Source of the DNA: Eleginops maclovinus
Taxonomy: Eukaryota > Chordata > Actinopteri > Perciformes > Eleginopidae
DNA length: 64,000 nt
Assembly (NCBI RefSeq): GCF_036324505.1
Contig: NC_086354.1
Coordinates: 1,124,339 to 1,188,338 of the forward strand
Direction of reading: 5' to 3'
A program made the position numbers and the translations under genes. The notes under the pieces were generated by a model, which saw only the letters and a list, made by a program, of their open reading frames with translations, had not been told where the DNA came from and ran no database searches. How positions within the stretch are numbered: the first letter of the stretch is position 1; the number at the start of each line of letters is the position of its first letter. Of this stretch, positions 1 to 64,000 are shown one piece after another.

Positions 1-415
1 CACTTCATTCTTGTACAGAGACATTTGCTGAGTCAGACTACCACAGAATGGCGCTGCAGAAGTTGGAGGCGTGTCCCGTTGCCATGGAAGGGCTTGGGGC
101 CCCACCTTTAAAAGTCCACAACATTCATCTTTCAGACAAAAACAACCGCATAGATCAGCGCACTGCACAGGTACTGTGTTTTCATCCAGTCATCAACTTG
201 TGTTCAACTGTGATGAGGGTCAACAAGCTCCTTTCACAACAACTATATTTTCAGAAACACTTGTTATTATTCATGCAATGCCCGGCAATAATCACGTTTA
301 ACATTAGCGAGTTCTATCCTTCAGTGTAGGTCAATCACTCTTTTGATGATCAGTTCATTCTTAGGGATTTTTGGATCAGCTGGCACTGACCAAATATGAT
401 TGCTAGCACTATATT

Positions 416-463
<48 letters not shown>

Positions 464-464
464 C
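416..464. repeat. (TAGA)n microsatellite
   Basis: About twelve uninterrupted copies of a TAGA/GATA tetranucleotide are read directly. The array ends in TAGCTAGC. It gives a spurious poly-isoleucine/tyrosine/leucine/serine frame on the minus strand. Confidence 0.95.
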
Positions 465-1756
465 TAGCTTCAAAGGCTTTGTTGTCATGTGCATTGTAGC
501 TTCAGCGTAGATATGCAATGAACCTCTACAGGCACCTCCAACAATGCAACATAATATATAAGACATAAAACAATACAAATAGTGCAAGAAGAAGTCAAAT
601 ACTTCAACCCATAAGAACCCGAACCCATTTCTACTCAAGGGAAACATAGAAAAGACAAAATAGACTTAGCACACATTTCTGACATTGTTTCCCCCAGTGT
701 CAGATGTCACATTGGGCGTTAATGGTAAGGATATTCTTTTATATATTCTTTTTATAATTTAATACATTTATGATTTTTTGTCTTTCATTTGTTTTAATAT
801 TATTTGATTCACCAATATTGAATATATTAACATAATATATTTGAATCAGTTAAATGAACTGAGCAGATCATAATCATATTTGTTATTGTGACATATACGT
901 CACTTTTTATCTCATGTGATTCATATCAATTTGATCAACAAACATTTTCACAACAGGTTTATGTAATAAAGGACATGTTATATAAGCATTTGAATTCTTG
1001 AATGGCTTGAATCTTTCCTTTAGCAACAAAAAAACAATCTTTGGAAAAGGAGCTAGTTCAGTCACATGTGTTAGCCTGGCACACAGACATCTTGGACATG
1101 TTGTTATGGCAACACAAAATCACTTGACCTGGCCCATGACCCACCACGATGTTCAGTAAAGGAACTTTCCAGAACACATTAATGTCCTGTAACACCATGG
1201 GTTCTTATGGGATGGAACAGAAAAGAAAATAGAATGTAAAATGAAATGCTGTTAAGCGACATGAAAACTGCTGTTGGTAGTAATAGATAAATATGTGTGA
1301 TACAAACAGATGAATGGTACCATCATTCTGTTAGCCTAATTTTACAGAAAACTCTGGTGCAGTTAATCTGCTGTCCCCAAAGATACTTTTTAAAATAAGA
1401 GCTTTGTACATTTTTGGAGATGTAATGTCTGTGCTCCATGAAATTGGAAAAACAGACAAATGTTAAATGCATTAATCTTAAGCACTTTAGATGTAAATCA
1501 AGAGGTTGGATAAATGACTTTGTTTTCTATCAAACAACTTAATCATAAAGACCTCGACTGTAAAATATGAACCTTCAGAAAGGTGTTTCAGGCGGCTGCG
1601 GCAGATTGTGCATGTCATGTTTATTTCAGAAAGCAAAATTAAGATTGTGATTATTATTAGACTTATTTTACTTCCCTAATTGCTGTTATAGCCGTATATG
1701 TTTTATATGTTCACTGGGAGCTCATGGATTTTCTCTCTTGATGTTGTGCATAGAAT

Positions 1757-2078
1757 CGGAGGATGAAACCCTCTTTATTAGTCACATACATGCACACAGC
1801 AGAGCACACACAGTGAAATTGGTCCTCTGCATTTAACCCATCCTAGTACTAGGAGCAGTGGGCAGCTATTGTGCAGCGCCCGGGGAGCAATGGGGAGGGG
1901 GGATTGGAGGTGTCCGGTGCCTTGCTCAAGGGCACCACAGCAGGGCCTAGGAGGTGAACTGGGACCTCTCCAAGTAGCAGTCCACCTTCCATATTTTCAA
2001 GTCTGTTCGGGGACTTGAACCGGCGACCCTACGATTCCCAGTCCAAGCCCCTACTTACTGAGCCACTGCTGGACCAGC
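1757..2078 (-). mobile_element. tRNA-derived SINE
   Basis: Read on the minus strand, the element begins with a tRNA-like head. An A-box-like TGGCTCAGTAAG (from about 2067) is followed by a B-box-like GGTTCAAGTCC (about 2010-2023), so an internal RNA polymerase III promoter is recognisable. A roughly 220-bp body follows and ends in a CTAATAAAGAGGG tail near 1760. This head, body and tail layout is that of a fish tRNA-derived SINE mobilised in trans by a LINE. The family name is not assigned, and flanking duplications were not clear by eye. Confidence 0.75.
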
Positions 2079-2244
2079 AAATAAGTTTTCAAACTGGGCT
2101 TTAATAAGTTGTGAGTTTTCTTTAAGACAAAAACCTGAGCTTGGCTTGGGATTCAGATGATGATGTACTTCCGATCCTGCAGTGGAGAGCTCTGTGTCTG
2201 TCCACACTGCAGAGGAACTTGAATGTGCCCTGTGTGTGTTGCAG

Positions 2245-2321
2245 ATAAAGATCCCTGTGACTGGTTCCCAGACTGGAGGTTATCTGTATACCTATTCAAC
2301 GAGAGACCTGGACACCAACAG
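2245..2321 (+). CDS. Probable penultimate exon of an unidentified gene
   Basis: A 77-bp open segment has a pyrimidine-rich acceptor ending in GTTGCAG and a CAACAG|GTCAGT donor. It reads IKIPVTGSQTGGYLYTY followed by STRDLDTN and leaves two bases of a codon. That phase is completed exactly by the acceptor at 3419, giving an arginine across the junction. The phase match and the composition of the predicted peptide are the evidence that this is a real exon. I do not recognise the protein, and earlier exons must lie left of the window or be too short to call. Confidence 0.4.
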
Positions 2322-3418
2322 GTCAGTGCCTTCCGGATTCTGAGAGGCATGTTGTGTTGACAGTTATTTTTTATCCAGTATATTGTGAAATATGCATGTA
2401 AATCATTTTGACACATGCAAATGTACAGTGGTATTGAAAAGCTGATGGAGACTTTCTAAATTGTTTGGCAAAATACTATTAATAAAAAGAAGCCACTTTA
2501 TTAATCCCACAGCCCCCTTTATCAGGGATAACTATTTGGCTGATCCAACAGAGATAACAAAACGCCATTATTCAATATATATCCTGGTGTCTTACATATA
2601 CAAAGGATTTGGAAGATGAAACGATGTGTGTGTGTATATATATATTATATAAATACACATATGTGCAGGAGCCATATACAGTAGTTCTGAATACACACAT
2701 GGTACAAGTTACATCCATGTGAGCAGTGCAAACAAGTTGTTGGTATTCTGAGGAAAAATGTGTGCTTAATCACATTCATTTAGTGATTGCTTCAACCAAT
2801 GGGAATCAATGCTTCAAACATATTTGCTGCAGTTGTGGAATGCTACTGTGTGAATAGAGATGTCATTTAGTGAGAGGCTCTTCAACAGAGAAAATACATA
2901 TTTAATGTGTAAAAGCAGGACCATGAGTTAATACATCTGCAATGTCTTCACATACATTCAAAATGTTTAATAATGTTAGTATTTCCTACAGTGTCTGTTT
3001 TTTCTTCAGTTCAATAATCATTTAGTATGTTGATAAAACGGGCTCTGATTTATGAATTGTGCTGGAAGAAGACCACACTCTGCTGCTCAGGAAGAGCAGC
3101 TAAAGCTGTGTTTCTACATACAATGGGGAACAAGAGTGGTGAACTGATTCAATCACTAATAACAACACAAACATGATCTGAGCACTCTCTCCCAGGCCTG
3201 GTATCCAATGCAAAGCAGTGCTGGAGCAGACTTTAGATCTGATGACCAAACAAGAGATTTATTCAGCAGCTCGACTAAATCCGGTTGTCCAGAAACGTAT
3301 AGTTGGATCACTAACAGACTCAGCTCCCATATCTATCTGTCACTTTTTCTTTGAAGGTCAAAGCGTACATCACATGGTGCTTTGTGTACAACATTTCTGT
3401 TTGTATCCTTTCTTACAG
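2322..3418 (+). other. Probable intron of the unidentified gene
   Basis: AT-rich sequence with a short TG/TA microsatellite near 2626-2660. I see nothing coding here that I would support. An 83-codon open frame from 3218 runs into the next exon without splice support. Confidence 0.4.
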
Positions 3419-3554
3419 GTGGAGTCTCAAGCAAGCCGTTCTGAAACTGAAGGAAGGACAGATCATTGACCTGCTGAACCCTCCTGCAGCACAGAGCGCT
3501 GACACAGAGCTGCGATACAGAGCGGTGACACAGAGCGGTGATCCAGAGCTGTGA
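3419..3554 (+). CDS. Probable terminal exon of the unidentified gene
   Basis: A good acceptor (TATCCTTTCTTACAG) precedes an open frame reading WSLKQAVLKLKEGQIIDLLN and ending at TGA 3552-3554, in phase with the exon at 2245-2321. The last 20 or so codons are built from repeats of a CACAGAGCTG-like unit. That low-complexity tail continues past the stop to about 3590. The 3' UTR probably follows. Function is unknown. Confidence 0.4.
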
Positions 3555-4290
3555 TCCAGAGCTGACACAGAGATGTGATCCAGAGAACACAAAGGGGCTG
3601 CACACACACCCGGGCAGCTGTCTGTCTAACCAACAGAAAGAACATGGATGTATATTAAACCAAATGCCAAATCCTTTGAAGGGACTTTGAACGTCACAGC
3701 TTCTCACAGCTTCTTACAGACTGATCTGGATTTGTTGATATGTTGGATTAAATAATGGAATGAAGGCTTTTTTCTTTTTTGTACTGACTGCTGGGGTCAT
3801 TTTGATTTCACAGGATAATGTATTTAGAACATTTATCAACACTAGTCGATGGAGGGGTAGCATACTTGCTGCAATTAAAGAATTCCTACAATGTAAATAG
3901 ACAATTTTAGTGAGATGCTTTTCAACCAGATAAAAAATAAATATGCCACATTTCACTCTTTGTCGTGACCGTAATTTGAGTTGCAGCTCTTCTCACTGGA
4001 TGTACCCTTTGTACTGGATCCAGGACTTGACTGGCAGCCAGTGAAGGTGGATGAGTGGGGGGTGATGTTCTGCCAGGGCTTTTCGTTACAAATCTCTTTT
4101 GTTCCTTTTCAAAAAAGTAAAAAAAGATATCCAGCAAAAGTTTGATCCACAAAAGCTTATTCAAGACCCTCCTATGAACACAGTTTGTTACTATTCTCCT
4201 TTCAAGATCTAAAATCTTCTCTGCCTAGAGACAATGTAAGTGTGATATAAGCTGTTCAAAAGCTGTGAAACAAAGCAACAAGACAGAATG
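3555..4290. other. Non-coding stretch
   Basis: This is possibly the 3' UTR of the exon at 3419-3554 followed by intergenic DNA. An AATAAA-like string lies near 3933. No gene is supported. Confidence 0.35.
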
Positions 4291-4404
4291 AGTCAGATGT
4301 AGGACATCCTCTTACGCCTCTGTCACCCACTCTGAGCTCAGTCGATTGCAGCCACCACTGAAAGTCTGTACCCCCCCTCTCTCTGCATCCCCACAGCGCT
4401 GTCC
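4291..4404 (+). other. Possible 5' untranslated exon of the receptor gene
   Basis: A GC-richer segment ends in CTGTCCTG|GTGAGTG, a near-consensus splice donor. The receptor coding exon starts 3' of a good acceptor at 6240, so a non-coding leader exon upstream is expected. This is the best candidate I see. The left boundary is arbitrary. Confidence 0.2.
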
Positions 4405-5554
4405 TGGTGAGTGACACCCCCAGTCTGTTGTTTTTTGCTTGATTTCTGAATTTCTTATGCTATGAAATGTAGAAATGCTTATTTATTTGGGTTAATTCTG
4501 GTTTGAAACTGGTATAATGATGGTAATTATGTAAAATGTATGTTGAGAATTGTTTTTACTTTAATCTATAATAATTATAGTTATTAAATGCAGTTGAGTT
4601 AAAATGACAGCATCAGGACAATCATTGCCTAACTACACGCCATAGATACTGGAAAAACACTATTATATCTTTAATTGAACAAGTCAAATATATATTGAAT
4701 TGCTTATAATGAGAAAACCTGATGAGTATCTCTTCACATTGTATCAATTGATACAATGTTTGATTGAAACAATAACTGCAATATTGCTAAATCCATTTGT
4801 TGCCTTCACATGAAAGCACTGAAGATGATGCATCAGTCAAGAAATGAGCTGCTCCTTTAAATCACTCACAGGATCTGTTTAAGAAAGCATATGCAAAGTA
4901 AGGTACTGTTCAGCCAAGTGGACATCTACTTAGACATTCACACAGTAAGCTAAACTCATTTATAGCAACAGTGGTCATCATCTGTCAACATAAACTATCC
5001 ATGTGATTAATGTTATAAATTGATAAAAGGTTTTTTGGGTGGGATTGGTCACATCTTGCCTGCCTCAAGACCCTTAAATCCGCCCTCTCAGCTTAGTTCA
5101 CTGCTTCATCTGGCTTTGTGAAATAAAACAGAGAGGTTCTATGTTTAAAAACAAATGACACCTTAGTGGGGCACACAGGGTTATTGCCTACTTCATGTTA
5201 ACACACACACTTTAGGTGCGCACACTCTTTTTTCCTCTTTAAATGGCATGCACAGAGATAGTTCTGGGGGACTGGTTGGGGTATGATACTATGCTGTTGT
5301 AATAAACCTTATTATATACAAGCTGGTGTCTCCGGAGACTTCTTCATCATCTTCACAAACATCGCTACTAGTTATACTTCACTTCCAACCCAATCTCTTC
5401 TGCCCAGATTAGCAAACACCGCTTTATGGGACTACTACACCAATTGTCCAGATAATAAAATGTAGTCAAAGACACCTTTGTCAAAATGAAAACAAGAAAG
5501 CAGAGATAGACATTTTGAATGCAGGACTTTTACTGTAACAGAGTATTCCTACAC
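4405..5554. other. Probable intron or promoter sequence, no gene
   Basis: AT-rich sequence upstream of the receptor. A 60-codon open frame at 5283-5465 has no recognisable domain. I see nothing I would annotate. Confidence 0.4.
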
Positions 5555-5794
5555 TCTGGTACTTCTACTTTTACTAAAGTACAAGATCTGAGTACTTCTA
5601 CTTTTACTCAAGTACAAGATCTGAGTACTTCTACTTTTATTCAAGTACAAGATCTGAGTACTTCTACTTTTACTCAAGTACAAGATCTGAGTACTTCTAC
5701 TTTTATTCAAGTACAAGATCTGAGTACTTCTACTTTTAGTCAAGTACAAGATCTGAGTACTTCTACTTTTAGTCAAGTACACGATCTGAGTACT
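5555..5794. repeat. 33-bp minisatellite, about seven units
   Basis: Tandem units of AGTACTTCTACTTTTACTCA plus AGTACAAGATCTG are repeated about seven times with single-base variants. Because 33 is divisible by three, both strands stay open and give artefactual 11-residue protein repeats. The same kind of array is common in teleost introns. It lies within the presumed intron upstream of the receptor coding exon. Confidence 0.9.
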
Positions 5795-6252
5795 TCTCCA
5801 CCTCTGCAACGTATAAAAGGGGTTATATTATTAGGTATGATGGTTATTATAATAGGGAAGGAGCATAATGCAGTTGCAATGACTAATTTCCGAGAACAAG
5901 TTTCACACCAGATGTGTGACTGTTTTGGTCTGTCAGCGGTTTCGCTTCTTTATTTTGAATGTCACAAACACAAGAGTCATTGGATTAAGTGTAACTTATT
6001 TCATAACACTCCTCTGCAGTTACACTCTTGAGTCCTCTGTTGTTTGGATCCTCATTATTTGTTTACAATAGCTTCTCGTTGTAATTTCTGCAGTGGGAAA
6101 TATGAACATGAAATATATGTAACTTCCATGACATTTTAACAGCCAGACCTGTTGTGACCACTTATCAGAACAATGTTCCTTTTAACAGTTTCTTCAACCA
6201 ACAGAAAAGTGACTTACATGGCTCTCTAATATCTCACAGGTCAACCACAGCC

Positions 6253-7332
6253 ATGAGCTCTGAAGAAGACTATCGCGCCTTTCTGGAAATGTTTGAAGGC
6301 AATAGCTCAACTGATCCCAGCTATGTGGTTAGTGAAACTGTCAAGTTATGTCCAAAGAAGGCTGTCAACCAATTTGGTGCAAAATTCATCCCAGTTTTCT
6401 ACTGCGCCATCTTCCTCCTGAGTTACCTTGGCAACGGGCTTGTTCTCTTCATCATCTACAAATTTGAGAAGCTCGGCACAGTGACAAACATCTTCCTTCT
6501 GAATCTGGTCCTGTCAAACCTTCTCTTTGCCTCCAGTCTCCCCTTCTGGGCAACCTACCATCTGTCTGAGTGGATCTTTGGTGTGGTTCTGTGTAAGATG
6601 GTGAGCAGTGCATACTTCATTGGCTTTTACAGCTCGATCCTCTTTCTCACACTCATGACATTTGACCGGTACCTTGCAGTGGTGCATGCAGTGGCGGCTG
6701 CCAAGAGCAGGAAGAGGGCATATGCAATCACTGCGTCAGTGGTAGTTTGGTGCATCAGTATTGTAGCCAGTCTGAAGGAGCTGGTTTTCAAAAATGTGTG
6801 GAAGAGTGTCTCCAACGGGCTGACGTGTGAGGAGTCGGGATACTCTGAGAGCACCATGGAGCGCTGGCGGCAGTTCACTAACTATCAACAATTCCTGCTC
6901 TTCTTCCTCCTCCCTCTGACCATGGTGATGTACTGCTACATCAGCATCACTGTCCGCATTTTGTCTACCCGCATGAAGGAGAAATGCCGTGCCATCAAGC
7001 TCATCTTTGTCATAATCTTCACCTTCTTCGCCTGCTGGACACCCTACAACATCGTCATCCTCCTTCGAGCTCTCCAGGACACCAGCAAGGAGGAAGACTC
7101 GTGTTTTGACTCGGACAGCCTGGACTACGCACTGTATGTGACCCGGAACATAGCCTATTTGTATTGTTGCATTAGTCCTGTATTCTACACATTTGTGGGA
7201 AAAAAGTTCCAGAGCCACTTCAGAAGGTTGATGGCCAAAAAGATTCCCTGTCTTAAGAGGCACATGAGCGCCAGCAGCCAGAGCACCAGAAGCACCTCCC
7301 AGAGGACCCCACACTCTGCCTACGAGTACTAG
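6253..7332 (+). CDS. Chemokine XC receptor 1-like GPCR, 359 aa
   Basis: A seven-transmembrane class A receptor for a chemokine, expected at the leukocyte plasma membrane and coupled to Gi. The start is ATG 6253, just after an acceptor (TAATATCTCACAG, 6227-6239). A GTG-initiated frame reaching back to 6154 would cross that acceptor. Visible marks are a glycosylation site at N17, paired extracellular cysteines (C32, C114, C192, C284), DRYLAVV at 138-144 and CWTPYN at 261-266. TM7 ends SPVFYTFVGKKF, and a Ser/Thr-rich tail offers phosphorylation sites. TM2, TM6 and TM7 resemble XCR1 more than CCR or CXCR receptors. Two core positions are unusual: TM2 has LSNLLF (N89 instead of Asp 2.50) and TM7 has S308 instead of Asn 7.49. 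The coding exon is intact and uninterrupted, as is usual for chemokine receptors. An alternative name would be another teleost CC/XC-type receptor. Confidence 0.9.
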   Translation: MSSEEDYRAFLEMFEGNSSTDPSYVVSETVKLCPKKAVNQFGAKFIPVFYCAIFLLSYLGNGLVLFIIYKFEKLGTVTNIFLLNLVLSNLLFASSLPFWATYHLSEWIFGVVLCKMVSSAYFIGFYSSILFLTLMTFDRYLAVVHAVAAAKSRKRAYAITASVVVWCISIVASLKELVFKNVWKSVSNGLTCEESGYSESTMERWRQFTNYQQFLLFFLLPLTMVMYCYISITVRILSTRMKEKCRAIKLIFVIIFTFFACWTPYNIVILLRALQDTSKEEDSCFDSDSLDYALYVTRNIAYLYCCISPVFYTFVGKKFQSHFRRLMAKKIPCLKRHMSASSQSTRSTSQRTPHSAYEY

Positions 7333-8213
7333 ACCCACACACACACACAGTTTCAGGAATGCTCAACCACAGTATTCTATATAGGTTTGATTTTATCTAT
7401 CTACAGTTTAATCTGCTGGGTCTAATACCAAGAATTGGAACAATCTTTAAGACATTTATCTGACATTTTAAGGACCTCAAGTATGAGACAATGAATTCAA
7501 TGAAAAGGCCAGAACCAGCAATGTGTTTTTCATTACTTTCTGGCTCTGTATCGTAAAGCTGCCTCCCCATCCCAACCACACAAACATAAAAAAAACTTTA
7601 AAAAACTTAGATAAGAGTTGAGGCTGAGCAATGGAAACGTACAGACATTTTTCATTGTTAGAGCTTATTTTTCTGGAGACTTTTATTAATGCTGAACATG
7701 ATGGAATGCTTCTGCTTTAGACCTGCTTTGGTGTGTTCCTTATTCTGAGATTTCCTGTTGGTTGAATGTAAAATGTTGAGTATTTGACACCTTTTATCAA
7801 GGCCCTTCAAGTCCCTCTGACTTGTGTTGTAATAAAACTTTTTTTTCCTTATTCTTTGCACTGGCATTCTGTCGGATGTTGTGACTCATAAGATCATTTC
7901 CCTTTTCTAACGGAGGATCTTGAGCAGTTTCCTGTTATCTAACAACTTTTATCTGTTGATCAGTAAGGTGTTGAAAATCGCATTGGTAAGTGTATGTGGA
8001 AAATATGTTTAAACGCTGTGATTAAAAAAAGCTTTATTATGCTTACTGTCTGAGTCTATGTTTCTGCGAAAGACATTTTTGTACATGAAACATAAAATAA
8101 ACTGTCTCTAAACATGTTGGAGTTAGTCCAAGTTCAGAAAACCTATGGCAGATTTGCACATTTGGTTCGGGCCTTTTACTGAAGGCACCTATTAGAATTT
8201 AATTTTATTCAAT
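7333..8213 (+). other. Receptor 3' UTR and downstream sequence
   Basis: A poly(A) signal AATAAA at 7831-7836 sits about 500 bp after the stop, and another lies at 8096-8101. The sequence is AT-rich and non-coding. Either signal could end the transcript. Confidence 0.55.
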
Positions 8214-8413
8214 GTTGCAGACTACAGTCATATTTTAAAGGTCCCCAATAATGATATATTTGAACAATATATTATAGTGCCATATCTATACACAACATGT
8301 CTGTGAAGTGTTTTGCTCAAAATAGCAAACAGATCCCCCATTGTAGCATGTCTCACCCCCCTCTATCTCAGCCCTGTTCCTGAAGTGCTGATTCTGTGAC
8401 TGTAGCTTTAAAT
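8214..8413. repeat. Host repeat flanking the nest, left part
   Basis: Sequence ending in CTGTAGCTTTAAAT directly abuts the hAT-0 terminus. I believe it is the left part of a dispersed fish repeat whose right part resumes at 61097 with a GCTGCTGCTGGCCACG motif. That continuity is from general familiarity with fish repeats and needs an alignment. Confidence 0.35.
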
Positions 8414-8504
8414 CAGTTTTTCTCAAACGTTTTCAGACCAAGGTAGGGGGGGGGATAATCATCAAGTTCAAAATTTCAACACACCCATTTGGGACTTGAT
8501 TTAC

Positions 8505-8701
8505 ACTATCAATACAAGAACTTTGACACCAAAAGTAACTCTGTATCTTGAAAATAACCCCCCACCCCTTGAAAATGAAAAAAAGAACCCCAAAAGTGGC
8601 ATTTTCTGCACATTCCGCCTGGTATGCATAAGCTGTTCTTACTGTTTGCCTATATACTGTTGAATAAATGCTTTCAAACCCATTTGATATTTAATAAACA
8701 C
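8505..8701. repeat. Imperfect direct repeat inside element U, left copy
   Basis: The run ACACTATCAATACAAGAACT, then TGTATCTTGAAAATA and later CTGTTCTTACTGT, matches 54346-54500 in the same order with about 20-25% differences. Removing BEL-1 makes the two copies adjacent, so element U carries a degenerate tandem duplication of about 190 bp near one end. BEL-1 inserted at the junction between copies. Confidence 0.65.
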
Positions 8702-9271
8702 TGTCAAGTTATCCAGATGTTAAGATTCAGATTCAGCTCTGCCCAAACTTGAAAACAGCTTGTTCAACACAAATAATGCAAGGGGACAACTCTGTTCCTT
8801 TCTGGTGATTTATTTTATTTTAGATTGATGGCACAAAGGGAAATTCCAGAGGAAGAATAGGTTGATAACCTTTAAGAAACAAAAAGGGCAAATCACAATC
8901 CACATCAGTATGCATCAATCCTGATCATTAAACTAAACATCTCATTTAAATTCAAAACAGATCAAAATCAAACAGAAAACAGCAAACAAATTATTCTTTC
9001 AAACTAAATATTTGAAGTCCATACCAGTTGCGTCTGTGGTTGAACATGAGCTGTCAGTAGGCTGAGGAGACCGAGCAAAGAGGGCTCGCCGAGCTAACTC
9101 CAAACATTTTATACTCATGCTTGATTAGAGGTGCGCAGGTGAAATCGATCCCTCCAGAAACATGGGTTACATCCTGTCTGTTGGGTGTCTGGGTGAGCTC
9201 TCTCTGCCCCCTTCAGGCCTGGAGTTCCTCCACAGATGCTGGTCCTATGCTCACACTTGTTTGACGCCACA
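8702..9271 (-). repeat. BEL-1 3' LTR
   Basis: 570 bp, starting TG and ending CA on the plus strand. It aligns along its full length with 53776-54344. I count about eight differences, including one in an A-run, so roughly 1.4% divergence. Confidence 0.93.
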
Positions 9272-9366
9272 CCTCCCACTTGACCTCCTGGTTCTTGAAC
9301 CCAAGGAGGTCACAGCACCTTAGTGTTGGGCAGGGTTTGTTTAAGTTGCCCTTTCAGTGTTGCTCT

Positions 9367-12300
9367 TCAATCGGAAGTAGGACAATGATACGCCTGACAT
9401 CTCTGTGAAGAACTGTAGCTGATATTTTGGTTTTGAGTCTTTGTTGCTTTCTGGTTTTGAGCAGGCTTCATAGTTGGGACAGGGTAGCTAGGAAAAGTTC
9501 TGACGTGAACATCCCTGACGATGCCCTTCTTGTCAGCGTTGACATTGACCACTTTGGCGAGCCTATACTGACCCCTCAGGGCGTTTTGGTCCGCTAGCCA
9601 GACAACATCTCCAACTGCCACATTCCTTTGCACTGTGTGCCACTTAGTCCTCACGAATAGGTTGGGCCCAGCTAACTGACTCCATTTCCTCCAGAATCGA
9701 TCGATTTCTGTTTGAATAGCCCTCAATCTTCTGTAGGGGTAGCCTTCAAAGTTAAAGCTTCCAAGATCTCCTCTGGGTCCAGTCTGTCCAAGCAGAAGGG
9801 TATTTGGGCTAATGTAGTCTATGCAGTCCTCCCGGCTCTGCACCCTGGCATCAATGGGTCTTTCATTAGCAAGATTGGCAGCCATGAACAAGAATGTCTG
9901 GAACTCACTCCATGTGAAGAGTCCTTCTCCTCCCAGGTTTTGCAAGGCCCGCTTCACAGCACAAACAGCTGCTTCTGCAGCTCGATTCCTGTGAGGAGAG
10001 TTTGCTGGGTGGATTTTCCAACTCCATTCTGTTCCATGCTTGGAAGCTTCATTCTCAAGCTCAGATTTTCCCAGTTGGTCCAGAAAGAGGTAGAGCTCTT
10101 TGAGGGCCGGTCTGGCTCCCACAAAGTTCTTTCCAGGATCTGACCACAGTTTCTTCGGATGCCCTCTAAGTGCTGTGAATCTCTGGTACGCCAGTAAGAA
10201 GCCTTCAGTTGACTGGTCACTGACAACATCTGTGTGCATAGCTCTGGATGCCATGCAGCAGAAGACAATTCCCCACACCTTGAGCTTGACTTTCTTTCTC
10301 ACCTCGTCCTTGACTTCACAAGGTCCAAATAAGTCCACTGTTGTGTACTCAAATGGTTTGGCCGGTGTTATCCGCTCCAATGGAAGGTCTCCCATGATCT
10401 GCTGGCACTTTCTTGCCCGAGCTTTTCTGCATGTCACACAGCTGTCAACAATCTTCTGAGCCAGTTTCCGGCCTTTTATCACCCAGGCTCTGCTTCTCAT
10501 CCGGAGTAGTGTGCCCGCTATTTCTTCATGGTTTGCATCGTGGGCTTCTTGAGCTAGAAGAGTGGATATCCATGCATCATATGGTATAATTGGTACTGTA
10601 GTTTTGTCCTCGTTAAATATTTGGAATCTTCATCCACAGAGCAAAAGTCCTGTGTCTTCCTCCTTGTACACGACAAGTCTGTTCAGTGTGGTGTCTGGAA
10701 AGGTTTCACCTTCTTGAGCCGCAAGGAATAGATCCCGGAGTGCATCTTCACATTCTGCAATGGTGAGTACAGCTTCTTTAGCTCGGGACGTTATCTCTGG
10801 TGTTGAAGGAATTCCCTCCCACTTTGGCTTGCTAGAGCCTGAGGTCTTTGTCAGTAGTTTTCTCCACTTCTTTACAGCTCTCCATACCCAGGCGATGACT
10901 CTGGTCAGCTTGGTCAAATTGCTGAACTTCCTGATGTCAAGGATTCCCTCCATTGCAGAACCAGCTGGTACTCTCTGGAATTGGATCTTGGGTTCTTTTC
11001 CATCAGGGCTGCTTTGCTGTGCATCTTCCTGGTCCCTCGTCACTTGAATTGAGACTGGAGACTCTGGCATTGCAGTAAAAGAAGGGACATCACTTTGTTT
11101 TTTGACCTTGGTTCTGGTCAGTGCTGCTGTGAAAGACTTCCTTTGGAGCTGGTCTATGCCTTCTTTGGCAAATGCATTGACTTCTTTGGCTGACTTTTTT
11201 GGCCACTCTTCCACAGGGTCCTTCACAAAGTCTGGTCCGTTCTGCCACACAGAATCCTCTTTAAGGTTTTCTGGCCTTGCTCCTCTTGTTATGAGGTCAG
11301 CAATGTTCCGGTCTCCTGGGATCCACCACCAGTCTTCGACAGAGGTGGATTTCTGGATCTCTCCAACTCTGTTCGCAAAGAAGGTTTGATATCCATAGCT
11401 GTCTCTTTGGATTGCTCCCAACACAGTCCGACTGTCCAGCAGGTGGAGCCATCGTTCGATTTCCATTCGGCTGTGTTTTTCAATGTACTTCCTGAGTCGT
11501 GCTGTAAAGACCGCTCCGCAGGTTTCAGCTTTCACTGGTTCTCCCTTTTGGTCCAATGGTGTGAGCTTTGCTTTGGATTCAGCCAGTCTGACTCGGATGC
11601 CTTGTTCAGTTTCCCATCGGAAGTACACCACAGCTCCATAGCTCTTGTCACTTCCATCAGAGAATGTTACTCCCCAAGGTTTTCCAATCCAATCGACTGG
11701 TGTGAGGCTTCTGTGGAAGGTGATTTGGCTAAGACGTGTGTATTCTTCTAACAGCAGGATGGCTTCTTCCCTCAATTTTTCAGACAGAGGTTTGTCCCAA
11801 GTGTCTCTGGTCAGAGCTTTGCCTCCAGCTTCCTGAAATGCATTCCTGACAAGAATAGCACCCTTCTGTTTGACAGGTGTGACAAGGCCTATCGGGTCAT
11901 ACAGGCTTGCTACTTGGCTTAGCAGTTGTCTTCTCGTCAGTGGGTTTGGAGTGTTCTCTCTCACCTCTTCACCAAGGAGATTTTGGCCGACTCTGATTTT
12001 CCTTTTCCTCTTTGAGAAGTTGATTGAGGTCATGAGGTAAAGTTTATCCTCTTCAACGAGGTATCCAATTCCAAGGGCTTTGTTGTCTCCTTCCCTCATC
12101 TGGTTTGGAAGAATGAGTATTCTGTTTTCCTCTGCTCCTTGTTCTCCTGGCACAATCTCCTGCCTCCCACTTTGGCCTGACCGGACCCAGGGCTTGAGGA
12201 AGAACCCGCCTGCCTTCAGGATCTCTTCAACTCTTTTGGTGTTCTGGTCCAGCTTTAGCAAGTCATTATGGGAGGTCAGGACATCGTCGACATAAGCATC

Positions 12301-14049
12301 CTCATCAAGGATCCTACGTTCCTCCTCCAGGTGAGCAAACATGGGCAGCTTTGCTGTCTCCCTCATGGCCAGCTGTGCAATGCACCCTGCTGGTCAATCG
12401 CCAATGTTGACTCTGGTAATGGCATACTCTTCGATCTCTCCCTCCTCAGTGTCTCTCCAGAGAAATCTGTGGAGGTGCATCTCCAGGTCTTCCAGCCACA
12501 CAGAATTGTACATTTTCTTGATGTCGCCAAGGGCAGCATGGACACCTCCTCTGAACCTGAGTTGTACTGCTCGGATGGGATTGAGGACATCAGGCCCCTT
12601 CAGCAGAAGGTCATTCATGCTGAGCCCTTTAAACTTCTGGCTGCTGTTCCATACCAGTCGCACGGGTGTTGTGAGCGAGTGCAAATTCGGTGCCACCAAG
12701 TGGCTGACATACCATACTGGTCCTTTCCAGCTTGCAGTGATGTCTTTGGAGAGTTTCTTTGCTGCTCTTCTCTCCACCATCTCATGGACTTGAGCTGTGT
12801 ATGCCATTCTCCACTCTGGCTCTTTTTTGAGTTGTTTCTCTGTCCTCAAGAAAGTGGCTTCCACCCCACTCCTGTTGTTGGGAAGGGAACTTGGATCTTG
12901 AATCCAGGGATACTTGGTGTCCCAGTGTGGTCCATCACTGTGCGCATCTGCTCTGATGTAGGTTAGCCCTTTCCTTATGATCTCCAGCTCTCTTTCTTCA
13001 CTCAGAGTCATTTCCTTGCCTCCTGGTTGACAGTTGCCGCACCGGCATCCTCCACACTTTGGTTCGCAGGCTGCTCCAATGCTGTCCCATCTCCACCAGT
13101 CCAAGAACTCTTTGCCAGCAACCGTACTTTTGGTTTCAGCTTTGAACTCCTGTGCTTCAGTGATTTCTTGATACTTCACTGCTGAGGTTCTCATGGATTG
13201 CGCAAAGTGTGTTTTAGATGTATGCGCAGCCATATCCACCTCTTCAAAGAGGTCTGGATGCGCTCCACCAACCGTCTTTCCTAATGGGCTTTCCCAAAGG
13301 ACAAGGTCCCCAATCACCTTCACTCTTTGTGGAGCAAGTCTTCCTTCCCGGTGACTGATGAGTAGCTCAATGTGCTTTGGTCTTTTGAGCTCTTCCAGGT
13401 TGGTTCCTGGGAAGAATTTTTTGAGTTGCTCTGGTTTGATTACTCTGTGCACTTTGGCGATTTCTTCCAAGCCATAGCAGACAAGCTCATGAGCTCTCTC
13501 CGTGCCGTTGGGTGTCTTGACCATCACTCTGAGTGAGTATCTTTTGGTTTTCACCTCCATGGCCATCCCCCCGACTCCATGGACAATTAGCGTGATGTTT
13601 TCACTTAGCAGATTCAATCTCCTGGCAGCACTGTGGGTGACGTAGTTGGTGTCTGATGCTAAGTCAATGAGAGTTCCAATCTTCTGTCCTGCATTGGCAG
13701 TTACCTCTCACAGCATTAGAATGACTGGTAGCTCAGGTGTTCTTGACGCCACCACTCCACGTTGATCCTTCACAACACAGTTGGCCCTTGCAGTGGTGTT
13801 GGTAAAAGCTTTCCTGAATCTTTCTGCCATCTCCGGAGTGAGTTCAGACATCAATTTTACTTGCTCCTCTGTGAGCTTTTGCTTCCTCCAGGTAGATTTT
13901 CCTCCATCTTGAAGTCTCCTCTTGAGCAAAGAAAGAAATGGTGGTCCGAAGAGCTCCCTTTTTTACAGTCCCTGTTCCTGCACAGGTAAGTGTCTTTACA
14001 GTACTCATCTTCTCCATGACAGACTAAGCATCACTTGCATGCTCCCAAC
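9367..14049 (-). pseudogene. BEL-1 gag 3' end and pol (protease-RT-RNase H-integrase)
   Basis: One reading frame continues from the hAT-1 insertion point to 9367, interrupted by four TGA codons at 14031-14033, 13708-13710, 12394-12396 and 10630-10632. In order, it holds a zinc-knuckle stretch (CLVCHGEDEYCK, about 14.0 kb), an aspartic protease region (LIDLASDTNYVT, near 13.65 kb) and RT with the YVDD catalytic motif just left of the 12394 stop. RNase H and an HHCC plus DDE integrase follow (CVTCRKARARKC, TTVDLFGP, LWSDPGKNF). The domain order and the YVDD motif place it in BEL/Pao. No frameshift is needed along the whole length. All four breaks are TGA, as expected if CGA arginine codons decayed by CpG deamination. 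The copy cannot make a full polyprotein. Confidence 0.9.
14042..14049. repeat. TSD of hAT-1, left copy (CTCCCAAC)
   Basis: An 8-bp direct repeat identical to 52243-52250, bracketing CAGTGTTGGG ends. This is diagnostic of a hAT insertion. Confidence 0.95.
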
Positions 14050-16505
14050 CAGTGTTGGGAAGGATACTTTCAAAACGTATTCCGTTACAGAATACAGAAT
14101 ACATGCCTAAAAATGTAATTTGTAACGTATTCCGTTACATTAGTCAATCTGAGTAACGTATTCTGAATACTTGGATTACTTCCACATTGAATTGCATTTT
14201 ATACGTGTAGGAATATGCCCATCAAATCCTGCTTACTAAACAGCCCTATTCTGGTGTGTTCTTCTGTTCCAATTGGCTGAATGTGTTAGGTCCAAGTCAC
14301 CCTGAAAGTGCAATATATGATAATTTTCTGTAGAGGAACAAAGAAATGTCCAGAAAATGTGCCCTGAACAAAGACTAAGGGTATGTTAACACAAAATATG
14401 TTTTGCTTGGTTAAAAAAAAAAGAATTGACCAATTTTCCCATTCAGTTTCTTTATTTACTCAGCTGTTAAAAGTGGGAAAATAGAAAAACATAAAATACT
14501 CTGTTTCTGTTCAGAATTAGCTGTTACATCTAACATTTTTTTTTCACTGAGCGACTAAGTGCGTAGGTGTTCCAACTTATCACCTTAAAAATAAAAAGCA
14601 CCAGAGGAAAACCTGCATTTTCCCTACCCTTGTCCCGATTTTACATGACAAAAGCATAAAAGGATGATATGAAACATTCCATTAAGATTGTTACAGCTGA
14701 CTTTTTAAACATTACTGTTCTTCCATTAAGAAAGATACACTAATAACGGTCCTTCAAAACAAAACAGAAACACAAACTGAATGTGTTGATGGCAAAATGA
14801 TATCCTTTTTTAAAACTACGCCACCAAATGTTATATTGAAAAACCAACATTACTTCTTGGTAATGTAACAACAAAGGCTAGCAGCAAAAAACAATCCAAA
14901 ATGTCAAAGTTGTACATAGGGTGAAAAACTTTTTTTTGCAAACATTTGCAGAAGGCATGTAAGGTGTTGCTTTTATGTGAATGTCAGATGAAAAAAATAC
15001 AACAATTGGTTTTAAAAAGAATAATGTTGTTGTCAATGTGCATTGCCTGTGAATGCCTGTGAACCTAAAGCCAATATGCTTTGAGCCACCTACCTACATA
15101 TTTGACCCACCTACTCTACATATCAACACTCCAGTAAAGGCGGTTGTATCGCAGCAGGAGAGCCTGCTCAAAGTGCTTATCTGTCATTTTGTTACGGTGT
15201 GGAGTGAAAATAAGTCCTCCCTGGCTAAAGAGACGCTCGACAGGAGCACTTGATGGCAGAGTAGTATTGTACTTTAAGAAGAGGGCTCTGATCATTGGAT
15301 ACATCTTCAATGAAGCCAATGACTTGTCCGGATCTTGGAGATACCTCTGCACCTCTTCCTCCACTGATGAACTTGTCATCTGTGCTCTCTCAAAAGTGAA
15401 GAAGTTGTCATCATCTTCTGGATCACCTCCAACTGCTGCATTTCCAGAGGTGCCGGCGTCCTCAGAAGGCTCTGTATGAAGAAGACGAGTCTCTTGGACC
15501 ATTGCTCTTTTCATGGCTTCCCTCTCTTCATCAGCAAGCCACCACAGTCGAAACTTTGGGATGGTGGAAGCCGCCATCCTTGCCTCATGGGAGGCCAACA
15601 CCTGCCCAAATCGAGTGTCAATGGCTTTTATAACAGCTGAGAGGATGTGGGTTGAGAACTGCACTTGTGTCAACTTTTCAGCTAACTTGGCTTTTAGGCT
15701 GAGAATGGTGGGAACTATGTATCCAAAGTAACAGTTATTTTCTCCCTGGAGCAGGTTGATTGAGTAGGCAAGAGGTTTCAGAATGGCTGTGTACTCTTTT
15801 AGAAACATCATCTCTTGAGGATGCAGTTTGGCCACTTTCAGCTGGTCACAGATTCCATTGAGCTGACTCTCAGTGAGACTCATTAACTTCTCGATTGCAT
15901 GATACTCTGAGCTCCACCTAGTCACTGAAGGTACCAAACATTTCATTTGGGCAATTTCGTCAATTGCATCAGCAGCACCTGAGGAGCGATGAGACTTATT
16001 CCAGATTGCAGCACATTTTCGAGAAACACCCTGCGAGGCAACTTTGTCAAGATCATTTGTGGCAACAAGATTCAAAGTGTGCGCGGCACATCGATGGTGA
16101 GGTGGCAAAAAAAAGTTTAGCTCCTCTTCCTCTTGCTCCTCCTGATGAACTTCAGAGACATCAGCAAACTGCACATCATGTATGCCATCCATCTCATCAT
16201 CCATTTCACACCCTCCATATTCATTGAATGCCTTCACGAAATTGCTACCATTGTCAGTGACTGTGGCACTGACTTTGCCTTGGATCTGGAATTCTGCATG
16301 AATCTGACTAATTTTGGCAGCAATCACATCATAGGTGTGGTGGCCCCTTATCCTTTCACATGCCAGCGCAGCAGACTTTCGATCTAATGTCTCTGGCTCA
16401 ATCCAGTGACACGTGATTCCCATGAAACTCCTATGATGAGCCGTCCATATATCTGCTGTTGTGCACACGTTTTGAACATCCTGAAGAGTTTCAGTAAGTG
16501 CCTCC

Positions 16506-16669
16506 TGTAGCGAGAGCAGATGTGTACCTGTTGTATAGGGAACATATTAGGAGACGGACATACAGGAAGTAGGCAGGTTAAGTTGTAATACAGTTAATAA
16601 AGTGAACTGGACTATTAGTTGGCTCCTGTCTGGAACTATATATATTCGACATGTACAGAACATGTTACA
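16506..16669 (+). repeat. Gypsy 5' LTR
   Basis: 164 bp, TG...CA ends, followed immediately by the primer-binding site at 16670-16683. Confidence 0.95.
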
Positions 16670-16908
16670 TGGTGTCAGAAGCGTGCTGAATCCCGCCTCA
16701 GACGGTCGCTTGGAAGAAATTGCCCGTCAAGTTGCGGTAAATAATTAATTAGCGCGTAAATCGCGGTAGGTTCAAAAACTAGGCTAACGCTAGCCAGCAG
16801 TTAGAAACTGTGCAGCAAGCTAGTTAGACAGACAACGAGGGAGCCTGTCGGCACGGGACGTTAAGAGACAACGCAGAGAAGCCAGACAACGATACAAGGA
16901 AAGAAACA

Positions 16909-17396
16909 ATGGATTCCCTTTTCTCCATAAGCCCACCAGAAAACTTTGACTTTTCGGACTTTGCTAACTGGCCCAATTGGATTCGTCGGTTTGAAAGGTT
17001 CCGAGTTGCAGCTGGACTGGACAAGAAAGATGAAGATTATCAGGTGAATTCATTAGTATATGCAATGGGCGATAAAGCAGATGATGTTCTGTCCACGCTA
17101 GGCTTAAGTGCTGAAGATGCAAAGAAATACAAAGAGGTTAAAGAAGCCTTTAATAAATACTTCATAAGCAAATACAATGTAATATATGAGAGGGCTCGTT
17201 TCAATAAGAGAAGCCAAGAGCCAGGGGAATCTGCTGAAGCCTTCATCTCTGCAGTTTATAAGTTATCTGAGCACTGTCAATATGGCCCGCTGCAAGATGA
17301 AATGATCAGAGACAGACTAGTGGTAGGAATAAGGCATCACACCCTGTCTGAAAAGCTGTAAATGGACAGTGAATAAACACTGGAAAAGGCTGTTAC
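16909..17396 (+). pseudogene. Gypsy gag, 5' half
   Basis: ATG 16909 opens a 150-codon capsid-like frame. It contains FDFSDFANWPNWIRRFERF and ends in a Gypsy-type GIRHHTLSEKL. Two TAA codons follow within 12 codons (17359-17361 and about 17372). A MITE then interrupts the gene at 17397. The zinc knuckles lie beyond the MITE. Confidence 0.85.
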
Positions 17397-18222
17397 CAGG
17401 GTGCGATTTGACAAAAAAACAGAGAGGGGGATGTTTTTTTTAATTTATTCATAGACAAGAACATTGGACTTTTAACTTGCATAACTAGGGAGAAAAAAAC
17501 GCAAAAAGTAGACAGGCCTTTTTTTTCGGGTCCGTGGATTAGTCCCCATCACAACATGGCAAAACTTTTAATAACCCATACATGTTTCTATTCAACGTCA
17601 CAAAAACATGCGTACGCACTAACAGGCAGAAAGCACCATAGAACAGCATCAATGCTCTCCATGAAAAGACCCTCCAATTAACTTAAATCAAACACTCAAA
17701 ATAATTCACTAAATAGCACAACGTGCTGTCAACACTCAGGGACAGGTCTGGAAAACTAGACAAAGTAAACAGTCGGCTCTGGTGACAAATTTGTGGTGGC
17801 TTTTTCGTTTTTCCTATCGGGGCATTGTCTGCAGCATTTCGGCCCTCTTCTATCCACAATTCTGCAAATGGGTCCTGTAAAGTAAGATGATATGCTGCTC
17901 TGAACGCGTTTCATGTTTGGTTCAGCGCTGTTTTTCCTGCGAAGTTCCCGCACAAAAATGTTACAATGTTTTTGTGTTCGATGACGTTCAGAAATATGCA
18001 CCGTCTGCCAGAAGGCTGCTGAATAGCCTACTCTGATGTAAAGACACTGAAGATCGTTAGATTTCAAGAGTTTAAGTAGGCTAGCAGTTAAGTTGCATTC
18101 ATCGCTATCAAGGGGGGGAAATCCTTGTCCCCACCAGAGATAAAAATAATTTAGCAGAGGTAGGGATAGGAAAACCAGAGGGGGGGAAATCCTCACCATC
18201 CCCCCCTACAAATCGCACCCTG
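17397..18222. mobile_element. hAT MITE inserted in Gypsy gag
   Basis: 826 bp with terminal inverted repeats CAGGGTGCGATTTG and CAAATCGCACCCTG, flanked by an exact 8-bp TSD GCTGTTAC (17389-17396 and 18223-18230). There is no transposase. Near the right end two related segments containing GGGGGGAAATCCT occur about 75 bp apart. The length, TSD and ends identify a non-autonomous hAT. Confidence 0.95.
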
Positions 18223-18230
18223 GCTGTTAC

Positions 18231-18852
18231 TAAAATTAGGCAACATGAAGAAATTAAAAAACAGCAACCAACAGTGAGAGAAACAAAACCTACAGAACAA
18301 AGAGAGGCCAATGTGGACTTTCTGAAATTCAAGAAAAAGTCAAACACAGAGTACCAGACAGGGAAGACGTCCTACGGAAAGGGACAAAAGGATTTCCAGA
18401 AAGGACAGAAAAACTGTGGACGATGTGGAAAAGGACCACCACACTCTCTAAATAACTGTGCTGCAAGGGATGCTGAATGCCGAAAGTGTCAGAAGAGAGG
18501 ACATTTTGCAGCTGTTTGTAAATCAGGGAGAGTAGGGGCAGTTTTCGAGGCAGAAGAAGAGGATACTCTTTTCCTGGGAGCAGTGTCCACAGGAAAGAAA
18601 TCTGAAACATGGAAAAAAACACTAAGAGTGAATGGTCAAGACATTACCTTCAAGCTGGATACAGGGGCGGACGCAACAGTCATCCCAGGTAATGCCTACT
18701 CAGAAAAATGGCACGGCCCACTCACCAAAGCATCCATACCATTGTGTGGACCCAGCAATGAACCTCTAAAGGTGAGAGGTCAGTTTCATGGTGTCATGAA
18801 ATATAAAGAGAGAACAACAACACAACCAGTGTATGTAGTACAAAAGCTATAG
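18231..18852 (+). pseudogene. Gypsy gag 3' half (zinc knuckles) and protease
   Basis: After the MITE the frame gives two CCHC-type knuckles (CGRCGKGPPHSLNNC and CRKCQKRGHFAAVC). The retropepsin motif FKLDTGADATVIP follows at about 18650-18690. The frame ends at TAG 18850-18852, where a small indel shifts the downstream RT into another frame. Confidence 0.88.
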
Positions 18853-20610
18853 CTACTCCTCTACTGGGTCTGCCAGCAATCTCAGATCTAAAACTACTGC
18901 ATTTAGTCGACAGTGTAATAGAGCTAGAGGCTGACATGAAGAAACAATACCCCAAAGTCTTCACAGGACTGGGCTGCCTTACAGGGGAGTACAGAATCAA
19001 GTTGAAGCAAGACGTCAAGCCCTTCGCATTATCACTGCCACGACGTGTACCTCTACCGCTGCATGACAAAGTCAAAGAGGAGCTCCAAAGAATGGAAAAA
19101 ATGGGTGTGATTGTGCCCATTGAAGAGCCTACAGACTGGTGTGCAGGCATGGTGGTGGCACCAAAGCCCAAGGGAAAAATCAGAATCTGCTCTGATATGA
19201 CCCATCTGAATGAGTATGTTTGCAGAGAAAGACTCATCTTGCCGGCCGTTGACGAAACCCTGGCCAAGCTTGCAGGTGCAACGGTCTTTACTAAGCTAGA
19301 TGCTACAGCCGGATTCTGGCAGGTACCCCTACATCAAAACTCAGTCCCGCTGACCACATTTATCACCCCGTTTGGGCGATACTGCTACAAGAGACTCCCA
19401 TTCGGGATTTCATCCGCACCTGAGCATTTTCAAAGAGGCTCACACAGATGCTGACAGGGTTAGGGACTGTATGCCATGCTGATGACATTCTCGTGTTTGG
19501 AACAACACGTGAACAACATGACCACAGGCTGCACAGAGTGTTAGGGCGGCTCCAGGAAGAGGGCCTGACACTCAATAACGACAAGTGTCAGTTTGCGGTC
19601 AACAAGGTCATGTTCCTGGGCCACATCGTCAGTGCAGGAGGCATTGAAGCAGATCCAGGAAAAATTAAGGCAATCACAGAGATGCCCACGCCAAAAGACG
19701 CTGCAGACGTGAAAAGGTTTGTTGGCATGGTCAACTACGTGGGGAAATTCTCTCCACGGATATCAGAGCTCACACAACCGCTAAGAGAACTGCTCAAAAC
19801 AGACACAGACTGGGTGTGGGGGAGTGCACAGCAGAGAGCGTTTGACGAGCTGCGTAAGGAACTGAGCTCACCAACAGTACTGGCACAGTACTGCCTACAC
19901 AGAGAGACAATAGTTGCAGCAGACGCTTCGTCCTTTGGGCTGGGTGGAGTATTGTCTCAGAAGCAGCTGTCTGGAGAATGGAGGCCAGTTGCCTTCATAT
20001 CACGCAGCATGACAATCACGGAGCGTAGATACGCCCAGATAGAGAAGGAAGCGCTTGCACTGACCTGGGCGTGTGAACGGTTTCAGTCTTACCTGATAGG
20101 GATGGACTTTTTGATACAAACTGACCACAAACCTCTCATTTCACTGCTAGGCAGTAGAGCACTAGATGACTTGCCACCTCGCATTCTGAGGTTCAGGCTG
20201 CGGCTGCTTCGCTTCACGTACAAAATTGAACATGTGCCGGGGAAGAAATTGATCACAGCGGATGCACTGTCCAGGGCACCGATTCAAGCCCCGCCTACAC
20301 CAGAGGACGAGCAGCTGGAAGAGGATGTGTGTGTCTCCATCAACCTAATAATGGTGCACTTCCCAGTGTCAGAGCAGAGGTTGGTGCAGATCAAGACAGC
20401 ACAAGATTCAGATGATGTCTGCAAAAGGCTGAAAGGCATGGTGCAAACAGGTTGGCCTCAGAACAGAAAAGCTCTTCCACCACAACTGCAGCTGTACTGG
20501 CAGTATCAACAGGACCTGCTCGTTGTAGACGGACTACTGATGAAAGGCGAAAGACTCGTCATCCCAGTCACAATGCAAGAGGACATGATTAACAAAATAC
20601 ATGAACTCCC
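18853..20610 (+). pseudogene. Gypsy reverse transcriptase and RNase H, frameshifted
   Basis: The RT fingers and palm run in one frame to 19454 (KLDATAGFWQVPL, then FGRYCYKRLPFGISSAP). A small deletion there shifts the frame. The catalytic HADDILVFG then lies at about 19480-19506. RNase H follows (VAADASSFGLGGVLS, TDHKPLISLL, ADALSRAP). Coding similarity ends abruptly at about 20600, where the integrase zinc domain should begin. Confidence 0.88.
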
Positions 20611-21230
20611 GTCATGGAGTCCCGGAGACTGTCATCTCGGACAATGGCCCCCAGTTCTCTGCAGCGGAGTTTGCAGCCTTCGCCAGGGACTATGACTTCA
20701 CGCACACAACCAGCAGCCCCCGCTACCCTCAAAGTAACGGAGGAGAGGCTGAGAGGGCAGTGAGGACGGTGAAATCTCTCCTGAAAAAGGGGGAAGATCC
20801 ACACAAGGCTCTCATGGCCTACAGGGCCACTCCTTTGACACACGGCTCATCCCCTGCACAGCTGCTAATGGGCTGCAACATCAGGACACCCCTGCCGGTC
20901 AGTCAAGAGAAACTACAACCTGGATGGCCTGACCTCCAGGATTTCAGAAAGAAGGACCAGGACTTGATAGAACAACAGGCCTCCTGGTTCAACAAACGAC
21001 ACAACACAAAGACAAGACAACAGCTCAGACCAGGACAAAAGGTCTGGGTGAAGAACACAAAAGAAACAGGGACTGTCAGTGGTTCAGCTCAGACATCTAG
21101 GTCTTACAACATAGACCTGCCCTCAGGAACTCTCAGGCGGAACAGATCTCACATCCGGGTCATTCCAGAGACTACCAGAGAGACTAGATTGGGCCGGACC
21201 ATAAGACCACCAAACAGGCTGAATTTGTAG
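20601..21230 (+). pseudogene. Gypsy integrase, N-terminally deleted
   Basis: A 209-codon frame opens with SRHGVPETVISDNGPQF, the region of the second catalytic Asp, and ends with a C-terminal SH3-like region. The HHCC zinc-binding domain and the first catalytic Asp are missing, so an internal deletion joins the RNase H/integrase linker directly to the mid-core. The enzyme would be inactive. Confidence 0.85.
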
Positions 21231-21588
21231 ACTAGCTAGAAAGCTGTGGTTTGGTTCACAGGGCAGAATAAACCCTGCACAGCTTGGGGACCCGGGTAGT
21301 CCACGCCGACCCCTAGAGAAGAAAGAGTTTTGAAAAAAAAAAAAAAGGAAGAAAGAATTTCTTAATGGAAAATTATTATGTGTTCTACTGTATGTTTAAT
21401 GTTAACAGGAGATGTTATGCACTACTGAAAAGAAGAAAAAAAAAACAGGAAAGGAAAAGTAATGCTGGGGACTTGAATGTTTAATGGTTTAATATGTCAA
21501 TATGTTATACTGGTCAAGTTTATCTACAGGTACAGTAAAAACAAAAGAAGTTCTTTTAAGAATCTGACAAGTAACTAAAGGGGGGAGA

Positions 21589-21752
21589 TGTAGCGAGAGC
21601 AGATGTGTACCTGTTGTATAGGGAACATATTAGGAGACGGACATACAGGAAGTAGGCAGGTTAAGTTGTAATACAGTTAATAAAGTGAACTGGACTACTA
21701 GTTGGCTCCTGTCTGGAACTATATATATTCGACATGTACAGAACATGTTACA
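21589..21752 (+). repeat. Gypsy 3' LTR
   Basis: 164 bp, one visible difference from the 5' LTR (CTACTAGTT against CTATTAGTT). It is preceded by the polypurine tract and followed by TSD CCTCC. Confidence 0.95.
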
Positions 21753-22050
21753 CCTCCTTCATACTTTGAGATCCCCTTTCAATGCGCAACATCAATGTTT
21801 TTCTGCACATGGGTGTCCTACCCCCACTAATTCCTTCGATCATCTTACGGAATGGGGCATTCTCCACTAATGAAAAGGGCTGCACATCTGCAATTACGAA
21901 CTCAAGAACCAAGGAGTTTACTTTTCTTTGGGTGACTGCTGAGGTGCTGAGTGTTGATTGTTTGAGAGGAGGTGTGGTGGGCATGGCTCTTCGTTCACCA
22001 CCATCATCTGTTGCCATTTCTGCTGTTTTCAAGACACTGGAATGCTTCCT

Positions 22051-22495
22051 CTAAAATAAAGAAAGACATCAAGAGCACAAATAAATAACAGTGAAATTGT
22101 TTTATGCTGGGAAGAATGAAGAGGATTAATGTAGGCCTATACATGTGTGTAAAACCACGTGGAAGCATTTAAACATATAAAAAGCTTCCACAGTAGCATT
22201 ACTAACAAGTACCTGAACTAGCAGACGGATTTTTTTGTGTTTGTAGTCCCGAACTGCATACTACAAAAATCTAACCACTGTCTAAGCTAACACAAGCTAA
22301 TTTTAGCTAACGTTAGCTAGCATGTCAAACAGGGCTAGTCAGACTCTTTCAATGGCTCCGGGGCTAGTAAATCAGCACATTAAGTACTATATAGAATGAA
22401 AAGTTGCACATAACTGATACAACTATTAAATAGCAAGATGACCAGTAAAACTACAGCAGACGACAACCCCCGGATAATTAAAAAAACGAACTTAC
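22051..22495 (-). other. Intron of the hAT-1 transposase
   Basis: Lies between the GTAAGT donor at 22491-22495 and the acceptor at 22051-22056, both read on the minus strand. No other feature is seen. Confidence 0.75.
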
Positions 22496-22546
22496 TTTAA
22501 GATGCTTCTTCAGGTTGGAGGTGGAGTCTTTGGACGCTGAAAGGAG

Positions 22547-25264
22547 GTTTTTATTTATTTATTTGTTTATTTGAAAAGGGACAGTGCACATTAATTAACA
22601 TTCTCAATGTAAACATACACTAAAAACGTAAATGTGCCGGAGTTAGCCAAAGCTAATTTTCGTCCGTAGTGCCCCGGCAGGTCAACACATCATCAACTTA
22701 CACATTACAAAAGAGTAAAGACAGAATAAATACAAATGGCCTAGAATGAATTAAGACAGCTATTAATGAGTGCAGTTTTGATTGTTTTTAATCCATCTCT
22801 TAAGTGTTGTTTTAAATAACTGATAGCTGGTGCTGTCTCTGATTTTGTGTGGAAGGCAGTTCCAATAATTTGAGGCCCGAACTGAGAAGACTGTTTGGCT
22901 AAATTTACTATGTCTGTACTGTACAACACAGTCTCCCCTGGTGGCTGCCCTAGTTGCCCTGCCACTGCTGCTCTTCTGTTGAACAAATTCATCCAGTGGA
23001 GGAGGTGCAAGCCCATGTAATATTTTAAAAATAAGACAGGCATCTAGATAATGTAAAAAACTGTCAAAGCTAAATAAATTATATTTTGTAATGATATGAC
23101 AGTGGCGGTAACTGATAGGTTTTTGATCTAGTGTTTTTAAAGTTTGCTTATAGAGGGTTTCTATTGGTTTAAGAGTTGTCATGTTTGCTTGGGACCAGCT
23201 TGTGTAGCAGTATGATATGTGAGAAAAGATCATGGCATGCATAAAAAGTTTAGCTGCCTCTGTCGTTAAGTATGGCCTTATATGTCTAAAATTAGCCAGA
23301 TTATATCTGATGGTATTAGCCACCTTTTTAACATGCTTTTTAAAGGTTAAGTTAGAATCTAGGATGATGCCAAGGTATTTAAAATCAGACACAACCATGA
23401 GCTTTTCTCCTTTAATATAGACATCAGCCTGTGGTGCACTTGAGGATCTCTTAGAAAAGAACATACAGACTGTTTTATTAATGTTAAGATGTAGATATGA
23501 CCTTTCTAGCCAGTCAGAAACATGTACCAGTGTTTCAGTTAGTTTTGCTGCAGCCTGTTGCTTGTTTTTGGAATGCACATAAAGAACGGTATCATCTGCA
23601 TACATCTGTATATTAACAGAGGGACAAACTGAAGGTAAGTCGTTAATGTACAAGCTAAACAAGATAGGGCCCAGTACTGACCCCTGGGGTACACCAATAT
23701 TACAGTCCAGATATGATGAATAAGAATTACCTATATGTACACTCTGTTTCCTGTTAATAAGATAGGACTCCATCCATTTCATGGCCTCAGCTGAGAAGTT
23801 AAAATAAGATAATTTAGATAAAAGTGTCTGGTGATTCACGGTGTCAAAAGCCTTCTTAAGGTCCAGAAACACTGCACCTACTATACCACCCTCATCTAAT
23901 TTTGACTTGATGTTTTCAAGGAGGAAACAGTTAGCTGTATCTGTAGAGTGGTTTGTACGAAATCCAAATTGCATTGGGTGTAAAGGACTGTGGCCCAAGT
24001 TTAGATGATTTTTCAACTGTTCTGCCACCCATTTTTCTGATACCTTGGAGATTACTGATAGTATACTAATGGGTCTATAATTTGACACCATGGTTTTATC
24101 ACCAGACTTATAGATTGGAGATACCACTGCTGTTTTCCATGAACTTGGAAAAGTGCTTTGCCTAATTGACAGGTTGATCAGATGAGCAATGGGGCAAGCA
24201 AGTGTATCCCTGTGTGATTTTAAAAATGTGGTATCCCAACCATATGAATCCCTTGCTTTTGAGTTCCTCAAGGAGGTTATAATTTTGATAACCTCTGATT
24301 CAGATATTTCCTTTATTTTAAAAATAGGTTTAGTATCATCAATGGGGATAGATGGCACAGTTTCAGTTAGGATACCTTGAGCCAACTCCCTGACTGATTT
24401 TATAAAGAAATCGTTAAAAGTAATTGCAATCATATCATTATCTTGGGTCAATATTCCATTGATTTTAAGTTCAGGTAAAGTTGTTCTTTGTTCTTTATTC
24501 CTACCAATTAGTTTATTAAGATTTTCCCAAATAAGTTTCCCATTTCCCTGTGCTTCATTAATGATTCTAATAAAAAAATCTGCCTTAGCCTTTCTTAGAT
24601 TCCTTAATACTTTATTTCGGAGAGTTGTGAAGGCAAGCCGGTCACTACTATGCCCTGATTTTAGAGCCCTCTTTAAAGCAGAATCTCTATCTTTCATTTG
24701 TTGCCAGAGAGTGTCATTTAGCCATGGTACGGTGGTCTTTTGTCCATGTTTCTGTTTCACCTTCCTTGTGAAGTTTGCTCTTATTTCGTTAATGGTAGAG
24801 AAAAAAGTACTGCAGCTAACTTCAGTGTCTCTGTTGGTTAGAAGATCAGACCAGTCAATTTGATTTATAGCATTCTCCAAGTTCACTATTTCGTTTTTAG
24901 GAATTTTCTCATAAAATTGATTTCTTATGGTAGAATTTCCAAGTCGTTTTCTGGTTAGTTTCCTTACCAGCAATGTGATATTATGATCAGACAGACCAGT
25001 CAACATGTTATGCGATGTAGTTACTCTCTCCGGTCTGTTTGTAAATATCAGATCGATTTGTGTCTGAGAGGAGTTGGTTATTCTTGTCGGACCTTGTATC
25101 AGTTGGGAGAGATTGAATTTATTAGTTATATCTTTTAAGTTTTTACGCTCAGTTTTTTTGTTCCAGTTTATATTAAAGTCACCCATTAGTATTAACTCCT
25201 TTTTAACATCACATTGCTTAAGAATATTATGAAGATGCTCATAGAATATGCTATTGGATGATGG
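22547..25264 (-). mobile_element. 5'-truncated non-LTR retrotransposon (LINE)
   Basis: The minus-strand 3' end is an AAAT-type tail (plus-strand TTTATTTATTTATTTG from 22549). The 5' end is truncated within the endonuclease domain. Insertion split the BED-finger exon of hAT-1. TSDs are not clear; a short AACC microhomology is present at both junctions, so each boundary is good to a few bases only. Confidence 0.85.
22763..25264 (-). pseudogene. LINE endonuclease (partial) and reverse transcriptase
   Basis: The protein begins within the apurinic-type endonuclease (RPPSSNSIFYEHL, then LILMGDFNINWN). It continues open through RT. Visible RT motifs are FRTNHSTDTANCFL, AVFLDLKKAFDTVNH, GVPQGSVLGPILFSLYINDL and the catalytic MYADDTVLY. 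The RT belongs to the jockey/CR1/L2/Rex-like assemblage; I cannot fix the clade. No internal stop is present over about 830 codons, so the only visible defect is the 5' truncation that removes the start and much of the endonuclease. Confidence 0.88.
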
Positions 25265-25857
25265 TGGTCGGTTGCTGGCAAGCAGAGGTTGCACTGCACA
25301 GTTATATTTGGTTCTCCCTTCTCTTTCTTTAATGTGAAATGCTGTTTGAATTTCCATGTAAGAAACGCATTCCTGCCCTGGCTCTGTTGTGCCGGCTCCG
25401 GCTCCAGCTCTATCTCTAGCTCCTGCTGTTCCTCTTCGGACTTCATGGTGACCATGGTCGTAGCCACATTAGAGGTAAGGGAGGTCCGGACCTCGCTTAT
25501 TTCATCCGAGGTTTTTTTTTTTTTTGAACGTCAAAAATGCCCAACTGAATCAAACATTAAAAACCTCTCATTAAACCTCTGTGAAACGTGCTTTGCAGAT
25601 TGTGGTTAACATCCATGGGCTTTGTTTTCGGTTTCCTGTGTGCACTTTCGGCTTTTTGCGTTTACGTGTGCAGAACTAAGAAAAAAAATAACACAAAGCG
25701 CGCGTGCGACGCGAGGATAAGAATGTTCAGCCGACATGAAGTCAGTGTGTGAATGATAGCAGTAACGACAGTAACTTCTAGCCTGTGTCAACGTCAAGAA
25801 ACCATTTGGTAAGTGAAAGTAGGCTACTATTTTTCCCTGTACCGTTAAAATAGTGTC

Positions 25858-25933
25858 CAAATGAGCAAAATATCCGTTTTAAATATCCGTTTTGGGACTG
25901 TCCACGACTTCAACGGATATTTTAGCTCATTTG
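25858..25933. repeat. Short inverted repeat
   Basis: CAAATGAGCAAAATATCCGT (25858-25877) is matched in reverse by ACGGATATTTTAGCTCATTT (25913-25932) with one extra base, around a 33-bp spacer. It lies just left of the CAGGGCCG end at 25938. It could be a terminal structure of hAT-1's 5' flank or a tiny foldback insertion. Confidence 0.7.
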
Positions 25934-26218
25934 TTGGCAGGGCCGGGGTGGGCCATTTTCTCAGTCCGGGAATTTAATTCAAATTCAGGCCACTCTGATA
26001 TGGAGGAGGAATTTGAGTCCATGAAAAGATAAAACAAACAAAAAACAATTCTCTCTCAATGCTTTTTATTTGTTTTAAACAAAGGTATATAATACTTTGC
26101 GTCACTTTAACAATATATAATTCAAATTCAAATAAAATAAAGATAATGATAAAGAAGAAAAGTTATTTCACAAATCAAAGTTATTTCAAAAATCAAACTG
26201 CACATACTGTATTTAAGA

Positions 26219-29200
26219 TTAAAACAGCAAAAGTTTCCTCAGCAAAGTGCTTGTCTTTGCGAATTCGTTAATGACAGTGTCATTGTCAATGGACATCAAA
26301 ATGTCCTTTTCAACACACATGAGCATAAATGCATCAAGGAGTTCCTGCGACATTGAGCTTCGTAGCCTGGTTTTCACACATTTTAAGGCAGAGAAGCTCC
26401 GCTCGCATGCAACCTGGGTGGTTGAAAGAGTCAAGAGAAACTTATAAGCCAACCCGATTACATGTAAGCATCTGTGAGGAGGTTATATTGTGTGAGGATC
26501 AAGTAAACGCAGATAGCACAGTTTTTGCAAGAAGAGCATGTCCTGCTCTCCAGCTCAAATTCTGGCTCCATGTATGAAATTCCACTACCCTCCTCATCAG
26601 TCTGTGTGACCTCTCTTCCTGTCCCGACCACATAATCCTCCAGAGGAGACTTTTTCAGTCTCTCCCACTGGGATGCCAGGCTATACAGCTCGTCATGCAA
26701 CCTGCTGACAGTCGCTCTGTCATCAAACCTCAATACACACTTGCTTAACTCTTGCAGTGCTGTACTGGGGATTCCGTTTTCCCTCAACTCAGCAAAGTTG
26801 TTTGGGTCAAGGCAAGCAACATCTGAGGCAAGTGTTGCATTGGCTGCAAACCTCCTGTTGATACTGCCAGCAACTGTGTCCAGAATAACATTATGGACCT
26901 TGACCTCAAATGCAGTATAAGGTGAGACTGGTGGGTCATCTTCCTGGAGCTCTCTGGCATTCTTTTCTTTTTTCTGAGTCGTTTTTCTGGGAGAGAACTC
27001 TCCACAACAAGTTCACTGTCTGCCTCTTCCAGTTTCTTGTTGGCCCAACTCACAAACACATCAGCTGCTCCTTTAACTCCCTCAAAGTCCCTGGCAAATG
27101 TTTTGAGGCTTTCCTCTGTCCCCTCAACCAAACGCTGAGCTGACAAAATATTCATCCCATGTGTCTGTAAATACTTGGATAGAGGGGAGGTGTGCCTGAA
27201 GATGCGGAGGAAAATCTGGGCTGTGAGTATAACCTCATATCTCAAAAGGGTTTCCACATGCCCCTTTGCTTTGGCCCTGACCACTGACTTCATAGTGTCA
27301 TCCGCTTCAATTGCCACCAGGGTCAACAAGAGGTCAACATAGAGAGCATCCCTTGGATCGCCAAAGCTCCCAAACACCTTTGTAAGGGCCTGATCCTTAG
27401 CCCACCACCTTGTAGCTCCTATTGGAGCCAATTTCCGGTGACGTCTGTCCTCACTCATCTCCTCCCACTTTTGCATGCGTTTCCACGACTCCTTCAGAAA
27501 CACTGCCACATCATTCAGAATGGAAAAAAGTGATGTGCTTTCAACCACACTGCCTGTTGTGTCTGTCAGAACAAGATTTAACACATGGGCATAACACCAC
27601 ATGTGAATCTGTGTAGGAGCCAGTTCAGAGAGCAATGCTGAGAACCCCTGATATTGGCCCTGCATATTGGCAGCACCATCAGTGGAGTTGCCCACACATG
27701 TGCCAATATCAATGCTGAGATCATCCAAAGTCTGTTTCAACAGGTCAGTGAAATGCTGACCTGTGGACTTCTCACAATCCACCACAGCAACCAGTCGCTC
27801 ATGAATCACATCTGTCACATACCTTAGTATGACAGAACATTGGTCTGTGGATGACACATCCTGAGTAGTGTCTATCTGTACCGAAAACATGCCTGCCTCT
27901 CTGACCTCATCAGCGATTCTGCGTTTTATCAGCATTTTGAGTACATCCACCACTTTGTTGACTATGTCCTTGGAAAAAAGTGTCACAAGAGACCCTCTTC
28001 CTTTTCCCCCACTGTCATGGTGAATTTTGCTTTGCTCAATGCAACTGCTAATGTGTTGCTGAAGACAGGGATCATATCGGCCCAAAAGCAGTAGCAACTC
28101 TAAAAAGTTGCCATGATTGACTGCAGTGTTTTCTAGGGTGTAAGCAGCCTCTGCCTTATCCCCTCGATAACTAAGACCACATTTTCCAATGACTTTAACC
28201 ACATCAACAATGCGTTCCATTACCTGGCGCTTCTGTTTAACTTTCTCATGATGTAAAGACATCTGTTTGCCTGCCAAAAGGCTGTTTACATTTGCATCTT
28301 TAGCCATCAGAAAGTAAGCATCTGTACAATTCCTATGTATCTTACTTTGTTCATGCTCTTCAATGCGCTGATGGATATGTTGCCATGCCTTCATACCACC
28401 CTTAATGAAGGGATTGTTTGTTTTAGCAGGTGGCGCAAATGCCAAACTAACAGAACAGTACAGTGATTCTGTTTTGTCACTGAAAGTCAACCATTTGCGG
28501 TTGGTGCCTTGTTTGTTGTAGAACACTTTGGCTACAGGGGGTGTTGTGGGCTGCTGAGGATGGAAACTAAAAAACATTTGTAGGTCTTGTCTCTGAGGAC
28601 GAGAAAAATAATCAAATGCCTCCTCATCTATGCTATTGGCTGCCTGTGAGATCTCCTGCTGCACTCCTGCTGTTTCTAAGGTTCCTCGAGCCTCCCTCTC
28701 AGCATCTGACTCTCCTATATTATAGCAATTAGTCACATAGACAATTATTGATTAATTATTGATTGAAGTGATTACTTATTTCATTTGGACTTATTTTGAT
28801 CCATTTCAAGTAATTAGTTCGTTTTAAATCCTGCTACCTGTTTCCTCTGTGGTCCTGGCCTCTCCATGCCTACTGCATTCTCCTTCAGACTGCACCTGAT
28901 CCTCTGAGGCTACAGAAAATGTTCATTAAGAGTTGTCTATGTTGCTAGAAAACATGACACACTTTATTTATCCTTTTATTCACTGATTAATTCATTTATT
29001 TATTTACTGTAATTGTGGTTGTGTTAAATGATTTGCATGATTTAGTCTACCACCCTACCATGGTTTTCTTCTCTATGCCAATATTTTACATCACAAATGT
29101 CTATCTTGACTAACTACAGTATCTTCCTCTACCTGGCCCTTCAGTAGTCGTGCCCTCCTTGGGATCATCAGTAGCACTGGAAGTGGTCTGCTGAGCTGTT

Positions 29201-30276
29201 GCTAGAAAACAATCGATAACAATAAAAAAATATATTTAATAGTGAGTTGATAACCACAGTGTGCGCGCCTCTGTGGAAATGCACGATATGACGGCGAGAC
29301 GAAATAGGTTACAGTTGCAGAGGAGATAAGCGTGACAGCACATTTGAAACTGTTTGTCAAAAAATGGAAAAATGGAATGTAAAGCAAGTGTTCGGTTCGT
29401 TTACACACAGCAAGCACGGGACGTGAACATCTCTGCATCTGCATTCGTGCTCAGTCCGAAATGGATAGAAATCGACAAGAAAACAGATTCTTCCTTTCAC
29501 ATCAAAGCGTCGTGCCCGCGCGGTGTCCGGATAAGTGCTCATTGCAACTTGAAAATAGAACAGTCTATTCCCTGCACGGGTCTGAGCGGGCTCAGCTCAC
29601 ATTATAATAAATGGGAGGGGAAGGCTTGAACATGAAACATGATGCTGATTCCCGCGGATAGAACGCGCGTGCAGACTCTCCAGTAATTCAAAAAGGCAAC
29701 TAAACACCCCAACGTGCTCGCGCTGCCCCTGTTCCTGCACACGCGAACCATGTACAATATTTGCATACAGCACTTCTAAATAATTATATTTATTTTAATT
29801 GCATGTTTGAGATGCATTTAATAACAAATATCAAACAACAAATGTGATCGTCCCTATTTAATATTGCGTTAGTAACCACATGTGCGCGCCTGTGGGAATG
29901 CAGGCTACAGTTGATGAGGAGATACAGTGTGATAAAGCGTTAAGCAATTGTTCATCAGAACTGGAATGTAAAGAAAGTGTTCGGTTCTTCTTTGAATATA
30001 GGAATACACTTCTAAATCATATAAATTGTGAGATTTTACATATTTAACAACAAAAGCAGTCAGATGACAGTTGAGTTGACATTGCAAACGTTCGCCACGT
30101 TATAGCCTATTTGATCAAATTCACAACCAGGCCTATTATCCATATCTCTCAGTAACCTACCAGCTTGTCTTGAGAACATATCTGTCAATTTGGCACATTT
30201 GGCTGCCACCTCCTGTCTTTTTTTAAGCTTAGCCCTCTCCGTTCCACCTGGCCTCTTTCTACCCTCCATCACTGAC
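26219..30276 (-). pseudogene. hAT-Y transposase (TTF finger/DUF4371, ZMYM1-like), frameshifted
   Basis: Several exons are inferred. Exon 1 starts at ATG 30276 with a basic stretch (MEGRKRPGGTERAKLKKRQE) and a donor near 30160. Two small Ser/Thr/Glu-rich exons lie near 29135-29203 and 28845-28912. The main exon starts at about 28717 after TATAATATAG. The core has MFSVQIDTTQDVSSTDQ and CVGNSTDGAANMQGQ, the paired acidic motifs of this transposase type. The C-terminal dimerisation motif QVACERSFSALK is near 26.4 kb. At least two frameshifts (near 26.97 kb and 26.46 kb) separate the core from the C terminus. The protein would be truncated. Confidence 0.82.
29228..29990. repeat. Diverged direct duplication in a hAT-Y intron
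   Basis: A segment around 29228-29400 (GTGCGCGCCTCTGTGG, later GGAATGTAAAG, AAGTGTTCGGTTC) recurs around 29865-29990 in the same orientation and order, offset about 640 bp. The copies are diverged and differ by internal indels. Confidence 0.6.
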
Positions 30277-30712
30277 GCGCTCTGTTTCGCGCCGTTGTTA
30301 TTTAAAAGACGAGCCGTGGGCCAAACCATCTGAAACATTTGGGAGGAGAGAATTCCCTTACATGGTAGAACCTATTTAATCTGCTGTGATGCAGCAGGCG
30401 GCTGCGCTGCAATGGTGAATTTATGCAGACTACAGTTGAATTGATATTAATGCAAGAATAAGATAAGTGACAAAAATTAGTTACAACTATTTTATATAGC
30501 ATTAGACCCATACTGTAGGATCAGCCAAAGCTTCCTTTTCAGGTAGATTAATAAGCATCTAGTCTTATTGACTTTATTGGGTTAGGCTATGGGTTAAATT
30601 TGGAGGGGGCACCTTTAGATATTAATGTTCAGTTAATCTAGCACGTTTTCAGCTCATATTAATTTTAATATACCCATTCCACAGAAAACAAGTCACAAAG
30701 AGCAGGCCAACC
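30277..30712. other. Interval between divergent hAT-Y and hAT-Z genes
   Basis: About 430 bp separates the inferred hAT-Y start from the hAT-Z ATG. A pyrimidine-rich acceptor ATACCCATTCCACAG lies at 30670-30684, so hAT-Z probably has an upstream non-coding exon. No TIR-like sequence is seen. Confidence 0.5.
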
Positions 30713-33310
30713 ATGTCCAAGAGATTAAAACAAAACACAATGGATGCATTTCTGTCAAAGAAAAAGAAAGAAAAGGACAGAGATGGAGATAGTAAACAGG
30801 AAAGCAAGGAGGATGAAAGAGAGAATAGGGAAAGTAAGCTGGAGCACAGAGAAGAGAGTCATTCAGAGATGGAAGGAGAGAGGCACACAGAGGATGATGA
30901 AGCGCAGAGGCACACAGTGGAGGAGGGAGGGCAGAGAAGCGCAGAGGATGATGAAGCGCAGAGGCACACAGTGGAGGAGGGAGGGCAGAGAAGCGCAGAG
31001 GATGATGAAGCGCAGAGGCACACAGTGGAGGAGGGAGGGCAGAGAAGCGCAGAGAATGAATACAGCAGGGAGCAGGGAAACATGGAAATAGGGGGAGAAG
31101 AAATTGGAAGTTCATGCCCTCAGCATCCCTTTCATCCGGTTAGGGTAAAAAACAAAGTTATTAATGGTGATGCCCTTACAGATGATGAGAAAAAAAGTGT
31201 ACTCCAAAATCGGTGGTTAGCACCACAGGGATATAGCTATCCCAAACGTACCTTGGGAGGAAAACAGCTGATGTACAATCCCCAGTGGGAGAAAAATTAT
31301 GAATGGCTGAGCTACTCGCCATCTGAGGATGCAGCTTATTGTGCCACTTGCCTCTGCTTTAATAAAGTAAAAGGAAAAAACTTTAGCTTCCTTACAAAGG
31401 GCTTTACTGACTGGAAAAATGCAGTTGGTGATAAAAGAGGCGTGATCCCAAGGCATAGCCATTCAGAGGGACACCAGAGAGCCACCGAATTGGCTGAAAA
31501 TTTCATGTTGATCACACAAGGCCAAAAGAAAGATATTAAATCTGTTATCAGCAAGCAATATGATGACAAGGTCATGGCTAACCGCAAGGCTTTGCTCTCC
31601 ATCATAGACATCATTGTATGTTTAGGGAAAAGAAATGTGCCTTTCCGGGGGAACTGGGAGGGATCCAGTGAAAATGGAAATTTTAACTATTTTGTTAACT
31701 GGAAAGCACAGTTTGACACTACACTCAAGCAACATCTGGAGACTGCAGCCAAGAATGCAAAATACATATCCCCACAAATTCAGAATGATCTCATTGCATG
31801 CTGTGCAGAGGACATAAGGGAGACTCTTATCAACAATATCAAAACAGCGAAGTTCTTCACTGTTTTAGCTGATGAGTCAATGGATATCAGTGGAATTGAG
31901 CAACTATCACTCTGCGTTCGGTATGTGACTGGGGAGGGAGAGAGTTCTGAAATAAGAGAGGACTTTCTTGGATTCTGCCCTTTGACTCAGCAAGATGCGA
32001 AGACAATAGCCACAGTAATTCTTCGACAGCTGACTGAATGGGGACTTCACACTGAGTATTTAAGGGGCCAAGGATATGATGGGGCATCTACAATGAGTGG
32101 CCATGTGAGTGGAGTCCAAAAAAGAATCAGTGATGTTCATCCCAGGGCAATGTACACCCACTGCAGGAGCCATGCACTTAATTTAGTTGTAGTGCATGGC
32201 TGTTCAGATCTGCCTATAGTGAGGAATACAATGTCTATTATTGAGGAAATTGCAGTGTTCTTTTCAGGATCTAGTGCCAGAAAAGGTGCTTTGGAGGCAG
32301 AAACCAGTAAAGAAGGTCAAACAACAAAAAAATCAGGAATCCCACTCATGAGTGACACAAGATGGAGCAGCAGATCAACCACCCTCAGCGCATTTGTGGA
32401 GAAGTTCACAGCGGTGCATTCTGTGTTGGAAAAAATGGGGGTTGAAAAACCTTCTGTTTCTGCAAAGGCTGCCACCCTCAGGCACAGCATGGAATCATTT
32501 GAGACCATAATTACAGCTGTGATGGTAAATGAAATACTTGGATACATACATCCTTTAACCAAACTGCTGCAGACTACAAATTTGGACATCCTCACAGCCT
32601 ATGAGGAAGCAAGAAACATGCGGCAGGTCATCGCCAACCAAAGAGAGGACAAAGGTTCCAGGTTGTGCTTTGAGAAAGCCACTGCATTGGCTAATTCAAT
32701 AGGTGTTGTCCCAGCCAAGCGGAGGGTATCTGTGAGACAACCATACAGAGCAAACGTGACCACAGAATCAGTGGAGGACCATTACAGGATAAATCTCTTC
32801 TACCCCTTCTTGGACCACATCACAGCTCAGTTGGATGAGAGATTTGCCAAGAATAATAAGCCCCCTATCCTTGCATCATACTTGGTGCCATCATCCTTGA
32901 AATATTTAACACCAGCACGAGAGGATGAGATGCTTCGGTGGTACCACGAAGACCTCCCTGACCAAGACACTGCCAGACAGGAAATTGAGCGCTGGAGACA
33001 TAAATTTGAAGATGGCCCCCTTCCTTCTTTTGCCCTAGAAGTTCTACAAAACCACAACCTGTCATTCTTCCCTAACATAAAATGTATGTTGAAGATTTTC
33101 TTAACCTTGCCAGTGACAACTTGTGCCTGTGAGAGGTCATTCTCAGCCATGCGAAGACTAAAGACATGGCTTAGATCTACCATGTCCAACGACAGACTGA
33201 CGGGCCTGGCGATGATGCATGTGCATCAGAAAGTGGAAGTGGACCGGGAGAATATCCTTCGACGGTGGGATGCCTCTGGTCATAGGAGGATTCAGCTTGC
33301 ATTTGATTAA
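30713..33310 (+). CDS. hAT-Z transposase (TTF finger/DUF4371, ZMYM1-like), intact 865 aa
   Basis: ATG 30713 lies shortly after a splice acceptor. The first about 45 residues are Lys/Glu-rich, followed by three exact 18-residue repeats. A TTF-type zinc finger follows at about residues 190-270 (SEDAAYCATCLCF ... HSHSEGHQRA). The RNase H-fold core has VLADESMDISGIEQ and GQGYDGASTMSG. The C-terminal hAT dimerisation region has TCACERSFSAMRRLKTWLRS near residue 820. No stop or frameshift is present. The protein should bind transposon ends, excise and reinsert DNA with 8-bp duplications. It resembles host ZMYM1-like genes, but its place inside the nest argues for an element gene. It is a candidate active source. 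Confidence 0.9.
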   Translation: MSKRLKQNTMDAFLSKKKKEKDRDGDSKQESKEDERENRESKLEHREESHSEMEGERHTEDDEAQRHTVEEGGQRSAEDDEAQRHTVEEGGQRSAEDDEAQRHTVEEGGQRSAENEYSREQGNMEIGGEEIGSSCPQHPFHPVRVKNKVINGDALTDDEKKSVLQNRWLAPQGYSYPKRTLGGKQLMYNPQWEKNYEWLSYSPSEDAAYCATCLCFNKVKGKNFSFLTKGFTDWKNAVGDKRGVIPRHSHSEGHQRATELAENFMLITQGQKKDIKSVISKQYDDKVMANRKALLSIIDIIVCLGKRNVPFRGNWEGSSENGNFNYFVNWKAQFDTTLKQHLETAAKNAKYISPQIQNDLIACCAEDIRETLINNIKTAKFFTVLADESMDISGIEQLSLCVRYVTGEGESSEIREDFLGFCPLTQQDAKTIATVILRQLTEWGLHTEYLRGQGYDGASTMSGHVSGVQKRISDVHPRAMYTHCRSHALNLVVVHGCSDLPIVRNTMSIIEEIAVFFSGSSARKGALEAETSKEGQTTKKSGIPLMSDTRWSSRSTTLSAFVEKFTAVHSVLEKMGVEKPSVSAKAATLRHSMESFETIITAVMVNEILGYIHPLTKLLQTTNLDILTAYEEARNMRQVIANQREDKGSRLCFEKATALANSIGVVPAKRRVSVRQPYRANVTTESVEDHYRINLFYPFLDHITAQLDERFAKNNKPPILASYLVPSSLKYLTPAREDEMLRWYHEDLPDQDTARQEIERWRHKFEDGPLPSFALEVLQNHNLSFFPNIKCMLKIFLTLPVTTCACERSFSAMRRLKTWLRSTMSNDRLTGLAMMHVHQKVEVDRENILRRWDASGHRRIQLAFD
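30890..31051 (+). repeat. Three 54-bp tandem repeats in the hAT-Z N terminus
   Basis: 162 bp made of three apparently identical 54-bp units, each encoding EDDEAQRHTVEEGGQRSA. In frame, acidic and polar, so likely a disordered linker expanded by recent unequal crossing-over or slippage. Confidence 0.92.
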
Positions 33311-34174
33311 AAAGTTGATTGTTGAGATTTTAGGTGATGCCATTTGTACTTTTAGGGGCTGTAATTTGCAATGATTTATTTCTACTTGAATATTATTTTT
33401 ATTTTGGAATCATTCATCATTCAGTTCATCAAGTTCAAAGTTACCCCCTATATTCTTTAAAAACATGGTGGTGTACTATTGCTATAAAAAAAATGTAAAT
33501 ATAGTACAGTACATTTTTTGGGGGGAAAATGCTGGTTTATACAATTAAAAGACATTTCAACAATAAAACTCTTGTGTGACTTGTAATTTAATAAATACAT
33601 AAAATATATATATATATTATACATATACATAAATGTATATCTAAAAAACAATATAATTTAAAATATTTATATATATTTTTTTGTTAAATCGCCGCGCGCG
33701 CATCATGGACCTCACTTATTCCAAAATGCTGGCTACGGCCCTGATGGTGACTAATCACGCAAACAATCGTTCGTTTTCATGTTGGGGTTGGGGCTTCTGG
33801 GAAATGCATTAATTTATTTAGAGTGAATAAACTCGTGAAACAGAGAAGTATCGTCATGTAATCCATTGATTTCAACAATGTAACTGTATTCTGAATACCA
33901 TTGTGAGAGCCAAATTATTGTTAAGTTATTTTGATTAATATTTTTGAATGTAAATAGGTCAGAATAATATTAACAATGTTGTAGACTAGTTAAGTTAAAT
34001 ATGCTGATTTCGAACTGTGTTATTAATGCTGAAATTTGATAGGTTAACAGGATTCTAAGGGATACGTGCAGTGGTGTAGTGGGGATTTTTTAAGTGAGGG
34101 TACGCTATTTGTGACGTCACCCCCCAAACACACACACACACACACACACTCCCACCCAAAAAGCCATATTCAGC

Positions 34175-34495
34175 TTAACATGCAGAAATACACACAGGTG
34201 TCATATAGACTATTGTTTGTTTGTAGCCCAGTTTCCCGTCCTTTGCGTCGATCCAGGGATAGGCCTCCTTTTTTCTCTTCCACATCTCCTCAGTCCAGAT
34301 CACGAACGGTGAGCTGTCGGAGCTCCCCATAGAAATATGGGAGCTCCCCACCGCCTCCGCGCTAGCATTAGCAGAAGATGTGGGAACTTCGGTGGTGGTG
34401 CTGGCTTGTGGCTCAGTCAACGTCTCTGGCTCCTGAATTTCATTGCTGACATCTTTCCGAAAATAAAAATCAATACTTTTCTGTCGATTTGACAT
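34175..34495 (-). pseudogene. Exon relic in hAT-N outer copy
   Basis: ATG 34495 opens MSNRQKSIDFYFRKDVSNEI and an acidic Ser/Thr/Glu linker, then WTEEMWKRKKEAYPW. It reads out at a stop after about 106 codons. This looks like the N-terminal exon of a ZNF862/KIAA1586-type hAT transposase, left when the rest was deleted. The same exon occurs inverted at 35121-35441 with only a few substitutions. Confidence 0.6.
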
Positions 34496-35120
34496 TTTAA
34501 TAACTACACTAACCACACTGAAATCAAAATAGGCTACACATCACATCCACGTTCTCGTTGTTTTTTTTTTGTCTTGTTTTAAGTCTCAGGTTGATGACGA
34601 TTATCGAATGTTCATGTCGTAGCCAATATAGGTCACGGACAGATACTGGGGATGTCTTATGTAGCCTATGTAGGTTGTTCTCACCATTGCCAATATCTCC
34701 GGATTGACATTTGAGTTGTAAGCTATTTTTTTAATTTTTTTTTTTAGTTGTAGCCAGGGGTGTAGTGGGCGTTGGACGCGGGGGTACGCCGTCCACCCAC
34801 TTCTCCCGACGTGATATATAAAAAAATAATAAATATAAAATAGCTTAGGCTACAACTAAAAAAAAAAATTTAAAAAAATAGCTTACAACTCAAATGTCAA
34901 TCCGGAGATATTGGCAATGGTGAGAACAACCTACATAGGCTACATAAGACATCCCCAGTATCTGTCCGTGACCTATATTGGCTACGACATGAACATAACA
35001 TGAACATTCGATAATCGTCATCAACCTGAGACTTAAAACAAGACAAAAAAAAAAACAACGAGAACGTGGATGTGATGTGTAGCCTATTTTGATTTCAGTG
35101 TGGTTAGTGTAGTTATTAAA

Positions 35121-35441
35121 ATGTCAAATCGACAGAAAAGTATTGATTTTTATTTTCGGAAAGATGTCAGCAATGAAATTCAGGAGCCAGAGACGTTGAC
35201 TGAGCCACAAGCCAGCACCACCACCGAAGTTCCCACATCTTCTGATAATGCTAGCGCGGAGGCGGTGGGGAGCTCCCATATTTCTATGGGGAGCTCCGAC
35301 AGCTCACCGTTCGCGATCTGGACTGAGGAGATGTGGAAGAGAAAAAAGGAGGCCTATCCCTGGATCGATGCAAAGGACGGGAAACTGGGCTACAAACAAA
35401 CAATAATCCATATGACACCTGTGTGTATTTCTGCATGTTAA
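35121..35441 (+). pseudogene. Exon relic in hAT-N inner copy
   Basis: Same product as 34175-34495, differing by a few residues (for example SSDNAS against SSANAS, and FAIWTEE against FVIWTEE). The start is ATG 35121. No downstream transposase is present in this copy. Confidence 0.6.
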
Positions 35442-35470
35442 GCTGAATATATGTATGGCTTTTTGGGTGG

Positions 35471-35472
<2 letters not shown>

Positions 35473-35545
<73 letters not shown>
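35473..35545. repeat. (GT)n microsatellite in hAT-N inner copy
   Basis: A run of about 35 GT dinucleotides. The corresponding tract in the outer copy (34128-34149) is much shorter, so it expanded in this copy after the copies separated. Confidence 0.95.
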
Positions 35546-35547
<2 letters not shown>

Positions 35548-35946
35548 GGGGGTGACGTCACAAATAGCGTACCCTCACTTAAAAAATCCCCACTACACCA
35601 CTGGTTGTAGCCTAAGCTATTTTATATTTATTATTTTTTTATATATCACGTCGGGAGAAGTGGGTGGACGGCGTACCCCCGCGCAGTCCCGGCTCCAGCT
35701 CAGTACAGAGGGGGGGGCAGCTGAAAACCGAGGTGGGGCGGTGAGTCACAGCATCATGTGACATGTCACCGGCGGTGACATGTCACATGATGCTGCATAG
35801 AATGAGAAAACATAACAGAGCAACATCAAAACAGACTCCACAGATCAGAGGCGCTGATCTAACATATCCAACAACGTATGATCAATAACCACATTGCTAA
35901 CAAACAGTAGCAACAATACAAATGATAAAATAACCAGCTCTTACCT

Positions 35947-38900
35947 TCAGTAGAGTTGCAGTCTCCTCTTTCCTGACGAGTGGAACCTCCTCAGCAGCAT
36001 CTCCTTCCATTCATCTTTGAATTTCCTACTGAGGTCATTCTCAAAGGCCAGCTGGATGAGATGGGCTTTGCGTCGATGCAACATGCTGCGTCTGTGCTCA
36101 CTAAATACATTCTTCAACGTGGAGAACGAGTTTTCACATGTAGCAGTTGATGCCCCGAATGTTAGTGCGTGTTTGAATGCTGTCATTACCGCTGGCATGG
36201 CACTTAATACCCTGGACTCCTTTGCAACAAGGTGACTCAAAGTCACTCTCACTTCTCCCTGGCCTGTGCACCGGCTTTTCAAAAACTCTCGCGCAACTGT
36301 GAACTGTGCCTCAACCATGTCTGTGTTTGTTAAATCCAGTAGTGGTTTCACTTTCTCAGCCTCCAGGAAATTCACACTGGCGGGGTCCAAAGCGTCCAAA
36401 GCTGACATATATTTCCCATTACGCTCGCTGAAACGTGCAGCCATTTCACTCAGAATAGAGTCGATGATGCCAAAAAACAGCCGCTTGCACTCTTGTTGAA
36501 TGTCCACTTCGCGCTGCCCAAGGCTTTCACTCACCACGTAGTCTTGTAGCGTCCTGGTGGCCTGCCGCTGCCGTTTTGGAGGAGCAGGCACGCCGGCGCC
36601 ATCACCTGCATCGCTGTCAGACCACAGTTTCTGAAATTCCGCATCTGATCGTAGATCCTCTATGCAAGAAGAGGCACTTTGAATGAGCTGGACTGCAGTG
36701 ATTAGATCTGTTTCTTCGGCTTGCAGCATCCGATTGGCTGGGTCCATCAGCCCCAATAGTTTGTGCATCACACCGGTGAGAAATGTGAAGCTCCGTTCTG
36801 TAATGGCCTTGTGAAGTCCAACAGATTCAATTTTCACATCAGCACTTGCTCCCATGGTTCCGATCTCTTTCAGGAAGTCCACCAGTGCAGTGTGTGACTT
36901 CAGCACCACAGACACCGTGTCAAGGTGTCCGGTCCATCGCTGCTCTAACAGCCTTTTAAGCTTCTCTCCTTTGTACTGTGCGGCTACAGTGGGCTTTTTC
37001 ATAAATTTATAAAAGGAATTGCACACTTCAAAAAAATCCCCAACTGCACTCTCTGAGGAAATAGCATGCACGATCACCAAATGTAATTGGTGGTTGAAAC
37101 AATGGATGTAAGGCGCTTCTCTGTTTAACTTATTTTGAATAAGCTTCTGCATGCCTCCCTCTCGTCCCGACATGACGCTGGCTCCGTCATAACACTGACT
37201 AAGAATTTTGTTTGCGTCAAGGCCAGCATTTGACAGTTCATCAAGCACAACATTAGTGAGTGACTGGGCATCACATTTGTCCGTTGTCTGCATTGATAAC
37301 AGCCTCTCTTGCATTTTGTAGTCCTTGTCCATATAACGCACAACTATAGATACATTTTCACTGCCTGTCGGGTCTTTAGTTCCATCCACCTTGAGTGTAA
37401 ACCATGACTCCCCGACATCTTTAACAATTTGCTCTGTTACGATCGTGCTCATCAGTTCAATGATGTGATTTTGAATATCATGTGATGTGTAAGTTGCGTT
37501 TTTTGGAATTGTACTGAAAGCCTTTGCAAGCTCTTGGTTTTGCCTCAGCGTGTAACCAAACAGGGAGAGAAACATTCCGCTTCCCAGTTCATCTCTGCTA
37601 TTGACTGAATCCACTTCACCCCTCAGTGGCAGTTCGTTTGAGACAAGAAATTCAATTATGTCAACAATTGCAGACACATACAGGCGGTTTCGCGCAAGCT
37701 GATGAGAGTTAACCATGGTTGAAATGTCACTGCCTGTGTTGCATCGCATTTCCTTCTCTTTCCAGCTACCATTGCATGCTTGATGCTCTTTGCTGTTACT
37801 GTGCCTGCTAAATCCCTTTGCCTTATCATTAGCATGCTTCCAATTAGTATATCCAGTTCTTGTGAAAACGGAGTCACTCCCTCCAAATTTCCTGCAGGGA
37901 AAACAAAAGGCTGCATCCAATTGCTGCGAATATTCAAGCCAGTCTCTCTCGTTGTACCAATTAGCCGAAAATGACCGTTTACAGTCATTATTATGCTGTT
38001 GCTTCTTTGGAAACTGCCTGAGATGAACCTGAGCTGGCTTGTCAACTCCGAGGTCCTCTGGTAGGCCTAAACCATGCTGTGAGTGCGACAGCGGGCTCTC
38101 TGGTCCCAGTGAACCCAGCTCACTCTCCTCACTGCGAGGCTGAACCCGCGGCTCCTCCCTCGGCAGGTGTTCCTCGCAGTGTGCGAACTATACCACGGTG
38201 TCCGGGGGAGCCGGATTTATTTTTTTTATTTTTTTTGAGGGGGGGGGGGGGATTCTGATTCTGTGACATAGGCCTATTAAATAGAAAATCCGTTGCACAC
38301 GGGGTGCCAAAGGTCTAGATTTACATGAAACAGAAACAGATTTACCGAGCATGTATGGGCTACGCAAACTTAATACTTAAACCACCGTCACCGTGTTATG
38401 AATCGTGTAGTTTCATAGACTGGCTGAATATCGCAAATTGAGGGTGAGAGTTATCTAGCTCAGAGGATGCTATGCTTTCCCAGGATAACAGTAGGCTAAC
38501 CTAGTTCAGCCTACACTTTACCAGTTAGCTGCTGAAGCTTGTTTTGAGACAGAGGGCTGATTTGTAAGAAAATAATTATTTGCAAATTCAACTATTCACG
38601 TGTATACTTTGAGGGCTGCCAAACTTTGATGGCATCTCCGAAGGCAGGGGTCACGTCTTATTGACTGTAACCACAACCTGGTTTTTTTTCTGCTGCTGAT
38701 ATGCCTAGTCCTGGCTTGTCTCCTCGCCGATTTGAACAACCAACCGAACAACAACTGTCTTGCATTGTATTACTCAGTCAGAACACATTAAGGTAGAGAT
38801 ATTCATTGATTTTGAATGAAAGGTAATCGGTGATCCTAGGTAAATTCCAGTGGTAGAACTAGAAGAGCTATCGAATGCCTTTCTTGCCCGCCAACTGGGC

Positions 38901-39231
38901 ATTTTGACGTCATACAGCCTGACAACTATGAATAGAATTTTATTTCACTTATTTTACACCTTTGAAAAAAACATTACCCAAAATGGCATTTATTTGGTCA
39001 TCATATCAATATTTTAGAGAGCTCCCCTAAAATTTCGCAAACCATGTTCCCAGGGGAGCTCATGTCACCACTAGGGGAGCTATAGCTCCCCCTGCTCCCC
39101 TCCAGTTCGCACCCTGGTTCCTCGTCCTCTCCGGTGCTCCTGCTGCTGCTGCTGCCAGGCGGCGGTGATGCCGCCGACGGTGTGGTTGTTTCTGGCTTTT
39201 TCAGCCATTTGCGAATATCCATTCTGTCCAT
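35947..39231 (-). pseudogene. hAT-C transposase (TTF finger/DUF4371), broken only by a MITE
   Basis: ATG 39231 opens MDRMDIRKWLKK, then a Ser/Pro-rich linker. After 115 bp of coding sequence a MITE interrupts it (38177-39116). The frame resumes at 38168 and runs to a stop at 35947. The two parts together are 2337 bp, divisible by three, with no stop that I can see: a 778-residue transposase before insertion. Motifs are a TTF-type finger (DAAFCFPCRKF), the core WFTLKVDGTKDPTGSENVS and CYDGASVMSGREGG, and the C-terminal ATCENSFSTLKNVFSEHRRS. It is related to, but clearly distinct from, hAT-Y and hAT-Z. Confidence 0.9.
38177..39116. mobile_element. hAT MITE inside the hAT-C transposase gene
   Basis: 940 bp with ends CAGTGTGCGAACT (38177) and AGTTCGCACCCTG (39116), and an exact 8-bp TSD GTTCCTCG (38169-38176 and 39117-39124). 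No open transposase. A long T-run and a G-run occur near 38218-38252. Its ends resemble those of the MITE at 17397 (CAGGGTGCGA), so both may answer to related transposases. Confidence 0.94.
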
Positions 39232-40359
39232 AGACAGAGATGTATAAAATATTCTGAATGTCCGCTTGAATTAAAATAGCTGCTACGTTGCTTCGTTTGT
39301 TTTTGTTTTATGGCGGGAATCGGGATGACGCACTGACCGTCAGTAGGCTAACCGTCAATTTGACGTAGCCTAAACTGCGTAAATTGCAAAGCTGTTTTTT
39401 TATTTACCCATGCTGTTCATTTTGGTTTGTCAGTGGAGTTTTCTGTTATTTTTAACACATCATAAACTGTTGTAATAAAACTAAAAACAATAAAAAATAC
39501 ATTAAAAAAATACTATTTTGATTGAGGGGGCGGACAGTCCGCGTGAGGGGGCGACGCCCCCTCACGCCCCCCCCGTGACGCCGGGACTGCCCCCGCGTCC
39601 AACGCCCACTACACCCCTGGATACGTGTAATTTTGTATGAGAGACGTGCTGCTCAGTTGACGTGCGTGCAGCAACGAAGGCACATAGCTTTTTGACCGTG
39701 TCCGTTTCCCTGGCCTTGTCCGTGCCTTATGAAGGATAATACCAAGTGATATTACTATTTATTTTACCTGTTTTGTGTTTGTACCAAGATATTTTTGTGT
39801 TACCAAGACGTCAAGAATTAAAGAAAACAAAAAGAAACTCAACTGGTCCGTGAGTACACTGAAAGTAAAATGAATAACGGTGAAGCATGGGATATGGAAC
39901 GAGTCAGAAAACCTTAGGCTGCCCACACGAAGTGGTCTAATTAATGAACCCTGAAAACGAAGTTTGGCCACTACATTAAGTCAAAAAGCTTCCTAAGCTT
40001 GATGTGGAAGACAAGTAAGAAGATGTATAGTTTCAGAAACGTTTGCAAAACGACGTTTAATGGTGCTAACTTGGATGACTAAAACGAATTGGAGCTAAGC
40101 TAACCAAGCTAATGCTGGGCATACACTGTGCGATTTTTGGAATCGCGGTATTCAGCTGCTGCTCATACTGTACGAGAATCGCAAGGGTTAAAACGTCGCA
40201 GCTCACGATTCCCGTTCTCACACTGTACGATCCGATGGTCTGATGCGATCTGGCTGCTCACACTACACGACACGTCGGACTCGGTCGGACTGACCGGAAT
40301 TGCAAGAAGAAGAAGCCGGAAGTGGGAGATGCTTGGATTCTCACAGATGCTTTCCTGAG

Positions 40360-42794
40360 ATGATGCTACTCACCAAAGAAAAGCGCGTTGCTCTGGCAAT
40401 TTGTGCCATTCTGTGTGCAGACAGCAAAAAAAAAAAGACGACGGCGACGTGTATGGACGAGGAAATGGCTTGGTAGACGTGGGCAGTATGGCCTGTCAAT
40501 TCTTCAACGAGAGCTGGAGGTAAGTAAATTGTTATAATAGCACATTAGGCCTATCAGACCCTTTCAGCTCGTGTACACCAACGTGGTCAGTCAATAAATC
40601 CATAAGTAGACTACTTGTTATAGTTCTGTCAACTTTAACTGACTTTCTACTGTTCTGTGTTTGTAGTAGCCTAGGGTAGCCTACAGTAGATACAATACAG
40701 TTGAAATGTGATGGTCTATCCAATGACTGCAGCTGTCTAGGGGGAGGAACTATGCAAACAATCTTATTGATGTGATGGAGGCATCAGTTTTACTTTGACA
40801 GTTTGTCTTATTATACAACATTTAAATGTTTTGATCAGACTCTTAAATTAACAACGACATCTAACATCTATAATGCGCCTGTGTTCTGTTTTATAGGTTG
40901 ATGATATGAGGGGTTTTCGGGACCTCCTCAGAATTTCTGTAGAGGAGTTCTATTTTCTTCTGGGGAGGGTTACTCCTCACATTGTGAAGCAGGATACTCA
41001 CCTCAGGAAGGCCATCAGCCCTAAGGAGAGGCTTTCTGTTACCCTTAGATTTTTGGCAACAGGCAAGTGTGTTGACATATGCTCCCTATTACTCAAAGGT
41101 TGAAAGTGAGGCAAGGTCATCTATCTGTCATATTAAAAATCAAGTTCACACATGCAACTGCATACAACCACACTACATCATACAACTTTCACCTTTCTAC
41201 ATCAGTTATGCTGGCACCTCCAACTACACCTCTTTCTATCCATGTAGGTACTATTACCACCTACTAGATTCTATTCTCAATCCATACTAAAATCTGTCGA
41301 TGTTCATCTTCCCTTACATTAAAAGGTGGACTATGAGATCCTGCATGATGTCACTTCTGTTGATATTCCACGTAAACACCAAACAAAATGTTACTTTCAA
41401 TTTCACACTACTAAATTAACTTTACTTATTGTCCCCCAACTTTGCTCATTGCCCATGTTGTCTCCGAAGACCGGACTTTTTCACAATGTATTCTGGGAGC
41501 AGGCAGCAAGCTGATCATAGGGAGATGCTTACGATTTTAGACAAAAATGAAAATTTACTAAAAACCAGGCAAGATCTCATTGTCCACCTTTAACATTTAA
41601 ATCCACACAACACTATAGACATTTTCTCCATTTTGATAGGCGAGACCTTCAACTCGTTGAGTTTCCAGTATAGGATTGGAAGCACCACACTGAGCAGGAT
41701 CGTCATGGAAACATGCACAGCCCTTACCTCTGTGTTGCGTGAAGATTACTTGAAGGTAAATTTAACTGGGAATAATAATCTAAAATCATACAGAACATCA
41801 CATTACCCATGGTCAGACTATTGAAAGGTTGGCTTGCACAATGATTTCTCACCTAAATCAGCTGAGTCCTTTGTGTATTTATACTGTCTTTATGAAAGGT
41901 GAAATTTAAAAAAAAAAGAACTCAAAGTGTTTTTGAAAACATTATTTCACCAGATTAATGTCATGTATTACTTTGTACTTCCTTCAGACACCATCAACTG
42001 ATGCCGAATGGAAGGCCATTGCCAGCGACTTTTACCATAAGTGGCAGTTTCCCCAATGCTTGGGGGCTATAGATGGCAAACACATTTTCATCCAACCCCC
42101 TGCCAAGAGCGGAAGCCTGTTCTACAACTACAAGTCACGATTTTCCATCATTCTCATGGCTGTAGTGGATGCTAATTACAAGTTCGTCTACGCGTCCGCA
42201 GGGACACAGGGAAGGGTGTCAGACGCAGGAGTGTTTGCGCATTCGGACCTGAGGGAGGCGATGGATAAAGGCACCCTGAACTTCCCCCCTGTGGAAACCC
42301 TGCCAGGCACTGACGCTGTGATGCCATATGTGCTGGTTGGTGATGAGGCTTATCCTCTCCGCCCTGACCTCATGAAGCCATTCCCCCACAGAAACCTCAA
42401 CACCAACCAACGCATCTACAACTACCGCCTGTCCAGAGCACGACGTGTGGTAGAAAATGCATTCGGAATTCTGTCAAACCGCTTCAGAGTTTTCAGAACC
42501 ACAATCTGCCTGGAACCTGACAAGGTTGTGAAGATTGTCTTTGCCTGCATGTGTCTTCACAATTTCCTGCGGCAACGCAGATCAGATGCCTATGTACCAC
42601 CTGGGTATGTAGACACAGAAGATGCCAACCACAGGCTCATTGAAGGAGCATGGAGACGGGAGGGAGGTCTTCAGTCAGTTGCGATGGGACGAGCAAGAAA
42701 CCCTTCAGTGGAAGCGAAAATGCAGCGGAACCTCCTTTGCAGCTACTTTCAGACACCAGCAGGGAGTGTGTCTTGGCAAGAAGGCATGGTGTAG
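40360..42794 (+). CDS. Harbinger DDE transposase (HARBI1-like), four exons
   Basis: Proposed exons are 40360-about 40519, 40897-41062, 41640-41755 and 41988-42794. Phases agree between exons 2, 3 and 4: exon 2 reads VDDMRGFRDLLRISVEEFYF, exon 3 ETFNSLSFQYRIGSTTLSRI, exon 4 starts TPSTDAEWK. Exon 4 holds the catalytic triad in a DDE_4 fold: CLGAIDGKH, VLVGDEAYPL and RRVVENAFGIL. The exon 2 donor is GC rather than GT (CAACAG|GCAAGT). In exon 1, an 11-A run at 40426-40436 puts the basic stretch (RRRRRVWTRKW) one base out of frame with the ATG. That is either a real break, a sequencing error, or a sign that the true start differs. The transposase needs its MADF partner for nuclear entry and end recognition. 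Confidence 0.85.
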
Positions 42795-43144
42795 GAGATG
42801 AGACAACCAAATTGTCTGAGAAAAGTTACCAAGTCATTATTTTTGTGTTATTATAAAATGACAGTTCACTTCTGTATTTGAAGAAACATTACTCTTTGTT
42901 TATTGAACATGTATAAAAACTATGTACAGAAACATTAAACACATCCCTTCATTATTACAAAAATAAATCTACCTCTGTGGGGAAAATAAACAAAATGATT
43001 TTCTTCATTAACAATTATAAATAAATCCAAAAATATTTCCAGTAACACAAAGAACAACATTGAGGTAGTTGGTAACTCACATTAGTGACTTATAAAGAAC
43101 ATGTAAATTTAGTGAAAGAACACAGGAAGGGTGTTATTGTTGGA

Positions 43145-44567
43145 CTAGTCTTGTCTAGTGTTCAGCATTGACAAAAATGACATTGGCTGGGTTGTGGCCT
43201 GGTGGCTTTGGGGGGCTGACTGGACCTGATAGGGGTGCAGCATGGGGTATAAAGGTGGCCTAACCTGTGTACCTGGAAATTGTGCTTGGCTGCCATACAG
43301 ATTTCCAGGAACGCTGCCCTGCTGGCTGATCGCTGTCTCCTGAGCATCATAAATTAAGTTCATAATGTTCCTCCTTACCCTTAATTGTACAGCGGGATTG
43401 GTAAGGTTTCTTAGCTCTGATGCTACTTGTTGGCCAAACCGTTCCTCTGAATCAGCATCGGAGCCAGATAAGGTTTTCTGGACCTGCTGAAGCACGGACA
43501 ATTTGGCCATTTCAAGGTTGTGCTCATCAAATTTTGAGTTGGATTTCTGGACTCGAGGTCTTTTACTAGACTGACCACTTGACACTTTGACTGGTGGACT
43601 GGGGTTTTCCGTGGGCTCTGACAGTGGACTACTGATGTTCGAAGTGACATCTTCGACATCTGCGTCAATGTCAACTGTGGTTTGGTCTTCCTCTCCCTCC
43701 TCTGTAATACTTGTGTCCTCCGACTCCGACCCAGGCTGAAGGAAACAGTGCAGAAAGCAGACAGGGAAAGTGATTACACACAAGTTAAGATCTTAACAGT
43801 GTTGTTTAGGTCAAATACCAATTTCTCATTGTATTACCACTAAACCTAGACAATGTGAGCAGGAGTAACTTAATTTAGACATAGCACTGCCATGGGAAAA
43901 TCACATGATGAGGGGAGTGGTCTGCAGGTCACAGTACCACCCACGATCCAGAGATTTATTCCCCTGGTTTCCAATTTCCAAACCAGATCTGGAGAAGCCT
44001 TTTGGATGAAAGGTGAAACGTCTTCAACTCCAAAAAGAAGTCCAGTTGCCTTAACTAACTGAACTGAACTCATCTTCATTTATATAGCACCTTAAAACAA
44101 CTGCAGCTGAATACCATGACCTGGATGAATGAGAATCTTCACAGACATATTCTTAGCCTACTTTTTTGTATTCTTTTTATTTGAAGCACTTTTGGATTTG
44201 GATCAATTATGTTGTGTGAAAGTGCTATATAAATAAAGTGACTAGACTTTACTTTATTTAAAACTTACTCTCAGAGTGGACTCTGTAGATCTGTGCGCGA
44301 CATGGACCCTCAAAAAGTCCAAATGCTGCAGTATCCACTGCTGTTTGGGGGTCAGTGTTTTTTGCCCACTGCCACTGGGCTTGGGTTTGATCAATTTCCC
44401 AAACTGCGTCCGCAGTGATGCCACCCTCGTTTTTACCTCGTTCACTGCAAAAGTAGGCTAACATTAACATACTGTATGATGTATGCTTACTACATGTACT
44501 GCTAACATTATTATCTGCTAATCATCTATACATTTTCGATGGTCCCATAAACTTAAAAGAAATTGAG

Positions 44568-44608
<41 letters not shown>

Positions 44609-44845
44609 ACCACCACCAACAACAGTTATTGATAACAGTTGTTATCCACATTGCTAAATTGCTAGTCCGGACAAAAACTTACCAGGCAGCTGCAATTGGG
44701 TTGCAATTGCCATCCAACTCTTATCCCTGTTGTTGCGGTCATGGTAGGACTGTGAAGCCACATCAAACAAGCAGGGATGTGCCTGCCATAGCTCAACAAG
44801 CCGACCCTCCGTTGCCGGCGTCCAGTTCACGCGTTGTGCTGCCAT
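43145..44845 (-). CDS. Harbinger accessory MADF/Myb-like DNA-binding protein, 309 aa
   Basis: Three minus-strand exons are 44683-44845, 44269-44444 and 43145-43735. They have GTAAGT donors and pyrimidine-rich acceptors. The lengths (163, 176 and 591 bp) sum to 930, an intact frame. ATG 44845 opens MAAQRVNWTPATEGRLVELW, a MADF-like trihelix reading ATQLQLP at the exon 1 end. Exon 2 continues VNEVKTRVASLRTQFGKLIK. Exon 3 is acidic, then has a C-terminal BESS-like region (LSVLQQVQKTLSG). In PIF/Harbinger systems this partner binds the transposon ends and carries the transposase into the nucleus. It appears functional. Confidence 0.85.
43960..44250. repeat. Dispersed fish retroelement-like fragments in a Harbinger intron
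   Basis: Within intron 2 of the MADF gene, GGATGAAAGGTGAAACGTCT (near 44000) and a tail GTGCTATATAAATAAAGTGA (near 44222) are strings I recognise as recurrent in teleost genomes, probably from non-LTR elements. Family and boundaries are not assigned. Confidence 0.4.
44569..44607. repeat. (CA)n microsatellite
   Basis: About 19 CA dinucleotides followed by CACCACCACCACCAACAAC, in intron 1 of the MADF gene. Confidence 0.95.
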
Positions 44846-45379
44846 GCTGTTCTGTTGTCTTCTTCTTCTGTTGTCAATTTTCTCTTCCGTATCTATGTTC
44901 GCGCATGCGTAGTGTGACAGGATGAGGCAAATCGGCTCGTGAAACTGCTTCAACTGTGCGAGAGCCTCACGAGGGGCGACCAGAATTTCAAACAAGTTTG
45001 ATTTTCATCCGATCGATCGGGAGGTGGTCGGGAGGGCTTAATCGTTTGTCGTTACCCCATGTATACTACACGATGCGAGACGCACGATTGAGCCAAAACT
45101 CGGCCCGATCTCCAAAATAGTCGCACGAGTGAAAATCTTGTCGATATCGGGCCAAAAATCGCACAGTGTATGCCCAGCTTAAGTGGAGGCTACGTTTGCC
45201 AGCTGTGGAATGATAAGTGACAGTGCTTGTGCAGTTACTTTTTACTCGTTTTGAATGTTGAGAAGTTCGTTTTGAATAAGCTTGCAGTCATTTTTGTGCT
45301 AAGTTAAAAACCCGAAGACAGTTGGGTTAAACTGAAACGAGGCTGTGTAGCAGATTAGCTGAGTGAAACCTCGTGAATA

Positions 45380-47803
45380 ATGGCGGACCAAGACGTTCTG
45401 AGTGACGTGCGTCATGACGATAGACAAAGGACGTTAACAGCTAAAGGACTGGAAGACAGATTACACTGTGTGACAACAGCCAGAAGAGGTAAAGTAGGAC
45501 AAATGACAGCAAAATCTAACGAAATAGAGAAGCTCTTGCGAGGTGAAAATGTACCAGCTTTGGGAGATGTTAAAAAAGAAATGAAAGTTTACAACAAGTT
45601 GTTTGAAGAGTTTAATGAATGCAATCAGGCAGTGTTGTTGTATCTTATTAATGAAGAGGAAAAGGAGGCTGACCAGCAGATGTGGTTTCAGCCAAAGTCA
45701 GAACAGTGCTTACAGTTTATGACAAATACAAAGAAGTGGATTGAAGCACAAGTAGCTGATCAAGAGATAACACCAGGGGACAGTGTTTCTAGAATTTCAA
45801 GGAGATCAAGAGTGTCAAGTGTATCTTCAGCACGAGTTAAAGAAGAAGCTAATAGAGCAGCTCTCATAGCACAAGCATCTGCTTTAAAGGAAAAACAAGT
45901 GTTAGAAATGAAAGAAGCGGAAATTAAAGCAGCAATGGTAAGATTGGAAATTGAAACTGCTCTAGCAGTATCTACTGCCAAAGTAAAAGTGTATGAAGAA
46001 TCTGAAGGGCGACTGTCTCAAGTGAGTGGGGCCAAAGCATTACCAACGCAGCTTATTGATTTCAAAACTGAAGATGGATATGGCGATATGCAAAACATTT
46101 CAGCCACACCAAAATTCACTGACAGTGCAAGGCTATTCACTGAAAGACCTGAAGACCAGATGCGTACTGGTTACCCAGGAGCGTCACCCGGCGCCACACC
46201 AAAACAACCAAGAGCTCCACAGCCGCCACTGAGAGCTACGCCGCTGCTGCCGCCTAGAGCTACCCTGCAATTGCCTAGTGCTACGCTGCAGCCACCCAGA
46301 GCTATGCTACCGCCGCCTATGCAACTCAGAGGTACTTCATACCAAGACACTGCTACCAGTGAGATGTATCGTATGATGCAAAAACAGACAGACATCGCAG
46401 AGATGCTTGCAAGAAATCAGCAGCTGTTCCGCTTACCTCAAAGAGACGTGCCTGTGTTCCAGGGAGACCCGCTGGAGTACAGATCGTTTACGAGAGCATT
46501 CCTTCATGCCATTGACTCCAGAGCAGACAGCGATGCTGACAAGCTATATTTCTTGGATCAGTACACCAGAGGTGAACCTCGCGATCTAGTGAGGAGCTGT
46601 CAGCATATGCCTGAACAACGCGGCTACGCTAAGGCTTGGAAGCTGCTTGAAGGAAAATATGGACATGAGCTGAAGGTGGCTACGGCGCTAATTGAGAAGG
46701 TGTCCAAGTGGCCTCAGATCAAGGCCGAGGATAGTAAAGCATTGAGTGCATTCTCTGTGTTCCTGGTGAGCTGTCGTAATGCCATGGAAGATCTGGATTA
46801 TATGGAAGAGATGGATAATCCCACTACCATGAGGGTCATAATTTCGAAGTTGCCATTCAAAACACGAGAAAGATGGAGAGCTCATGCGTATGACATCCAG
46901 GAGAAGCGCAACAAAAGAGCAAGATTCACAGAGCTGGTGAGCTTTGTGGAACGTCAAGCAAAGATTGTGTCTGACCCACTCTTCGGCGATATTGACACCA
47001 CAGCCACAGATAAGGTCACTAAGAAACCACAGCAGGGATACAAACTAATGAAAGAAGGAAAGCAGGGAAGTAGTTTTGCTACTAAAGTTGACCAAGTTAG
47101 TGGAAGTGAGTCAAGCGACACAAAGTCGAAGTCAGATGTCTCACTCAGCAGAGCCTTTACGAAGCCCTGCCTGTTTTGTGAAATGAATCACACATTGCAT
47201 GAGTGTCGCAAGATTAAAGAAAAGGCTCATAGTGACAGAGTGAACTTCTTGAAGAAGAATGGACTTTGTTTCAGTTGCCTAGTGAAGGGTCATCTGAGCA
47301 AGGAATGTAAGAAGAAGATGACATGCGATGTTTGCGCTCTGAAGCATCCAAGCCTGCTGCATTTTTATAAGGAGATCACCAAGGAGAAACCTGTTGGAAC
47401 TGAGGTCAACAAAGTCAGTGCTGCCAGAGCACCACCAGAGGTGTCAGAAGAGAAGGAGACTAGTGCCTGTACTGGGGCTGGAGACAGGTGTGTGCTTGCC
47501 ATCGTTCCTGCGCAAGTGAAAGTCAGCAAGAGTGACAAGACTGTCGAGGTCTACGCATTCATGGACCCTGGCAGCTCTGCGTCATTTTGTACGGAAGCTT
47601 TGGCAAGGCAGCTGAATGTGCAAGGCAGACGCACTGATCTCATGTTGAGTACCATCAATTCCAAGGGCAAGGTAGAAAGCTACGTCCTCACAGACTTGGA
47701 GGTCAGCAGCCTTGAAGACAACAATTTCATCGTAGTGTCAAAGGTCTACACACAGAAGAGCATTCCTGTGTCTCGAGAACATTCCGCTTCAGAGAGAGAT
47801 TGA
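45380..47803 (+). CDS. BEL-2 gag and protease
   Basis: ATG 45380 opens MADQDVLSDVRHD. A coiled-coil-prone N-terminal half (Lys/Glu/Ala-rich, residues 20-210) is followed by a Pro-rich linker and a capsid-like region (VFQGDPLEYRSFTRAFLHAI). Three zinc-binding clusters follow (CLFCEMNHTLHEC, CFSCLVKGHLSKEC, CDVCALKHPSLLHF). The retropepsin motif VYAFMDPGSSASFC lies at about 47550. The 807-residue frame ends at 47803, about 25 bp after coding similarity switches to the pol frame. In intact BEL/Pao elements gag and pol are usually one frame, so the end of this ORF is a break point rather than a true C terminus. Confidence 0.9.
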   Translation: MADQDVLSDVRHDDRQRTLTAKGLEDRLHCVTTARRGKVGQMTAKSNEIEKLLRGENVPALGDVKKEMKVYNKLFEEFNECNQAVLLYLINEEEKEADQQMWFQPKSEQCLQFMTNTKKWIEAQVADQEITPGDSVSRISRRSRVSSVSSARVKEEANRAALIAQASALKEKQVLEMKEAEIKAAMVRLEIETALAVSTAKVKVYEESEGRLSQVSGAKALPTQLIDFKTEDGYGDMQNISATPKFTDSARLFTERPEDQMRTGYPGASPGATPKQPRAPQPPLRATPLLPPRATLQLPSATLQPPRAMLPPPMQLRGTSYQDTATSEMYRMMQKQTDIAEMLARNQQLFRLPQRDVPVFQGDPLEYRSFTRAFLHAIDSRADSDADKLYFLDQYTRGEPRDLVRSCQHMPEQRGYAKAWKLLEGKYGHELKVATALIEKVSKWPQIKAEDSKALSAFSVFLVSCRNAMEDLDYMEEMDNPTTMRVIISKLPFKTRERWRAHAYDIQEKRNKRARFTELVSFVERQAKIVSDPLFGDIDTTATDKVTKKPQQGYKLMKEGKQGSSFATKVDQVSGSESSDTKSKSDVSLSRAFTKPCLFCEMNHTLHECRKIKEKAHSDRVNFLKKNGLCFSCLVKGHLSKECKKKMTCDVCALKHPSLLHFYKEITKEKPVGTEVNKVSAARAPPEVSEEKETSACTGAGDRCVLAIVPAQVKVSKSDKTVEVYAFMDPGSSASFCTEALARQLNVQGRRTDLMLSTINSKGKVESYVLTDLEVSSLEDNNFIVVSKVYTQKSIPVSREHSASERD

Positions 47804-50800
47804 CAAGTGGCCATACCTCAGAGAGGTTAGGCTGCCTCAGATCGATGCTGGAGTGGAGCTTCTCATTGGAACAAAAGAGTACACCATCTTGGAGCCATGG
47901 AAAGTGATCCCAAGTAAGGACAATGGTCTATATGCTGTGAAAACTGCACTTGGATGGATCCTGAACAGGCCGCTTAGAGAGACAGACACTGCAGCTGACG
48001 ATCATGCACAATCACATGCTGTTGTGAACAGAATAGCCATGGACAGTGTGGAGCATCTGCTTATACAACAGTATAACCATGATTTTCCTGAAAGCCACTG
48101 TGATGAAAGATCTGAAATGTCTCAGGAGGACCACAAATTCATGGAGTCTGTGTCCAGTTCTGCCCGTCTTATGGATGGACATTACTACATCAGTCTGCCA
48201 ACAAAGAAGTTGTGTGTCCAGATGCCGAACAATCGCAGTTCAGTGCTACAACGTGTGTTGAACCTCAGGAACAAGTTGAAACGGAATCCCGAGTTCCATG
48301 AAGAATATACAGCCTTTATGAATGACATGCTGAGCAAGGGGTACGCCGTTGAGGTTCCTAAGCCACAACTGAACCGCCATGATAGAAAACTGTGGTATAT
48401 TCCCCACCACGGGGTATATCACCCACAGAAGAAGAAGCTCCGCGTCGTCTTCGACTGTGCGGCCAGCTACCAGGGAGTCTCACTAAACAGTGAGCTACTT
48501 CAGGGACCGGATTTAACAAACTCGTTGATTGGAGTTCTTCTCCGCTTCAGGCAAGAACCAATTGCGATGATTGCAGACATCGAGGCCATGTACCATCAAG
48601 TCTGCATTCCTGAGAATGACACCAACCTGCAGCGCTTCCTGTGGTGGCCAGCAGGAGACCTAAGTCAAGACATCGTTGAGTACAGGATGACAGTCCACAT
48701 TTTCGGTGCGACTTCTTCTCCTAGTTGCGCGAACTACGCACTTCGAAGAACGGCTGAGGAGAACCGCAGCAAGTCATCACCTGAAGCTGTGAACTCAATC
48801 CTGAAGAACTTCTATGTTGATGACTCATTGACATCTGTTGCTAATGAAGATCAAGCAGTCAAGCTGTACAAAGACCTCACAGCATTGTGCGCTAGTGGAG
48901 GATTTCGTTTAACGAAGTGGGCAAGCAACAGCCGAGCGTTGCTCTCCTCTGTCCCTGACCATGAAAGAGCGAAAGACATCAGAGACCTGGACTTGACCCA
49001 CGACGCGCTACCCATGGAAAGAGCTTTGGGTGTTCTATGGAGCACTGAGTCTGATGCCTTCAAGTTTAGGATCAACGTCAAAGATAAACCTGTCACGAGA
49101 CGAGGAATTCTCTCGATCACAAGTTCCATCTATGACCCGCTCGGATTCCTCGCTCCAGCAATTCTTCCTGCAAAGTTGATACTACAGCAGATGTGCAAGG
49201 AGGAACTTGCTTGGGACGAGAAGATTCCAGAACAGCTCAGCAGAAAATGGAACAATTGGCTGAAAGAACTAAACCAGCTGTCAGCTGTGACCATACCGAG
49301 AGGCTTGAGACCAGTGGAATTTGGGCCTGTGACTACAGCACAGCTCCACCATTTTTTTGATGGAAGCGAAAGTGGGTATGGAACTGTCTCTTACCTACGG
49401 TTGACTGGTGAAGATGGACATGTTCATTGCGCCTTTATGAAGGGCACATCCCGCGTGACTCCAATTAAGCAGACCACTATCCCACGCATTGAACTGACAG
49501 CAGCGATGGTTGCTGTGAAGACAGACAAGATGCTGAGAAGCGAGCTCCAGATGGATCTACTCGATTCTTTGTTTTGGACTGACAGCACAACGGTGCTAAA
49601 GTACATTGAGAACGAGAAGCTTCGCTCTAAGACATTCGTTGCAAATCGCATCGCTGTAATCAGAGAGCTAACCATGCCTCAGCAATGGAGATATGTTGAC
49701 ACATCAACTAATCCCGCCGATTGTGCATCCCGAGGGCTTGCACCAACCAAATTCATGAAGAACGCAAGCTGGTTCCAGGGTCCAGCTTTTCTTAAAGAAC
49801 CAGAACACAACTGGCCAAAAAGACCTGACAAAACAGAAACTGACGAAGTTGACAATGAGGTGAGACACACCGCCACAGTTAATCTCACAAAAGCAGCTGA
49901 AGATGTGCATCTCGTGAACAAACTGTTCGACCACTACTCGAGCTGGTACCGTTTGAAGAGAGCTGTGGCGTGGGTTCTCAAGTTTAAAGACCTGCTTCTG
50001 CAACGCTGTAGAAAAAAGAAAGAACAAACAAACACAGACAATACGAACAGACAAGACAAGAAACCAATGACAACAACCACAATACTTACCTTGGAAGACC
50101 TAATGCAAGCAGAAACAGAGATCATCAAGTTCTGTCAGAACGAATGTTTCCAGGAAGAGATCACCATGCTAAAGAAAGGCAACAGCGTGAAGAAGACCAG
50201 TCACTTGCGGAAACTCGATCCAAAACTTCATGAAGGTGTGCTGAGAGTCGGAGGTCGTCTCTCTGCTGCTGCTATGCCAGAGCACTCAAAACATCCAGCA
50301 ATCCTTCCGAAGGACCTACACGTCACCACATTGATCTTGAGAGACACTCACGAAAAGATTGGACACTGCGGAAGACTTTACATGCTCTCCCAGTTACGAC
50401 AAGAATATTGGATACCCTCTGCCAACTCAGTAGTGAGAAAGTTTCTAACAAGGTGTGTGATCTGCAGAAAAGTTAAAGGCAAACCTTTAGAGCAGAAGAT
50501 GGCAGATTTGCCAGAAGACAGACTTCTGCCTGACAACCCTCCTTTCACCAACGTGGGGGTCGACTACTTTGGGCCATTTGATGTCAAACAAGGCCGCAGT
50601 ACAGTCAAAAGATACGGTGTGCTGTTCACCTGTCTCACAACGAGAGCAGTGCACATAGAGATTGCGCACACATTGGACACTGATTCTTGTCTGAATGCCA
50701 TCAGACGTTTTGTGTGCAGGAGAGGACAGGTGTCTATTATGCGCTCAGATAATGGCACTAACCTAGTGGCCGCTGAGCGTGAGCTGCGTACAGCAATTCA

Positions 50801-51443
50801 ACAGTGGAACCAGTCCAAGATATCAGAATCCGTGATGCAAAGAGGAATTCAGTGGATATTCAATCCACCCTCTGGGTCTCACTTCGGGGGAATTTGGGAA
50901 AGGCAGATCAGATCTGTGAGAAAGGTTCTCCGGTCTGTGCTCAAGCAACAGACAGTCAGTGATGAATGTTTGCTGACACTGATGTGCGAAGTGGAGTCAG
51001 TGCTGAACAATAGACCACTGACCACAACAACAGACGATCCAACAGATCCGGAGCCGTTAACCCCTAGCCACTTGCTACTGATGAAGAAGCAGCCAGTCCT
51101 TCCCCCTGGACTGTTCCAAAAGGAGGACTCATATTCCCGCCGTAGATGGAGGCAAGTGCAACATCTTGCTGACGTGTTTTGGAAGCGGTGGGTGCGTGAA
51201 TATCTACCCATGCTGCAGGAGCGACAGAAATGGACCAGCGTCAAGAACAACTTGAGTGCCGGGGACATCGTCATGATCGTCGACGATACTGCACCACGAA
51301 GCTCGTGGGTACTGGGGAGGGTTCAACGGGTGATTCCAGATGCCAAGGGACTTGTGCGACGTGTGGTCATCAAGACAAAGACCAGCACCTTAGAAAGACC
51401 TGTTGACAAACTTTGCCTCATTTGCGAAAAGGACAGTGAGTGA
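47780..51443 (+). CDS. BEL-2 pol: RT, RNase H and integrase
   Basis: The pol frame is continuous from about 47785 to 51443. The first in-frame ATG (47853) lies inside the conserved linker, so it is not the natural start. Landmarks are RT (LRVVFDCAASYQGVSLN, catalytic FYVDDSLTS near 48825), a BEL-type RNase H (HHFFDGSESGYGTVSYLR) and integrase with a zinc domain (RCVICRKVKGKPL). The integrase triad is NVGVDYFGPF, MRSDNGTNL and HFGGIWERQIRSV. No stop occurs across 1196 codons after that ATG. Relative to gag the frame is displaced at CTCGAGAACATT (about 47777-47788), where an apparent loss of two bases in a GA run would explain it. Confidence 0.9.
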
Positions 51444-51626
51444 TAAAAAAAATAAAATAAATTTAAAAAAAAAAGGAATGTGAATATTGTAACTTTCTGA
51501 ATGTTATCTGTGAAAGATGTGAGTTTCGTTGATAGGTAATACTTAATGTGTGATTTGTTTGGCTCTATAGTTGTTATTATAGTGAGTAATTGTCAGCCTT
51601 CATGTCTTACAATTAGGGGCTGGAAA

Positions 51627-52141
51627 TGTGAGAGCCAAATTATTGTTAAGTTATTTTGATTAATATTTTTGAATGTAAATAGGTCAGAATAATATTAACA
51701 ATGTTGTAGACTAGTTAAGTTAAATATGCTGATTTCGAACTGTGTTATTAATGCTGAAATTTGATAGGTTAACAGGATTCTAAGGGATACGTGTAATTTT
51801 GTATGAGAGACGTGCTGCTCAGTTGACGTGCGTGCAGCAACGAAGGCACATAGCTTTTTGACCGTGTCCGTTTCCCTGGCCTTGTCCGTGCCTTATGAAG
51901 GATAATACCAAGTGATATTACTATTTATTTTACCTGTTTTGTGTTTGTACCAAGATATTTTTGTGTTACCAAGACGTCAAGAATTAAAGAAAACAAAAAG
52001 AAACTCAACTGGTCCGTGAGTACACTGAAAGTAAAATGAATAACGGTGAAGCATGGGATATGGAACGAGTCAGAAAACCTTAGGCTGCCCACACGAAGTG
52101 GTCTAATTAATGAACCCTGAAAACGAAGTTTGGCCACTACA
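51627..52141 (+). repeat. BEL-2 3' LTR
   Basis: 515 bp, TG...CA, followed by TSD ACCAT. Reads the same as the joined 5' LTR parts along its length. Confidence 0.95.
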
Positions 52142-52250
52142 ACCATCTATTTAAATTGTAACTGTAACGGAATACAGTTACTCATAATTTGTATTCTGAA
52201 TACGTAACGCCGCTACATGTATTCCGTTACTCCCCAACACTGCTCCCAAC

Positions 52251-53674
52251 TTCTCCACAGCACTCAGCTTCTCGCCAGGCTTCAGTTCTTTAAACCGCTT
52301 GCAAAAGAAAATCTTCTCCCGGTGCTTTTCATCTCCACAGATAATACATCCTCCCCTCCTTGTGGAACGTGTGGAGGCATACTTCTTGTCCAGGTAAGTA
52401 AGTTTCCTTTCAGGCTTGTCACTCACACTAAGCTGCTCCAGTCTCTCAAGAATTTCCTCTTGGGTCTTCAGGAATCCAAGAAGGCTGTCGAAGTGAGTGT
52501 CTGGGGTCACGCCATTTCTTGGGTTGACCATGAATACGAGCCAGTCTCTCTTCATATTGTCTGGCAGCTTGCTCTCTATGGATCTTATCACCAGAGGATT
52601 CTTTATGGCTCCAGTGTTTCCGAGCTCTGTGAGATCGTTCAGGGCCTTCTCAATGGTTTGAATCATGTCCATGACTTTCCTTGGCTGGTTTGCTCTTAAA
52701 GCAGGACATTTCTCCAGATCTTCAATTATCTCCAGGGCAATTGTAGACTTGTTTCCATACCTGATCTCCAGCACTCTGAACATATCTTCAGCAGTGTTGT
52801 AAGTAGGCAGGCGCAGGTCCCGGCAAATTCTCTCCTCAATGCTGTCCAGGAGTTGGAACTTCTTTGCCTCTACTGAGCCGGTCGGCTCCCCCTGCCTTTG
52901 CAGGTTCTCCCAGTCCTTCCTCCATCGATGGAAATTCCTTTTGAATCCGTCGAACCTGGGTAGACTGGTTGGTTTTATTTTTACTATCGGTTGATGAGCT
53001 GGCACAGGCAGTGGTGGTGTTCTTCGTCTTCTCTCCTCTTCTGCCATTCTTTGTGCTGTGAGAAATTCTGCTCTCCTCGCTTCAAGGCTGGTGTTTAGAG
53101 CTCTCAGCTCCTTCACTCTGTCCTCCAGACTTGCCTTCTGTAATGCTGGAATCCACATCTCCCACTCTGATAGGCTTGTAGCGGCACCTTGGATTTGCTT
53201 CTTCACACTGTCCCACCGTAGCTCATAGCCATCTCTACTCACGGCGGAGACAGGTATTCCCTGAAGTCCCTCACAGGCTGTCTCTGCCTTTTCTATTGCA
53301 GCTCCGATCTCACCTTCCCCATATCGGGGCCAGAGGTTGTTTTGGACTGTTTTTCGGACTTCATCCAGTTTTGCATCGCACTCCTCCATTACCTTTTCCA
53401 GGTCTGTTTGCTGCTGCTCGTCCAGCTTGACGTCTTCACCTTCATCAGTCTCAGCTTCAAGGTCTGCCAGTAGGCCAGCCCTGTAGCCATCATTAGTTTC
53501 CCCGATGTTCCTTGCCAGTGACGTGAGCTCCTTGAACTCCTCATGTAACTCAGTCTTTGTCAAATTTCCTGACGTTCTGCTCAGGAAGTTGGCTTGTTTG
53601 GTGAAGGCACTTCTAGCCAAGGTCCTCTCTTGCTTCAGCTGTTTCACTGTTTTTCCAAGAGCTTCCTTCGCCAT
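52251..53674 (-). pseudogene. BEL-1 gag, 5' part
   Basis: ATG 53674 opens MAKEALGKTVKQLKQERTLA. Coiled-coil-prone segments run to about residue 210, followed by a Pro-rich link and a capsid-like region (LPRFDGFKRNFHRWRKDW). The first zinc cluster is CIICGDEKHREKIFFC. hAT-1 cuts the frame at 52250; the second zinc cluster is on the other side near 14.0 kb. Gag is not otherwise interrupted on this side. Confidence 0.88.
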
Positions 53675-53775
53675 TGTTTTCCAGTCAATTCTCCCTTTGC
53701 AATGACAGCTTTCCTTTCTTCAGGCTTTAATCCTGGGGTCTTCACTACCACGCTGGATATAAGGTGGTTATCAAC

Positions 53776-54344
53776 TGTCAAGTTATCCAGATGTTAAGAT
53801 TCAGATTCAGCTCTGCCCAAACTTGAAAACGGCTTGTTCAACACAAATAATGCAAGGGGACAACTCTGTTCCTTTCTGGTGATTTATTTTCTTTTAGATT
53901 GATGGCACAAAGTGAAATTCCAGAGGAAGAATAGGTTGATAACCTTTAAGAAACAAAAGGGCAAATCACATTCCACATCAGTATGCATCAATCCTGATCA
54001 TTAAACTAAACATCTCATTTAAATTCAAAACAGATCAAAATCAAACAGAAAACAGCAAACAAATGATTCTTTCAAACTAAATATTTGAAGTCCATACCAG
54101 TTGCGTCTGTGGTTAAACATGAGCTGTCAGTAGGCTGAGGAGACCGAGCAAAGAGGGCTCGCCGAGCTAACTCCAAACATTTTATACTCATGCTTGATTA
54201 GAGGTGCGCAGGTGAAATCGGTCCCTCCAGAAACATGGGTTACATCCTGTCTGTTGGGTGTCTGGGTGAGCTCTCTCTGCCCCCTTCAGGCCTGGAGTTC
54301 CTCCACAGATGCTGGTCCTATGCTCACACTTGTTTGACGCCACA
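53776..54344 (-). repeat. BEL-1 5' LTR
   Basis: 569 bp. As the element lies on the minus strand, this right-hand copy is the promoter-bearing 5' LTR. It is followed on the right by TSD AACAC. Confidence 0.93.
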
Positions 54345-54597
54345 AACACTATTAATAGAAGAACTGTTACACCTCAAAGTGACCCTGTATCTTGAAAATA
54401 TTCCCCTATCCCTCTTTAAAATTAAAAAAAGAACACAAAGCGTTTTTTTTTAGCTGTTCTGCCCTTTGTATGCATTCACTATTCTTACAGTCTGCCAATA
54501 CTAAAAGACTAAACTCCTTTGGACATTTTTTATTTCAAATACAAAACAGTCACATTGACATGGAAAGAACTTGAACTTGTCAGTCTTAAGTAGCACC

Positions 54598-57474
54598 TCA
54601 CATTTTTCTTAGCCTTTCAAGACTTTCTTGGAATTTTGCATATTCCAGTGTGGTTCGGTCGCTCCTCTTGCCTAGGTACGCCATGAGAGCATCTCCAAAC
54701 TCCTGTGCTGTTTTCATCCTCCTCTTCCCACTGGGCAGTGTCACCTGGATTCTGAAGATAGGATCGACTTTAGGCAGAAGCGTGGTGCTTTCTCTGGCAA
54801 ACTGAACCTCAAGCTTCATCCTCTGCAGCTTTGCGTTGTTGTTCAGACTTTCATCCACAAGGAACTTTTCAACTTCCCCACTGTCAGTGAAGGGGCCACC
54901 TCTAGATTTCAGTGTGTCCAGCATGTCTAGTCTCTTCCTCTCCTTTCTTTGAGCCATCTCCTGTTTCTCATCTGCCCCAATCTCGAATTTCGCCTTCATG
55001 AGTTTACTCCAGTTGAGTTCAACCTCTCTTTTTGCTTGGGCTGCTGCCTTGAAACCTCTGAAGGACGGAATCTGTCCATCCCTAAGCTCCTGGCTCTTCT
55101 GTAAAATTATTGACCTACTGACTGCGTTCAGTGTGCCTAGCTTCTTCAGTCTGTAGTCCACCTTGCCACATTATCTCTCCGTCCCAATGTTGTGCACAGG
55201 GGTGCCATCAATGTTACTAGCCTGTTCACTGACAGGGTAGTCCATTGGGAAGGTCTCCTCATCAATCCCATAGTCCCTCCTCTGCCTGGCCAGGACAGTC
55301 TTCAGATGGGGCTGCATGAGATCTGTCAGCTTCTTCACTTCATCCAAGTGTTCGGCAGCCACATCTGACACTGAGTTCAAGACCTCTTCCGTGTAGGTCT
55401 TCTTTACGCTACTGAAAAGCTTGTCAGACACTACAGGATACTCAGGTGTTGTGAACGTAGTATAGTTGTCGCTGATTGGCTGGCCCAAGCCTGTATGCAG
55501 TCCCTAGTAGAACTCCCTGAGCTGAGTATGGGTAGCATCTTTCTCTATGGTTCTGGCATAGAAGTGCTCCACCAAGTGCACACCCAGGCAGGCAAACACC
55601 AAAAGGGCCACTTTGAGGTAGGGAAGCTCCATCACTTCTCTGACGAGGCAGGCCAGGCGGTTGTTTATGTGAGGGTTCTGGCTCAGGAACTCTGTCAGAT
55701 GGCCAAAGTGGTATATTAGGACTGCTGCTGCCCTGGAGAGACATCCAAACCTTCTGTCTTTGTAGGAAAACAGCACACTGGATACCTGCCTTTGCTCAAG
55801 GAAGAGGAGGAATTCCCTGTAGCGGTTCCAGGGTTTGTGGGAATACTCAGGAGCCACCAACTTGAGGCACATGTCCAGTGCCTGTCCAGCCACACTGGCA
55901 TTCTTGCTGTCTACATCCAGATCCACCATAAAACTCTGTAGCACTTGCTCCATCTTCATATCGGCCTCCACCAAGCGCATCACTTTATTCATGGCACTGC
56001 TGAAGCCCAGTGTAGTGTGGGTGCCACAAAAGATCTGACCTGCTGGTGTTTCCAAGTTGTACATCTCTGCCAACAGCTTTGAAAACCCTTTGTTGTGCTC
56101 TGTGCTGTCAGTCATATGTGCATCTACAAGTTTATAAACATCCTCCACACTGACTCCTCTGACCGACGCCAGTATTTCGAACCCCATATCCACTTGCATT
56201 GCTATGTCCTCAGTGGTCTCTCGATGAATTGGTAAGATAGGCAGAGGAAATGGGCTATCTTGACCCACATGCAGCCCTTGTACCATGCACTGGCCTACAC
56301 CTTTCTTTGTGGTGCTGTCCGATGCATGTTTGATCATTTTACCTTTCTCCTTCTCCTCCTCAAGCTTTTCCACAACTAGACACAGACTTTGGGCCTCAAT
56401 TTGCTGTAGAGCTGTCCTTATGCTTCTAGTACTTGGCACTGTATCCTTGTCAAAGACCTCATCAGATTCCCCAGCACTTTTCCAACTTCGTCCAAACATA
56501 GTGTTGCCTACTTCAATCACAGCTGAGCTCGCCTCACTGATAGAAAGTCCCTTTCCTGAGAGATTGGCTATAGTTGTATAGAAGTCATCCCGGACTTTTC
56601 TCTCGGACAATCGTATGTGTTGAAACTCTTGTGGTAGTAGATCTTCATCCTTGTCTAGTTCAGCAACATCTGTGAAGAGTCTTTTCCTTCCTTTGGGTTC
56701 TGCTCGCACCTCACTCTCTTTACCCTCCTTTTGAAGCTGTGTGTCAGTCTCAGACATCTGTCTCAGTTGATTTGAGGGTGTGCCCTCTTTCTCTTCATCG
56801 CTGCTGCAGCTGGATATCTCACCAGTTTCAATCAAGATATCTGTGATATGGTCCAGAGTTTGATATGAGAACTGCTGGTCTCTCTTCCTCTGGTACTCTT
56901 CGCTCCTCTCCCTCAACCTTTGGGTTCGCATCATGCTATGGTACCAGACAGGGTCCACACCTTTGGAACAGAACATCCTTCGCTCTGTCTTCTGATCTTC
57001 ATAGTATTTGTGCTCCATCTCACTCATGCTTACACACCACTCTTTCTCCAGTGATTGCCGCCGTAAAGGGTCATGGGCAAATACATCAAAGAGCTCAGAC
57101 TTTGTATGAAATAACTCTTTGTATTGTTTGACAGCCAGTGAGTCTTCTTTCCCTGTCTGCCCATACCTCTTTCTGCCCTCACTGAACTGTTTCCAGATCC
57201 TTTCTACCTTCCTCTGGATGGTGCTCAAGGAAACACAAAACACAGTGTCGTAGTAGTACTTGGCCTAGACCTGTTTTGCCACCTCCCGTGCTGCCATGGT
57301 TGCAGTCACTTTCCCATTGCCCATCTCCAGGTGGTACCGTATCATGCTTATGACACTCTGCAATGTGGGGAGTTTTGTGGGTGGATGGAAGTTCTTGGAG
57401 GGAGGAAAGTCAGTATCTGCATTATAAATGTTTCCAGTAGATCTAGTTTTGGACATGCATTTGGGCTCTGCCAT
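54598..57474 (-). pseudogene. Element U transposase-like protein (959 codons, three stops)
   Basis: A single minus-strand frame from ATG 57474 (MAEPKCMSKTRS) to 54598 is broken by TAG 57265-57267, TAG 55504-55506 and TAA 55171-55173, with no frameshift. Features in order: an N-terminal region with a helix-turn-helix-like look (about residues 35-100), a Lys/Glu-rich acidic linker (about 200-290), then a conserved-looking core. The core has HASDSTTKKGVGQCMVQGLH (about 384-403), DAHMTDSTEHNKGFS (about 451-465), CGTHTTLGFSSAMNK (about 483-497) and INNRLACLVREVMELPYLK. A Lys/Arg/Glu-rich C-terminal domain follows. The DST and TDSTEHNKG motifs followed by C-x-x-H suggest an RNase H-like transposase core. 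That is inference from layout plus the TIR and TSD context, and I do not recognise the family. Confidence 0.6.
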
Positions 57475-58245
57475 GCTTGATGATGTATGTCATCAGACTG
57501 ATGTGACTTCTCTGAAATAGATAAATATTCTAAATTAGATTTAGATTAAGTTACAAGCACTAGGTCTAGGAGAGTGTTAATTAACTTCGGTGCTGCCTAC
57601 TAATTTAGCTTAATGTAACAGTTAACTAAGTGATTACTGTATAATAAAGTTAGCTGGCTAATTTGAGCAAAAACATGTCAAATCAACTGTTGCACTAAGC
57701 TAGCTAGCTAGCTAGTTTGAGCTATGTTCTTAACAGATAGAAAGCTAAAAGTATGACTAATATTGGAACCTGACACAAACCAAGCTAAATTATAGTACAA
57801 TAAATCATATACTAATACAATTAGAATATAATAATTTTGTTTAAAAGGAAAAAACATACCTGGGACAACTTTGTTTAACTGCTTGTCTGATGGTGTGTTG
57901 AATATGACTGTCTGCTTGGGGATTTCAACGGTTTGCTTGCAGTCAACCAGCAGCCACAATGTATTATGTAAATGTACTTTATCACATTAGAACATTGCAA
58001 CATCTGACAGGTGAACCAAAGTGTTCTCTTAAGATTTTCTTTTCTTTTTAATGATAAAAGGGGGGAAAAGGGGGCTAAAAACATGTCCGATTTAGTTTTT
58101 TGGGTGGGGTGGGGGGTTTATTTCATGATAGGTACCAACTTCCAATACAAAATATCTCCCAAATGACCCAATGCACCATCACTGAAGTGGGCGTAATCAT
58201 TTTCCAATTTTTTTATTTTTAGGCCATTTATCCCCCCCCCCCCTA
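57475..58245. other. Element U 5' non-coding end
   Basis: AT-rich sequence between the U protein start and the right terminus. It includes a short TAGC run (57699-57715) and a 12-C run at the terminus (58232-58243). No further gene is supported; short open frames at 57708-58084 look fortuitous. Confidence 0.5.
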
Positions 58246-58309
58246 ACCAAGGACCACTTAACCAATTAAAAGATACTCACGGACCACCTAACTCCCCCAA
58301 TATCCCAAA

Positions 58310-58360
58310 ACAAGATTCAAGATTCAAGAAGCTTTATTAATCCCGAGGGAAATTGAGGTG
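58310..58360 (-). repeat. LINE/SINE 3' tail-like fragment
   Basis: On the minus strand, TTTCCCTCGGGATTAATAAA followed by GCTTCTTGAATCTTG is a string I associate with 3' ends of fish non-LTR elements. It lies in the hAT-0 3' region. Boundaries and family are uncertain. Confidence 0.35.
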
Positions 58361-58860
58361 CAACAGTTCAATACAAAGAAGGAAGGAGAAATATAAACTA
58401 AATATAACTAAATATAAACTAGAATAAATACAATAGGCCTGCTTACTACTCCAACAGTATATTACAAATTACAGCCTAATAACAGCTTTATGTGACCTTC
58501 TCTATATCGCTCGTTCACACATTAAATCAACAATACAAATACAACTACGGATTTTACAAACATTTCGTTCACATGCGATTTAAACGGTAAATGCTGATAG
58601 ATTTTACACATCATATGAAACATAGACTACATTTATTACTGAGTTTATGTCCGAGCGAACAGAGAGATACGCAAAATGCACCGCATTTAGTACGACACAA
58701 ACTTCTGCTGTGTATTTTCAAAAATAAAATACAGTAAAACTATGGTTGCAGGCCCAAGTTTAACAAGAATTTAACAATAAACACAAGGTAATTATTTACA
58801 CTGTTACATTTACAAATAGCATTGTTTACTCACTCATACACTGCGTGTCTCTGTTGCTAC

Positions 58861-60858
58861 CTAATGGGAGGAATGGTGCTGCTTGTGCTGAGACATCAGT
58901 GAAACAATGTCTGGATCCAAACTGGAGAGTTTTAGTCTCATATCACAGTCCACATTGATCCTGTTACGCTGCTTTGTTTTCAGACCAACAAGTGTAGAAA
59001 AACCAACTTCACAGTTGTAGGTGGTTGGAAACGGCACCAACAGTTTCAGAGCAGCGTCAGTCAGCTCTGGGTGCTCAGGCTGGATGTGGACCCAAAAGTC
59101 CGTCAAGCTTTTCTCTCTGAAAGTCGTCCTCAGTGTCCCATCAGATGCGATGTCCACAAGGCTGTCAACCTGTCTTGATGGGAGCTTGGAACTGACGTGT
59201 TCGATGTGCGTTTTGTCCCCAAATGGATTCCTGATCCACTCATAGCCTGCATCTAGTTCTGGGAAATATCTTCCCAGCTGAAAGTGAAGGCCTTGCAGAT
59301 GTTCCTTGAAGGCTGCAACTGTGCCGCCGTCCAGCTCTTCATCTGCAGCGAGGAGAAAATCCACAAGCGTCGGAAAACAGTCAAACTCCTGGCGATCCAG
59401 ACGGACACACCACAATTCCATCTTGAGGCGTGCAGCTTTAATTTTGTCCTGCACATTGAAGGCGGTGACGGCTTTTCCCTGCAGCGCTAAGTTCAAAGCA
59501 TTGAGTGTGCTAAAGACATCGGCCAGGTATGCCAATTTTGAGAGCCACTGGAAATCATGCAGTCTGTCATACAGTTCATCAGTATGATGCAAGAATAACA
59601 TCACCTCATCGCGCAGTTCAAATAGACGGGTGAGAACTTTCCCACGCGACAGCCAGCGAACTTCAGTATGGAAAAGCAGTTTTGTGTGTTCACTTCCCAT
59701 TTCATCACACAGAGCTTTAAAAAGACGTGTGTTCAGTGCTTTGGTTTTTATTGTATTAACAATTTTCACAGACTCGTCCAGTACTGATTTGAGGCATGGT
59801 GGCATTTTTTTCACAGCCAGCTGTTCTCTGTGAATGCAACAGTGTGTTGACTGTGGCGCAAGGTGCAACTGCGCGTACGCGCGCTGCCAGTCCCTTGTTT
59901 TTCCCAGTCATTGCAGTTGCACCATCTGTGTAAATACCAACACATCGTGTCCAGTCGATATTATTCTGCAGGATGAAATCGTTGACTGAGTCAAAAATGG
60001 CTTCCCCTGTGGTGTTGGTCGGCAGGGAACGACAAAACAGAAATTCATCCTGCACACCGCCATCATAAATGTACCTTACAAAACACAGCAGATTTGCCTC
60101 ATTCACGATATCAGTTGACTCGTCCAGTTGCAGTGTGAAAAACTGGCTTTGGCGTAAACGTGTGATCAGCTGATCTTTCACATTTTCGGCCATGGCTGTT
60201 ATTCGCCGCTGGACAGTATCATTGGAGAGGGAGACCCTGCTAATTTCGTCGCTTGCTTTCTCCCCAAACAATACATTAGCCATAACCTTGGCAGCTGGTT
60301 TGACTAAATTCGCACCTATCGAATGAGGTTTCCCTGTTTTTGCGATGAGAAGGGATACCCTGTATGATGCCTCTGTAGCCTTCGCATTTTCCCCCGTTGC
60401 AAAAAAATGTGAGGGCGCCTTCATCACGTTTTCTCTCAAACAATGCTAAAGGTTTCCCGATGTATTCCTTGTGTTTGCTCTCAAAATGACGCTTGAGCTT
60501 GGCGGGTTTCATAGCCTCGTTAGCCAAGGACTGGTAGCACAAAACAGTGTGGATTGGGATCCTCTTCATCTCCAGTCCAGAAAAATCCGAATTTTATGTA
60601 GTCGCTGTGATATTTTCTCTTCACTTTAGTGCTGGATTTTCAGCGATCAAGCCGAGTTACACAGCTTTCAGCCGGGTGGTGGTTAGACGGCGATCCGCTC
60701 TCCTGGGACTCAGTAACGCACACAAAATCACTTGTCGCTGCGGCTGAACCACTTGTAGTTGCTGGATCTCCTGCATCAGGACGATGCACCTTGACTGTCA
60801 CGTCAGATTTGTCATTTAATTTTCTTTTAACTGACCCTGTCTTTAGCCATCGATCCAT
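58861..60858 (-). pseudogene. hAT-0 transposase remnant (SCAND3/ZBED5-like)
   Basis: ATG 60858 opens MDRWLKTGSVKRKLNDKSD. A BED-type finger is spread over two frames (FGFFWTGDEEDPNPHC then LANEAMKPAKLKRHFESKHK). The core DDE-like region reads FTLQLDESTDIVNEANLL and CVGIYTDGATAMTGKNKG. The C-terminal part runs from FHTEVRWLSRGKVLTRLFEL to NCEVGFSTLVGLKTKQRNR at the dimerisation domain. At least three frameshifts are needed (near 60.53, 60.41 and 59.86 kb). The gene is dead, as expected for the oldest layer of the nest. Confidence 0.85.
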
Positions 60859-60891
60859 CTTGTCAGTTGACAGCTCAAATTGACCGCGCAA

Positions 60892-61096
60892 ATCATTTAT
60901 GAGTAAGATCGTAACCTACGTAGCTACGCTACATCCATGCTACACTCTATACTAGTCATTTTAAGACAGTTTGAGGAACACTTTAAACTTATAATATATT
61001 AATTTCAAATGTGACATTTTACCAAAATACTCACAAACCACTAGGGGTCGCTCACGGACCACCAGTGGTCCGCGGACCACTCTTTGAGAAAGACTG
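60892..61096. other. hAT-0 right terminal region
   Basis: Non-coding sequence between the transposase start and the right TIR. It includes GGTCCGCGGACC-type palindromic and CACGGACCACC motifs repeated near 61050-61080, typical subterminal hAT motifs. Confidence 0.6.
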
Positions 61097-61440
61097 AGTC
61101 AATAGCTGCTGCTGGCCACGCCCCTTTGGAGCTGCTGCTGGCCACGCCTCTTTGGAGTCCTGCTGGCCACGCCCCTTTGGAGCATCATGATCTCTCCTCT
61201 GAAGAGAGTTTTCTACCGGGAGAAACTCAGCTAAATGCTGCCGTGATTAAACGCCATATTATGTTCCAAACCACATCCAGCATTATTTCTGAAACAGTAT
61301 GGAGCTCAAACGTTTCTCTCTCTCGGTTTACCACAAGGACAGGACTTTATATTACACATAGTCTCCAGTACAGCGTTAGCTCTGAGTGTTAGCGATGCTT
61401 TCAAATTTAAACACAGACCTTAGTACTTCCAAAGGTATGG
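61097..61440. repeat. Host repeat flanking the nest, right part
   Basis: Contains three about 26-bp tandem units, each with GCTGGCCACGCC(C/T)CTTTGGAG (61103-61181), then unique-looking non-coding sequence. I infer that this continues the left flank 8214-8413. Confidence 0.4.
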
Positions 61441-61464
61441 AAGCCCATTTCCGCCAGAAAAAAA

Positions 61465-61690
61465 AAGTAAAAAAGTCGAAATTATGAGATAAAAAAGTCG
61501 AAATTATGAGATAAAACGTCGAAATTATGAGATAAAAAGTCATAATTATGAGATAAAAAAGTCGAAATTATGAGATAAAAAGTCGAAATTATGAGATAAA
61601 AAGTCATAATTATGAGATAAAAAAAGTCGAAATTATGAGATAAAAAGTCATAATTATGAGATAAAAAAGTCGAAATTATGAGATAAAAAG
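61465..61690. repeat. Minisatellite of about 20-bp units
   Basis: About eleven units of AAGTCGAAATTATGAGATAA, alternating irregularly with AAGTCATAATTATGAGATAA. Read directly. Open frames on the minus strand across it are artefacts. Confidence 0.93.
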
Positions 61691-61699
61691 TGCGCATGC

Positions 61700-62810
61700 G
61701 CCTCAATGGCAGTGTTTTCAATGGTCCCTTCATTCATTATCTCGCTGCCTAACCACGCTCACAATATGCAATCCTAAATGAGGTAACTATAGGTGACTTT
61801 AGTTAGATCGGATGTTAGACGTAATCGTTAAGTCTTTTAGTCTGTCGTTGCTGTTAATTTAGCTTCGGATATGTGAATATGTCATTGAACCCATAAAGTT
61901 TCGTTGTAACGTTCACGCCACTAAATGGTGTCCCTGAAATGACAAGTGTGTGTTAACCGTGTGTTAACTTTACTGCGGCAGTGAGTAGCTTTATTTTACT
62001 CGAAGGCGGTTACAATACCATAGCAGCCTAAACATATCTCTGTAACCAAGAGTTGGTAAGTCAAATATTGTCATAGCTATATCCTACTGTTAATTAAACG
62101 TGACGCTGTGAAGACCTAAAGCATGCGGCAATACAGATATTTTAACGTTACGTGTGCACCGAGTTGTCCGTCGCTTTGGATGAAAGCGTCTGCTAAATGA
62201 CTGTAATGTAATATAATGTAATGTCCCCTGTTGCTTTCCAATTTAGCTAGCTCTTATGGGGCACATGCTAAAGCCATACCGATTATTACTCAGTAAAAAC
62301 ATCCCGTATGAATGAATAGGTGGCTCGCTCAGCTCGTGTGGATAGTTTTGATTATTGCACGGTTATCTTGGCTAATTGCTGAATCTAGTAATCAGGCTGA
62401 TAACTGAGTCAGCATCAAGCCGAACAATTTATTATAAACTACAGTTGCTACCGGTACTAGATCATCCAGTGTTGTCATAAGCTTCTTCACAATTACATGA
62501 AATGGAGTGATTATTTATGAACTTACTAAGTATCGAAAGTTACATCTGAAAACCAAGAGACTGATTTTAGATATTTAAAGAAACAATAAATTGAAACAAT
62601 GCTCCTTTTCTTCTTAGATGAACATTTAGACCATAATGAAAGGTTTTGTCTTATTTAAACATAAAATAACTGTGAAGATGCTTGGATACCAAATCCATAA
62701 ACATCAAAGACTTTGAAAATCAATAGATGATTATTTATTTATTTGAGGTCACATTTAAGTTTTAATTTGATGAGCTAAGTGACTACTTAAGGTCACGACA
62801 TGTGCCTCAG
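61700..62810. other. Probable promoter, leader exon and first intron of the HECT-like gene
   Basis: A possible untranslated exon ends at CAAGAGTTG|GTAAGT near 62055. The LINE/SINE tail at 62172-62224 lies in the presumed intron. No coding sequence is seen. Confidence 0.35.
62172..62224 (+). repeat. L2/UnaL2-type retroposon 3' tail
   Basis: CGCTTT-GGATG-AAAGCG forms a six-base-pair stem with a GGATG loop, followed by TCTGCTAAATGACTG and TGTAA-like tandem repeats. This is the conserved 3' stem-loop recognised by UnaL2-type reverse transcriptase. The upstream body is not recognisable, so it is a very short truncated copy. Confidence 0.7.
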
Positions 62811-62840
62811 GAAGACATACAGCGAATGGAGCAGGAGAAG
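62811..62840 (+). CDS. Small SAM-domain exon of the HECT-like gene
   Basis: A 30-bp exon (EDIQRMEQEK) lies between GTGCCTCAG and GTAGTTAG, phase 0 to the exon at 62994. The joined reading fits a SAM-like motif. Confidence 0.45.
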
Positions 62841-62993
62841 GTAGTTAGTATAGGAAATGCTTAATTTTGACAAATCACAAATAAAAAAAACAAAGTTTGA
62901 AAGAGCTTTGTATATAATATCTCGTGCTGTATATGCATTGTTATAATTTAAGGCACTTGACCTAAGAATTCATGAAATATTTCTTAATTTTAG

Positions 62994-64000
62994 ATTGACT
63001 CCAGTGTCATACACCTCATGACAGATGACCAGCTAAGAGAGTATCTGCCATCTTATGGTGATCGACTGGCTGTTTTTGGATACTGCAGACGGAAGGAAAA
63101 AGAACCCAGTAATCGCAAGTCAAAAATCTTTGAGCGACTTCGAGGAAAGTTCTCAAGAAACAAAGGGGATCATGTGCCTGAGATAGAGCATCAAACAATT
63201 TCAAAGAATGCTCAGAAGAACCAGAGAAAAATAGAATTGGGAGGGCTGCATTCCAGAGGGGGAATTTGTGCAGGTACGCACAAGAAAGGGTGGGGGAACC
63301 AGAAAAGAGAGTGTGCCAAAGGACAGTAAAAAACAGAACTTGATTGAAAAGGCTGTGCAGTTGTTTTTACCAGATGGGAAAAGTGCAGAGGGGAGTCTTT
63401 CTGATTTTGACATAGATTTAACTGACTTTCAGCAGCATCCATTAGTGGAGAGCGTCACAGTTGGGGAACTGTATGAAAAGACAAAGTTACCGCTGTTACG
63501 TTTCTATTTGACAACCAAGAAGAGAGACATCACCAGTGACATAAATGTGGAGGAGGAGAATAGTGATGCAACTGCACAAGAAGGTGACAAGACACATGAC
63601 AGACAAGATACCGATCACCACACTCCAGACACTGCAACAAACACTGTGGAGATTAATACCTCAGATGTAATTTATGTTGGAAGCAGCACAGTATTTGCAA
63701 ATGCAAGCAGTGACAGTGTTTCCCTTCTTTACACCATAGTCGACCCAACTGATACATGTGGGTCTACTGAACATGAAACGTTACTTCACATGGATGCTTT
63801 AAAGGATAGTGGCATTGTAACTTTCCACACAGAAAGCATCGCTGGGATGGAGTACTCAAGTCTTGAGGATACCTTGCCTTTCTCTCAGGAACTACCTTTT
63901 GAATCACCTTTGCCTCTTCCCACAGATATGTTGCAGGAACAAGCCAATCAGAGAGAAAGACAGAAAAAAATTGTTGCTCTTCATCGTGGACAGATTCTCA
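62994..64000 (+). pseudogene. SAM/HECT (G2E3-like) gene, 5' part, frameshifted and running off the window
   Basis: An acceptor (TTCTTAATTTTAG) precedes IDSSVIHLMTDDQLREYLPS and YGDRLAVFGYCRR, a SAM-like segment. A basic stretch and KNAQKNQRKIEL follow. Near 63238 similarity moves to another frame, which then stays open to the window edge: EFVQVRTRKGGGTRKESVPK, FLPDGKSAEGSLSDFDIDL, KTKLPLLRFYL, and finally KKIVALHRGQIL. I recognise this order from an abundant teleost family annotated as G2/M-phase-specific E3 ubiquitin ligase-like, whose HECT domain would lie to the right. The frame change suggests a pseudogene, though an assembly indel is possible. The family attribution is from memory. Confidence 0.6.

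Follow-up and report, generated by a model that had tools for sequence, protein, structure and literature searches.

The closest described systems are the nested transposable-element (TE) clusters of wheat chromosome 3B, for which an excerpt of the report gives up to 8 layers (PMC4290129). Further literature treats deep nests as well, as excerpted from PMC11020628. The notothenioid lineage, to which our host belongs, is known for TE-driven genome growth according to a portion of PMC10256766.

We analysed a window of 64,000 nucleotides from the notothenioid Eleginops maclovinus (C6:1124339-1188338), and positions without a contig name are those of the window. The assembly holds 606,306,633 bases in 27 contigs, and C6 is the 26.17-Mb contig (26,174,740 bases) that carries the window. 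Positions 8414-61096 form a 52.7-kb nest of at least 14 transposable elements, eight of them stacked along a main path. From outside to inside, the path runs hAT-0, U, BEL-1, hAT-1, BEL-2, hAT-N, hAT-C and MITE.

A first-pass annotation had proposed these eight layers, and the proposal is borne out by exact TSDs at the structural ends and by uninserted sequence for five of the seven path joins. This is almost certainly a genuine nest made by successive independent insertions. The TSDs of all seven inner path layers, re-read from the sequence, are exact at the TIR or LTR ends as that annotation had listed them, with lengths of 7 bp (U), 5 bp (BEL-1), 8 bp (hAT-1), 5 bp (BEL-2) and 8 bp each (hAT-N, hAT-C and MITE). 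The DNA elements have inverted termini, and the LTRs of the retroelements start with TG and end with CA. The elements named earlier all stand, while their total of at least 13 was slightly low, as a LINE and hAT-2 bring it to at least 14.

In the proposed order of events, hAT-0 would have come first, followed by U into the left end of hAT-0, BEL-1 into U and hAT-1 into BEL-1. Then BEL-2 would have entered hAT-1, the outer hAT-N the 5′ LTR of BEL-2, hAT-C the hAT-N and the MITE the hAT-C. Gypsy with its MITE, the LINE, hAT-2, Harbinger and an inner hAT-N form the side branches. A transposase or integrase, encoded by the element or borrowed from another, presumably inserted each one and produced the TSDs along the path.

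The outermost layer, hAT-0 (8414-61096, minus strand), consists of a 30-bp left end and positions 58253-61096, where a degenerate transposase of the DUF4371 type is encoded on the minus strand. It alone was said to lack a clear TSD, and this is correct for the window copy, where CTTTAAAT faces AGTCAATA. Another copy at C6 ~172-174.8 kb, the sole other hAT-0 copy with both ends in hand, shares the ends of the window copy and is flanked by an exact 8-bp TSD, GGATAGGT. Because this family copy elsewhere has an exact TSD, the hAT-0 ends are right and a flank of the window copy has been altered. The alteration could be, for instance, an ectopic exchange between abundant copies or a local repeat change next to a 26-bp tandem array. 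A further hAT-0 copy is at C6:1215908, ~28 kb to the right of the nest.

Element U (8444-58245, minus strand) has ~4.15 kb of its own DNA, TAGGGG..CCCCTA ends and the 7-bp TSD ACCAAGG. Its coding stretch runs from 57450 to 54610 on the minus strand with three in-frame stops. When U is skipped, positions 1-180 of the 180-nt hAT-0 join are matched at all 40 scored places with 97-98% identity (547 first-look candidates). A 378-nt version of the join is matched end to end at C6:174831-174423 with 91% identity and 31 gap positions.

The altered flank gives some room to a rearranged rim, where the seven layers inside hAT-0 stand as given above and hAT-0 itself is a recombinant of two copies whose outer flanks were joined by ectopic exchange. 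The family is abundant and alike, with the 40 scored of the 547 candidates at 97-98% to the query, another copy keeps the exact TSD that the window copy lacks, and the 26-bp array at 61104-61183 adjoins the right end of hAT-0. Yet across the U site the left 30 bp and the sequence from 58253 onward join into unbroken family sequence, and flank mutation or repeat expansion would likewise erase the TSD. We consider a recombinant rim possible, somewhat short of an even chance.

Inside U, BEL-1 (8702-54344, minus strand) is a BEL/Pao element with LTRs at 8702-9271 and 53776-54344 (570 and 569 bp, TG..CA) and the TSD AACAC. Its Pao peptidase, DUF5641 and DUF1759 domains lie in separate frames. The next layer, hAT-1 (14050-52242, minus strand; TSD CTCCCAAC), has its transposase in pieces. 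Its dimerisation domain gives a Pfam match just below the cut-off (19.4 vs 21.4 bits), and a BED-like N-terminus is recognised by eye.

The second BEL/Pao element, BEL-2 (33902-52141, plus strand; TSD ACCAT), has identical 515-bp LTRs, a gag-like ORF at 45380-47803 and a pol-like ORF at 47853-51443. Its join in hAT-1 (216 nt) is spanned at all 40 scored places with 86-99% identity (172 candidates). The short joins of BEL-1 in U and of hAT-1 in BEL-1 have no match in C6:1-210000, a stretch itself free of U, BEL-1, BEL-2 and hAT-1 matches at E 1e-10. For these two joins, the TSDs and the element structure point to probable insertions.

The three innermost layers are all within the 5′ LTR of BEL-2. 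The outer hAT-N (34069-39619, plus strand; TSD GATACGTG) has ~0.78 kb of its own DNA, and its joined flanks are identical at 80/80 positions to the intact 3′ LTR of BEL-2 in the same window. In it, hAT-C (35684-39589, minus strand; TSD CCCCCGCG) carries a DUF4371/dimerisation transposase ORF at 35947-37920. The joined flanks of hAT-C agree at 52/52 positions with the terminal sequence of the inner hAT-N. The eighth layer is a MITE-like non-autonomous element of 940 bp (38177-39116; TSD GTTCCTCG), and the hAT-C copy at C6:31861-32080 runs across its site over 220 nt with 99.1% identity.

The inner hAT-N (34755-35603, minus strand; TSD GTTGTAGC) is inverted in the outer one as a side branch, with 6 differences in 677. 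Joined at its site, the flanks match the sequence of the inner copy apart from a single indel in a T run. With both inserts skipped, a 249-nt piece of the outer hAT-N is spanned across both joins (query 9-249) by six of six other hAT-N loci, of which five are 97.1-99.2% identical and the sixth, with 37 gap positions, 84.2%. Among the 56 matches listed, these six score best once the two loci that are the window itself are left out.

Thus the proposed check, in-silico excision and alignment to other family copies, was run, and uninserted copies span the U, BEL-2, hAT-C and MITE joins. The earlier statement that removing an insert with one TSD copy restores the host was upheld at five of the seven path joins and at two side-branch joins, those of the inner hAT-N and of Gypsy in the hAT-1 frame.

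The other side branches lie in hAT-1 and BEL-2. Gypsy (16506-21752, plus strand; TSD CCTCC) has 164-bp LTRs with one difference and is within the coding stretch of hAT-1, whose transposase frame is open through the site with one CCTCC kept. Gypsy itself holds a MITE-like non-autonomous element of 826 bp (17397-18222; TSD GCTGTTAC). Harbinger (40113-45179, plus strand; TSD TAA), in BEL-2, has a DDE_Tnp_4 ORF at 41958-42794. The LINE, new here, lies at about 22552-25271 on the minus strand with approximate edges, is 5′-truncated, encodes endonuclease and reverse transcriptase, and splits hAT-1. A search at its edges gave no clear TSD.

The other new element, hAT-2 (25453-33743, plus strand; TSD ATGGTGAC), is 8.3 kb long and lies a short way upstream of the start codon inferred for hAT-1. 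Its 865-aa transposase ORF (30713-33310) matches an Eleginops maclovinus protein at 99% identity over 94%, and the hAT-2 protein has no relatives in the viral_contigs collection. A second copy at C6:206435 has the TSD CCTGTGGG on both sides and ~99% identity, and lacks the part corresponding to window 25939-30498. This part contains a second DUF4371 gene on the minus strand and begins with a hAT-like end. We sought an inverted partner of that end at 25939 and found none. Around this second DUF4371 gene, scans of hAT-2 for further ends yielded nothing convincing, the best inner pair being a 7-bp repeat with 10/14 TIR matches around the 865-aa ORF. The stretch 25939-30498 may be another hAT nested in hAT-2, or the C6:206435 copy may have lost it by deletion.

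The Harbinger, Gypsy-MITE, hAT-2 and Gypsy-in-hAT-1 joins have no match in C6:1-210000 (210 kb). For Harbinger, the Gypsy MITE and hAT-2, their TSDs and TIRs argue for insertion as the likely origin. Since hAT-1, Harbinger and the Gypsy MITE lie inside retrotransposon bodies, they might in principle have arrived as passengers rather than landed locally.

A blind scan for exact 8-bp TSDs with CA..TG TIRs (at least 9/12 inverted matches) gave 12 pairs in the window, whereas 20 first-order Markov resamples averaged 1.3 (range 0-5). Seven of these pairs are real elements, namely hAT-1, hAT-2, hAT-C, the two hAT-N copies (outer and inner) and both MITEs. Nothing further supports the remaining five as elements.

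The LTR pairs date the layers relative to each other. The differences are 7/569 for BEL-1, 1/164 for Gypsy and 0/515 for BEL-2, and the BEL-1 and BEL-2 divergences are distinct by Fisher p = 0.016. LTR divergence falls inward, in agreement with the nesting order. The layer order proposed earlier holds wherever it is testable, by the uninserted sequence and by this inward fall.

During reverse transcription both LTRs are copied from a single one, so an insert in only one of them should postdate integration. Because the outer hAT-N is only in the 5′ LTR of BEL-2, it and the hAT-C, MITE and inner hAT-N within should all be younger than the BEL-2 integration. The nest is a well-fixed relative clock, in which hAT-type, U and BEL/Pao elements make up eight insertions of known order and two LTR clocks agree with it. 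It can help to order the activity periods of TE families.

How such depth arises was examined by simulation. Dropping 14 elements at random gave a depth of at least 8 in 1.4% of 50,000 runs and most commonly a depth of 5, using approximate lengths and a growing nest for a locus that was picked for its depth. The chain is thus somewhat more linear than a simple random model expects, which is weak evidence of anything beyond chance. Eight layers are a rare depth within a class of nest already known, and we do not claim it as the first in fish.

A chromatin state or a sequence preference might instead have drawn the elements together, as in a self-targeting nest or a piRNA-cluster trap. Besides the simulated 1.4%, such active targeting would fit the at least four insertions after BEL-2 (outer and inner hAT-N, hAT-C and MITE), probably five with Harbinger, given the 0/515 LTRs, and the inner hAT-N inserted into its own kind. 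It would also fit two 10-kb pieces near the nest (L010 and L011), in which none of the nest's element pieces was found at E 1e-8. But the simulated lengths are approximate and the locus was chosen as the deepest seen, the families involved have unlike target rules, and the hAT-0 copy ~28 kb to the right shows that elements of this sort do occur in the neighbourhood. We consider active targeting unlikely.

We infer that the pile was made by tolerance rather than by active targeting. A few kilobases of neutral, repetitive DNA beside a gene would be a tolerated target, and each insertion tolerated there would let it grow. The gene at the left of the nest is a chemokine-receptor ORF (6154-7332), up to 87% identical to the other receptors listed, the best of which are in icefishes. 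At the other side, the 26-bp tandem array adjoins the right end of the nest.

That an assembler joined unrelated repeats into something nested in appearance only is highly improbable: the tested families are multi-copy, where assemblers fail, and the missing hAT-0 TSD counts toward a chimera, but false joins would not produce exact TSDs on the two sides of every element, nor would skipping the inserts then give back unbroken family sequence, the window is embedded in a 26.17-Mb contig, one of 27 in the assembly, and we dropped the explanation after the uninserted-sequence matches at five path joins.

Within this genuine nest of successive insertions, element U stands apart. Its transposase model is hAT-like and resembles Hermes, with a Hermes-like fold predicted. 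The Pfam hits of 18 family members (E up to 1) include no hAT sequence domain, no relevant Pfam family was matched in these 18 relatives, and the U profile has no match among PDB sequences at E up to 1. A listing of 50 matches consists of Hermes and retroviral integrases, a set that excludes nothing. No relatives of U were found in the viral_contigs and genome_contigs collections.

A relative of U is present in the sea louse Caligus rogercresseyi with up to 95% protein identity. In the tree, the louse copies are within a clade with the window copy and Dissostichus that is supported at 100/99. They are placed next to the Dissostichus copies with a support of 93/84, which is below the star threshold of the tree program. 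The papers found on sea-louse transposon transfer do not concern U, judged by title and abstract opening.

We tentatively propose, as only just short of an even chance, that U is a lineage of hAT-fold DNA transposons outside Pfam, with TAGGGG ends and 7-bp TSDs, that passed horizontally between notothenioids and the ectoparasitic C. rogercresseyi. U offers a testable case of a transposon common to a fish and its parasite. It is more novel than the nest itself.

Among the known superfamilies, hAT is represented by hAT-1, hAT-2 and hAT-C, which share its 8-bp TSDs, CA..TG TIRs and transposases with DUF4371 or dimerisation domains (Dimer_Tnp_hAT), Hermes being the solved member. Unlike typical hAT elements, the hAT-N and MITE layers are non-autonomous, and hAT-0 is broken and without a TSD. 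BEL-1 and BEL-2 are like BEL/Pao in their TG..CA LTRs, 5-bp TSDs, Pao peptidase A17, DUF5641 and DUF1759. They differ in that BEL-1 is split by 38 kb and BEL-2 carries an insert in one LTR.

The ends of U, seen in one copy as a 7-bp TSD and TAGGGG termini, differ from the 8-bp TSD and CAG..CTG of hAT. Its TA..TA ends are like those of IS3EU as given in excerpts of PMC10045372 and PMC3706591, whereas its TSD is 7 bp versus the usual 6 bp there, and the 18 U family members show no rve hit, IS3EU transposases being integrase-like. From the same excerpts (PMC10045372, PMC3706591), the 7-bp TSD fits the 6-7 bp of Dada, but Dada inserts in small-RNA genes whereas U sits in hAT-0, and Dada-U6 and Dada-U1 reportedly lack TIRs whereas U has short ones. 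This separation from Dada is by description. The U transposase model, predicted to resemble Hermes of hAT, would set it apart from both IS3EU and Dada.

As a whole, the nest is of a known kind and, as an example, unusually complete and recent. It is like the wheat 3B nests, as excerpted from PMC4290129, in the successive insertions into each other and in the up to 8 layers. Unlike them, it belongs to a 606-Mb fish assembly, has hAT-type, U and BEL/Pao elements along its path, and spans 52.7 kb beside an intact gene.

The hAT-2 element (25453-33743), a side branch inserted in hAT-1, carries a segment at 25939-30498 that is missing from another hAT-2 copy on the same contig (C6:206435), which is 99% identical. 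This segment begins with a hAT-like end and bears a second DUF4371 gene in divergent orientation. No clean TSD was found around it. The 865-aa transposase ORF of hAT-2 is open and includes a 54-bp tandem repeat at 30888-31059 with 99% matches.

The two hAT-N copies, the inner inverted inside the outer, differ mainly in length, with 68 gap columns and 6 substitutions between 34069-34745 of the outer and 34859-35603 of the inner copy. The latter contains a 72-bp GT run at 35473-35544. Within Harbinger, a side branch in BEL-2, a 268-bp stretch at 41323-41590 has inverted ends that agree at 15 of 16 bases, and TAA flanks it on both sides. This stretch is possibly a further nested element.

About 1.1 kb from the nest of stacked elements (8414-61096) lies an open CCR12a/CCR8-like C-C chemokine receptor gene at 6154-7332, and a nearby 10-kb piece (L010) contains a partial relative of this stretch. 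To the right, an AT-rich tandem array of 21/64 bp spans 61470-61691 and is resembled by L011:3808-3916 in the next 10 kb.

Element U, the second layer, has two direct repeats of about 200 bp each, 71% alike, at 8503-8701 and 54346-54552, and BEL-1 sits at their junction. This position may reflect either chance or target preference. The U protein is encoded on the minus strand at 54610-57450. Both Dissostichus and the sea louse Caligus rogercresseyi have a relative that is 95% identical to it, making U a candidate for horizontal transfer.
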